The notes below the pieces were generated by a model. The model saw only the letters and a program-made list of their open reading frames with translations, searched no databases and was not told the origin of the DNA. From NCBI GenBank assembly GCA_017526985.1, contig JAFXQR010000030.1:1-44608 (forward strand): a stretch of DNA of 44,608 bases, written 5' to 3'. Both the position numbers and the translations under genes were made by a program. This document shows positions 1 through 44,608 of the stretch, piece after piece. The stretch is from Lachnospiraceae bacterium (GTDB lineage Bacteria > Bacillota > Clostridia > Lachnospirales > Lachnospiraceae). The number at the start of each line of letters is the position of its first letter. The stretch's first letter is position 1.

Positions 1-59
1 AGCGAGAAAACTGTCTTTACTGCCCGGCGACTTGGCGGAGACTATGGCAGGCCAGAGTC

Positions 60-117
60 CACCTCATCCGGCGCTGGCGCGCCACCTTCCCCTCAAGGGG
101 AAGGCAAGATGCCTTCC
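60..117. repeat. Interspersed palindromic repeat, copy 1 (short form)
   Basis: A CACCTCATC head is followed by a GC-rich spacer and the palindrome CCTTCCCCTCAAGGGGAAGG (85-104). The right half can pair alternatively as GGAAGGCA (99-106) with TGCCTTCC (110-117), so two mutually exclusive hairpins are possible. A related element with the same head and the same TTCCCCTCAAGGGGAA core lies at 6896-6996. Similar modules are scattered through gut Clostridia genomes from general knowledge. Here it sits just upstream of the promoter at 162-190. Confidence 0.7.
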
Positions 118-161
118 GTGAGGTGATCGACAGCCCTACAACTACGAATTTGTATCCGTGT

Positions 162-190
162 TTGCGGTTTGCGGCAGAATGCGGTATAAT
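162..190 (+). promoter_or_regulatory. Sigma-A type promoter for the 222-1067 gene
   Basis: TTGCGG (162-167), a 17-bp spacer and a perfect TATAAT (185-190). It lies 31 bp before the ATG at 222, which supports that start over the upstream in-frame ATG at 123. Confidence 0.65.
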
Positions 191-221
191 AGATAGGATT
201 GACAGGCAGTGGGAGTTTGGG

Positions 222-1067
222 ATGGAGAAGGATTCGACAGAGATGATCGGGAAAGGAAAGCGGACGGGTGCGACAGGTGGCAGGATCGATCCGTTTACCG
301 GGGAGCCGATCACATACCACTATCTGAACACGGCCCGGGCGAGACGGGGGCAGACGGAAGAGGATGCCATCACGAGAGCCAGAAAACGACGGCGGGGGAT
401 GCTGAAAAAGTATCGACCGATGATCATGAGTCTGTTGTTTGTGGCGCTGGCCGGGATACTGCTGTCGAGAGGTACGAAGAATGCCGGCTTTGCATACCGG
501 GAACATCTGGGGGATGTAGCGGTCACTATGGCTGCACCGGATGGAGGGAGAGTTTCACTGGATCTGAAAGATCTGGCTTATTATGTGTGGAAGATCGAGC
601 GGGACGGAGATGTGCGGGCGAGAGCCTATGATCCCAAGGACCCGAAGGTCTACTGGAATCTTTTTTTGAATGATGAGGGTGATCAGTCCGGCTATATGTC
701 GGATCTGGGACGGGAAGCGGTCGTGGACTATGCGGTACGGGATACCATCTATGTGCTGGAGGCGGAACGAAACGGGTTTGCGCTGACACAGGAGCAGGAA
801 CGGGATGCAGTGCTGGAAGCGGACCGGTATTTTCTGGACCAGTCGGAGAAGGCAAAAGAGGCATTGCAGCTCAGCCGGGACGAGCTGATCGATTCCGTGA
901 AAAAAGAAACACTTGCACGGCAATATATGCTATACTTATATGATAACGGTCAGAAGGAGATCGATGTGGGCGGGGCAGAGTATGAGACGCTGAAATCGGC
1001 TTACGGAGTGACTGTGGAGGAAGAGATCGTAAAAGGCATACGCATCGGGTATGTGACAATAAATTAG
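222..1067 (+). CDS. Membrane-anchored extracytoplasmic protein of unknown function, SurA/foldase-like helical domain possible
   Basis: The 281-residue product has a basic cytoplasmic N-terminus (about residues 1-63, rich in Arg and Lys), one hydrophobic segment at about 66-80, then a soluble domain that should lie outside the membrane. That domain contains a stretch beginning REAVVDYAVRDTIYVLEAER and continuing to YMLYLYDN that is helical and charged, similar in character to the N-terminal domain of SurA/PrsA-type foldases; no PPIase domain follows. I do not recognise the family with certainty. The start at 222 is chosen because GGGAG sits 6 bases upstream and a promoter lies just before it; an ATG at 123 is in frame but would lie upstream of that promoter. 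It is 11 bases upstream of glgB and probably co-transcribed with it. Confidence 0.7.
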   Translation: MEKDSTEMIGKGKRTGATGGRIDPFTGEPITYHYLNTARARRGQTEEDAITRARKRRRGMLKKYRPMIMSLLFVALAGILLSRGTKNAGFAYREHLGDVAVTMAAPDGGRVSLDLKDLAYYVWKIERDGDVRARAYDPKDPKVYWNLFLNDEGDQSGYMSDLGREAVVDYAVRDTIYVLEAERNGFALTQEQERDAVLEADRYFLDQSEKAKEALQLSRDELIDSVKKETLARQYMLYLYDNGQKEIDVGGAEYETLKSAYGVTVEEEIVKGIRIGYVTIN

Positions 1068-1078
1068 AGGTTATTGTG

Positions 1079-2944
1079 ATGAAAACGGAGACATTACTGA
1101 AAGATTTTTTTGAGGGCAAGGCATTAAATGCGTATGAATATTTCGGCGCGCATGTGAGTAAGAGTGGTGTGACATTCCGCACCTATGCGCCGGGAGCCAC
1201 CGGTGTGAATCTCTTCGGTGATTTCAATGGATGGACGGAAGAACCGATGGAACGGGATGAGCACGGCATTTATTCCATCACAGTGAAGAATGCAAAAGTC
1301 GGAGACTTGTATAAATATGTGATCTACGGACATAACGGCTGGCGCGCGGAGCATGCGGATCCGTATGCGTTTGGCGCGGAACTGCGACCGGGCAGCGCGT
1401 CTAAGATTGTCGACAGGAAAGAGTATAAATTTACGGATGATGCCTGGATGAAGCAGCGGAGCGACTGCAAAGACAAAGCATTGTCCATCTATGAGGTGCA
1501 TCTTGGGGCGTTCAAGCGCAACCCGGAGAATGAGAACGGCTGGTATAACTACCGTGAGATCGCAAAACCGCTGATCGAGCATGTGAAACGGGGCGGCTAT
1601 ACGCATATCGAGATGATGCCGGTGTGCGAGCATCCCTATGACGGTTCCTGGGGCTATCAGCTGACCGGATATTTTGCGCCCACCTCCCGTTACGGAACAC
1701 CGGCAGATCTGAAATATCTGATCGACGAATGTCATAAGGCCGGGATCGGTGTGATCATGGATTATGTGCCGGTGCATTTTGCAGTGGATGATTTTGCACT
1801 GAAGTTGTATGATATGACACCGTTGTTTGAGCATTACCGGGACGGCGGCAGCCAGTGGGGCACATGTGTCTTTAACCACGAGCGCAAGGAGACGGTGAGC
1901 TTTTTGCTATCGGCAGCGGATTATTGGCTGAGTGAGTTCCATTTTGACGGTCTGCGTGTGGATGCGGTGAGCTGCCTGATCTATAACGGCGGTGAACAAA
2001 GCCGTGGGGAGAATCCCTTCGGTATGCGTTTTGCAAGAGATCTGACGACCCTGATCAAAGCAAAGCATAAGAGTGCCATGCTCTTTGCGGAGGATTCCTC
2101 TTCGTGGCAGGGTGGTGTGACCAAGCCGGTAAAGGAAGGTGGCCTTGGATTTGATTATAAATGGGACATGGGCTGGATGTATGACAGCCTGTACTTCTTG
2201 TCCCAGCCGGTGGCACAGAGAGAGCCGGCGTATCATAAGATGACCTTCTCTATGTGGTATTTCTACACTGAGCGTTTCATTCTGTCCCTATCCCACGATG
2301 AAGTGGTGGGAGGCAGAGGCACGATCCTGGAGAAGATGCCGGGCACGGACGAAGAAAAGTTTGCACAGGCGAGAGCCTATTATACCTATATGTATGCACA
2401 TCCGGGCAAGAAACTGTCTTTTATGGGCAATGAGCTGGGGGAGCGTACGGAATGGAACGAAAGCCGTGAGGTGGAGTTTGATCTGCTGAAACAGCCGCTG
2501 CATAAGGGATTGTACGACCTGATCACGGATCTGCAGAAGCTGTATGTGAGCGAGCCGGTACTGTATGCAGACGAGTATGGCAGAGATAACTTTACATGGT
2601 TGTACTGCGAGCAGGGACCGAAGCTGTTGTATGTAATGAAGCGTATGAAGAAAGATAAGGCGTATGTCTATGTGATGAACTTCGGGGATGCGCCCATCGA
2701 AGGATATCTGTTGCCGCTGGACAAGCCGGAGCCGGAAGATGCGGCGGAAGTCGGAGCGGAGAGTAAGACAAAGAAGAAGCCAGTGAAGAAGAAGGAAGAG
2801 AGCTGGAATCTGGTGCTTTCCACCGACTGGAAGAAATACGGCGGCACCCGGGCAGAGAAATCGGTTGTGCTGAGATCAAAGAAGCGTGAGATGGAACTGG
2901 ATGTGCCGGCCTTCAGTGCAGCCGTTTATGAAGTGACGAAGTGA
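1079..2944 (+). CDS. glgB: 1,4-alpha-glucan branching enzyme (GH13)
   Basis: This cytoplasmic enzyme makes alpha-1,6 branches in glycogen. The 621-residue product starts with a CBM48-like beta domain (about 20-105: YFGAH, FRTYAPGATGVNLFGDFNGW), followed by the GH13 barrel. The conserved regions are visible: DYVPVHF (region I), FDGLRVDAV with nucleophile Asp295, AEDSS with acid/base Glu338, and LSHDEVV with Asp407. The C-terminal beta domain carries an unusual Lys/Glu-rich insertion near residues 545-570 (KTKKKPVKKKEE). ATG 1079 follows AGAGG by 8 bases; a GTG at 1076 is also possible. No other glycogen gene lies in the window, so glgB is separated from the usual glgCDAP set. Confidence 0.96.
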   Translation: MKTETLLKDFFEGKALNAYEYFGAHVSKSGVTFRTYAPGATGVNLFGDFNGWTEEPMERDEHGIYSITVKNAKVGDLYKYVIYGHNGWRAEHADPYAFGAELRPGSASKIVDRKEYKFTDDAWMKQRSDCKDKALSIYEVHLGAFKRNPENENGWYNYREIAKPLIEHVKRGGYTHIEMMPVCEHPYDGSWGYQLTGYFAPTSRYGTPADLKYLIDECHKAGIGVIMDYVPVHFAVDDFALKLYDMTPLFEHYRDGGSQWGTCVFNHERKETVSFLLSAADYWLSEFHFDGLRVDAVSCLIYNGGEQSRGENPFGMRFARDLTTLIKAKHKSAMLFAEDSSSWQGGVTKPVKEGGLGFDYKWDMGWMYDSLYFLSQPVAQREPAYHKMTFSMWYFYTERFILSLSHDEVVGGRGTILEKMPGTDEEKFAQARAYYTYMYAHPGKKLSFMGNELGERTEWNESREVEFDLLKQPLHKGLYDLITDLQKLYVSEPVLYADEYGRDNFTWLYCEQGPKLLYVMKRMKKDKAYVYVMNFGDAPIEGYLLPLDKPEPEDAAEVGAESKTKKKPVKKKEESWNLVLSTDWKKYGGTRAEKSVVLRSKKREMELDVPAFSAAVYEVTK

Positions 2945-2996
2945 TACACGCAAAAGGCCGAATAGGTTTGCATAAAGAACGGATGAAGGAACGGAA

Positions 2997-3686
2997 ATGA
3001 ATTATAACGATATCCCCCTGGGGGTAAAAGTGCAGATTTGTGTTTCCAATGGCAGCGATATGCAGGCCAAGTTCATTTCCCGTGTCATGAAAACAGGCGA
3101 GAAGAGCCTGCTGGTGATCCCATTTATGCACAAGGGCGTGCGCGTGAACTTTAACGGACAGAACATCCGCATCAATATGGAAGTGCCGGATGGGGAAGGC
3201 AACAACTGGACATTTAAAAATTGTAAGATTGATACGGTGAAGAAAAATGGACTGGTCTATCATCGTATCCTTACGCCGATGACGGAGGGCATCGAAAACC
3301 GCCGTGGTGAGCGTCGTACTTATGTATGGCAGCCGGCGATCTTTACCATCGAGGGTATCACGGAGCAGGTGTTTACTACCCTGAAGGATGTGAGCCCCAG
3401 TGGTTTTGCATTCGTGGTGGATCCGAAGAAGCGTCTGCCCATCACCGTCGGCAAGAATGTTGCCTGTACTATCAATGAAAAAGACGGAACAACGATACAT
3501 ATCCGCGGTAAGGTGATCCGCAAGGAAAAGATGGATCAGTATGTGTTGTACGGCTGCCGTTGCGGTGAACAGAATCAGGAAGTGCTGGACTATATAGACC
3601 GCCTGATCAGCAAGGAAAGGGCAAGCAATTCCGTAAATGACAACCAGATTTACGGAAGGTCGCCGGAAGAACTCATGCAGGCGTAG
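2997..3686 (+). CDS. PilZ-domain c-di-GMP receptor with YcgR-like N-terminal domain
   Basis: The 229-residue cytoplasmic protein has an N-terminal beta-rich domain (about 1-95), like the flagellar-brake/YcgR-N domain. A PilZ domain follows (about 100-205) with both parts of the c-di-GMP site: an Arg cluster RRGERR (about 102-107) and DVSPSGFAF (about 130-138), matching RxxxR plus D/NxSxxG. The family senses cyclic di-GMP and controls motility, exopolysaccharide or metabolism. GAAGGAA lies before the ATG and the gap from glgB is 52 bp without a clear promoter or terminator, so it is probably in the glgB transcript. Its target cannot be read from the sequence. Confidence 0.88.
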   Translation: MNYNDIPLGVKVQICVSNGSDMQAKFISRVMKTGEKSLLVIPFMHKGVRVNFNGQNIRINMEVPDGEGNNWTFKNCKIDTVKKNGLVYHRILTPMTEGIENRRGERRTYVWQPAIFTIEGITEQVFTTLKDVSPSGFAFVVDPKKRLPITVGKNVACTINEKDGTTIHIRGKVIRKEKMDQYVLYGCRCGEQNQEVLDYIDRLISKERASNSVNDNQIYGRSPEELMQA

Positions 3687-3732
3687 AGAAGCCTGTTTGA
3701 AATAGAGCGAAGTATTAAGGAGGGAGAGAACA

Positions 3733-4122
3733 ATGGCTTTTAGAGAAAGAAAACGCTGGGGATTTTTGGGGCTGCCGTTTACCTTTACGGTTTATCATAT
3801 CCGTGAGGAAATGCTCGTGATCGAAACCGGCTTTTTGAACAAAAAAGAAGACAACTGCTATATGTACAAGATCAATGATGTGAGCCTGAAGAGAAGTTTC
3901 TGGGAGCGCATCTTCAAGACCGGGACGGTGCTTCTGTTTACCGGCGACAATAGCCAGCCGGCCAAGGAACTGAAGCACATCCGTAATTCCAAGGAGATCT
4001 CGGAGTTTATCCTGAAACACTCGGATGAGGAAAAGATCAAACGCCGTACACTGAATATGCAGAACATCGGATACAATTCGGATGATCTGAACGGCGACGG
4101 CATTCCGGATGATATGGGCTGA
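3733..4122 (+). CDS. Bacterial PH-domain-like protein with C-terminal Asp-rich loop
   Basis: The 129-residue product is compact and lacks membrane segments. Residues about 10-95 show a beta-barrel pattern (FTFTVYHIREEMLVIETGF, then YMYKINDVSLKRSFWERIF and GTVLLFTGD) typical of bacterial PH domains of the YdbS/YdbT type, where most relatives carry membrane helices. The tail ends in DDLNGDGIPDD, which resembles a calcium-binding EF-hand/dockerin or type-3 loop and is odd in a cytoplasmic protein. An excellent AAGGAGGGAG precedes the ATG. It lies between the PilZ gene and folC in the same direction. Function unknown. Confidence 0.75.
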   Translation: MAFRERKRWGFLGLPFTFTVYHIREEMLVIETGFLNKKEDNCYMYKINDVSLKRSFWERIFKTGTVLLFTGDNSQPAKELKHIRNSKEISEFILKHSDEEKIKRRTLNMQNIGYNSDDLNGDGIPDDMG

Positions 4123-4140
4123 GTGGCGTGACAGACTGTT

Positions 4141-5433
4141 ATGAATGAAAAAGAAGTAACCGCCTATATGGAGAGTCTTTCTCCGGGGGCTATCGTGCAT
4201 CCCGGCAAGGAAGAGATGGCGCTGGAGGCGTTGCAGGATCTGCTCCTGCGCATGGGTAGTCCGGAGCGCGGGCTGAAATATGTGCACATCGCCGGTACCA
4301 ACGGGAAAGGCTCTATACTGGCGTATGTATCCACGGTGCTGCAGGAAGCAGGCTACCGTGTGGGACGCTATTTTTCACCGGCGTTGCACGATAACTGGGA
4401 GAAGATCCAGGTGCAGCAAAAGCCGGTCCCTAAGACGGCGATCCGGGAAGGGATAGCGCTGATCGCGGAGCATACAGCACAGATGGCAGCAGAAGGTAAA
4501 TGTCTGCCTACCGTATTTGAAGTGGAGACCGCTCTGGCGTTTTGGTATTTTGCCAAAAAAGCTTGTGATATCGTAGTGTTGGAGTGTGGCCTGGGTGGTC
4601 TGACGGATGCGACTAATGTGATCCCGGCACCGGAAGTGTGCGTATTTGCGCCGATTGCGCTGGACCATATGGCAATCCTGGGAAAAACCATCGCAGAGAT
4701 CGCAACGGTAAAATCCGGCATCATGAAGCCGGGAGCAGATGTGGTGAGTGCGCCTCAGGTTGCGGAAGCGGCAAAAGTATTGGAAAAAGCGGCAAAGAAG
4801 CAGGGCGTGACGGTCAATTATGCAGAGCGGCCGGAGAAGATCCGATATGGTATAAAGAAGCAGTCTTTTGATACGCAGGTGTATGCAAAGCTGGAGATCA
4901 CGCTGGCTGGTGTCTACCAGCCGGATAATGCAGCCACCGCGGTAGCTGTACTGGAGCAGTTGAGAGTACGCGGCTGGAAGATCCCGGAGGCAAAACTGCG
5001 TGCGGGACTGGCAAAGACGATATGGCCCGGGCGCTTTACGATCCTGAAGGAGAGACCCTATCTCATTATGGACGGGGCGCATAACGGGGCAGCGGCCAAA
5101 GTGCTGCGGGCCTCCCTGGATCAGTATTTTCCGGACAAGCCCTTTGTGATGATCCTGGGCGTGCTGCGGGATAAGGCGTACGAGGAATTGCTGGACTGCC
5201 TGCTGGAGAGAGCTGTGCAGGTGATCACGCTGACACCGCCGGACAATGTGCGTGCCTTGTCCGCCATAGAATTGGCGGAGACGGTGCAGGAGCGTGGGAT
5301 GAGTGTGACCTGCGCGGACAGCGTGGAGGAAGCGTTGGAACTGGCGACGCTGCTCTCGGGCAAGAAATTTCCGATCCTGGCAACGGGGTCACTCTCGTGG
5401 CTGGGCCGATTGGAGAAAGCAGTGGGGAAATAA
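4141..5433 (+). CDS. folC: Bifunctional dihydrofolate synthase / folylpolyglutamate synthase
   Basis: FolC joins L-glutamate to dihydropteroate and extends the folate polyglutamate tail using ATP. The 430-residue product is normal length. It has the Mur-ligase-type P-loop HIAGTNGKGS (about 49-58), the substrate segment RYFSPALHDNWEKIQV, the ECGLGG.TDATNV motif, LDHMAILG, KSGIMKPG and the C-terminal DGAHNG. The middle-domain motif reads GLGGLTDATN rather than the common GLGGRLDATN. It begins 18 bp after the PH-domain gene with no strong ribosome binding site, suggesting coupling to upstream translation. folE and folBK follow. Confidence 0.95.
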   Translation: MNEKEVTAYMESLSPGAIVHPGKEEMALEALQDLLLRMGSPERGLKYVHIAGTNGKGSILAYVSTVLQEAGYRVGRYFSPALHDNWEKIQVQQKPVPKTAIREGIALIAEHTAQMAAEGKCLPTVFEVETALAFWYFAKKACDIVVLECGLGGLTDATNVIPAPEVCVFAPIALDHMAILGKTIAEIATVKSGIMKPGADVVSAPQVAEAAKVLEKAAKKQGVTVNYAERPEKIRYGIKKQSFDTQVYAKLEITLAGVYQPDNAATAVAVLEQLRVRGWKIPEAKLRAGLAKTIWPGRFTILKERPYLIMDGAHNGAAAKVLRASLDQYFPDKPFVMILGVLRDKAYEELLDCLLERAVQVITLTPPDNVRALSAIELAETVQERGMSVTCADSVEEALELATLLSGKKFPILATGSLSWLGRLEKAVGK

Positions 5434-5463
5434 AATTATGGAAAGGTTTTTCGGGATACGAAC

Positions 5464-6021
5464 ATGGTAGATGAAGAAAAAGTACAACAGGCCATCCGTC
5501 TTTTGCTGGAGGGGATCGGGGAGGATCCGTCCAGAGAAGGCCTGATCGATACACCGAGGCGTGTGGCACGGATGTACAGTGAAGTGCTTGCGGGGATGGA
5601 TGAGGATGCCGGACAGCATCTGGGCAGGACCTTTACGACGACTACCGGAGATATGGTACTGGAGCGGGATATCACTTTCTTCTCCACTTGCGAACATCAT
5701 CTGATGCCGTTTTTCGGCAAGGTACACATTGCTTATCTGCCGGATGGCAAGGTGACGGGATTGTCCAAGCTGGCGCGTACCGTGGAAGTGTTTGCCAGAA
5801 GGCTGCAGATGCAGGAGCGTCTGACGGGGCAGATTGCCGATGCGGTGATGAAGGAGCTTTCCTGCAAGGGAGCCATGGTGATGGTGGAAGCAGAGCATAC
5901 CTGCATGACTATGCGTGGTGTGAAGAAGCCCGGCAGCAGCACGGTAACGGTAGCAATGCGCGGGGCATTTGAGACGGATACGACACTACAGACGCAGTTT
6001 TATCATATGTTACGAAAATAA
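5464..6021 (+). CDS. folE: GTP cyclohydrolase I
   Basis: FolE converts GTP to 7,8-dihydroneopterin triphosphate, the first step of tetrahydrofolate synthesis. The 185-residue product is standard length for the type I enzyme. Zinc and catalytic residues are visible in [17 protein letters not shown] and in the later HTCMTMRGV segment, which supplies the second Cys ligand. [25 protein letters not shown] is the well-conserved helical signature. The ATG is 30 bp after folC with only a weak ribosome binding site. The downstream folBK fusion starts 8 bp after its stop, so these are almost certainly one transcript. Confidence 0.96.
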
Positions 6022-6028
6022 TAAATAT

Positions 6029-6871
6029 ATGGACGAGATCAAGATCAGCGGATTAAAGATATATGCATATCATGGGGTGTATGCCCGGGAGAACGAGCAG
6101 GGGCAGAATTTTGTTGTCAATGCCGTGCTGGGATGCTCAACGCAGAGGGCCGGGATCACAGATGACCTTGAGGCCTCCATCTCCTATGAGGAAGTGTGCG
6201 AGATCATACAACAGGAGATGAAGGCACAGGTATGGAAATTGGTAGAGGCTGTGGCGGAGCATATTTCGGCGGTGCTGTTCGCGAAGTATCCGGCGCTGCA
6301 GGAACTGTCGCTGGAGATCGCAAAGCCCGACGCGCCCATTGATGCGGATTTCCGCTCGGTGTCGGTGTGCATTCACCGAAAGCGCCATACGGTGTATCTG
6401 GCATACGGTTCCAACGAAGGGGAATGCATCAACCAGATCCAGGAAGGCATCGCAGCCATCGATCACGATCCGTTCTGTCGCGTAAAGCATATGACGAAGC
6501 CCATTAAGAGCACGCCTTACGGTGGCGTGGAGCAGAAAGATTTTTACAACGGTGTGATCCGTATGGAGACGATCTATGAGCCGCTGGAACTCATGCGTTT
6601 CCTGCAGAGCGTGGAGAAAGCACAGGGGCGGGATCGTTCCGAGCAGGCGATCCACTGGGGGCCGCGCACGCTGGATCTGGACATCCTGCTCTATGATGAT
6701 CTGATCTATGACAGCAAGGAACTGACGATTCCCCATCCGGAAATGGCAAAACGGGATTTTGTGATCCTGCCGCTGGCCGAGATCGCGCCTTACGAGCGAC
6801 ATCCGCTGACACATAAAACGATCCGCGAGATGGCACAGAACCCGATGGAGAAACATGTGAAGAAAAACTAA
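6029..6871 (+). CDS. folK: Fused dihydroneopterin aldolase / HPPK pyrophosphokinase
   Basis: The 280-residue product joins two consecutive folate enzymes. Residues about 1-118 form the FolB aldolase (ISGLKIYAYHGVYARENEQG, later ISYEEV and KPDAPID), which cleaves dihydroneopterin. Residues about 122-280 form FolK (VYLAYGSNEGE, GPRTLDLDILLYDD, IPHPEMAKRDFVILPLAE), which pyrophosphorylates 6-hydroxymethyl-dihydropterin with ATP. ATG 6029 is chosen because the first residues match the FolB start and the upstream in-frame ATG at 5969 lies deep inside folE. A folP (dihydropteroate synthase) is missing between folE and this fusion and is not seen elsewhere in the window. Confidence 0.95.
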   Translation: MDEIKISGLKIYAYHGVYARENEQGQNFVVNAVLGCSTQRAGITDDLEASISYEEVCEIIQQEMKAQVWKLVEAVAEHISAVLFAKYPALQELSLEIAKPDAPIDADFRSVSVCIHRKRHTVYLAYGSNEGECINQIQEGIAAIDHDPFCRVKHMTKPIKSTPYGGVEQKDFYNGVIRMETIYEPLELMRFLQSVEKAQGRDRSEQAIHWGPRTLDLDILLYDDLIYDSKELTIPHPEMAKRDFVILPLAEIAPYERHPLTHKTIREMAQNPMEKHVKKN

Positions 6872-6895
6872 TCCCTTGCCACACTTGTGGACAGA

Positions 6896-6996
6896 ACACC
6901 TCATCAGTCAGCTCATAGTCCTGCTAAACTCGCAAGCTCGTTAAGCAGGAACTAAATCGCTGACAGCTTCCCCTCAAGGGGAAGCCAAGGGGGAGT
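6896..6996. repeat. Interspersed palindromic repeat, copy 2 (long form with inserted hairpin)
   Basis: It starts ACACCTCATCAGTCAGC and ends CGCTGACAGCTTCCCCTCAAGGGGAAGCCAA (split over 6957-6987). It shares the head and the TTCCCCTCAAGGGGAA core (6968-6983) with the element at 60-117. The arms TCAGC (6908-6912) and GCTGA (6958-6962) enclose a second imperfect hairpin with CCTGCT and AGCAGG arms (6920-6949). It follows the folate operon and precedes a convergent terminator. Structure suggests a non-coding mobile or REP/MITE-like element. Confidence 0.75.
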
Positions 6997-7038
6997 GTCG
7001 CATCATAGGCACATAAAAACAACGCGATTGAAATATAA

Positions 7039-7072
7039 AAAGGACTGTGATCATTCGATCACAGTCCTTTTC
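7039..7072 (-). terminator. Strong, probably bidirectional intrinsic terminator for cellobiose phosphorylase
   Basis: A perfect 14-bp stem (AAAGGACTGTGATC, 7039-7052, with GATCACAGTCCTTT, 7057-7070) and a 4-base loop. On the minus strand it ends in TTTTTATATTT, 21 bp after the stop of the phosphorylase gene. On the plus strand it also ends in T residues, so it can stop read-through from the folate genes. Confidence 0.9.
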
Positions 7073-7092
7073 TAAATTCTTTTGTTTTCCGA

Positions 7093-9576
7093 TTATCCCA
7101 TCACAACTTCTACAGTGTGGGTCTTGCCATCAGCGAAGGCCGGGATCAGGTTGCCGTCGATGGCAGCGCCGTCAACGGACACATTCTTGATGCCCTTGCA
7201 TACATGGTTCGGGTTGGAAACCTTGATGTCATAGGTAGCGCCACGGAACTGACGGGTTGCTTTCAGGCCGTCCCAAGCTGCCGGGATGGAAGGATCGATG
7301 CGCAGGCCGTCAAAGTCTGCCTGTACGCCCAGAATGTACTGGGAGATGGCTACCATATTCCAAGCAGCAGTACCGGTCAGCCAGGAGTTCTTGCCCTGAC
7401 CGAAGTTCTTGCCGGTGCGGCCGATATCGGAACCTGCATCCTTACCACCGATCATCTGACCGTATACATAGGGCTCGGTCTTGTGGATATCCGAGGTCTC
7501 CTCGGTAAATGCCGGAGCAATCTCAGAATAGTATTTGAATGCCTGATCGCCCTGGCCTGCATAAGCAGCAGCGCAGATGATCCAAGCGTTGTTGTGTGTG
7601 AAGATACCAGCGTTCTCTTTGTATCCGCCCGGATAGGTAGAGATCTCGCCGTACTGGATGTAGTACTTGGAGAATGCCGGATTGTTCAGCACCAGACCGT
7701 ACTGGGTGTTCAGTCTCTCATCAATTGCCTTGAGTGCCTTCAGCTCAGCGCCCTGCTCCTTGCCCACATCGGACATGATGGCGAAGCCCTGCGGCTCGAT
7801 GAAGATCTGGCCTTCCTCGCATTCCTTGGAGCCCATCTTCTCGCCGTTTGCATCGTAAGCACGCAGCCACCAGTCGCCATCCCATGCGGATTCCATCATC
7901 GCGGCTTTCATCTTGTCGATCTCTGCCTGTGCCTTAGCAGCTTCGTCATCCTTGCCGAGGTGCTTTAAGATCGCCACATAGTTCGGGCCGGTGTAGGTGA
8001 AGAGTGCAGCTACCATTACGGATTCTGCGGTCTTGGAGTAGCCGCCTTCTGCAGCAAACTTCGGGTTGGTATAGGTCTGGAAGGACTCGCCCGGTGTATC
8101 AGAGAAGCAGGACAGGTTGATGCAGTCGTTCCAATCTGCACGCATTGCCAGAGGCAGTCCGTGAGGTCCTAAGTTGTTTACGATGTGATAGAAGGAAACC
8201 TTCAAATGCTCCAGCATGGTCTGTGCAACAGACATATCGTTGTCGTACGGAACCATCTCATCCAAGATGGACCAGTCACCGGTCTCCTTGATGTATGCGG
8301 AAACGGAAAGGATCAGCCATAGCGGATCGTCGGAGAAATCGCCACCGATGTCAGCGTTGCCCTTCTTGGTCAGCGGCTGATACTGATGATAGCATCCGCC
8401 GTCCGGGAACTGGGTGGAAGCGATATCGATGATACGCTCTTTTGCACGATCCGGGATCTGGTGTACAAAGCCCAGCACATCCTGGTTGGAATCACGGAAG
8501 CCCATACCACGGCCGATACCGGATTCGAAATAGGAAGCGGAACGGGACAGGTTGAAGGTCACCATACACTGATACTGGTTCCAGATGTTGACCATACGGT
8601 TAACACGCTCATCCGGGGTATCCACGTTCAGGATGCCCAGCAGCTTATCCCAGTAAGCACGCAGCTCTTTCATGCCGTCTGCGAACTTCTCCGGAGTGGA
8701 ATACTTCTCGATCATCGCCTTGGCTTTTACCTTGTTGATGGTCTTGCCGTCAGCTTCAAACTTCTGATCCTGCGGCATCTCTACATAACCGAGTACAAAT
8801 ACCAGGGTCTTGCTCTCGCCCGGCTTCAGAGTGATCTTCTTGAAGTGGGAAGCGATGGGTGCCCAGCCGTCTGCAAAGCTGTCATTTGCCTTGTTGGCGA
8901 TAACAGCCTGCGGATCGCCGAAACCATTGTACAGACCGATGAAAGAATCACGGTCGGTATCGTAGCCGTCGATGGTATCGTTTACGGAATAGAATGCGTA
9001 ATGATCGCGGCGGTCTCTGTACTCGGTCTTGTGATAGATCACGGAACCGTCTACTTCCACACGGCCGGTGGAGAAGTTACGCTGGAAGTTGTTGGAGTCA
9101 TCCTGTGCGTCCCACAGACACCACTCTGCAAAAGAGAAGAGGGAGAAGGACTTGTCGGAAGAACCTTCATTGGTCAGGACTACCTGCTGTACTTCGCCGT
9201 CAAAATCCTGCGGCACGAAGAAAGTTACCTGAGCCTTCAGATCATTTTTCTTACCTTTGATGATGGTATAGCCCATACCGTGACGGCACTCGTACTCATC
9301 CAGCTCGGTCTTTACCGGAGACCAGCCCGGGTTCCAGATGGTGCCGTTCTCATTAATGTAGAAATAACGTCCGCCCATATCGATGGGAACATTGTTGTAA
9401 CGATAACGGGTGATGCGGCGGAGACGTGCATCCTTATAGAAAGAATAACCGCCTGCAGTGTTGGAAATCAGTGAAAAGAAACCCTGTGTGCCCAGATAGT
9501 TGATCCAGGGATAAGGGGTTCTGGGTGTGGTGATGACATACTCTCTGTTGGCGTCATCAAAGTAACCAAATTTCAT
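7093..9576 (-). CDS. Cellobiose phosphorylase (GH94)
   Basis: The cytoplasmic enzyme phosphorolyses cellobiose to alpha-glucose 1-phosphate and glucose, sparing ATP for imported cellulose or glucan fragments. The 827-residue product has the GH94 layout: N-terminal beta-sandwich ([29 protein letters not shown]), helical linker and an (alpha/alpha)6 barrel. [10 protein letters not shown] near 480-488 contains the predicted general acid Asp484, and [17 protein letters not shown] is the substrate-site signature. Length and motifs fit cellobiose rather than chitobiose or cellodextrin phosphorylase, though laminaribiose cannot be excluded. AAAGGAG precedes the ATG; the gene has its own promoter (9639-9667), a CcpA/LacI-like operator (9710-9723) and a strong terminator. 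No transporter lies beside it. Confidence 0.93.
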
Positions 9577-9638
9577 ACCTTACTCTCCTTTTTTTAAAAT
9601 TGTGTATTAAGTGTTTCTATAAAAAGCCATCACTTGAA

Positions 9639-9667
9639 ATTATACAGAAACCGATACCTATATGCAA
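9639..9667 (-). promoter_or_regulatory. Promoter of cellobiose phosphorylase
   Basis: On the minus strand TTGCAT (9667-9662), a 17-bp spacer and a perfect TATAAT (9644-9639). The leader to the start codon at 9576 is about 55 bases. Confidence 0.8.
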
Positions 9668-9709
9668 GAAAATGTAGGCAATTTTCGGCATTTTTGAGGA
9701 AGAAAATTA

Positions 9710-9723
9710 GGAAAGCGCTTTCA
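9710..9723 (-). promoter_or_regulatory. Cre / LacI-family operator upstream of cellobiose phosphorylase
   Basis: The palindrome GAAAGCGCTTTC (9711-9722) sits in TGAAAGCGCTTTCC read on the minus strand, one base from the CcpA catabolite-response consensus TGNAANCGNWNNCA. It is centred about 50 bp upstream of the -35 box, a position compatible with CcpA activation or control by a sugar-specific LacI repressor. It also lies 50 bp after the stop codon of the upstream gene. Confidence 0.6.
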
Positions 9724-9772
9724 CAAAATTATCATAGAAAACCACGGAGAAAAGCGGTCTGCGGTGTTTCTA

Positions 9773-10837
9773 TCACGGCAGTTTGACCGCGTCGGAGGCA
9801 CCGGTAAAGGTAGTCACATTGACGCTGCCGAAGGTGGGTGTCTGATAGATGGGGATGTCGTTGGCAAAATCATGGAAATAGACATACTTTTCCGTGATCT
9901 GGATACCGGCTGCGGTGCCGGCACGCACGATCTCTTCGCCGGAGCCGTCCACGCCGATGCGCTTTAAGGCATAGTTGCTGCCGCCACTCAGGTCCACGGT
10001 CTGGAAGTAGATGATGTCGCCATACAGATTGTAGGAATCGATGGTCTCGTTCACCAGAGTCCGCACAGAAGCGTTGCTTAAGGAATAGACTTTCAGGCGC
10101 AGCTGGTCGTCCATATCCAGGAAATAGACATTGTCTCCCTGCACGATGGGCAGGTACATATTGAGGGCGCAGATTTCTATAGACTCGCCGGTTTCCGGAC
10201 GCAGTGCGTAGAGATGATGGTCCGTATCCATGCCGGCGTAGTAGATGGTACCACCCGAGGCGCAGGCCAGCTTCGGGTGATCTTTAATATAGGAAGCGGT
10301 ATCCTTGCCATCGATGGACACACTGTCGATGGTGACCAGTGCTGTGTCCTCGTTGGCGGGATTTTCACCGAAATTGGTATAGTAGACTTTGTTGCCCAGC
10401 AGCATCATACTGTCCGTGGTGATGCGGGAAAGGAGTACATTGGTCTTACCGGAGGCGTCTACACGATAGATGCCGCGGCCGTTACGCACATAGCCCAGAC
10501 CTGACTGGTCGGAAGCGGATGTGGAGAAATAATAGATATAGCCGCCGGCTGCGTTGATGAAGGAATCGGAGCCGGAGACCAGTTTGCGGATCTCACTCTG
10601 GTCGCTGTTCATCACATAGATGGTGCCGCCGTCGTAGGGATTGGAAAAATAGACCTTGCCGTCCATTTCACAGAAGGTGCCGCCGTTATAGAGATTGCCG
10701 GGGGTATTGCCGATGGTGGCGGGATCATTTTCCGGGATCTGTTTGGTACGGTCACTCAAGACGCGCACCAGCACCAGTACGCCGATGATGGCGACGATCA
10801 CAAGGATAACAAGAATTCCACGCACGGTTTTCTTCAT
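9773..10837 (-). CDS. Membrane-anchored beta-repeat protein of the DUF5050 type
   Basis: The 354-residue product has one N-terminal membrane segment (about 7-28: GILVILVIVAIIGVLVLVRV) with a short Lys/Arg start and no lipobox, so the rest should lie outside the cell. That part consists of about six repeats carrying motifs such as GGTIYVMNSD, GGYIYYFS, GNKVYYTN, GGTIYYAG, GDNVYFLD and GDIIYFQT. They have the spacing of a beta-propeller, as in DUF5050/DUF5048 proteins of Clostridia. Function unknown. It has its own promoter (10870-10898), divergent from the cheC-type gene. There is no clear terminator before the phosphorylase promoter. Confidence 0.8.
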   Translation of the reverse strand: MKKTVRGILVILVIVAIIGVLVLVRVLSDRTKQIPENDPATIGNTPGNLYNGGTFCEMDGKVYFSNPYDGGTIYVMNSDQSEIRKLVSGSDSFINAAGGYIYYFSTSASDQSGLGYVRNGRGIYRVDASGKTNVLLSRITTDSMMLLGNKVYYTNFGENPANEDTALVTIDSVSIDGKDTASYIKDHPKLACASGGTIYYAGMDTDHHLYALRPETGESIEICALNMYLPIVQGDNVYFLDMDDQLRLKVYSLSNASVRTLVNETIDSYNLYGDIIYFQTVDLSGGSNYALKRIGVDGSGEEIVRAGTAAGIQITEKYVYFHDFANDIPIYQTPTFGSVNVTTFTGASDAVKLP

Positions 10838-10869
10838 GAATAATACCTCACTAGCTTTCAGATAGATAA

Positions 10870-10898
10870 ATTATACATCCCAAGTAAAGTCTGTGCAA
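10870..10898 (-). promoter_or_regulatory. Minus-strand promoter for the beta-repeat protein
   Basis: TTGCAC (10898-10893), 17-bp spacer, perfect TATAAT (10875-10870). It is back to back with the plus-strand promoter at 10907-10935; the two -35 boxes are only 8 bp apart. Confidence 0.75.
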
Positions 10899-10906
10899 AT
10901 CAAAGA

Positions 10907-10935
10907 TTGCGAAAACGACGATTTGCGGTTATAAT
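10907..10935 (+). promoter_or_regulatory. Plus-strand promoter for the cheC-mrp genes
   Basis: TTGCGA (10907-10912), 17-bp spacer and perfect TATAAT (10930-10935), followed by a leader of about 45 bases to the ATG at 10989. Confidence 0.75.
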
Positions 10936-10988
10936 AAATGAATCTGGTATGAGATATGGGAGAAATCTGAGCAGGAGGATACCGGAAT

Positions 10989-11642
10989 ATGGACAACGCT
11001 GCACTGGAAGCTGCAAAGCAAAAAGCGGAACAGGCCGGATTTAATGAGATGGAGCTTTCCGCCATCGGCGAGGTGGCAAATATTACACTGGGTAATGCCG
11101 TGACGGCCCTCAGTGTGCTGATCCACAGTTTCATCGATATTTCCACACCGCATGTGGAGATCAAGGATAAAGATGCGATCGTGGCCGAACAGCCGGACAA
11201 GTCGGTGGTGACCCGCGTGGACTATGTGAAGGGACTGGATGGCTACAGTGTGTTGTTTCTGAAAGAAGAGGATGTCAAGATCATGACCGATCTGATGATG
11301 GGGAGTGACGGGCATGGTATGTTTTATGAGCAGGATATTTCCGATCTGCATCTGAGTGCGGTGTCGGAATCCATGAACCAGATGATGGGATCGGCGGCCA
11401 CCGCGATGGGTATGATGCTCAATAAGCTGGTGGATATTTCCACGCCAAATACGACTTTGACGGATCCGGGGCATTACATCAACGATGCTTTTCAGCAGGA
11501 AGACCGATTTGTACAGATCACTTTTGATCTGAAGATGGGCGAGCTGATCCGGACACAGATGGTGCAGTTGTATCCGTTCCGTCTGGCCAAGGCGATCGCG
11601 GATCTGTTTCTGGTAAAAAAGAGTCAGGGAGAAATACAGTAG
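10989..11642 (+). CDS. cheC: CheC/CheX/FliY-family CheY-phosphate phosphatase
   Basis: The family dephosphorylates CheY-P during chemotaxis. The 217-residue protein has two copies of the signature S/D-x3-E-x2-N-x22-P. One begins SAIGEVAN near residue 24 and ends at the Pro of DISTP; the second begins SAVSESMN near residue 123 and ends at another DISTP. Both are complete, so both active sites look intact. It lacks the C-terminal SpoA/FliN domain that would make it FliY. GCAGGAGGATA precedes the ATG. The stop codon overlaps the GTG start of the mrp gene. No other chemotaxis or flagellar gene is in the window, so its CheY partner is elsewhere. Confidence 0.85.
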
Positions 11643-12486
11643 TGAGCGAAGAATGTACCAAGAGTGATTGCGAAGGCTGCGGGGAAACCGGTTGTGGCCA
11701 CAGACATGGGGCACCGGCCAAAGAAGCGGCCAATGCAGGATCCAATGTGAAGCATATGATCGCCGTGATCAGCGGCAAGGGCGGCGTGGGCAAGTCTACC
11801 GTGACTGCGCTGCTGGCAAATGCGGTAAGGAAAGCAGGGAAAAAAGCGGCTATTCTGGATGCGGACATTACCGGTCCGTCGATCCCGAAGAGTACGGCAT
11901 CACGGAGAAGGCAGAGTCCAACGGAAATGCAGTATTGCCGGTGTGCTCGAAAGGCGGGATGCCGGTGATGAGCATCAATGTGCTGCTGGAAGATGAAAAT
12001 GAGCCGGTGATCTGGCGTGGTCCGGTGATCTCGGGCACGGTGCGTCAGTTCTGGACGGAAGTGGCATGGGGTGATGTGGACTATATGTTCGTGGATATGC
12101 CGCCGGGAACGGGTGATGTCCCCCTGACCGTGTTTCAGTCGCTGCCGGTGGAAGGCATCGTGGTGGTGACTTCCCCGCAGGATCTGGTGTCTATGATCGT
12201 GGGCAAGGCCGTGCGGATGGCACAGATGATGAATGTGCCGGTGCTGGGTCTGGTGGAAAACCTTTCCTATTTTGAATGCCCGGATTGCGGCAAGCGGCAT
12301 GAGATCTTTGGGGCGAGCCATATCGAAGAAGTGGCCGGACAGTACGGCATTGAGCAGGTGGTGAGACTGCCCATCCTTCCTTCGCAGGCACAGCTCTGTG
12401 ACAGCGGATGCGCGGATGAATTGGACAATGCGGATCTGGAAAGTTTTGCCGGACGCATCATGAAATCACTGGAAAAAGAAGCTTAA
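11642..12486 (+). pseudogene. mrp: Mrp/NBP35-type Fe-S carrier ATPase, frameshifted
   Basis: Mrp proteins are P-loop ATPases that carry iron-sulfur clusters to target proteins. The first part reads [14 protein letters not shown] (Cys-rich N-terminus), the deviant Walker [10 protein letters not shown], and [13 protein letters not shown]. The reading frame then breaks at 11891-11892: two bases sit where a codon is expected, and the correct protein continues in the other frame from TAC 11893 ([43 protein letters not shown] with the CxxC pair) to the stop at 12486. Joined, it would be about 281 residues, a normal length. A single-base deletion or a sequencing error explains it. The GTG start overlaps the cheC stop. 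Confidence 0.85.
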
Positions 12487-12537
12487 ACGAATATCAAAAA
12501 TTATTTTTATTCAAATTTATTTAAAAAGGAGAAAACT

Positions 12538-12960
12538 ATGAAAGATGTAAAAGTATCGATCGCACCGACCAATATCAAGAACCTGAAATTTGAGTACAAT
12601 CCGCAGCCGGGCCAGGAAGGCGCGCTGAAGTTGGGCATCAAGACCGCATGGAAGGTAGCACTCAATCCGGCAGCACCGACCACAGCTATTGCTATGGTGC
12701 GTTACGAAGTGGGGGATGAGGAAAAGAAGAGCATTACTTTTGAGATGGACACATGGACACTGGTGACCGTGAGTACCTTTGTGGACAACCTGGATGAGAT
12801 GATCAAGAAGAACTATATGCGTGACATCATGCTGGCTGTGAATGAAAAATTCCGTTCCACGGCACTTTCCCTGGGGCTGACCATTCAGACACCGCCGGTG
12901 ACCTTTGCTTACCGCGAGGGTGAGGACTCCCTGGATACGGAGATCTATACCAAGATTTAA
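12538..12960 (+). CDS. Conserved small protein, possible SecB-like chaperone fold
   Basis: The 140-residue soluble protein has no signal peptide or membrane segment. An N-terminal run of beta strands (KFEYNP, GIKTAWKVAL, IAMVRYEVG, SITFEMDTW) is followed by a helix (about 88-112) and a closing segment LGLTIQTPPVTFAY. The order strands-helix-L.L.PVTF resembles the protein-export chaperone SecB and its relatives in Gram-positives, but this is a fold-level impression. AAAAGGAG lies 7 bases before the ATG. It stands between mrp and the ABC-F gene with 51 AT-rich bases upstream that could hold a weak promoter. Confidence 0.7.
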   Translation: MKDVKVSIAPTNIKNLKFEYNPQPGQEGALKLGIKTAWKVALNPAAPTTAIAMVRYEVGDEEKKSITFEMDTWTLVTVSTFVDNLDEMIKKNYMRDIMLAVNEKFRSTALSLGLTIQTPPVTFAYREGEDSLDTEIYTKI

Positions 12961-12969
12961 TTTGTTATT

Positions 12970-14919
12970 ATGTTACTGAGTATACAACATGCAGACGCTG
13001 CTTACGGCGGCGACACGATCCTTCACGACATCGCCTTTGATGTGCGTGAGGGGGAAAAGGTCGCTGTCGTCGGCAGGAACGGCTGCGGAAAAACAACACT
13101 TCTGAAACTGATCACGGGGGAGATCACCCCGCCGCCCAGAGATGCAGACGAACAACCGGCGATCATCAAAACCGGGGATCCCACCATTGGCTGGCTGTCG
13201 CAGATGACTTTTGCGGATGAAAATGCCACGCTGGGGGATGAGATCCGTAGTGTTTTTGCGCCCATTTTGAAGATGAAGGCGCGGATGGAAGAACTGTTGG
13301 CTCTGATCGAGCAGAATGCGGACGAAAAACTGGTGGCGGAGTATTTCGCGCTGGAGGAACGCTTTACCTATCTGGGAGGATACCGCTATGAGAAGGACTA
13401 TGAACTGGTCTTCTCACGCTTCGGTTTTTCCAAAGAGGATGAGGGACGGCTGCTGAAGGAGTTTTCCGGCGGACAGCGTACCAAGATCGCCTTTATCAAG
13501 CTGCTGTTGTCCAAACCGGACCTGCTGCTGCTGGACGAGCCCACCAACCATTTGGACATCTCGACTATCGCATGGCTGGAAGGCTATCTGGCGGAATATC
13601 CCAGAGCGCTGATCGTGGTATCCCATGACCGTCTGTTTCTGGACCGCGTGGCGGATACGGTCTATGAGATCGAGCGTGGGAAGCTGACACGCTATCCCGG
13701 CAACTACAGCGATTTTGTCAAGCGTAAGAAAGAAAACTACGAAAAGCAGATGAAGGACTACCTGGCACAGCAAAAGGAGATCGCGAGGCTGAACCAGGTG
13801 GCGGAGCGTTTCATACATAAGCCTACCAAGGTGTCCATGGCACGGTCCAAGCTGAAGGCCATTGAGCATATGGATAAGATCGAGAAGCCGGAAGAGTATG
13901 ACCTGAAAGCCTTTCATACCATGACGGATCCGGCCAGGGAGAGCGGCAATGATGTGCTCTTTGTGGAGAATCTGGGGATCGGTTATGACGAGCTGCTGAC
14001 CAAGGTGAGCTGCAATATCAAAAAAGGGCAGAAGATCGGTATCATCGGCGGTAATGGTCTGGGCAAGTCTACTTTCTTAAAGACACTGATGAAGAAGATC
14101 CCAGCCAAGGGTGGTAAGGTGACCTTTGGACACGGCGTGGAGTGCGGCTATTTTGAGCAGCAGATGGCACAGGTGGTGAGCACGAAAAATGTGCTGAACG
14201 AGTTTTGGGATGAGTACCCGACCCTGACCGAGACAGAAGTGCGCAATATCTTAGGCGGCTTCCTCTTTACCGGAGACGATGTGTTCAAGGAAGTATCGTC
14301 CCTCTCCGGTGGGGAAAAAGTGCGGCTGGCCCTGGCAAAACTGTTCCAGACCAGACCGAACTTCCTGCTGCTGGACGAGCCTACGAACCATATGGACATC
14401 GTGGGCAAGGAAGCGCTGGAAGATATGCTCTCGGACTATAAGGGGACGCTGCTCTTTGTATCTCACGACCGTTATCTGATACGGCAGCTGGCGGATGCCC
14501 TGCTGATCTTCCGGCCGAACGAGACGGAGTTTTTCCCCTTTGGTTATGAGGAATACGAGCGCACCTACGGTAAGGAAAAGCTGCAGAGCAGTGCGGAAGT
14601 GTGGCAGATCGATGCAGCGAGAAAGGGGACGGAACCTGCGGCTGCGGCGGTGGAAAAGCCGGTGGAGGATGCGGCGAAAAAGGGGTATAATCCCGGCAAG
14701 GAACGGGCCAAGATGGAACGGCGCCTGGCAAGGTTGGAAGTGCTGATGGAAGAGTGCGATGCGAAGAAGGAAGGGCTGGCGGCACAACTGGCGGATCCGC
14801 AGTATGCCAGTGATTATGTAAAGCTGGGAGAGATCCAGAAAGAGATCGACGAGCTTAGCACGCAGGCGGATGCCTACCTGGAAGAGTGGGGCGAGCTGAG
14901 TGAAAAGCTGGAGAGCTGA
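12970..14919 (+). CDS. ABC-F family ATPase (ribosome-associated, Uup/YfmR-like)
   Basis: The 649-residue protein has two ATP-binding domains and no membrane segment, the ABC-F pattern; such proteins bind the ribosomal E site and act in translation or antibiotic protection. Domain 1 has GRNGCGKTT (about 36-44), FSGGQ and LLLLDEPTNHLDIS. The interdomain linker (about 250-310) carries IHKPTKVSMARSKLKAIE. Domain 2 has GGNGLGKST, LSGGE and LLLLDEPTNHMDIV. The C-terminal 80 residues form a charged coiled coil. The ATG is 9 bp after the previous stop and lacks a visible ribosome binding site, pointing to translational coupling. Subfamily and any resistance role cannot be settled here. Confidence 0.92.
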   Translation: MLLSIQHADAAYGGDTILHDIAFDVREGEKVAVVGRNGCGKTTLLKLITGEITPPPRDADEQPAIIKTGDPTIGWLSQMTFADENATLGDEIRSVFAPILKMKARMEELLALIEQNADEKLVAEYFALEERFTYLGGYRYEKDYELVFSRFGFSKEDEGRLLKEFSGGQRTKIAFIKLLLSKPDLLLLDEPTNHLDISTIAWLEGYLAEYPRALIVVSHDRLFLDRVADTVYEIERGKLTRYPGNYSDFVKRKKENYEKQMKDYLAQQKEIARLNQVAERFIHKPTKVSMARSKLKAIEHMDKIEKPEEYDLKAFHTMTDPARESGNDVLFVENLGIGYDELLTKVSCNIKKGQKIGIIGGNGLGKSTFLKTLMKKIPAKGGKVTFGHGVECGYFEQQMAQVVSTKNVLNEFWDEYPTLTETEVRNILGGFLFTGDDVFKEVSSLSGGEKVRLALAKLFQTRPNFLLLDEPTNHMDIVGKEALEDMLSDYKGTLLFVSHDRYLIRQLADALLIFRPNETEFFPFGYEEYERTYGKEKLQSSAEVWQIDAARKGTEPAAAAVEKPVEDAAKKGYNPGKERAKMERRLARLEVLMEECDAKKEGLAAQLADPQYASDYVKLGEIQKEIDELSTQADAYLEEWGELSEKLES

Positions 14920-15034
14920 CCTTGTTCTGCGGCGTGCCAATCTACAAAAAAGGAGCTGCTGTTTTGCGGCGGATCATCGGTAAATTGACCGAAAATCCGG
15001 GTAATATTTGTAAGCCCGGGAGGGCCGGAAACGG

Positions 15035-15063
15035 TTGTAAAATCGCGCAAAATCGGCTATAAT
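15035..15063 (+). promoter_or_regulatory. Promoter of the 6S-like RNA
   Basis: TTGTAA (15035-15040), 17-bp spacer and perfect TATAAT (15058-15063). The predicted start at about 15070 falls just before the 5' strand of the RNA closing stem. The 115 bases between the ABC-F stop and this promoter hold a small CCGGG/CCCGG inverted repeat and nothing else I can name. Confidence 0.75.
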
Positions 15064-15069
15064 ATAATT

Positions 15070-15249
15070 AGTTCCGGATACCATTTGGGTTTCTGTTATT
15101 TGAGCCTACAGTACTTTAAACGGGATTCCTATATCGTCACGCTGATGTCAGGCCTCAGCAAGTTTCAGTGGAAGGCAGAGAGCGTGTGCTGCGGTCGCCC
15201 ACCTAGCTATGCTAGGAGTCAACTTTCAGAAACCGGTATCCGGTTTTTT
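15070..15249 (+). ncRNA. ssrS: Probable 6S RNA
   Basis: A free-standing transcription unit of about 180 nt, the size of 6S RNA, which binds the housekeeping RNA polymerase by mimicking an open promoter. The ends pair strongly: CCGGATACC (15074-15082) and GGTTTCTG (15088-15095) with the continuous 3' strand 15227-15243, leaving only a 5-nt bulge, and a T6 run follows. Inside lies a large open region whose 3' side holds a small hairpin (CCTAGC-TAT-GCTAGG, 15202-15216). Next comes an imperfect apical stem (CACGC 15138-15142 with GCGTG 15182-15186; GCTGA/TCAGC hairpin 15141-15158). A long stem, central bubble with 3' hairpin and apical stem is the 6S plan. A structured leader of the next gene is less likely because of the terminator. 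Confidence 0.65.
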
Positions 15250-15295
15250 GCACATATAATAAAATGTTATGTAAACCCAAAACAAGATTCGGGCA

Positions 15296-16219
15296 ATGAT
15301 CAGGCGAGGTATTCAACAATTTCTTGACTTCCTGAAAGTTATGAAGGAGAACAACACCTCCTCCTTTGCGGCGGGGGCTGCTTTTTTTGTGTTTCTCTCG
15401 ATCATTCCCATCGTGCTGCTCATCTGCAGCATTCTGCCTTACACCAATGTTTCGGATGATATGCTGGCGGCGGTGATCGAAGGCTTGATCCCGGCATCGG
15501 TGGCCATCTTTTTTGACAGTATGCTCATCGAATTTCGGGGTCAGTCGGTAGCGGCTATCTCACTGGCCACCATCATTACACTGTGGACAGCGGGAAAAGG
15601 CCTGTTTGCGTTGGTCAACGGACTCAATGCTGTCAACCGGGTGAACGAAAAGCGTAACTGGGTGGTGCTGCGTATCCGTGCCAGTCTGTATACCTGCCTG
15701 ATGATCGCGGTGATGATCTTCAGCCTGGTGGTGCTGGTCTTTGGTAATTATTTAAACCAGTGGTTCACCCGGATGATCCCTGATTTCAATCTGGTGCTGC
15801 AAACGGTACTGCATTTCCGCTTTTTATTTGTGTGGGCATTCTTTACTTTCTTTTTCCAGGTCTTGTATACTATGCTCCCCAGCAAACGAATGGTCTTTAA
15901 AGAGCAATTTCCCGGGGCGCTGTTTGCCAGTGTGGGATGGTCGCTCTTTTCCTGGGGGTTCTCCAAATATCTGGACTATTTCGGACAGTTTTCCATCTAT
16001 GGTTCCCTGACCACGATCATCATCGGTATGATCTGGCTATATTTCTGCATGTACATACTGCTGACGGGGGCGCAGATCAATCTCTATTTCCAGCCATTCT
16101 TTGCCGCCATCAACCGGCATCGCTTCGAAAAGAGACGATCCAAAAAAGAAGCAAAGCGGGAGCGGAAGGTATATAAAAAAGAACAAAAAAAGCAGAGCCA
16201 CGGAAGCTCTGCAGAGTAA
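15296..16219 (+). CDS. YihY/BrkB-family integral membrane protein
   Basis: The 307-residue product belongs to the YihY/virulence factor BrkB family, once misnamed ribonuclease BN; its molecular function is not established. It has about six membrane segments, an early FAAGAAFFVFLSIIPIVLL motif (family pattern AAxxaFfxxLSlxPl), a central WTAGKGLFALVNGLNAVN segment, VLYTMLPSKR, and GSLTTIIIGMIWLYFCMYILLTGAQIN near the end. The last 40 residues are strongly basic and cytoplasmic. The ATG has only a weak ribosome binding site. It starts 46 bp after the terminator of the 6S-like RNA; TATAAT at 15255-15260 has no good -35 partner. Its last codons overlap a minus-strand terminator. Confidence 0.88.
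   Translation: MIRRGIQQFLDFLKVMKENNTSSFAAGAAFFVFLSIIPIVLLICSILPYTNVSDDMLAAVIEGLIPASVAIFFDSMLIEFRGQSVAAISLATIITLWTAGKGLFALVNGLNAVNRVNEKRNWVVLRIRASLYTCLMIAVMIFSLVVLVFGNYLNQWFTRMIPDFNLVLQTVLHFRFLFVWAFFTFFFQVLYTMLPSKRMVFKEQFPGALFASVGWSLFSWGFSKYLDYFGQFSIYGSLTTIIIGMIWLYFCMYILLTGAQINLYFQPFFAAINRHRFEKRRSKKEAKRERKVYKKEQKKQSHGSSAE
16185..16212 (-). terminator. Minus-strand intrinsic terminator inside the 3' end of the YihY gene
   Basis: GCAGAGC (16192-16198) pairs with GCTCTGC (16206-16212) around a 7-base loop. Read on the minus strand the stem is followed by seven T residues (16191-16185). It serves the gene at 16343-16708, 131 bp upstream in that direction, and encodes Lys-Ser codons on the other strand. 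Confidence 0.8.
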
Positions 16220-16342
16220 TTGATCCGATATCATCTTATGCATGACCCGGCAGCAAGTGCTCCGGGTTGCTATGAGTTACATCTGTTTCTTCTATAATAT
16301 ATGTATCTTATCTGAATCACACTTCTGAATCATACTTCTGAA

Positions 16343-16708
16343 TCACACTTCCTTGAAACGGAAGAGCAGGATGTTGGAGAGGGCATCGATGGCGCTGTAC
16401 AGCTCGTCGGCGGTAGCCTCCAGATCTTCGGCCTGTCTGGTCAGCCGGTTGGCCGGACCATCGTGTACGCTCTGCTGGGTAAAATCCAGATCCTCATACA
16501 GATCCTCCTGGCTGTTGCGCAGAGCCATGGCTTCTGCCTGAACCGCAGCTAAGTTTTCCTTTGCGATGGCAATCTGATCCCGCAGCGCCCGCATACGATC
16601 AGCGCCGTTGGTAGCAGCATTTTGCACTTCTTCATCGGAATGGCGGAGCTTCACTTCTTCCACATCCGAAAACAGTTCATCGATCACGGCCTTATCTATA
16701 TTGCTCAT
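16343..16708 (-). CDS. Small coiled-coil protein of unknown function
   Basis: The 121-residue product is soluble, acidic and almost entirely helical, with heptad-like stretches (DRMRALRDQIAIAKENLAAV and QAEDLEATADELYSAIDALS) and no Cys. No enzymatic motif is visible and I do not recognise the family. ATG 16708 is chosen over GTG 16711 because GGGAGG lies 8 bases upstream. It is a single-gene unit with its own promoter (16760-16788) and terminator (16185-16212). The 123 bases between the YihY stop and this gene also hold an ACCCGG/CCGGGT hairpin (16245-16267) without a T tract. Confidence 0.75.
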   Translation of the reverse strand: MSNIDKAVIDELFSDVEEVKLRHSDEEVQNAATNGADRMRALRDQIAIAKENLAAVQAEAMALRNSQEDLYEDLDFTQQSVHDGPANRLTRQAEDLEATADELYSAIDALSNILLFRFKEV

Positions 16709-16759
16709 CACAGAAACCTCCCAAACATGATCTGATATCCGAAATACTCACAATATATT

Positions 16760-16788
16760 ATTGTACGGATTCCATGGCCGGGTGTCAA
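16760..16788 (-). promoter_or_regulatory. Promoter of the small coiled-coil gene
   Basis: Consensus TTGACA (16788-16783), 17-bp spacer and TACAAT (16765-16760) on the minus strand. The -10 region overlaps a CAATA-TAT-TATTG palindrome (16751-16763) that could be an operator. Confidence 0.8.
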
Positions 16789-16897
16789 GTGGGAGAGCGG
16801 CGTGCTAAGAGGTTTGGATCGTTTCGGATTGGCGTGCTGAAGAAGCACGATCCGTTTTTGGTTCGGATCAAATTTGTATGGATTCGTGCTGACTTTA

Positions 16898-16926
16898 TTG
16901 ACAGAGATTAATGCATAGAGTAGGAT
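16898..16926 (+). promoter_or_regulatory. Promoter of the LRR-SLH-DUF4214 gene
   Basis: TTGACA (16898-16903), 17-bp spacer and TAGGAT (16921-16926). The leader of about 75 bases is AT-rich with CGTTAT repeated at 16933-16938 and 16951-16956, and ends in AAGGAGGG before the start codon. Otherwise 16789-16897 shows nothing I can name. Confidence 0.65.
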
Positions 16927-17007
16927 AAAAACCGTTATAATTATAATAATCGTTATATGGAGTGCTAATGATTATTAGGTTTTGATTTTTAAGGAGGGAA
17001 GCAGTAA

Positions 17008-19554
17008 ATGAAACATCGGATTTTCACGAAATTACTGGCGGCAATGCTGCTTGCAGAGTCGGTCCTGCAGTTTGCGGAACCGCTGCATGTACATGCGGCC
17101 GGGGATCTGCGTATTGAAGATTATTTTCCGGATGCCGGATTTCAGGCAGTGCTGAGACAAAAGTATGATACTAATCATGACGGCTATCTGAGCAGCGAGG
17201 AACGAGGTGTATATAATATCTATTGTGAGCATGAGCCGAGTGTAAGATCTTTGGAAGGTATTGAATATTTTCCGGAGGTCAGAGGTATATGGTGCAGGGA
17301 TTGTAATATCACATCGCTGGATCTGCGGAACAATCCGGAAGTGACCGGTGTGTGGTGTTCAGAGAATCCGATAACCTACCTGAATCTGACAGAAAATGAT
17401 AAGCTGGAGTGGGTGTATTGCTTTAAGTGTGAACTGCAGACGCTGAATGTGTCAGAGAATCCGTTGCTGGCCTATCTGGAGTGCAGCGATAACCCCCTGA
17501 CCTCCATTGATCTGAGCAACAATAAAGATCTGGAGCATCTGATCATCAGCTCTACGCAGCTTTCCTCTCTCGATGTGAGCAACAACCGGAAACTGTCGCA
17601 TCTGGATGCGCTGAAGATAGGATTGACAACATTGAATCTTGGCAATAATCCGAACATGAAACGATTGGATGTTTGGGACAATCCGGGATTGGATGTCGAT
17701 ATCAGCGGTCTGTCCGGACTGGAATTTTACAACTGTGCCAATAATGATCTGACACATCTGGATGTGAGCCATAATCCGGAGTTGATGGCACTATACTGTG
17801 ATTGGAATGACATCCCGAGTCTGGATCTGTCAAATAATCCCAGACTGGTGGATCTGCGGTGCGGATGCAATCTGTTACATTCCCTGGATCTGTCACACAA
17901 TCCACAGTTGTCGTATTGCCAGGTATTTGGCAATCCGTTGTCGGAACTGAATATCAGCAATAACAGCCGGCTTAAGTATGTCATGGAACAGGCGGATAAC
18001 GGAAGCATTGCGAAAGTATACGATGGTAATTCCCAGTCCTATGATATGTTGGTAGAGTGGGGCGGCTCTCATGAATATATGGACTGGATGCAGTATTTTA
18101 TCAGTATTCCGACGAGCACTACGATACGGATGAATGCGGCCACCAGAGAAGATGTGAAGGATGTGTATATCAATACCAATGACGGTCTCTCCGGTAGTGA
18201 AGATTTCGTTACCCGCGGAGAAGCTATCCAGACATTGTATGAGATGGCAGGCAGACCGAATACCGGTGGTTCTACCAGATTCACGGATGTGGACGGCACC
18301 TTCTATGCAGATGCTGTACGCTGGGGTGAGAAGAATCATATCTGCCAGGGCTATCCCTTCATTCATTCCGATGAATTCGGCGGAGACAAGCCCATCGCAA
18401 GACAGGATCTGGCGTTGATGGTACACCGCTATGCAGAATACAAGGGATATCTGAGTGCCTTTGACTATGGCCGTACCGACAATATGGATGACTTCTTTGA
18501 TGTGGACTATTATGCTTGGGGCGCGATGACCTATGCAGTACAGTGGAAAGTAGTACCGACGAAGGGGAATCACATCTATCCGCACGGTCGGATCACGACT
18601 TCGGAACTGAACCAGGGGCTGATCGAATTTCTGGATCATGTCAATGTCGGCGGCTCCGCTCGCGTTTCCACGGCCGGTGGCAGCGGTACCCTGACTGCGG
18701 AAGACAAAGAAAGCCGCGGATATGTGAACCATACCGTAGATGTGGGCGGTGGAAACGGTTCCGGCAATAATGGAAATGGCGGAAATATCTCTCCTGAGGC
18801 TCGCCAGAAAATGGAAGACTTTGTGGAGCGTATGTATGAGACCTGCCTGGGAAGGGCATCGGATCCGGACGGAAAGAGAACCTGGGTGAATGAATTGAGC
18901 AGTGGCAGGAAAACTGCGGTAGAAATCGTAAGGGGTTTCTTCCTTTCGCCGGAGTATATAAACTCGGGAAAGAGCAATGGGCAGATTGTGACAGATCTGT
19001 ACAATGCAATGTTGGATCGGGGGCCGGATCCGGATGGATACCGGATGTGGGTGGAGCATCTGGATCATGGGCAGACCACGGAAGCAATCCTGGCCGGTTT
19101 TGTGGGGAGCAGCGAGTTTACGGCTCTGTGCCGGGAGTACGGAGTGACACGGGGAAATTACACGGTGACCAATCCGAGAGACAAGAATTATGAGCGGACC
19201 TATTTTGTATACCGTCTGTATCAGAATTGCCTGAACAGAACGCCGGATAACGCCGGATTGGAGAACTGGTGCCGGGCACTGGAAAATGGTGATTCCGGCT
19301 CTGAGGTGGCATACGGATTCGTATTCAGTCGCGAGTTGCGGGACAAACATCTGAGCAACACACAGTATGTAGATATGTTGTATTCATCAATCATGGGACG
19401 CAATGCGGATGCAGCAGGACGGGAGACCTGGGTTCGGGAGTTGAATAACGGAGCTTCCAGAGAACATGTATTCAACGGCTTTCTACAGAGTGATGAATTC
19501 AACGCTCAGTGCCGTACTGCGCAGATTTCCGTGGGCTCTCCGATCGCAGAGTAG
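17008..19554 (+). CDS. Secreted LRR - SLH-like - 4x DUF4214 surface protein
   Basis: The 848-residue protein begins with a signal peptide ending near HVHAAG (about residue 31). An EF-hand-like loop DTNHDGYLSSEE (about 54-65) follows. Then come about twelve 20-22-residue leucine-rich repeats (about 75-335) of the form L..LDLSNNP.L..L.C..N, like internalin-type repeats. Residues about 395-545 look like S-layer homology units (VTRGEAIQTLYEMAG, FTDVDGTFYADAVRWGEKNHICQGYP, KPIARQDLALMVHRYA). A Gly/Asn linker (about 577-596) leads to four DUF4214 units (about 600-848) with LGR.SDPDG-type cores and NYERTYFVYRLYQNCL. Domains suggest a wall-attached binding protein. It opens the surface-polymer locus. 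AAGGAGGG precedes the ATG. Confidence 0.88.
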   Translation: MKHRIFTKLLAAMLLAESVLQFAEPLHVHAAGDLRIEDYFPDAGFQAVLRQKYDTNHDGYLSSEERGVYNIYCEHEPSVRSLEGIEYFPEVRGIWCRDCNITSLDLRNNPEVTGVWCSENPITYLNLTENDKLEWVYCFKCELQTLNVSENPLLAYLECSDNPLTSIDLSNNKDLEHLIISSTQLSSLDVSNNRKLSHLDALKIGLTTLNLGNNPNMKRLDVWDNPGLDVDISGLSGLEFYNCANNDLTHLDVSHNPELMALYCDWNDIPSLDLSNNPRLVDLRCGCNLLHSLDLSHNPQLSYCQVFGNPLSELNISNNSRLKYVMEQADNGSIAKVYDGNSQSYDMLVEWGGSHEYMDWMQYFISIPTSTTIRMNAATREDVKDVYINTNDGLSGSEDFVTRGEAIQTLYEMAGRPNTGGSTRFTDVDGTFYADAVRWGEKNHICQGYPFIHSDEFGGDKPIARQDLALMVHRYAEYKGYLSAFDYGRTDNMDDFFDVDYYAWGAMTYAVQWKVVPTKGNHIYPHGRITTSELNQGLIEFLDHVNVGGSARVSTAGGSGTLTAEDKESRGYVNHTVDVGGGNGSGNNGNGGNISPEARQKMEDFVERMYETCLGRASDPDGKRTWVNELSSGRKTAVEIVRGFFLSPEYINSGKSNGQIVTDLYNAMLDRGPDPDGYRMWVEHLDHGQTTEAILAGFVGSSEFTALCREYGVTRGNYTVTNPRDKNYERTYFVYRLYQNCLNRTPDNAGLENWCRALENGDSGSEVAYGFVFSRELRDKHLSNTQYVDMLYSSIMGRNADAAGRETWVRELNNGASREHVFNGFLQSDEFNAQCRTAQISVGSPIAE

Positions 19555-19630
19555 AGCCGGGAAGAGAACCGGACAGTGGTATACATAATAAAATAAATGA
19601 AAATAAAATGACAAGAAACAGAAAAAAGGC

Positions 19631-19659
19631 TTTACAAGATACTTTTCGGGTGGTAAACT
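19631..19659 (+). promoter_or_regulatory. Promoter of the short DUF4214 protein gene
   Basis: TTTACA (19631-19636), 17-bp spacer, TAAACT (19654-19659). A leader of about 87 bases follows with no recognisable riboswitch and ends in GGGAGGAAGGGAG. No terminator is seen after the previous gene (19555-19630). Confidence 0.6.
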
Positions 19660-19752
19660 AGCAGAGAATAAAAATTGCGTTATGCAAGGAAGCAAAATAA
19701 AAAAGTAGCGAACAGCTGCTTAAACCCCGAAAAGGGAGGAAGGGAGAGCAAA

Positions 19753-20781
19753 ATGAAAATTAATGGATTAAGAAAAGCAGTAGCAGCAGCAAGCATGGTT
19801 GGCGCTATGGCATTCTGCCCGATGATGGCAATGGCAGCTGACGGCAGTGGTAGCCCGGAACCTACACCGAGTGTCGAAGATGTGGCAAAAGAGGGTACAA
19901 TTACTTATGATGATGAAACCGGTGAGGTTACCTCTTTCAAGACGGATTTGGAAGATGGCTATCAGGTAGTTGATCTTGGCGATGGACCGCAGGAAGTATA
20001 CATCAGAAATGGTGAGTATGACAAGCAGGTATCTGAGACTGCAGATCTGATTAACGGTATGTATCTGACAAGCTTTGACAGAAACGCTGATCAGGGCGGT
20101 ATGGATACTTGGCTTACTGAGATTGTTGATAAGAATATGGGCGCTGCAGAACTGGTTCATAACATTTTCGGATCTGATGAATACAAGGGTCTGGCTAAAT
20201 CTAATACCGAGAGAGTACAGGACTTCTATCTGGCAACGCTGGGACGTCCGGCAGATGCAGATGGCTTGTCCTTCTGGACCGCTCGTTTGGATATCGGTAT
20301 GTCTGTAGATGCATTGATCGATGGTTTTGCAGGCAGCGAAGAATTTGCAGAGAACTGCGAGAAGATGGGCATTGCTCCGGGATCCTATACACCGGCTTCT
20401 TATGTAGATCAGAACTATGAGCGTACTTATTTCGCTTGGCGTTTGTACAAGAACTGTCTCGGAAGAGATGCAGAGTATGAAGGCCTGAATACTTGGTGTG
20501 GTGATCTGGCTCAGGGACAGAGCGGTACACATGTAGCATACGGATTTGTATTCAGCAATGAGCTTCTGGAGAAGAATCTGTCCGATGAAGAGTTCGTAGA
20601 TATGCTCTATAGAACCATTATCGGCCGTGAACCGGATGCAGCAGGTAAGGCTGACTGGATGGCAGCTTTGGCAGCTGGTGAGTCCAGAGAGCATGTATTC
20701 AATGGTTTCCTGCAGAGCGTTGAGTTCGGTCAGCAGTGTGCAGTTGCCGGCATCGTAGTTGGTGATCCGATCGAGGAGTAA
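19753..20781 (+). CDS. Secreted DUF4214 protein lacking other domains, probably abundant
   Basis: The 342-residue protein has a signal peptide cleaved near AMA-ADGSG (about residue 30), a short acidic segment, and four DUF4214 units (about 95-342). The first unit is degenerate (YLTSFDRNADQGGMDTW); the rest carry LGRPADADG, NYERTYFAWRLYKNCLGR and REHVFNGFLQS, as in the three larger DUF4214 proteins of the window. Codon choice (GGT, GCA/GCT, CGT, AAC, GTT) is more biased than in the neighbours, as expected for a highly expressed protein. The ATG at 19753 follows GGGAGGAAGGGAG and opens a clean signal peptide; an in-frame ATG at 19675 does not. The gene has its own promoter and terminator. It may be a coat or adaptor protein. 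Confidence 0.85.
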   Translation: MKINGLRKAVAAASMVGAMAFCPMMAMAADGSGSPEPTPSVEDVAKEGTITYDDETGEVTSFKTDLEDGYQVVDLGDGPQEVYIRNGEYDKQVSETADLINGMYLTSFDRNADQGGMDTWLTEIVDKNMGAAELVHNIFGSDEYKGLAKSNTERVQDFYLATLGRPADADGLSFWTARLDIGMSVDALIDGFAGSEEFAENCEKMGIAPGSYTPASYVDQNYERTYFAWRLYKNCLGRDAEYEGLNTWCGDLAQGQSGTHVAYGFVFSNELLEKNLSDEEFVDMLYRTIIGREPDAAGKADWMAALAAGESREHVFNGFLQSVEFGQQCAVAGIVVGDPIEE

Positions 20782-20818
20782 TCCTTTACGGAAGTTTTGA
20801 AAAATAATACTTAATCTT

Positions 20819-20850
20819 TAAGGGGCAGTTCGCTTGGACTGCCCTTTTAT
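20819..20850 (+). terminator. Intrinsic terminator after the short DUF4214 gene
   Basis: AAGGGGCAGT (20820-20829) pairs with ACTGCCCTT (20838-20846) with one bulged G, followed by TTTTAT. It separates the DUF4214 gene from the glycosyltransferase at 20899. Confidence 0.85.
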
Positions 20851-20898
20851 AAATCAAATCGTAGTACTTACTTCAAGAAGAAAGAGGAATCGTCGGCT

Positions 20899-22470
20899 GT
20901 GATACCGGATCAGATGAAGAGTCTGAAGCATAGCGAAAATGTGATGCTGGTTTTGTGTATGATAGGTGAAGGGATGGCGTATCTGTATGCGTTATTGCTT
21001 CGTTATGTCATATTGAACTGGTATTATACCAATCCCACAAGAGAGAATGATTTTTATAAAGTGTTTGGTTGGATTGTTCTTTTCTTTTATATGGTGGTAT
21101 TTCAGTTCTGGAGAAAACGGCGGGCGGTTGTTTGGAAACAGGAGTTTGTTGATAAAGCGTTTGAAGTGTTCAAGCAGCATGTGACATTGCTGGTATGCTT
21201 GCTGTTGTTTTTATTTTTTATCGGATGGTCAAACCGAATTTCGCGTACGGTCATGGCGGCAATGCTCGGTTTCGGCATGTTTTTTGATCTGTTTATCCGC
21301 TGGCAGTATGGTAAGTTTGCGGCGAGGAGTATTCAAAAGAATCAGAAAGTGGTCCGGGTGCTTTTGATCGCACAGCCGGAGGAAGCGGATCGGTTAAAAT
21401 GGTGTATTGAGCGATATGGGTATCGAAATGAATGGAAAGGCATCCACAGACTATGTCGGGTGGAGACGGTTCTTTCTTTAGCTGATATTAAAGAAGCTAT
21501 AAAAAACGAGGGAAAAATATCCAATCAGGAAAAAGATCTGATCTATCTGTCTTCGGCAGCAACAGAATGTTTATCACAGGCAGAAATCGATGCATTGGAA
21601 GAGTGCGGTTTTCCGATCTGCCGGGAGCTGCAGTGGAAGGGATATAGTCCGCAAACAGATATGGTGGTCCGGACCGGTGACAAGGCGGTGGTATATCGCA
21701 GTTTCATGAATCACAGATCTCCGGTGCTGGGGGTAAATTATACGACGGCTTCTATTTCAGAGGTGGCAGGCTATCTGATCCGGCATGCGGAAGATCTGGC
21801 TGGACAGTATATTTGTTTTTCCAATGTACATACCACGGTGATGGCGGCGGATGATGCGGAGTATCGTGAGATACTGAATCATTCTGCTATGACATTTCCG
21901 GATGGGATGCCGGTGGCAAAGAAGATCCGCCAAAATGGTTATGCGGAAGCAGAGCGTGTTGCAGGACCGGATCTGATGGAAGCATTGTTCAAACAGAGTA
22001 TGGGAACCGGCAGAAAGCATTATTTTTATGGTTCCAGTGAAAAGACGATCGAAGCATTAAAAAAGAATCTGCAGGAGAGATATCCTTATATGGAGATCGT
22101 GGGCATGGTTTCTCCACCCTTTCGTGTATTGACAGAGGAAGAGGACGCGGCTGCAGTGCAGGCCATTAATGACAGCGGCGCGGATTTTGTCTGGATCGGT
22201 CTGGGGGCGCCCAAACAGGAAAAATGGATGTATGCCCATCGTGGGAAGATCAACGGTGTAATGCTTGGGGTTGGTGCTGGTTTTGATTTCCACGCCGGTA
22301 CGATAAGGCGGGCACCGTCACTGATCCAAAGGCTTGGGCTGGAATGGTTGTTCCGTTTACTGCAGAATCCGGGACGGTTGTTGAAACGATACTTTATCAC
22401 AAATACGAAATTCCTGATCTATACCAAACTGAGAAAGGAGAAGAGAGAAGATCATGATACGAAAAAGTAA
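20899..22470 (+). CDS. WecG/TagA/CpsF (GT26) glycosyltransferase fused to a transferase-like membrane domain
   Basis: GT26 enzymes add the second sugar to undecaprenyl-diphosphate-linked GlcNAc-type acceptors. The 523-residue protein has four predicted N-terminal membrane segments (about 14-140) and a soluble domain (about 148-265, KVVRVLLIAQPEEADRL). That arrangement recalls the N-terminal half of polyprenyl glycosylphosphotransferases, but the catalytic phosphotransferase domain is absent. In its place is a complete GT26 domain (about 270-510: FSNVHTTVMAADD, FPDGMPVAK, FVWIGLGAPKQEKWM, GVGAGFDFHAGTIRRAPS, GLEWLFRLLQNPGRL). GTG 20899 follows AGAGGA; ATG 20914 is an alternative. Its end overlaps the next gene, a real initiating transferase, by 17 bp. 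Confidence 0.88.
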   Translation: MIPDQMKSLKHSENVMLVLCMIGEGMAYLYALLLRYVILNWYYTNPTRENDFYKVFGWIVLFFYMVVFQFWRKRRAVVWKQEFVDKAFEVFKQHVTLLVCLLLFLFFIGWSNRISRTVMAAMLGFGMFFDLFIRWQYGKFAARSIQKNQKVVRVLLIAQPEEADRLKWCIERYGYRNEWKGIHRLCRVETVLSLADIKEAIKNEGKISNQEKDLIYLSSAATECLSQAEIDALEECGFPICRELQWKGYSPQTDMVVRTGDKAVVYRSFMNHRSPVLGVNYTTASISEVAGYLIRHAEDLAGQYICFSNVHTTVMAADDAEYREILNHSAMTFPDGMPVAKKIRQNGYAEAERVAGPDLMEALFKQSMGTGRKHYFYGSSEKTIEALKKNLQERYPYMEIVGMVSPPFRVLTEEEDAAAVQAINDSGADFVWIGLGAPKQEKWMYAHRGKINGVMLGVGAGFDFHAGTIRRAPSLIQRLGLEWLFRLLQNPGRLLKRYFITNTKFLIYTKLRKEKREDHDTKK

Positions 22471-23896
22471 GGATCTGATAAAGCATTTAGACTTTATGCT
22501 GCTCGATTTTCTCCTGGCACAGACCGCATTGCCACTGGCCTATTATATCCGTAATGGGAATCTGACTCTCTACAGCCAAGATGCCTACCAGGCGTGTATT
22601 CTTCTGCTGGTGGTAGCGGCGCTGGTGAATTACATTTTTACGGAGAATTATAAAAATATATTGAAGCGCGGATATCTGAAGGAGTTGGTGGCCACGCTGA
22701 AATATCTTATGCTGAATTTGCTGCTTCTGGTATTATGGCTGTTTTTCAGCAAACAGGGAGAGCAGGTGTCCCGTTCCGTAGTGATCTACTACATCCTGAT
22801 CGTTGGAGCAGCCAGCTATGCGATGCGCAATCTCTGGAAGATCCGGGTACGGAGCCGTATCTATAAGAACAAAGACAAACAGCCGCATCTGCTGGTGGTG
22901 ACCCACAGCAGTATCGCGAAGGAAGTAGTAGAGGATTTTGTATCGCACCTTTTGGAGCCGGTGAAGGTGGTGGGGCTGGTCACATTGGATGACGGGCTTC
23001 CCATAGGAACGATGGTGGGGGATATAGAGGTGGTTTCGGATTATGCAGGAGCGACGGAGTATATCCGTCTCAATTGGGTGGATGCCGTGTACATCAAACT
23101 GCCACAGGAGATCCATGTACCGGAGGGATTGCTGAATCGTTGTGCAACCATGGGAGTGACGACCTATCAGTGTCTGACCAGAGAATCAGAACGGAGTGTG
23201 GTGCAATCTATTGATCGTATTGCCGGCAATATTGTGATGGTAGAGAGCATGAACATTGTGCCGGCCAGAAGGCTGATCGTAAAGCGTATGATGGATATTC
23301 TCGGCGGTCTGGTAGGCGTAGTCTTTACTCTGCTATTGATGATCATTGTCGGGCCGATCCTTTTCTTTACAGATCCCGGACCAATCCTGTTCAGTCAGAA
23401 CCGGGTGGGAAAGAATGGACGTATCTTCCGTATTTATAAATTCCGCAGTATGTATAAGGATGCGGAAAAACGAAAAAAAGAGCTGATGGATAAAAATACC
23501 ATGCAGGGGCTCATGTTTAAGATGGATGATGATCCCCGTATTCTGGGCAGTGGGCCGGACGGTAAGAAGCATGGTATCGGCTGGTTTATCCGGAAAACTT
23601 CCATTGATGAGTTTCCGCAGTTTTGGAATGTGCTGAAAGGGGAGATGTCTCTGGTGGGGACCAGACCGCCGACGGTGGATGAGTGGGAACAGTATAAGCT
23701 GCATCATCGCGCCAGACTGGCCATGAAGCCGGGGATCACAGGATTGTGGCAAACGAGTGGGCGAAGTGAGATCACGGATTTTGAGGATGTCATCAAACTG
23801 GATCTGGAGTATATCAATACCTGGACCATTGCAGGGGATGTAAGACTTTTGTTGAAGACGGTAGGAGAGGTGTTCAAGCCCAAGGGGGCCAAGTGA
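22454..23896 (+). CDS. Polyprenyl-phosphate sugar-1-phosphate transferase (WbaP/CpsE-like), first copy
   Basis: This membrane enzyme should start glycan synthesis by moving a sugar phosphate from a nucleotide sugar to undecaprenyl phosphate. The 480-residue protein has about four N-terminal membrane segments, a CoA-binding-like domain (about 150-250), a fifth membrane helix (about 284-308) and the catalytic domain. The latter shows QNRVGKNGRIFRIYKFRSM, KTSIDEFPQFWNVLKGEMSLVGTRPP and KPGITGLWQTSGRS, including the Asp-Glu pair of the active site. GAGAAAGGAGAAGAGAGA precedes the ATG. Sugar specificity cannot be read. The preceding GT26 protein is its likely partner in making a lipid-linked disaccharide. 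Confidence 0.92.
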   Translation: MIRKSKDLIKHLDFMLLDFLLAQTALPLAYYIRNGNLTLYSQDAYQACILLLVVAALVNYIFTENYKNILKRGYLKELVATLKYLMLNLLLLVLWLFFSKQGEQVSRSVVIYYILIVGAASYAMRNLWKIRVRSRIYKNKDKQPHLLVVTHSSIAKEVVEDFVSHLLEPVKVVGLVTLDDGLPIGTMVGDIEVVSDYAGATEYIRLNWVDAVYIKLPQEIHVPEGLLNRCATMGVTTYQCLTRESERSVVQSIDRIAGNIVMVESMNIVPARRLIVKRMMDILGGLVGVVFTLLLMIIVGPILFFTDPGPILFSQNRVGKNGRIFRIYKFRSMYKDAEKRKKELMDKNTMQGLMFKMDDDPRILGSGPDGKKHGIGWFIRKTSIDEFPQFWNVLKGEMSLVGTRPPTVDEWEQYKLHHRARLAMKPGITGLWQTSGRSEITDFEDVIKLDLEYINTWTIAGDVRLLLKTVGEVFKPKGAK

Positions 23897-23902
23897 TCCT
23901 TG

Positions 23903-23931
23903 TTGACATTTGCATTTGACTGGTTTATTCT
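23903..23931 (+). promoter_or_regulatory. Internal promoter before the LCP gene
   Basis: TTGACA (23903-23908), 17-bp spacer, TATTCT (23926-23931), starting 7 bp after the preceding stop. The ATG at 23983 follows GAGAGGA. Confidence 0.55.
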
Positions 23932-23982
23932 TAAGGGAAATCGGTTTAGGGATCTATCGGATGGAGAGAGGAACAAAAGATT

Positions 23983-25176
23983 ATGAAAAAAGTGCTGGCC
24001 AGAATATTTATTGCATTGTTTGCTTTGGTTCTTGTGGCAGGTGGCGTAGTCGGAGGATTATATCTATCCGGCCGTAATAAACTGAAAAATGAAGTGCTGG
24101 CAGGAAGCGATATCGGAGCAATTGGCGGATTTGAAGATCCCATCCCTACGGAAACGGAACTGCCGGTGGTAACGATTGATGAAAACGGTGAACTTGTTCT
24201 GCAGGATGAAAACGGAACCACTTCCGTATCGGATGATATTGCACAGCCGGGAGAAACTGCACAGACACCGGAGGAGGCACCGGCATCGATTGCTCCTGCG
24301 GATGTGGTGACATTAATAGATAATGAAGACGGCGTAGTAACCTATAAAGGACAGAGATACCGTTATAATGATGATCTGATCACAATCCTGGTGATGGGTA
24401 TTGATAAAAATGCACCGGTTACGGCGGCGGCTCATAGCGCAGACGGCGGCCAGGCGGATGCGATCTTTCTGCTATTGTTGGATGGTGCAAGCGGGCAGAT
24501 CAACATTATCACGATCAATCGTAACTCCATGGTGAAGGTGGATGTATATAACCGAAACGGTACATTCTTCCGCCAGGGTACCATGCAGTTGGCTTTGCAG
24601 CATGCATACGGAGATGGCATGGGACTGAGTAACGAACGTATGGCGGAGGCAGTATCCCGTATGTTTCATAATGTCCCGATTCATGCATGCGCTTCTCTGA
24701 ATATGGCTGGTATTGCTCCGCTGAATGACGCGGTTGGTGGTGTGACGCTTACGCCGCTTATGGACATACCGGGAACAAACATCAAACAAGGTGAGAGCAT
24801 CAATCTGATGGGGAAAGATGCTTATGATTATGTACACTGGCGCGATTATGTGAATGAGTTTGCTTCTGCGGACAGACGATTGGAGAGAGAAAAACAGTAT
24901 CTGGCTGTGTTTGGTAAAAAGGTGCAGGCGCAGATCAAGAAGGATCCGGCAGTAGTGACGGAATTGTATAGTACGGTACAGAAATATCTGGTGACAGATC
25001 TGAGTCTTGATCGGATCACATATCTGGCAGCAGAGGCCGGCGGGTATCATTTTGATGCAAAGAATATCTATAGTGTTGCCGGAACCACCACAAAGGGTTT
25101 TCTGTACGAGGAATATCGGGTGGATGAAGAGGCGTTGCGAGATCTGATCATCCGTTTGTTCTTTAAGCAGATCTGA
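23983..25176 (+). CDS. LytR-CpsA-Psr (LCP) family glycopolymer ligase
   Basis: LCP proteins transfer lipid-linked wall polymers to peptidoglycan on the outer face of the membrane. The 397-residue protein has one N-terminal membrane anchor (about 5-28), an acidic Thr/Glu/Pro-rich stalk (about 45-110) and an LCP domain (about 125-345) with LITILVMGIDK, QADAIFLLLLD, INIITINRNSM and SADRRLEREKQYL. The family motif around the catalytic Arg is usually S/N-R-D-T/S; here Arg is kept but the next residue is Asn (NRNSM). Activity is likely but not certain. Its place between the initiating transferase and the export genes fits attachment of the polymer made here to the wall. Confidence 0.87.
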   Translation: MKKVLARIFIALFALVLVAGGVVGGLYLSGRNKLKNEVLAGSDIGAIGGFEDPIPTETELPVVTIDENGELVLQDENGTTSVSDDIAQPGETAQTPEEAPASIAPADVVTLIDNEDGVVTYKGQRYRYNDDLITILVMGIDKNAPVTAAAHSADGGQADAIFLLLLDGASGQINIITINRNSMVKVDVYNRNGTFFRQGTMQLALQHAYGDGMGLSNERMAEAVSRMFHNVPIHACASLNMAGIAPLNDAVGGVTLTPLMDIPGTNIKQGESINLMGKDAYDYVHWRDYVNEFASADRRLEREKQYLAVFGKKVQAQIKKDPAVVTELYSTVQKYLVTDLSLDRITYLAAEAGGYHFDAKNIYSVAGTTTKGFLYEEYRVDEEALRDLIIRLFFKQI

Positions 25177-25208
25177 TCGTTTGTTTTTAGCATGACATTA
25201 AGAGTAGT

Positions 25209-27191
25209 ATGGGCATACTGATTGTTCTGCCGATTGCTGCAGCGATAGCGATCCTGGATAAACGAAAAATAGAAGAGTTTCTGTTTCCGGCGATCGGGGT
25301 GATCGTCTGCTTGATCATTGCTTCCGGTATGCTGGGAAATACGGAGCCGGGTGTTGTATTGGGGATTGTCCTGGGAGTGATCGCACTGCTTTATTGTGGT
25401 GTGGTGTTTGTCAAAGACAAGAAACGCTTTACCGATGCCGTGGTCACACCGGGATTCATTGCCGGAACTTTTTGCATTTTGATCTCTGCATTTTTGATGA
25501 TCGGCAAGACGGATCTGGGCAAGGACAATGACACTTTTTGGGCACATGCACCGCAGGTTCTGAATATGTATCGTTTCTCTGATCTGGGACAGGAGAGCAT
25601 CAGAGGTAATACATTTCAGCTATTGTATACGGCACCGGTGTATACCGGTTGGTGTTATTTTTGTAATAAACTGTGGTTTGGCTATTCTGACGGGATCAAT
25701 CTCTGGGCCAGACAGATCTTCATCATTTCTGCATTTCTACCATTTTTTACGCTGATCCGGAAAATGGAATGGAAAAGAATGTTGTTAATGTCAGCAATCC
25801 TATGGATGCTGCCGTTTTTTATTGATTTTTCTCAGGACTATATGCCGGACATTCCGGTGGGGGCGGCAGTTGTATATGCGGTGTTGATAACGATCCGCCT
25901 GTATCAAAGCAAAAAAAAGTATAATGATCCAGGGTATTTGCTGGCGGGTTGTCTATGGCTGGCGCTTATTTCAGTGATGAAGCGTGCCGGTGGGATTTAT
26001 ACCTATGGTATTGTCGGAATCGCAGTAGTATGTACGATCGAGCGGTTTCGGGGAGAAGATAACGAGAGGGGATTTTTTACCAAGGTAGTGCCGCTTCTAT
26101 TTATGGCGCTTTCTGTCGGGATGACGGCCGTGTTTTGCTATTATCGTTATGTGAAATATCATGAAGATAAGTTGTTTACAATGCAGCCGTTTGTCAGTTT
26201 TGTGTTGCTGCTGCTGGCCGGATTGGTGAGCGCGATTGTAAGAAAGCTGGTGCGTGAAAAGAATTATCTTCTTTTGGTGATTTTTTGTGGCGGGATTTTC
26301 TTTGGCGGTGTGAGCTGCCTTCAGACGGTTTCACAAATGGTAAGAGGTAAGATCTATAGTGAGGGTGGCGGTGATAGTGGGGAAATTTTGTATAAATTTA
26401 TGAAGATGTGGTTTAATCGCGAATACTACATCGGAGCCCGTTTTGGAAACGGATGGAGTATCCCGGATTTTGTATATATTCTGTTGCTGACCGGTGGGCT
26501 GCTTCTGGTGAGACATTTGCTCATACAAAAAAAACTGCTGATCGCGGAAAATGCAGCAGATATGGATGCAGTGATCATTCCGGTTTTGATCGGTTATATA
26601 TTTTATATGATGTTTTATTGCTTTATCTATATGGCGATTGGTGAGGGATATGTTGTCAATGGTGATATTGGTTATGCAGACCGATATTTCGGACCGGCGG
26701 TGATGCTGACTACAACTGTAGTGATCTATGAATTGATGAGTATCAGTAAGATGGATCAGGTGAAGCTGTTGACCGCGATCTTACTTTTTTTGTTACTCTT
26801 GTTGCCACACAATCCGTTTCAGGTATTAGGGCTGAAACGGGATGCTTTTTGGGAAAAATATGATGGAATGTATGCTGCGGCAGGGCTGGAACTGCAGGAA
26901 GAAGATTATCTGGAGTGCATCGGGCCGGATCATTCATTGTATTATGTATTTCCGGCTAAGGCAGATCTGGATTATGGTGTGAAAGCGGCCGAAATCTCTC
27001 CGGAGGAATGGACAGAGCGGGTCAGGGAAAAGGGCTATCAGTATTTGGTACTGGAGGATTATGATGTGAATTTTCCGGATACATATCAGTCATTGTTTGT
27101 GGGGGGGATCGGCAGCATTCGGCCGTGGTCTGTCTATGATGTGATCATAGATGGAGAACAGGTGCGTTTTGTGAAGAGGGGAGTACAATAG
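25209..27191 (+). CDS. Polytopic membrane protein, GT-C-like glycosyltransferase candidate
   Basis: The 660-residue protein has about 12 hydrophobic segments over residues 1-545 and a soluble C-terminal domain (about 550-660). The loop after the early helices contains GKDNDTFWAHAPQVLNMYRF, an acidic first extracytoplasmic loop like that holding the catalytic Asp in lipid-sugar-dependent GT-C enzymes (GT39/GT83). The size and the C-terminal domain also fit that class. A transferase that decorates the polymer outside the membrane would suit the context, but a flippase- or polymerase-like role cannot be excluded. The ATG has no strong ribosome binding site. It lies 32 bp after the LCP gene and 4 bp before loaP. 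Confidence 0.75.
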   Translation: MGILIVLPIAAAIAILDKRKIEEFLFPAIGVIVCLIIASGMLGNTEPGVVLGIVLGVIALLYCGVVFVKDKKRFTDAVVTPGFIAGTFCILISAFLMIGKTDLGKDNDTFWAHAPQVLNMYRFSDLGQESIRGNTFQLLYTAPVYTGWCYFCNKLWFGYSDGINLWARQIFIISAFLPFFTLIRKMEWKRMLLMSAILWMLPFFIDFSQDYMPDIPVGAAVVYAVLITIRLYQSKKKYNDPGYLLAGCLWLALISVMKRAGGIYTYGIVGIAVVCTIERFRGEDNERGFFTKVVPLLFMALSVGMTAVFCYYRYVKYHEDKLFTMQPFVSFVLLLLAGLVSAIVRKLVREKNYLLLVIFCGGIFFGGVSCLQTVSQMVRGKIYSEGGGDSGEILYKFMKMWFNREYYIGARFGNGWSIPDFVYILLLTGGLLLVRHLLIQKKLLIAENAADMDAVIIPVLIGYIFYMMFYCFIYMAIGEGYVVNGDIGYADRYFGPAVMLTTTVVIYELMSISKMDQVKLLTAILLFLLLLLPHNPFQVLGLKRDAFWEKYDGMYAAAGLELQEEDYLECIGPDHSLYYVFPAKADLDYGVKAAEISPEEWTERVREKGYQYLVLEDYDVNFPDTYQSLFVGGIGSIRPWSVYDVIIDGEQVRFVKRGVQ

Positions 27192-27195
27192 ATAT

Positions 27196-27708
27196 ATGTG
27201 GTTTGTTACGCAGGTGATGACCGGTAAAGAAGAAGAGGTGCGACAGTTGTGTCTGACAAGAAAAGTGTGCTCTCCGGCAGATGTTTTTTATTTTATGTCT
27301 GAGCAGAAAAAGAAAGTGAAAGGCGAGATGACGCGTGTATTGCGGCCGCTATTTCCGGGGTATCTTTTTTTTGAAATATCGACGATGGAGGATGCAGCAG
27401 AGCTGAAACAGCAGTTGCGAAAGGTACCGGCTATGACGAAACTGCTCAGCGCCGGGGAGGATATTGTAGCGGTGTACCCGGAAGAAGAAAATCTCCTGCG
27501 TATCCTGGGTGGGGAGAATCATGTGATTGACGCTTCCACCGGTATCATAGAAGGGGATCAGGTAAAGGTGATGCAAGGACCGCTCAGGGGGCAGGAAGCT
27601 CTGATCTGTCATATTGACCGTCACAAGCGAAAAGCAATCCTGCAGGTGCATCTGTTTAACCGAACGATCGATATGCCTGTGGGATTGGAAATTATAAAAA
27701 GAATATAA
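27196..27708 (+). CDS. loaP: LoaP-type NusG paralogue, processive antiterminator
   Basis: LoaP joins the elongating RNA polymerase and lets it pass terminators in long polysaccharide or antibiotic operons. The 170-residue protein has a NusG N-terminal domain (MWFVTQVMTGKEEEVRQLC at the start, RVLRPLFPGYLFFE near 46-59, VPAMTKLLS near 79-87). A KOW domain follows (EGDQVKVMQGPLRGQEALI, about 115-133). VIDASTGIIEGD before the KOW and the closing VGLEIIKRI are typical of LoaP rather than housekeeping NusG. It is 4 bp after the GT-C-like gene and directly upstream of a perfect promoter and a structured leader that heads a 16-kb run of surface-glycan genes, its presumed target. Confidence 0.9.
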   Translation: MWFVTQVMTGKEEEVRQLCLTRKVCSPADVFYFMSEQKKKVKGEMTRVLRPLFPGYLFFEISTMEDAAELKQQLRKVPAMTKLLSAGEDIVAVYPEEENLLRILGGENHVIDASTGIIEGDQVKVMQGPLRGQEALICHIDRHKRKAILQVHLFNRTIDMPVGLEIIKRI

Positions 27709-27718
27709 AGTATGCAGT

Positions 27719-27747
27719 TTGACATATTATTAGGAAGATACTATAAT
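27719..27747 (+). promoter_or_regulatory. Full-consensus promoter of the LoaP-controlled glycan operon
   Basis: TTGACA (27719-27724), a 17-bp spacer and TATAAT (27742-27747): a match to consensus at every position, starting 11 bp after the loaP stop. The predicted start is about 27754. Confidence 0.9.
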
Positions 27748-27753
27748 ATTTTG

Positions 27754-27952
27754 GATAGGTTTTTTGAAATAGGGGCGCAGGAATGCGCCATAAGATCAGA
27801 AAGAGAATGCATCTGAAACGCTGCTTGTCGACTCAGTCGCAGCAGTCCGGACAGGGAACATACAGGCGATGAGGCACAGAGGAAAACATCTGTATGGCGA
27901 AGCATACTTATTTATGGAAACGCTTTCGGAATTAATATAGGGAATTATCGTA
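27754..27952 (+). promoter_or_regulatory. Structured 5' leader, candidate LoaP recognition element
   Basis: About 200 nt of untranslated leader before the TTG start at 27953. Hairpin A is GGCGCA-GGAA-TGCGCC (27774-27789), a perfect 6-bp stem with a GNRA tetraloop. Hairpin B pairs CTGCT (27821-27825) with AGCAG (27841-27845) and CGAC (27829-27832) with GTCG (27836-27839). A weaker hairpin C pairs ACAGA (27876-27880) with TCTGT (27889-27893). LoaP is known to act through RNA hairpin structure in the leaders of its target operons. A cre-like palindrome TGGAAACGCTTTCG lies at 27915-27928. No reading frame of note is present. Confidence 0.6.
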
Positions 27953-29326
27953 TTGAACGGAAAATATATCTACCGCGGATTTTGCGGTCTTATACTGACA
28001 ATATTATATTGTGCAAGTTTCTTTTTCGTATGGTTCAGTTTTGTCAGCAAAAACAATCAAACGGGTCAGTTGCTGGGCTATGGTAACCTGGGTATGTCAC
28101 TGGGCATCTATCTGGTTATGATTTTTTTGTTGCTGCGTTCTTTGGGAGGCTACCAGCTTGGTGTGCACCGAATGATGCGTACCATAGCCGGGCAGATCGT
28201 ATCCATCTTGATTGCGGATACGGTAGAGGTTTTCATCTCTCTGGCGGTCACCGGACAGTTCCGTTTCTTCTTTGCATTTGCCTGGAGATATGCGGCAATG
28301 TTTGTAGTACAGGCTGCAGTTACGCTGCTATTGTCTTCGGGAATGATCATACATTATCAGCATGTGTTTCCGTCCATCAAGATGTTGGAGATCTACGGAG
28401 ACTATCAGAATACGCTGTACGAAAAGATCGAATCTCGTCCGGATAAATATAACATCGAAGAAAAAATACCCTATCCCGAAAACGGGGAGGGGCTGGAAGC
28501 AGAGATCGCAAAGTATGATGCGGTGGTAGTCAATGACCTGCCGGCGGAAGAAAAAAATAAAGTATTGAAACTTTGTTTTGATCTGGACAAACGCGTGTAT
28601 TTTACACCGAAGATCTCGGATATTATCGTGCGTGGAGCGGAGGAACTGAACATTTTTGATACTCCGCTATATTTGTGCCGCAATATGGGTATTCCGCGTT
28701 GGGAGCGTATCATCAAGCGCGGGTTTGATATTCTCTTGTCGCTTTTGGCATTGATCGTGCTGTCGCCGATCATGTTGCTGGTAGCAGTACTGATCAAACT
28801 GGAGGATGGAGGCCCGGTGTTTTACCGGCAAGAGCGTGTGACTTTAAATAATAAGAGCTTTTGGATACTGAAGTTCCGTAGTATGATCGTAGGGGCGGAA
28901 AATGATAATCGGCCACATCCTGCAGAGGAAAAGGATCCGCGGATCACAAAGATCGGCCACATCATCCGTCCTTGTCGGCTGGACGAACTGCCGCAGCTTA
29001 TCAATATCTTAAAGGGTGAGATGTCCATCGTCGGTCCCAGGCCGGAACGTGTGGAAAATGTGGAAGAATACAGCAGGGAGATTCCGGAGTTTTCTTTCCG
29101 GCATAAGGTGCGCGGCGGACTGACCGGTTATGCGCAGGTGTATGGGAAGTATAATACCACAGCGTTGGATAAGCTCAAGATGGATCTGACCTATATCACG
29201 AACTATTCTCCGCTGATGGATCTGCAGATCATCTTTGAAACCATGAAGATCCTGTTTGTGAAAGAGAGTACAGAGGGCTTTAGCGAGGAGCAGATCCGCC
29301 AGCTGCAGGAAGAGAATAAAGGGTGA
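27953..29326 (+). CDS. Polyprenyl-phosphate sugar-1-phosphate transferase, second copy
   Basis: The 457-residue membrane protein has four N-terminal membrane segments (about 7-130), a reduced central domain (about 140-240), a fifth helix (about 262-285) and a catalytic domain. The latter shows ERVTLNNKSFWILKFRSMIV, RPCRLDELPQLINILKGEMSIVGPRP and KVRGGLTGYAQVYG. It should start or extend a second lipid-linked glycan, or use a different sugar from the transferase at 22454. The start is a TTG with AGGGA about 10 bases upstream; no ATG nearby fits. It is the first gene behind the LoaP-type leader. Its stop overlaps the next start (GTGA). Confidence 0.92.
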   Translation: MNGKYIYRGFCGLILTILYCASFFFVWFSFVSKNNQTGQLLGYGNLGMSLGIYLVMIFLLLRSLGGYQLGVHRMMRTIAGQIVSILIADTVEVFISLAVTGQFRFFFAFAWRYAAMFVVQAAVTLLLSSGMIIHYQHVFPSIKMLEIYGDYQNTLYEKIESRPDKYNIEEKIPYPENGEGLEAEIAKYDAVVVNDLPAEEKNKVLKLCFDLDKRVYFTPKISDIIVRGAEELNIFDTPLYLCRNMGIPRWERIIKRGFDILLSLLALIVLSPIMLLVAVLIKLEDGGPVFYRQERVTLNNKSFWILKFRSMIVGAENDNRPHPAEEKDPRITKIGHIIRPCRLDELPQLINILKGEMSIVGPRPERVENVEEYSREIPEFSFRHKVRGGLTGYAQVYGKYNTTALDKLKMDLTYITNYSPLMDLQIIFETMKILFVKESTEGFSEEQIRQLQEENKG

Positions 29327-30084
29327 GCAGTACTTCAAATATGAAATTTTCCATCATTACAATCTGCTATAACAGTGAAGCGGAGATCCGCAGGACCATT
29401 GAAGCGGTATTGAAGCAGAACTATAAGGGGGAAGTAGAATACCTGATCATCGACGGTGCATCCACAGACCGGACAGTTGAGATCGCAGAGAGTTACCGGC
29501 AGCAGTTTGAGAAAAAGGGCTACCGGTACAAGATACTATCCGAGCCGGATCGGGGAATCTATGATGCGATGAATAAGGGAATCCGCCGATCGACGGGAGA
29601 TATCATCGGGATCATCAATGCCGGGGACTGGTATGAGCCAAATGCGTTGCGGATCGTAGCAAAAACATATCAGAGATCTTCGTTTGATCTGTTTTATGCG
29701 GATATCAATCTGATCAAGAGCAATGGGACCGTGATCGTAAAGCGTTCCAGGTACGATAAGTTCCTTGTGAGCAGCCGTAATTGGAATCATCCGACCACAT
29801 TTGTGACAAAGAAAACATACGATGAGCTGGGATTATATCTGGGCAAGGGCATCCATGATGATTATGAATTTGTCCTGCGGGCAAGAAAGGCAGGCAAAAA
29901 GATCGTCATCCGGAATAAGATCCTTGCCAATTTTATGGTGGGCGGTGCCAGCAATCAAAAGAGTCTGAAGAAATCTGTAGCCAGGATCCACGACCGTTAT
30001 ATGTGCTACCAGCGTAATGGATACAGTCCCTTGTATATTGTAGAATGTGTGGCGATGGAGATCGCAAAGGCAATCCTATGTTGA
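29323..30084 (+). CDS. Family 2 glycosyltransferase
   Basis: The 253-residue cytoplasmic protein has a GT-A fold: KFSIITICYNSEAEIRRTIE at the start, YLIIDGASTDRTVEIAE, SEPDRGIYDAMNKGIRRSTG and IINAGDWYEP (the DxD-equivalent), then WNHPTTFVTKKTYDELG, a pattern shared with WcaA-like transferases. It should add one sugar to the growing lipid-linked glycan. The GTG at 29323 overlaps the preceding stop as GTGA; ATG 29341 fits the usual family start equally well but lacks a close ribosome binding site. The end overlaps the next gene by 7 bp. Confidence 0.9.
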   Translation: MSSTSNMKFSIITICYNSEAEIRRTIEAVLKQNYKGEVEYLIIDGASTDRTVEIAESYRQQFEKKGYRYKILSEPDRGIYDAMNKGIRRSTGDIIGIINAGDWYEPNALRIVAKTYQRSSFDLFYADINLIKSNGTVIVKRSRYDKFLVSSRNWNHPTTFVTKKTYDELGLYLGKGIHDDYEFVLRARKAGKKIVIRNKILANFMVGGASNQKSLKKSVARIHDRYMCYQRNGYSPLYIVECVAMEIAKAILC

Positions 30085-31250
30085 AACAACATACATCTGC
30101 CGAAAAAAAACTGAGATTTGCCATTGACCTGACCTGGGTGAGGCATGGGATCGTGGGCGGAACGGAATCCTTTGTCTGCAATCTGATGGAGGGTTTTCAG
30201 GAGTGCCTCATCAAAGATCCGGGCAAGACGGAAATCCTGATGCTGGCATCAAAAGATAATTATGATGTGTTCCGGAAATATGCATCCCCAAGATGTATTA
30301 AGATCCTGAAATGCAATGTGTTGAGCGCAGATCAGAAAAAGCGCCTTCTTTGGCAGAATCTGAAGATGGGGAAGATGCTGAAAAAGCTGGATGTTTCTCT
30401 GCTGTTGGAACCGGTGTATTCCAAGCCTTTTTTGGGGATGGACGGGATATGTTGTGTGACCGTGATCCACGATCTGCAGGCCTGGCTGTTTCCGGAGTAT
30501 TTTTCAAAGAAAAGGGTGGCCTGGATGAAATGCTGCTGGCGGAATAGCGTAAGGACATCCGCAAAGTTGGTGGCCATCTCTGATTATACAAAGCAGAGCA
30601 TCCTGGAAAGGATTCCTTGTCCGAAAGACCGGATCTGTGTGATCTATAATCCGATCGTAATGAATAACCATGTTTCGGAAGAGGGGGTACTGAAGCAATA
30701 CGGTATGAAAACAAAGCAGTATTACTATACCGTCTCTTCCCAAGTGCCGCATAAAAACCTGGGCACACTATTGCGGGCTATGGGAATACTTAAGAAGAAG
30801 CACAGCCCGGCAATGCTGCCGCTTATTCTTTCCGGTGTGGGCAATGGCGTGACAGGGGAACTACAGCAGATCCTGAAGGAAGAGATGCTGGAAGACGATG
30901 TGATCTTTACGGGATTTATTGCGGATGAAGTACGCAATACTCTATATCGGAATAGCAAAGCCTTTTTGTTTCCGAGTATTTTTGAGGGATTTGGTATGCC
31001 GCCATTGGAAGCAATGGCGCTGCAGGTACCGGTACTGACCACCCAATGTGCATCGTTCCGGGAAGTGACCGGTGGGCTGGTAAATTATATAAAAGAGCCT
31101 AAGGATCCGGAAGAATGGGCAGAGCGGCTGGAGCAGGAGCTGAAGATCCCGGAAGAGAGAGATGCGGAAGAACTGTTGGATCGTTATGATAAGTGTCGGA
31201 TCGCAGCACAGTATCTTGTGCTGATGGAACAGACGGCAGCAGAATCTTGA
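30078..31250 (+). CDS. Family 4 (GT-B) glycosyltransferase
   Basis: The 390-residue protein shows the GT-B plan. The N-terminal acceptor domain contains WVRHGIVGGTESFVCNLMEG and CCVTVIHDLQAWLFPEYFSKK. The C-terminal donor domain contains YTVSSQVPHKNLGTLLRAM, DDVIFTGFIADEVRNTLY and AFLFPSIFEGFGMPPLEAMA, the GT4 EFGxxxxEA-type motif. It should transfer a nucleotide-activated sugar such as mannose, rhamnose or glucose. ATG 30078 is chosen because AAAGG lies 7 bases upstream; the upstream ATG at 30045 is deep in the previous gene. 21 bp separate it from the next gene. Confidence 0.9.
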   Translation: MLKQHTSAEKKLRFAIDLTWVRHGIVGGTESFVCNLMEGFQECLIKDPGKTEILMLASKDNYDVFRKYASPRCIKILKCNVLSADQKKRLLWQNLKMGKMLKKLDVSLLLEPVYSKPFLGMDGICCVTVIHDLQAWLFPEYFSKKRVAWMKCCWRNSVRTSAKLVAISDYTKQSILERIPCPKDRICVIYNPIVMNNHVSEEGVLKQYGMKTKQYYYTVSSQVPHKNLGTLLRAMGILKKKHSPAMLPLILSGVGNGVTGELQQILKEEMLEDDVIFTGFIADEVRNTLYRNSKAFLFPSIFEGFGMPPLEAMALQVPVLTTQCASFREVTGGLVNYIKEPKDPEEWAERLEQELKIPEERDAEELLDRYDKCRIAAQYLVLMEQTAAES

Positions 31251-31271
31251 TGAGAATGGAAAGAGCAGATT

Positions 31272-32330
31272 ATGTCGATCATTGTGATCAGCGGTGTGGA
31301 GCTGTGCAGAAAAGAAATATCCGGTGTTGAGCGATACAATTATGAGATCGTGACACGGCTGGACCGGTTGCTTATAACGATAAATGCGGAGGAAAGGCCG
31401 GATATCCGCATATGTTACTTGGCGGATGAACAATTACAGCTACCGAAACTTCAGTGTATTCGAGTGGTTCCTCTTGAGCGCCGCGCGGCAAGATCGAAAT
31501 CCAAAGATATCTGTGATTATGCGCGAAAAAACAAGGCGATCCTGGTCAATCTGGCACCGCGTTTTATTACTTATGCAAAACAGATCATTACTTTATATGA
31601 TGTGCGACCACTGGAAAAAGAGCATTACGATTCCTTTCGCTATCGGGTGAATTTTTTGCTGATCCGGGCGTGGTTAAAAATGCACCCGGGCATCCGTGTG
31701 GTGACGATCTCGAAGTATCAGAAACGGAGAATCCACAGTTTATGCGGAATAGCGGCTAAACGGATCGCCGTGATCGGATGCGGATGGGAACATATTGACA
31801 GTATTCAAAGTGATGATAGCGTACTGGATCGGTTGGGACTGGCAAAAGAGGGATATTACCTGGCAATCGGGAGTATCGCCTGCCACAAGAATTATGAATG
31901 GCTGGTCCGTATGGCAGAGAAATATCCTGCGGAAAAATTTGTGATCGCAGGAAGAGAAAATGCATTGAAAGGAGGATATCGGCTGGAACATGGGAATACC
32001 CCCAATCTGATTTTGACGGGGTATGTCTCGGAAGAAGAAAAAAAGGCTTTGCTTGAGAATTGTACTGCACTGCTGCATCCGTCCAAATATGAAGGCTTTG
32101 GGATACCGCCGCTGGAAGCATTGGCACTGGGAAGAAAGATCGCGGTATCGGATGTATGTTGTATGAAGGAAATCTATAGAAAGTCAGCAACCTATTTTGA
32201 TCCGGATCATGGAGCGATATCGCTGCAGGAAATCGAAAACGCAGATCCGGAAGAAGAAAAAAAAGTATTACAGAAATACACCTGGGAAAATGCAGCGTCT
32301 GGGTGGTTGGAGTTGTTAAAAAGTTTATGA
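31272..32330 (+). CDS. Family 4 (GT-B) glycosyltransferase
   Basis: The 352-residue protein is a short GT-B transferase. It shows ISGVERYNYEIVTRL near the start, IITLYDVRPLEKEHY, VVTISKYQKRRI, YLAIGSIACHKNYEWLVRMA, LILTGYVSEEEKKALLENCT and ALLHPSKYEGFGIPPLEALA with the donor-binding Glu pair. It should add one residue of the repeat unit. The stop overlaps the start of the exporter permease as ATGA. It is somewhat more AT-rich than the neighbouring glycosyltransferases, a mild hint of separate origin. Confidence 0.88.
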   Translation: MSIIVISGVELCRKEISGVERYNYEIVTRLDRLLITINAEERPDIRICYLADEQLQLPKLQCIRVVPLERRAARSKSKDICDYARKNKAILVNLAPRFITYAKQIITLYDVRPLEKEHYDSFRYRVNFLLIRAWLKMHPGIRVVTISKYQKRRIHSLCGIAAKRIAVIGCGWEHIDSIQSDDSVLDRLGLAKEGYYLAIGSIACHKNYEWLVRMAEKYPAEKFVIAGRENALKGGYRLEHGNTPNLILTGYVSEEEKKALLENCTALLHPSKYEGFGIPPLEALALGRKIAVSDVCCMKEIYRKSATYFDPDHGAISLQEIENADPEEEKKVLQKYTWENAASGWLELLKSL

Positions 32331-33106
32331 TAAAATTATTTAAAGATATATATGATTATCGCGAGATGGTTTTCAGTCTGGTACGCAGGGATCTGCGCGG
32401 ACGTTATAAGGGAACTATCCTTGGTTTTTTGTGGACATTTATTAACCCGTTATTACAGTTGGTAGTGTATACGCTGGTGTTTTCCAATGTCCTGCGTATG
32501 GGGATTGAGAAGTATTACATCTTTTTGTTTGTTGCTCTGATCCCCTGGATCTTTTTCAGCGGCACCATTACCGGTGGGTGTGAGGTGATTCTGGGGGCTT
32601 CCAATATGGTGAAGAAGATCTATTTCCCCAGAGAGGTGTTGCCGCTGGCATACACGATCAGCTCTTTTGTCAATATGCTATTCAGTTTTATCGTAGTATT
32701 TGCGGTGCTGCTCTTTAGCGGATATGGTGTGGATCCGATGGCACTTTTGTATCTGCCGGTCATTATGATCATTGAGTTTGTGCTGGCTCTGGGAATGGCT
32801 CTGTTGTTTTCGGCGCTGACCGTTTATCTCAGAGATTTGCAGCACATACTTGGTATTTTGATGTTGGCTTGGCAGTTTTTGACACCGATTATGTATTCTG
32901 AAGATATGGTACCGGAAAAGTACATGGGGATTTGGCGGCTCAATCCGATGACATCCGTGATCACGGCATATCGTGATATTCTGTATAATAAACAGCCGCC
33001 GCACATCAATACACTGGCAGAAGCAGCGATTTTAGGAGTGGTGCTCCTCGTGATCGGAGAAGTGGTATTCCGGCTGTTGCAGAGAAATTTTGCTGAGGAA
33101 CTGTAA
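32327..33106 (+). CDS. ABC-2 type polysaccharide exporter permease (Wzm/TagG-like)
   Basis: The 259-residue membrane protein has about six helices and the family signature near the N-terminus: MVFSLVRRDLRGRYKGTILG, then FLWTFINPLLQLVVYTLVF. Later NPMTSVITAYRDILY is the conserved segment before the last helix. With the ATPase that follows it forms the transporter moving the complete lipid-linked glycan across the membrane, so chain assembly is cytoplasmic and Wzx/Wzy enzymes are not expected; none are seen. ATG 32327 overlaps the previous stop as ATGA; an in-frame GTG/ATG further upstream would lengthen the normal N-terminus. Confidence 0.92.
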   Translation: MIKLFKDIYDYREMVFSLVRRDLRGRYKGTILGFLWTFINPLLQLVVYTLVFSNVLRMGIEKYYIFLFVALIPWIFFSGTITGGCEVILGASNMVKKIYFPREVLPLAYTISSFVNMLFSFIVVFAVLLFSGYGVDPMALLYLPVIMIIEFVLALGMALLFSALTVYLRDLQHILGILMLAWQFLTPIMYSEDMVPEKYMGIWRLNPMTSVITAYRDILYNKQPPHINTLAEAAILGVVLLVIGEVVFRLLQRNFAEEL

Positions 33107-33107
33107 G

Positions 33108-34415
33108 ATGGGTATGAGAGAAGAAAATGCCGTAGAGGTACATGATATAAAAAAGTGCTTCAAGGTCTATGCGGATCACGCAGGACAGTTGAAGGAACGT
33201 ATTTTATTTTGGAAGAGAAACCGTTATGAAGAACGGAAGGTGCTGGACGGGATCAGCTTTGAGGTAAAGAAGGGTGAAGCGGTCGGTCTGATCGGGCAGA
33301 ATGGCTGCGGCAAGAGTACGACGCTGAAATTGCTGACAAAGATCATCTATCCGGACAGCGGTACGATACAGATGAACGGCCGCGTATCCAGTTTGATCGA
33401 GCTGGGAGCAGGTTTTCATCCGGATATGAGCGGACGGGAGAATATCTATACCAATGCCGCTATCTTTGGGCTGACCAAGAAAGAGATCGATGCACGATTG
33501 GATGACATCATTGCTTTTTCAGAATTGGAAGAGTTTATCGATAATCCGGTGCGAACCTATTCCTCTGGTATGTATATGCGACTGGCTTTTGCCGTAGCCA
33601 TCAATGTAGATGCAGACATATTGCTAATCGATGAGATACTGGCGGTAGGTGATGCGGCGTTCCAGGCAAAATGTTTCAACCGTATGCGTGAGATCAAGGC
33701 AAGCGGTACTACGATCATACTGGTATCCCACTCGTTGGGACAGATCGAGCAATTGTGTGACCGCAGTATCTGGATCCATGAGGGTAAGATCAAAATGGAG
33801 GGGATCCCGAGAGATGTGCATCCGCATTATATGGATCATATGGCGGAGATGACGGAGCGGGCAGCGGAAAAGAGAAGACAGGAAGAAGCAAGGAAAGCGG
33901 AGGGAAACGCAGCGGAAGAGCAGAAAAACGAAGCGAAAGAAGAGAAGGCAGAGCAACCGGCAGAAGTGAAAGAAAATCCGCAGCGATACGGAAACCGCAA
34001 AGCGGAGATCACATCCATCTCACTGAATCGACCGGATAAGCAGGATTGCCATACATTACATTCCGGAGAAGATGCTGAGATCGTGATCCGCTATAAGGCG
34101 CATGAGACGGTGCAAAAGGCGGCATTTGGGATCGGCATCTTTCGAAATGATGGTGTGCATTGCTATGGTACCAATACAGTGATCGATCAGCTGGAAGATT
34201 TTGATCTGGAGGGAAGCGGGAGTATGACGGTGCGTATTTCAAAGCTGCCACTCCTGCAGGGGAGTTACTCGATGGATATCGCCATTGAATGTGATCAGGG
34301 GATTCCGGTGGATTACTATAAAAATGCGATACAGTTTGAAGTGACCTCCCGGCTCAGCGAGGCCGGTGTGATGCGGGTGGAACATACATGGGAGCTGGAA
34401 AAACAAAATGGATGA
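33108..34415 (+). CDS. Polysaccharide exporter ATPase with C-terminal glycan-recognition domain (Wzt-like)
   Basis: The 435-residue protein has an ABC domain (about 8-245) with GQNGCGKST (Walker A), YSSGMYMRLAFAVAI (signature), ILLIDEILAVGDAAFQ (Walker B, D-loop) and the switch His in VSHSLGQIEQLC. A very charged Glu/Lys/Ala linker follows (about 250-295). A beta-sandwich domain (about 300-435: AEITSISLNRPD, AEIVIRYKAHETV, FGIGIFRNDGVHCYGTNT, GSYSMDIAIECDQG) matches the Wzt C-terminal domain. In known Wzt proteins that domain binds the capped end of the exported chain, so a terminal modification of this glycan is expected. GAGGAA lies 7 bases before the ATG. Confidence 0.92.
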   Translation: MGMREENAVEVHDIKKCFKVYADHAGQLKERILFWKRNRYEERKVLDGISFEVKKGEAVGLIGQNGCGKSTTLKLLTKIIYPDSGTIQMNGRVSSLIELGAGFHPDMSGRENIYTNAAIFGLTKKEIDARLDDIIAFSELEEFIDNPVRTYSSGMYMRLAFAVAINVDADILLIDEILAVGDAAFQAKCFNRMREIKASGTTIILVSHSLGQIEQLCDRSIWIHEGKIKMEGIPRDVHPHYMDHMAEMTERAAEKRRQEEARKAEGNAAEEQKNEAKEEKAEQPAEVKENPQRYGNRKAEITSISLNRPDKQDCHTLHSGEDAEIVIRYKAHETVQKAAFGIGIFRNDGVHCYGTNTVIDQLEDFDLEGSGSMTVRISKLPLLQGSYSMDIAIECDQGIPVDYYKNAIQFEVTSRLSEAGVMRVEHTWELEKQNG

Positions 34416-34866
34416 GAAGTGTGTGACGGAAATGAATACAGAAAACAAATCAGAAATCAATGTAGAAGAAATTATGGAGCAGATCCGGACGAATATTCGG
34501 GAACGCGGGTATGACAAGATCCCGTTGTCTTTCGAGGATGTGCCCATTTCACAGCCGCTGATTGCCGGCGAAGTGGAATATGATGCTATGGTACTGCGTC
34601 AGGAAGTGCAGTATCTGAACCAGAACTGGAATAACAACTGGAATGTGCCGGTTTCCGGCGGTGGGCTGCGGGCGAAGTTTAAGAAGCTGATCCGTAAGCT
34701 TACCCGTTTTATCATTGCGCCTATCGTTGCCTTTCAGAACGAATATAATGCCAGCAATGTGCGGGCAATCCAGCAGCTTGCGGCGTATGCAAAGATGATG
34801 GACGAGTACAAGCTGCGGATTGAAGAACTGGAGCAGCAGGTAAAAGAGCTGAAGCAGGGAAAATGA
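34408..34866 (+). CDS. Small coiled-coil protein of the glycan operon, unknown function
   Basis: The 152-residue protein has no signal peptide. Residues about 15-35 form an amphipathic helix (VEEIMEQIRTNIRERGYDKI). The middle (about 85-112) is basic and amphipathic (FKKLIRKLTRFIIAPIVAF) and could touch the membrane. The last 35 residues are a coiled coil (LRIEELEQQVKELKQGK). Similar small proteins accompany ABC-exported glycan genes in Clostridia, as I recall, where they may scaffold glycosyltransferases at the membrane; no function is established to my knowledge. It overlaps the ATPase gene by 8 bp and the next gene by 4 bp (ATGA), so tight stoichiometry with the exporter is plausible. Confidence 0.75.
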   Translation: MDEKCVTEMNTENKSEINVEEIMEQIRTNIRERGYDKIPLSFEDVPISQPLIAGEVEYDAMVLRQEVQYLNQNWNNNWNVPVSGGGLRAKFKKLIRKLTRFIIAPIVAFQNEYNASNVRAIQQLAAYAKMMDEYKLRIEELEQQVKELKQGK

Positions 34867-35945
34867 TGGCAGGACAAAAGATTGTGCAGATGCTGCCAAC
34901 TATCACCTTTGGAGATGGTGTCAGCAATGATGCTTTGATGATGGACCGGATCCTGCGGGAGATGGGATATAAAACAGGGATCTACGCGCAGAATATCGGA
35001 TCGCGTCTGCCGGTGGGAGTGGTGCAAAAGGTAGAAAAACTGCCGAAACTGTCCCGGGAGGATGTGGTATTGTATCATTTTTCTACTGGGACGGAACTGA
35101 ATCGCAGTGTTGCGAACCTTCCCTGCAGAAAGGTGATGGTTTATCATAATATCACGCCGAAGCGATTTTTGTTGCCGTATAATGCTGATGCCGCCGTATT
35201 GTGTGACAGCGGACGAAAGGATCTGGCGGCAACAAAAGATATGTTTGAACTGTGTATCGCGGATTCGGACTATAACCGGCAGGAACTGCTGGAGCTTGGG
35301 TATTCATGCAGGACAGAGGTGCTGCCGATCGTGATCCCCTTTGAAGACTATGAGAAAGAACCGGATAGGCATACTCTGGAAAAGTATAAGGATGACAAGA
35401 CCAACCTGCTTTTTGTGGGACGGATCGCTCCGAATAAGTGTCAGGAAGATGTGATCGGGACATTCTATTATTATCATACCTACATCAATCCGGAATCGAG
35501 ATTGTTTCTGGTGGGGAGCGAAGAGGGGATGGAACGCTACCGGAAACGACTGGAAGAATATGCGGAGAAACTCGGAATCAAGGACAGTGTAGTTTTTACC
35601 GGAAAGATTAAGTTTGCGGAGATCCTGGCCTACTATCGTCTGGCAGATGCATTTGTATGTATGAGTGAGCACGAAGGTTTTTGCATTCCGTTATTGGAGG
35701 CAATGAAGATGGAGGTGCCGGTGGTTGCGTATGATGCGGCTGCGGTAGGAGAGACCATGGGAGATGTCGGCATCCGATTAAAGGAAAAGGATCTGCAGGT
35801 AGCAGCCGAATGGGTTCATCAACTCTGCAGTAACGAGAAGTTACGGGAAAAGGTGATCACTGATCAGAAAAAGCGGCTGGATTTTTTTGCGGCACAGCGT
35901 ACCGAACAGCAATTCCGGCAGATCGTGGAGTCATTAGCAGTATGA
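34863..35945 (+). CDS. Family 4 (GT-B) glycosyltransferase
   Basis: The 360-residue protein begins QKIVQMLPTITFGDGVSNDA, an N-terminal glycine-rich loop of the GT-B fold. It continues with VVLYHFSTGTELN and YHNITPKRFL, then the donor domain NLLFVGRIAPNKCQEDVIG, DSVVFTGKIKFAEILAYYRLAD and AFVCMSEHEGFCIPLLEAMK. It resembles the WbpX/mannosyltransferase-like GT4 group by its YHNITP segment. The first ATG overlaps the preceding stop (ATGA); a second ATG follows immediately. It ends with the same ATGA overlap to the next gene. Confidence 0.9.
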   Translation: MMAGQKIVQMLPTITFGDGVSNDALMMDRILREMGYKTGIYAQNIGSRLPVGVVQKVEKLPKLSREDVVLYHFSTGTELNRSVANLPCRKVMVYHNITPKRFLLPYNADAAVLCDSGRKDLAATKDMFELCIADSDYNRQELLELGYSCRTEVLPIVIPFEDYEKEPDRHTLEKYKDDKTNLLFVGRIAPNKCQEDVIGTFYYYHTYINPESRLFLVGSEEGMERYRKRLEEYAEKLGIKDSVVFTGKIKFAEILAYYRLADAFVCMSEHEGFCIPLLEAMKMEVPVVAYDAAAVGETMGDVGIRLKEKDLQVAAEWVHQLCSNEKLREKVITDQKKRLDFFAAQRTEQQFRQIVESLAV

Positions 35946-37144
35946 AGAAGATAGGATTTATTTCACCCTGGTATGGGGAAAATATCACTGGTGGCGCAGA
36001 GGCAGCGCTGCGCGGGCTGGTGCATCATATGACCGATCAGAATGTGGAACTGGAAATACTGACTACATGTGTAAAGGATTTCACATCGGATTGGAATCAG
36101 AATTTTCATAAGAAAGGTCTGACAGAAGAATACGGGATCCCGGTGCGTCGTTTTCCGGTGCGGAAACGAAATACAGCACTTTTTAATGAGATCAATTATA
36201 AGTTTGTATATCATCAGCGGGTAACGGAGCAGGAAGAAGAGATCTTCTTGCGGGAGATGGTCAACAGCCCGGAACTGTATGCGTATATCAAAGAGCATCA
36301 GGATGAGTACAGTGCATTAGTGTATACGCCATATATGTTCGGAACAACCTATTACGGAGCATTGGCGTGCCCGGAAAAAACAGTGCTCATTCCGTGTCTG
36401 CATGACGAAGGCTATGCTTATATGAAGCATTTTGCGGAGGCTTTTTCCAAGGTAAGGGGAATGCTGTATCTGTCGGAGCCGGAGCGAGAGCTGGCCAACC
36501 GGCTGTATGATCTGTCCAGAGTGAAGCAGATGACCATTGGTACCGGTGTGGATGTTTCTTATTCGGGGAATGGAGAAGCATTCCGAAAAAAGTATCAGAT
36601 CAAAGAACCGTTTATTGTATATGCAGGCAGAAAGGATGAGGGGAAAAACATCCTGACACTGTTGCGTTATTTTGAGGAATACAAGAAACGAAGAGGTGGA
36701 GATCTCAAACTGGTGCTGCTTGGGGGCGGAAATTTGGAAGTGCCTAAGGAGAGCAGAAAAGAGATCCTTGATCTTGGATTTGTCAGTAAGGAAGATAAAT
36801 TTGACGCGTGCGCGGCATGTGAATTTCTATGTCAGCCGTCCAAAAACGAGAGCTTTTCCATCGTGATCATGGAGAGCTGGATTGCAGGACGGCCGGTTTT
36901 GGTACATAACGACTGTGCGGTTACAAAGAATTTTGCGATACAAGCGCGCGGCGGATTGTATTTTAAAGATTATTACGAGTTTGAAGGCTGCGTAGATTAT
37001 TTCAGCGAACATAAGGATGTGGCAGCGGAAATGGGGCAGAACGGACGGGCGTATGTTCTGGATCATTTTGAATGGGGGGTGATCGTGCAAAAGACGCTGG
37101 CATTTCTGGAAGAATGTATGCAGGAGAAGGAGCAGGCGTCATGA
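35942..37144 (+). CDS. Family 4 (GT-B) glycosyltransferase, first of a tandem pair
   Basis: The 400-residue protein starts KKIGFISPWYGENITGGAEA and has LGLVHH-type acceptor-domain helices. In the donor domain PFIVYAGRKDEGKNILTLLR, LDLGFVSKEDKFDACAACEF and QPSKNESFSIVIMESWIAGR supply the GT4 motif, although the classic first Glu context is altered (PSKNESFS). The C-terminal GGLYFKDYYEFEGCVDYF and MGQNGRAYV segments are shared with the following gene, so the pair arose by duplication. Start and end both overlap neighbours as ATGA. Confidence 0.9.
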   Translation: MKKIGFISPWYGENITGGAEAALRGLVHHMTDQNVELEILTTCVKDFTSDWNQNFHKKGLTEEYGIPVRRFPVRKRNTALFNEINYKFVYHQRVTEQEEEIFLREMVNSPELYAYIKEHQDEYSALVYTPYMFGTTYYGALACPEKTVLIPCLHDEGYAYMKHFAEAFSKVRGMLYLSEPERELANRLYDLSRVKQMTIGTGVDVSYSGNGEAFRKKYQIKEPFIVYAGRKDEGKNILTLLRYFEEYKKRRGGDLKLVLLGGGNLEVPKESRKEILDLGFVSKEDKFDACAACEFLCQPSKNESFSIVIMESWIAGRPVLVHNDCAVTKNFAIQARGGLYFKDYYEFEGCVDYFSEHKDVAAEMGQNGRAYVLDHFEWGVIVQKTLAFLEECMQEKEQAS

Positions 37145-38322
37145 AGCGTGTAGCATTTGTGACACAACGATATGGATTGGAAGTAAATGGCGGTGCAGAG
37201 TTGCAGTGCCGTCTGCTGGCAGAGCACTTGTGTGGGCGTTATGAGGTGGAAGCGATCTCAACCAAGGCCATCGACTATGTAACCTGGAAGGATGAGTATA
37301 CTGAGGATCAGGAAGTGATGAACGGTGTACTGGTGCGTCGGTTTTCGGTGGAAAAGCCCAGAGATAACGCGGCATTTAACCGTTTTTCGGAAAAAGTGTT
37401 TTCCAGAGACGGTGGGATCAGCGAACAGGAACAGTGGATGGATCTGCAGGGGCCACATTCGGAAGCATTGATCCGTTATCTTGCGGAACATATCGATGAT
37501 TATGATGCTTTTGTATTTTGCTGCTATCTGTATTATCCAACATATTATGGACTGAAAGCGGTTGGGAAGAAGGCCATTCTCATCTCGGATGCGCATGATG
37601 AGCTGCCTATTCATCTGGGGATCTTCCGAAACATGTTTACATGGCCGGCGGCGTTCTTTTTCAATACCAAGGAAGAGAAACGATTTGTGGAAAGCAAGTT
37701 TGCGGTCGCAGGCAAGCCGGACAATGACGGGCTGGGCGGTGTCGGGATCGATCTGCCACAGGAAGTGCGGGCAGAGCGTTTCTATAAAAAATTCGGATTA
37801 AAGAATTTTATATTGTATATCGGGCGCATCGAGGAACATAAAGGCTGTAAAGAGATGTTCCAATACTTTGCAGAACTGAAAAAACGGCATCCGGAGGAAC
37901 TGGCAGATGTCAAGCTGGTCCTGATGGGGAAAGCTGTGATGGAGGTGCCGGAGTCGGACGACATCGTAGAACTGGGCTTTGTATCGGAAGAGGATAAATA
38001 TGATGGGATTGCGGCCTGCAGTTTTTTGTGGCTGCCGTCCAAATATGAGAGTTTATCCATAGTAGTGCTAGAAGCAATGGCACTGCAAAAGCCGGTGGTG
38101 ATCGATGCAGACTGTGAAGTGGTGCGTGGGCATTGCATCCGAAGCAACGGAGGTTTGTATTACCGGGGCTTTTTTGAGTTTGAAGGTTGTGTGATGTATC
38201 TGCAGGAGCATGCAGAGCAGGCAGCATTGATGGGGCAAAACGGACAGGCATATGTCGAAAAGTATTATGCCTGGGATGCCATCGTTGAGCGATTGGCAGG
38301 GTTGATTGAGAAGGTAAGCTAA
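37141..38322 (+). CDS. Family 4 (GT-B) glycosyltransferase, second of a tandem pair
   Basis: The 393-residue paralogue of the preceding protein starts KRVAFVTQRYGLEVNGGAEL. It carries NFILYIGRIEEHKGCKEMFQ, VELGFVSEEDKYDGIAACSF, LPSKYESLSIVVLEAMALQK, and the shared GGLYYRGFFEFEGCVMYL and MGQNGQAYV tail. The more typical GT4 ending suggests it keeps ancestral activity. ATG 37141 is chosen because GGAGAAGGAG lies upstream and ATGA overlaps the previous stop; the longer frame starting at 37072 lies inside the neighbour. It is the last glycosyltransferase before the surface proteins. Confidence 0.9.
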   Translation: MKRVAFVTQRYGLEVNGGAELQCRLLAEHLCGRYEVEAISTKAIDYVTWKDEYTEDQEVMNGVLVRRFSVEKPRDNAAFNRFSEKVFSRDGGISEQEQWMDLQGPHSEALIRYLAEHIDDYDAFVFCCYLYYPTYYGLKAVGKKAILISDAHDELPIHLGIFRNMFTWPAAFFFNTKEEKRFVESKFAVAGKPDNDGLGGVGIDLPQEVRAERFYKKFGLKNFILYIGRIEEHKGCKEMFQYFAELKKRHPEELADVKLVLMGKAVMEVPESDDIVELGFVSEEDKYDGIAACSFLWLPSKYESLSIVVLEAMALQKPVVIDADCEVVRGHCIRSNGGLYYRGFFEFEGCVMYLQEHAEQAALMGQNGQAYVEKYYAWDAIVERLAGLIEKVS

Positions 38323-38351
38323 ACGAACATTTGGAAAGGAGAACCGAAAAA

Positions 38352-41300
38352 ATGAAAAATAGGGCAGTTTCCAGAGCATTAGGTGTTTTCCTTGCGGGGG
38401 CAGTGACATTATCTTCTGTGCCGGTGATGCAAGTTCGGGCAGAGGGTGAGACGGAAACGACAGAGGATGTAGAAGAGAACGAGGATCTGGATGAGACTCC
38501 TGCATCTGAAAATAGTTCGGGAAATGAAGAATCAGTAGCAGACTTGGGGAATGGGGAGCAGAATGCGGAAGAGAGCGAGGTATCGACAGAAGAGCCGGAG
38601 ACGGAAGGTGTAGAGAACGAAAACGAGGAGAGTGATTCTGCGGAAGAGTCTGAGAGCGAAGATGGCGAAGACGAAAGCATTACTGATATAGAGAATAGTT
38701 CAGAGCAAAATGCAGAGGATGGGGAAAGGGATCCGGAATTAACAGAGAAAGATATAGAAATAGCAAAAGAATCCGGCAATGAAGAGACCGTTGGAGATGA
38801 ATTGGAAGAGGGAGAGCCGGAAGAAAATAAGGAAGAAATCGAAGAAGAGATCTTAGAAGAGGATTTGTCCGAGTTTATCGTGCAGGCTGGTGGATTTGAG
38901 GCACCGGAGATAGTTCGTACAGAATCTACCGGATTGTATTACAGCACCTCTGACAGTTATGTCGGGGCAAAAAACAAACTGATCGCTGCCTTGTCATCAT
39001 GGGAAAGCAGTGTTGATATATCGGCGTATAACATTACAACTGATGAGATGAGAAAGTTATATACCAGTGTGATCAATGCGAAACCGGAGTTGTTCTATGT
39101 GGAAAGTGGTTATGAGTATTCTATAACAGGTAGTCAGGTCACAAAAGTGTATCCGCATTATCATACGGGGTATAGTGAGGCGGATTGTGAAGCTTTTCGT
39201 TCGAAAGGTCAGGAGATCGTTGCTCTGATCGATGATGATTGGACAGATCTGGAAAAGGTGTTGTTTCTTCACGATTATGTGGTGCAGCATTGCGAGTATG
39301 GAAAGAGCAGTCCGGACGCCGGATATAGAGCTTATGATGCAATGATGGGGGGATTGGCGGTATGCAACGGTTATGCACTGGAATATACTTATCTGCTTTC
39401 CTTGGCCGGATTTGAATCGGAAGTAGTTGTAAGTGATACGATGGAACATGCCTGGAATTTGCTGCATTTGGGCGGCAGATATTATTATGTGGATACCACC
39501 TGGGATGATCATTCCAATGCCTATACCAGGTATTCCTATTGTGCACATTGCAATTTCCTGCTGAACCGTGCAGATTTCCTGAATGAAGGGCATTTCGGCT
39601 CTGACTGGTATGGGACCAAGAGCGACCGGAATGTTTATGATGCGGTGGAAGCATCCGGGAATTATTCCGGGTATTTTTGGAAGGATGTAGAATCCGGTCT
39701 GCCCTTAAATGGGACAAAAACCGCATATTGCAGTAATGGAATGGTACATATCTATGACTTTGCTACGATGAGGGAGACGGCATCGTATGATTATCAGCAG
39801 GAAGAATGGCCGGATCCGGAACATTCCGGATGGACATATAATGGTGATTATTCCAGTTTCTCAACGCTGCATGGAAACTGGTATTATCTGGTGCCGGATG
39901 GGATTTATAGGATGACAACGGAGGGAGTATCGTCCAGGGTATACACACTGAGTGCAACGGAGCTGTCGGCAGGCTATATGTATGGTCTGATGCCGGAGAA
40001 GGATAAGTTATACTACGAACTGGCAACTACGCCGGTTGCCGATACCGTACAGGATGGCTATTACACTGATGGGAGTTCCGGTGGGAACTCTTCCGGTAAT
40101 CAGAATACTTCAGGAAACCAAAATACTTCTAATGGAGAGGATTACTCGCAGGAGCAGTCCACGAGAGGCTTTGTGTACCGTATGTACAAGGTGGTACTGG
40201 GGCGTGATCCGGATGCGGCAGGACTCAACCAGTGGGTGTCCGATCTGAACAGCGGAAGATCTAAAGCAGTAGATATTGTATATGGTTTCTTTTACTCTCC
40301 GGAGTATCAGAACAAAGCAAAATCAAATAGCGAGATCGTGACCGATTGTTACAATGCGATGCTGGGACGCGATCCGGATGCCGGTGGTTATACGATGTGG
40401 GTAGACCGGCTGAATGTGGGAATGACACCGGAGGCAATCTTCGCAGGTTTTGTGGGCAGTCAGGAGTTTATGAATCTGTGCAGTTATTACGGGATCCAGC
40501 CGGGGCAGTATCAGCTGACCGCTGCCAGAGATCAGAACTATGAAAGAACCTATTTTGTATACCGTCTGTATCAGAACTGTTTGGGCAGAACACCGGATGC
40601 CGGCGGGCAGGAGAGTTGGTGTGCAGCCCTGGGCAGGGGCGACTCCGGCGCAGATGTAGCATATGGTTTTGTCTTCAGCCCGGAATATCTGGAAAGACAT
40701 ACGAGTAATACCGAATATGTAAGTACAATGTATCAGACGATCCTGGGAAGAGCGGGCGATGCTGCCGGGATGGCATCCTGGATCGATCAGTTGAATTATA
40801 CCAATACAAGAGAGCATGTATTGAACGGATTTTTGTACAGTCAGGAGTTTGCACAGCAGTGTGCGGTGGCCGGGATCCATGTGGGATCACCGGTGGCTGA
40901 GCCGGACGACAGCAGAGAGTGGCAGTATAATATCGAGATCCTGCAGCTCTGCAATCAGCAGCGCAGCGCAAATGGCCTGAATCCCCTGGTGACGCAGGAA
41001 GATGTGTGGCGGGATGTGGCTATGGTAAGAGCAAATGAACTGACTACCAGCTATAGTCATACGAGACCGAACGGGACGACTTGCTGGACAGCATATTATG
41101 AGGTGGGGATTGATGATCCGTCTGCAGAGAATATTGCTGCAGGGTATAGTTCACCGCAGGCAGTAGTGAACGGATGGTTGAATTCCAGTGGCCACAGAGC
41201 TAATATCCTGGGTGGCAGTAGCAGGGTGCTTGCTACCGGATATAGCTATACACCAAATGATATGTACAGACATTATTGGAGCCAGAATTTTACCAGATAG
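38352..41300 (+). CDS. Secreted transglutaminase-like - 4x DUF4214 - CAP domain protein
   Basis: The 982-residue protein has a signal peptide (about 1-31, ending QVRAEG) and a very acidic Glu/Ser-rich stretch (about 32-170). A transglutaminase-like domain (about 275-400) follows with a complete triad: Cys338 (AVCNGYALEY), His366 (MEHAWNLL) and Asp381 (YYVDTTWDDH). A beta-rich region and a Gly/Ser/Asn linker (about 575-598) lead to four DUF4214 units (about 603-850). A CAP/SCP domain (about 853-982: NIEILQLCNQQRSANGLNPL, SHTRPNGTTCW, AENIAAGY, HRANIL) ends it. ATG 38352 follows AAAGGAG; a TTG at 38331 is in frame. It lies 29 bp after the last glycosyltransferase, in the same operon. Role inferred: crosslinking or processing at the wall. 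Confidence 0.9.
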   Translation: MKNRAVSRALGVFLAGAVTLSSVPVMQVRAEGETETTEDVEENEDLDETPASENSSGNEESVADLGNGEQNAEESEVSTEEPETEGVENENEESDSAEESESEDGEDESITDIENSSEQNAEDGERDPELTEKDIEIAKESGNEETVGDELEEGEPEENKEEIEEEILEEDLSEFIVQAGGFEAPEIVRTESTGLYYSTSDSYVGAKNKLIAALSSWESSVDISAYNITTDEMRKLYTSVINAKPELFYVESGYEYSITGSQVTKVYPHYHTGYSEADCEAFRSKGQEIVALIDDDWTDLEKVLFLHDYVVQHCEYGKSSPDAGYRAYDAMMGGLAVCNGYALEYTYLLSLAGFESEVVVSDTMEHAWNLLHLGGRYYYVDTTWDDHSNAYTRYSYCAHCNFLLNRADFLNEGHFGSDWYGTKSDRNVYDAVEASGNYSGYFWKDVESGLPLNGTKTAYCSNGMVHIYDFATMRETASYDYQQEEWPDPEHSGWTYNGDYSSFSTLHGNWYYLVPDGIYRMTTEGVSSRVYTLSATELSAGYMYGLMPEKDKLYYELATTPVADTVQDGYYTDGSSGGNSSGNQNTSGNQNTSNGEDYSQEQSTRGFVYRMYKVVLGRDPDAAGLNQWVSDLNSGRSKAVDIVYGFFYSPEYQNKAKSNSEIVTDCYNAMLGRDPDAGGYTMWVDRLNVGMTPEAIFAGFVGSQEFMNLCSYYGIQPGQYQLTAARDQNYERTYFVYRLYQNCLGRTPDAGGQESWCAALGRGDSGADVAYGFVFSPEYLERHTSNTEYVSTMYQTILGRAGDAAGMASWIDQLNYTNTREHVLNGFLYSQEFAQQCAVAGIHVGSPVAEPDDSREWQYNIEILQLCNQQRSANGLNPLVTQEDVWRDVAMVRANELTTSYSHTRPNGTTCWTAYYEVGIDDPSAENIAAGYSSPQAVVNGWLNSSGHRANILGGSSRVLATGYSYTPNDMYRHYWSQNFTR

Positions 41301-41328
41301 GAAGCGCACAGCAAAGGGGGATTGTGCT

Positions 41329-43536
41329 ATGGTGAGAAATCGAATCCGTAAGTTGGGGCTGAGCATTGCAATATTTGCAACGGTAGGGATGTTGGGAAGT
41401 ATGCCGACATATGCGGGGGCGGAGAGTGATGGTACTGATGATGAGATTGTGACGAGCACTGAGTCGGAAGAGGAAATTGAGACCGAACAGCTTACACAAT
41501 ATGCATCTACTTCGGGGCGGTGTGGCCGTAATGCGACCTATACACTGGATGATAACGGAGTGTTCACGATTACCGGCACCGGTGTGATCAATAACAGTTA
41601 TGGCGTGCAGTTTATGAACCTTCCTATAAAAAAGGTGATCATTCCGGAAGGCGTGACCGGCATTGATCAGGTTACATTTGCGCAATGTAAAGAGTTGGAA
41701 GAAGTGAGCTTTCCGAGTACTTTGACAACGATCAATCTGATGGCATTTGCGGAATGTTCGGCTTTGAAAGAAGTGGTACTTCCGGACGGTATAAGTACGG
41801 TGGAACACTCTGCATTCTCCGGATGCACAGGAATGGAGCGGCTTGTCATTCCGGGAAGTCTTACAACCATCGAGGATTCTGTTTTCACTGGTTGCAAGGC
41901 ATTGAAGGATCTGGTCATTGCAGAAGGAGTGACTACGATAGGAAAAGGTGCATTTTGGAAGTGTACGAATCTGAGAGAGATTTCGTTTCCGGATAGTCTG
42001 ACCACGATCGAAGAACAAGCTTTTATGGGGAGTGGTCTGAAATCAGTTACTATCCCGGCGGGAGTATCCGTCATTCAGAAAAATGTCTTTAACTATTGCA
42101 AAGATCTGGAAGAGGTGATCATTCCTGACCATGTAACAACCATTGAGGAGGGGGCTTTCGGGAATTGTCCAAGCCTGAAAGAGATCTATATTTCGGGGAG
42201 CGTGACGATCAACCCAAATGCTTTTGATGAAAGCGGACTGAGAAAAGTGACTTTGGGCTATGGTATAACGACGATCAACGATGAAGCTTTTATCAGATGT
42301 GCGAATCTGGAAGAGGTCATCATTCCGGACAGCGTGACAACCATGGGGGACTATGTTTTTTGCAGATGTAGCAATCTGAAAAGGATCAACATCCCGGATA
42401 GCGTTACGACATTGGGGGCATATGCTTTTATACAATGCTATAAGCTGGAAGAAGTTAAACTGTCGGCGAATCTGACAGAGATTGCTCCGACTGCTTTTGG
42501 TGCCTGCTCCGGGCTGAAACAGATCGCAATCCCGAGTCAGGTCACAAAAATCTGGTTTGATGCTTTTTCCGGCTGTACGAAACTGGAGAGTATTGCGATC
42601 CCTAAAAGTCTGACGGAGGTCCAGGAAAATGCTTTTGCAAGCTGCTATAAGCTGACGGATGTATATTATGAGGGCAGCGAGGAAGAGTGGAACCGTATTC
42701 GGATCGAGAGTGGTAATAATGCACTGAAAAATGCGACCATTCATTTCAACACGACCACTCTGCCGCAGACGCCGGAGCAGCAGCGTGCGACAAGAGAATT
42801 TGTAACGCGTATGTACGATGTGGTATTGGGCAGAATGCCGGATGAAGAGGGATTGAATACCTGGACGGACAATCTGAATAGTGGTAGATCCTCAGCAGTG
42901 GATATCGTCTATGGTTTCTTTTACTCACCGGAGTATTTGAATAAAGGCAAGTCCAACGGTGCGATCGTGACCGATTGCTACAATGCGATGCTGGGGCGTG
43001 ATCCGGATCCTTCGGGGTATGCGGACTGGACAAAGCGCCTGGATATCGGGATGACACCGGAGGCGATTTTTGCCGGATTTGTTGGCAGCCAGGAGTTTAT
43101 AGGGCTGTGCAGATCGTATGGGATCGAGCCGGGGCAGTATCAGTTGACAAATGCCAGAGATCAGAACTATGAAAGAACCTATTTTGTGTATCGCTTGTAT
43201 CAGAATTGCCTGGGCAGGACACCGGATGCTGATGGACAGGAAAGCTGGTGTGCAACACTAGGCAGAGGTGATTCCGGCGCAAATGTGGCATATGGTTTCA
43301 TCTTCAGCCCGGAATATCTGGGAAGAAACACGGACAACGAAGAATATGTGGCGATGCTCTATCAGACGATTTTGGGCAGAGCGGGAGATGCTGCCGGCAT
43401 GCAGTCGTGGATCGATCAGCTTAATAACGGCAGCAGCAGGGAGCATATTTTAAACGGTTTCTTGTTTAGCACGGAATTTGCACAACAGTGCGAAACGGCC
43501 GGCATCAATGTAGGTTCCCCGATCCCGGAACCGTAA
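41329..43536 (+). CDS. Secreted BspA-like LRR - 4x DUF4214 surface protein
   Basis: The 735-residue protein has a signal peptide (about 1-30), an acidic segment, and about fifteen BspA/LRR_5 repeats of 22-23 residues (about 95-465). Their pattern is LEEVIIPDSVTTIG..AF..C. Four DUF4214 units follow (about 486-735: VLGRMPDEEG, MLGRDPDPSG, CLGRTPDADG, ILGRAGDAAG). BspA-type repeats bind host or bacterial surface ligands in other bacteria. The DUF4214 block is nearly the same as that of the preceding gene, even at nucleotide level around 43150-43230 versus 40520-40600. ATG 41329 follows AAAGGGGG; the longer frame starting at 41188 overlaps the previous gene. The gap to the previous gene is 28 bp. 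Confidence 0.9.
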   Translation: MVRNRIRKLGLSIAIFATVGMLGSMPTYAGAESDGTDDEIVTSTESEEEIETEQLTQYASTSGRCGRNATYTLDDNGVFTITGTGVINNSYGVQFMNLPIKKVIIPEGVTGIDQVTFAQCKELEEVSFPSTLTTINLMAFAECSALKEVVLPDGISTVEHSAFSGCTGMERLVIPGSLTTIEDSVFTGCKALKDLVIAEGVTTIGKGAFWKCTNLREISFPDSLTTIEEQAFMGSGLKSVTIPAGVSVIQKNVFNYCKDLEEVIIPDHVTTIEEGAFGNCPSLKEIYISGSVTINPNAFDESGLRKVTLGYGITTINDEAFIRCANLEEVIIPDSVTTMGDYVFCRCSNLKRINIPDSVTTLGAYAFIQCYKLEEVKLSANLTEIAPTAFGACSGLKQIAIPSQVTKIWFDAFSGCTKLESIAIPKSLTEVQENAFASCYKLTDVYYEGSEEEWNRIRIESGNNALKNATIHFNTTTLPQTPEQQRATREFVTRMYDVVLGRMPDEEGLNTWTDNLNSGRSSAVDIVYGFFYSPEYLNKGKSNGAIVTDCYNAMLGRDPDPSGYADWTKRLDIGMTPEAIFAGFVGSQEFIGLCRSYGIEPGQYQLTNARDQNYERTYFVYRLYQNCLGRTPDADGQESWCATLGRGDSGANVAYGFIFSPEYLGRNTDNEEYVAMLYQTILGRAGDAAGMQSWIDQLNNGSSREHILNGFLFSTEFAQQCETAGINVGSPIPEP

Positions 43537-43566
43537 AAAAGTAATCACAAGGAGAATCAGAAAGAA

Positions 43567-44019
43567 GTGGATGTTCAGGAGACCAAAACAGATACGGAGA
43601 CTGCGACATATAGGCAGAATGTAGAAGAGCATAATAAGGAGATGGCGAAGACAGAAAAATCGCAGCTGAAGTATCAGAAACTTGCGTTTATTATGTCGAT
43701 GCTGGGAACTATCTTTATGGGCGTCATCCTGATCATTGTGATCGGTTTGGTTGTCTATATCGTGCCAAAAGTAAATACCATATACGAAAGTACAATGGTG
43801 TCATTGAACAATCTGGAAATGCTGACTACGGAACTGAACAATGCGGATCTGGGCGGTACGGTACAGAATATCAACACTCTGACCGTGCAGGCCACCGGAG
43901 ATCTGTCAAATACGATGCAACGATTAGATTCGATCGATCTGGAGAAGTTGAACAAGGCAATCGAAAATCTGAACGCAACCATCGAACCGATGGCAAAATT
44001 TTTCGGAGCGATGCAGTAA
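43567..44019 (+). CDS. Small single-pass membrane protein with coiled-coil tail
   Basis: The 150-residue protein has a charged cytoplasmic N-terminus (about 1-38), one membrane helix (about 42-66: MSMLGTIFMGVILIIVIGLV) and a Leu/Asn-rich, probably coiled-coil region (about 75-150) with LNNLEMLTTELNNAD and LNKAIENLNATIEP heptads. I do not recognise the family; the layout resembles small DUF948-like envelope proteins. The start is GTG with AAGGAG 12 bases upstream; an ATG at 43571 is out of frame. The gene follows the LRR-DUF4214 gene by 30 bp and may be part of the same transcript. Confidence 0.7.
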   Translation: MDVQETKTDTETATYRQNVEEHNKEMAKTEKSQLKYQKLAFIMSMLGTIFMGVILIIVIGLVVYIVPKVNTIYESTMVSLNNLEMLTTELNNADLGGTVQNINTLTVQATGDLSNTMQRLDSIDLEKLNKAIENLNATIEPMAKFFGAMQ

Positions 44020-44052
44020 GGGATAAAGTCTTAATTGAAAGGAGAGAGTGTT

Positions 44053-44430
44053 ATGAAATTTTACAAATGTGAGGTTTGTGGCAACATTATTACAAAGGTA
44101 AATGATGCAAAGGTTCCGGTGGTCTGCTGTGGTCAGCCGATGAAGGAACTGGTACCTGGTGCAACAGATGGTGCATATGAGAAACATGTACCTGCGGTTA
44201 TGGTAGAGGGTAATACAGTAAAAGTGCAGATCGGCGAAGCAGAGCACCCGATGCTGGAAGCACATTACATCCAGTTTATCGTACTGGAGACGAAGTGTGG
44301 ACATCAGATCAAGTATCTGAAACCGGAAGAGAAACCGGTAGCGGAATTTTTGATCACTGAGGGCGATGCGGCGGTTGCCGTATATGAGTATTGCAATTTG
44401 CATGGACTGTGGGTGAAAGAGATCGTTTAA
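44053..44430 (+). CDS. dfx: Desulfoferrodoxin / superoxide reductase
   Basis: Superoxide reductase reduces superoxide to peroxide in anaerobes, avoiding the oxygen made by dismutase. The 125-residue product has the N-terminal desulforedoxin domain with four Cys (FYKCEVCGN, VVCCGQPM) for Fe centre I. The catalytic domain follows with EKHVPAV, EHPMLEAHYIQFIVL and YCNLHGLW, supplying the His4-Cys site of centre II and the Glu of the GEAEHP loop. Length is normal. ATG 44053 follows AAAGGAGAG. The gap to the preceding membrane protein is 33 bp with no promoter or terminator visible, so it may be a read-through gene of the surface operon. Confidence 0.95.
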   Translation: MKFYKCEVCGNIITKVNDAKVPVVCCGQPMKELVPGATDGAYEKHVPAVMVEGNTVKVQIGEAEHPMLEAHYIQFIVLETKCGHQIKYLKPEEKPVAEFLITEGDAAVAVYEYCNLHGLWVKEIV

Positions 44431-44522
44431 TTATATAGGTATACGATATCAACATGCTCATTAGAGAAGCTTCCTGTATAATTCTAAGAGTAGGGCAGCC
44501 CAGAGAAAGAAGGTGAAAAAAT

Positions 44523-44591
44523 AGATACCTCGATGTAGAATAAGCAAGTTGTTTGCTGACAATAATACTTATTCAAAACACGGAGGTATCT
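44523..44591 (+). promoter_or_regulatory. Hairpin sequestering the ribosome binding site of the last gene
   Basis: AGATACCTCG (44523-44532) pairs with CGGAGGTATCT (44581-44591, one bulged G), and GAATAAG (44538-44544) pairs with CTTATTC (44568-44574) inside it. The GGAGG of the ribosome binding site is in the outer stem. A TATAAT at 44477-44482 may be a -10 box but has no clear -35. The remainder of 44431-44522 shows nothing else. Confidence 0.7.
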
Positions 44592-44594
44592 GAA

Positions 44595-44608
44595 ATGAAT
44601 TGTAACAC
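44595..44608 (+). CDS. Start of a gene cut by the window edge, possible IS200-type transposase
   Basis: Only ATG AAT TGT AAC and two bases are present (Met-Asn-Cys-Asn). GGAGG is 9 bases upstream and lies in a hairpin. IS200/IS605 transposase genes are known for a 5' hairpin that hides the ribosome binding site, and their products often have a short polar start before the HUH domain. Four codons cannot identify the product. Confidence 0.35.

Follow-up and report, generated by a model that had tools for sequence, protein, structure and literature searches.

In a contig of a Lachnospiraceae bacterium (GCA_017526985.1, JAFXQR010000030.1), genes for four secreted proteins with a common block of the domain DUF4214 stand at both ends of a gene set for glycan synthesis and export. 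The whole stretch of 44,608 nucleotides that was analyzed is called the window in the following. Its layout raises the question of what the block does and if it is linked to the glycan encoded next to it. The recurring pairing of such arrays with one exporter subtype, described below, suggests that the block may fasten proteins to the cell surface through a hold on that sugar polymer.

Four secreted proteins share a DUF4214 array

A preliminary description of the window had claimed four secreted proteins sharing a four-unit DUF4214 block. This is borne out by Pfam: D1 to D4 reach 153–186 bits per protein with the profile PF13946 (cut-off 23.2 bits), and each carries four units. A search of the organism's own genome (G000; assembly of 4.09 Mb in 220 contigs, 92% complete) with this profile returned 16 units, and 16/16 lie inside the window as four proteins of four units each. 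The proteins, their arrays and a small neighboring gene are as follows.

17008..19554, + strand: D1; signal peptide (by eye), LRR_4, one SLH repeat and C-terminal DUF4214 ×4 (Pfam)
18811..19509, + strand: DUF4214 array of D1, 4 units (Pfam)
19753..20781, + strand: D2; short, secreted, DUF4214 ×4 making up most of the protein
20035..20736, + strand: DUF4214 array of D2, 4 units (Pfam)
38352..41300, + strand: D3; transglutaminase-like domain (Transglut_core), then DUF4214 ×4, then a C-terminal CAP domain
40128..40859, + strand: DUF4214 array of D3, 4 units (Pfam)
41329..43536, + strand: D4; BspA-type LRR (LRR_5), then DUF4214 ×4
42784..43488, + strand: DUF4214 array of D4, 4 units (Pfam)
43567..44019, + strand: p150, small protein 3′ of D4; a 79% identical homologue adjoins the arrays in G006

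The open reading frames of D3 and D4 begin at TTG 38331 and GTG 41188, respectively; the ATG starts given here were picked by the signal peptide, by eye. The N-terminal parts of the four proteins had been described as different, which holds for LRR_4 in D1, for D2, where Pfam gives no family besides DUF4214, for transglutaminase/CAP in D3 and for the BspA-type LRR in D4. The SLH part of D1 consists of one repeat, which exceeds its cut-off (22.7 vs 20.8 bits) only when the sub-region is scanned alone and scores 17.2 bits in a longer piece. In whole-protein Pfam searches at E 0.01, SLH is absent from the matches of D1 and likewise from those of D2 to D4. SLH repeats usually come in threes. CWB2 repeats, which we take to be PF04122, are also not among the Pfam matches of D1–D4 at E 0.01.

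The arrays flank genes for glycan synthesis and export

Between D2 and D3, the window contains the following features.

20899..22470, + strand: WecG/TagA/CpsF transferase (GT26); the N-terminal membrane part resembles polyprenyl glycosylphosphotransferases
22454..23896, + strand: PGT1, initiating sugar-phosphate transferase (Bac_transf; Pfam)
23983..25176, + strand: LCP family glycopolymer transferase (PF03816, 41.8 vs 24.6 bits)
25209..27191, + strand: TM660, 660-aa polytopic membrane protein, no family in Pfam/NCBIfam
27196..27708, + strand: LoaP antiterminator (NF033641, 142.6 bits, cut-off 125 bits)
27719..27747, + strand: sigma-70 type promoter match, 12-of-12, between LoaP and PGT2, 5′ of the second half of the locus
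27953..29326, + strand: PGT2, initiating sugar-phosphate transferase (Bac_transf; Pfam)
29323..30084, + strand: GT2 glycosyltransferase (Pfam)
30045..31250, + strand: GT4a glycosyltransferase (Pfam)
31272..32330, + strand: GT4b glycosyltransferase (Pfam)
32303..33106, + strand: Wzm, ABC exporter membrane subunit, used as subtype marker (PF01061, 72.1 bits)
33090..34415, + strand: Wzt, ABC exporter ATPase with C-terminal Wzt_C (ABC_tran 82.9, Wzt_C 100 bits)
34408..34866, + strand: CC152, small protein adjoining Wzt; homologues in 12/21 Wzm neighborhoods read
34863..35945, + strand: GT4c glycosyltransferase; its G139 homologue is fused to a DUF4214 array
35942..37144, + strand: GT4d glycosyltransferase; ortholog in 19/397 family genomes
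37072..38322, + strand: GT4e glycosyltransferase (Pfam)

These Pfam and NCBIfam assignments agree with the earlier account that the arrays flank a GT26 enzyme, two initiating transferases, six other glycosyltransferases (one GT2 and five GT4), a Wzm/Wzt exporter and an LCP protein. At the gene level, Wzm plus a Wzt with Wzt_C marks an ABC-transporter-dependent glycan pathway in the window. The glycan locus is co-directional, with DUF4214 proteins at both ends. D3 and D4 probably share one transcript with the exporter, judging from three features: the ATG of D3 lies 29 bases 3′ of GT4e and that of D4 28 bases 3′ of D3, a promoter match is located at 27719–27747, and every terminator-like match on the + strand between this promoter match and the end of D4 falls within a gene (on both strands of the stretch, 23 such matches vs 12.9 in shuffles). 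Rfam gave no match in the window at gathering threshold. The 199-nt leader 5′ of PGT2 folds only slightly better than shuffles (z −1.58), and a LoaP RNA element is not evident there.

The array is built from two A-B modules

Comparison of the individual units revealed an alternating pattern, in which units 1 and 3 resemble each other, as do units 2 and 4 (mean scores 87 and 98, respectively, vs 58–67 for other pairs; 20 rows compared with seven other genus rows omitted, from an alignment of 27 arrays from 26 genes, one entered twice). In 991 of 1520 comparisons, the unit that matched best in another protein was the one with the same position. Invariant residues of the A-B module include Tyr, Arg, Trp and Glu. 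Because of this alternation, the array is, as read from its sequence, A-B-A′-B′, i.e. two A-B modules. It is a module common to proteins with diverse secreted parts, as seen by Pfam in D1–D4 and by eye in other genomes, where arrays are mostly C-terminal on secreted proteins resembling GH5, CAP, transglutaminase and Ig-like proteins. Such a C-terminal place on varied secreted proteins fits the expectation for a sorting module.

Searching the PDB with the A1 profile retrieved phycobilisome linker chains (ApcE at 4.6e-8 for the whole chain, single stretches being weaker with 0.027 at best, and 2ky4 at 0.0013), while a plain sequence search of the PDB found no phycobilisome linker. In addition, the Pfam family PBS_linker_poly matches a fusion protein of genome G139 (33.4 vs 28.7 bits) across two DUF4214 units. 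We read the A-B modules as distantly related to phycobilisome linkers (PF00427), with remote profile similarity extending over two DUF4214 units and a different function. To our knowledge, these bacteria have no phycobilisome.

Arrays co-occur with one exporter subtype

DUF4214 matches were found in 22 of 397 genomes of the family, over the cut-off in 21 of them and with four or more matches in 13 (hereafter array genomes). The match in G323, below the cut-off and in an FlhF-like protein (name by eye), was taken as chance. The window's Wzm subtype, delimited by at least 50% identity and E below 1e-80 (below this limit, matches with E up to 1e-40 reach at most 36%), is encoded in 44 of the 397 genomes. 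All 13 genomes with at least four DUF4214 matches carry this subtype, vs 31 of the 384 others (p = 6.5e-14; p = 5.8e-13 without G000), where both limits, four matches and E below 1e-80, were chosen after the data were seen and, as for all p values given here, genomes within one family are not independent. The 13 array genomes represent 13 different genera. Counting any DUF4214 match over the cut-off, the subtype is present in 18/21 genomes vs 26/376 others (p = 1.8e-16). Likewise, 19 of the 397 genomes have a GT4d ortholog (E below 1e-90), and these include 10 of the 13 array genomes (p = 1e-12).

The association has exceptions. G048, G310 and G365 have DUF4214 over the cut-off and lack the Wzm subtype; of these, G048 is a counter-example with a four-unit array protein (local profile), which makes the count 13/14. 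Conversely, DUF4214 over the cut-off is missing from 26 of the 44 genomes with the Wzm subtype, which argues against a glycan anchor. On a Wzm tree of 37 rows (36 of the 44 subtype genomes plus G006), the array label requires 8 changes vs 11.5 when shuffled, indicating some clustering; the tree is weakly resolved, with good support for 7 of its 34 inner branches, and a single origin is possible. Outside the family, DUF4214 was found in 2 of 288 other genomes of the phylum, one unit each, and the pairing could not be replicated in that sample. Among viral contigs, 19 stretches fit a pattern and none encodes a relative.

Within the window's genus (35 genomes, several incomplete), DUF4214 is restricted to G000 and G006, and the same is true for a full-length Wzm of the subtype (100% and 85% identity, respectively). 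Both are thus present in 2/35 and absent in 33/35 genomes, a count that omits G008, whose Wzm has 44% identity, and G024, which has a 59-aa fragment (61%) containing a stop. A Wzt_C of 130–148 bits is found in 32 of the 34 other genus genomes (the own genome being outside that search). G006 has a second Wzt_C of 101 bits, near the 100 bits of the window's protein; second copies in G004, G032, G018, G030, G008 and G026 score 30–78 bits. The counterparts in G006 are distributed over three contigs, carrying D1, D2, WecG, PGT1 and LCP on the first, Wzm, Wzt, CC152, GT4c, GT4d and GT4e on the second, and TM660, D4, D3 and p150 on the third.

The joint presence or absence within the genus and the partial clustering on the Wzm tree would also be expected if surface-protein and polysaccharide genes co-travelled in variable islands with no functional tie. 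Considering that the co-occurrence holds in 13/13 array genomes, each of a different genus, and that DUF4214 is fused to a locus enzyme, we give such a passenger effect very little credit.

Distance of the arrays from Wzm

The neighborhoods of Wzm were read in 21 of the 44 subtype genomes (15 with and 6 without DUF4214), up to 20 kb per side; array maps of most family genomes rest on the best 14 matches. Leaving the window's genome aside, 10 of the 12 array genomes have a DUF4214 gene at most 7 kb from Wzm. This gene has two or more units in G360, G138, G181, G177, G139, G240, G124, G157 and G362, in the latter as a two-unit piece at a contig end. In G381, the nearby gene has one unit and lies 0.3 kb from Wzm on the opposite strand, and a gene with six units follows at a distance of 16.6 kb. 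No DUF4214 is present on the Wzm contigs of G376 and G287, but these are just 5.2 and 14.3 kb long. Three genomes with one to three weak units (G378, G183 and G371) have none within ~20 kb of Wzm, and none was found in the Wzm neighborhoods of the six DUF4214-free genomes. Where all units were mapped, in four of the 12 array genomes, the nearest lies 1.2–4.4 kb from Wzm, and 0.7–1.2% of the genome is equally near to a DUF4214 unit; the product is 7.5e-9, for four genomes picked for few units, with the GT4c fusion omitted and genome sizes rounded. By eye, genes of the GDP-mannose and GDP-rhamnose type are found near several Wzm genes.

Named genome contigs yielded 11 array loci, two of them in G006. 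For the nine others, the fetched flanks (3–21 kb in all) contain no ORF matching the window's Wzm. Some of these loci have other glycan genes: arrays adjoin a PGT2-like gene in Solobacterium (L203) and sugar-nucleotide genes (by eye) and a GT2 gene in one Lachnospiraceae MAG (L204, L206), and in Methylomonas (L207) a three-unit protein is encoded ~9 kb from a Wzt-like gene, with glycosyltransferase genes between. Comparison with the window showed no glycan gene in the flanks of a Ruminococcus sp. MAG (L200) and of an Isosphaeraceae locus (L208); the loci L201 and L205 are just 3–5 kb long. Nearness to Wzm is therefore a feature of some array genes and not of all.

Transferases other than GT4c, GT4d and GT4e differ among the Wzm loci, and the arrays are alike. 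Any shared ligand must therefore be a conserved part of the polymer. The same variation, and the arrays without the Wzm subtype in G048 and possibly other genomes, would also agree with a block that binds some other shared component of the locus, such as the end of the lipid carrier, peptidoglycan or a sugar that several polymers share, and hence anchors, but not via this polymer. Peptidoglycan, however, is common to these bacteria, whereas the arrays track the exporter subtype, and we regard a ligand of this kind as improbable.

LCP, LoaP and TM660 as companions

In the assembled G000, the LCP protein is the sole match of its kind, as is its counterpart in G006, and each of the 14 array genomes searched encodes at least one. 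The idea that DUF4214, LCP, Wzm/Wzt and LoaP form a general signature was not upheld. In the 12 array genomes from other genera, no LCP was found in the 20 kb around Wzm; the nearest lies at 20.7 kb, in G181, and the Wzm contigs of G376, G362 and G287 (5, 11 and 14 kb) are too short for a judgement. Four of 14 array genomes have LoaP over its cut-off, and only in the window does it share the contig of Wzm. LCP and LoaP were hence rejected as general companions of Wzm, with partial cases near array genes: an array gene of G362 (C45) has LCP at a distance of 5.6 kb and one of G177 at 15 kb, and in G124 LoaP lies 15 kb from an array gene, on a contig other than that of Wzm.

TM660 was rejected as a DUF4214-specific partner, because orthologs occur in the DUF4214-free genus members G010, G026, G015 and G034; outside the genus, orthologs were found in 0/12 array genomes (60 genomes searched, 9 with any match). 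This distribution also bears on a different role of the secreted proteins, in which D1–D4 would be acceptors glycosylated by the locus. S-layer glycosylation loci with Wzm/Wzt exist, and the adjacency of the genes as well as a polytopic 660-aa protein without known family would suit such a role. The occurrence of TM660 apart from DUF4214, together with DUF4214 units on glycosyltransferase and methyltransferase proteins, makes it highly doubtful.

DUF4214 units on glycan-synthesis proteins

Besides secreted proteins, DUF4214 is present on proteins of glycan synthesis. The G139 fusion is a protein of 623 aa that is homologous to GT4c over residues 2–338 (47% identity) and carries four DUF4214 units behind this part (Pfam 97.0 and 102.8 bits). 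Its gene is located 4.1 kb 3′ of Wzm in the same gene row, and the protein has no hydrophobic stretch. Proteins of G057, G049, G084 and G667 combine one DUF4214 unit with a C-terminal methyltransferase domain, and their genes adjoin Wzt (in G667 Wzt-like by eye); the G049 unit scores 20.9 bits in one scan, under the cut-off, and 24.1 in another. A further protein with DUF4214 and methyltransferase is encoded 3′ of a GT4 gene in G556. Since one hydrophobic stretch lies between the unit and the methyltransferase in G057 and G049, a cytoplasmic side is not certain for these two units. G240 and G378 have a DUF4214 unit C-terminal on a polytopic membrane protein (8.2 kb from Wzm in G240, none within 20 kb in G378).

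According to excerpts of a published account (PMC11231755), chain terminators of ABC-dependent glycans carry a coiled-coil ruler, one of them with a predicted CBM, and glycan polymerases and terminators act as multiprotein complexes. The methyltransferase proteins found here resemble WbdD-type terminators in their place beside Wzt and in a coiled-coil-like stretch (by eye); unlike these, they contain a DUF4214 unit, and a role in termination is putative. In the window, only CC152 stands at this place. Although CC152 and the DUF4214 methyltransferase proteins are encoded at the same place beside Wzt, homology between CC152 and their N-terminus is not supported (hhalign probability 1.6%).

The complexes described for polymerases and terminators would be in line with DUF4214 as a protein–protein docking module, forming a lattice on the cell surface and enzyme complexes within the cell. 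So would the remote similarity to phycobilisome linkers, which bind proteins (A1 profile; PBS_linker_poly on the G139 fusion). Docking of this kind seems rather unlikely to us, as the same profile occurs on very diverse secreted proteins and on glycosyltransferase and methyltransferase proteins with no obvious common partner, and DUF4214 goes with one exporter subtype. A module that occurs both on chain-handling proteins in the cell and on secreted proteins is most simply explained as a chain reader. We therefore tentatively consider, at less than even odds, that DUF4214 A-B modules could be dual-compartment readers of one Wzm/Wzt glycan class: single units in the terminator-like methyltransferase proteins and the array on the glycosyltransferase would read the growing chain inside, while the four-unit arrays would recognize the finished chain outside and hold a whole set of surface proteins on it. 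If true, this would represent a further non-covalent anchoring system of Gram-positive bacteria, with a phycobilisome-linker-like fold turned lectin.

A proposed model for surface anchoring

DUF4214 goes with one exporter subtype and is found on proteins that build or modify the chain as well as, mostly at the C-terminus, on secreted proteins of diverse kinds; a partner common to all of these would most simply be the glycan. For this reason we propose, with a probability of about 0.55, that the four-unit block is a glycan-binding anchor that holds proteins non-covalently on a polymer made by the locus, exported by Wzm/Wzt and attached to the wall by LCP. The enzymes of the locus would build a lipid-linked glycan in the cytoplasm, Wzm/Wzt would export it, and LCP (in the window) would then tie it to the wall. 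The two A-B modules of each block would grip the exported polymer, and four proteins that differ in their outer parts (LRR/SLH, none, transglutaminase/CAP, BspA-type LRR) would be held at the surface without a covalent bond. The data show how the arrays are built, that they repeatedly pair with one exporter subtype and that DUF4214 occurs on proteins of glycan synthesis; from there we infer glycan binding, wall attachment by LCP and the display function. The preliminary description had proposed DUF4214 as the display module for the polymer of this locus. Co-occurrence and co-localization with the Wzm subtype and the presence of DUF4214 on locus enzymes speak for this proposal, and the G048 array without the subtype speaks against it.

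Relation to known anchoring systems

In Clostridioides difficile, non-identical CWB2 repeats bind the wall glycan PSII, and the likely PSII locus is located downstream of the protein genes, as stated in excerpts of PMC4973711. Common to both systems are non-identical tandem repeats that would anchor proteins by a wall glycan and a glycan locus near the protein genes. They differ in the number of units (three there, four here), in the module itself, DUF4214 being unrelated (no CWB2 match in D1–D4), and in export, for which a flippase, MviN, is proposed there in excerpts of PMC5065235, in contrast to Wzm/Wzt here. Moreover, DUF4214 is also found on synthesis proteins. Non-covalent display on a wall polymer is likewise described for SLH domains and pyruvylated secondary cell wall polymer (excerpts of PMC6030368); here, one SLH repeat is present in D1 only, and the shared block is DUF4214. 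We propose that the DUF4214 anchor would work in the manner of these two systems, CWB2 with PSII and SLH with its pyruvylated polymer, but as a separate family.

DUF4214 has already been described in print as a likely surface anchor: excerpts of work on segmented filamentous bacteria (PMC12780176) call the domain likely surface-anchoring, mention possible capsule genes and report that typical wall-binding domains are largely absent. The same Pfam domain is thus found on surface proteins there; a ligand or exporter pairing is not described in these excerpts. Elsewhere, in passages of the respective papers, a Halomonas DUF4214 protein is discussed as a possible anchored extracellular enzyme, and DUF4214 appears as a peptide-list entry and in a correlation with T6SS. 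Excerpts of the open full-text literature on DUF4214, outside of which most subscription papers lie, contain no link to an ABC glycan exporter.

With the proposed model, a domain of unknown function would gain a concrete ligand class and named genes for the synthesis of this ligand. An anchor function would also bear on segmented filamentous bacteria, and it would explain how large sets of surface proteins are held, since some genomes of the family encode dozens of DUF4214 units: we found 43 matches in G157, 37 in G177 and up to 152 first-look candidates in G124.

Features of the glycan locus

The following additional features of the glycan locus were noted in the window:

20899-22470, transferase of the WecG/TagA type that has a membrane region at its N-terminus
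23983-25176, LCP glycopolymer transferase
25209-27191, polytopic protein of 660 aa
27719-27952, promoter match and leader, between LoaP and PGT2

The LCP is the sole LCP match in the window's assembled genome. Likewise, G006, another DUF4214-containing genome of the genus, has a single match, located on the contig with the secreted DUF4214 proteins D1 and D2. No Pfam or NCBIfam family was found for the polytopic protein, which has orthologs in four DUF4214-free genus members (G010, G015, G026 and G034), each adjoined by a second, more distant copy. The promoter match upstream of the initiating transferase gene PGT2 is perfect and is followed by a leader, a candidate for a LoaP-responsive element. 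By family profile comparison, residues 33-172 of the WecG/TagA-type transferase match TIGR03025 (2.3e-9), so that its membrane region resembles that of polyprenyl glycosylphosphotransferases.

Related loci in other genomes

In the genus member G024, we identified one further feature:

G024:C31:3548-3724, Wzm fragment of 59 residues, 61% identical to the window's Wzm

This fragment contains one stop and is perhaps a remnant of the locus found in the window.

In Methylomonas (L207), glycosyltransferase genes separate a Wzt-like gene from the gene for a secreted protein with three DUF4214 units, at a distance of ∼9 kb; this arrangement hints at a DUF4214/exporter pairing in a Gram-negative organism. 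In Solobacterium (L203) and a Lachnospiraceae MAG (L204), several DUF4214 array proteins are clustered, with sugar-nucleotide genes, identified by eye, nearby.
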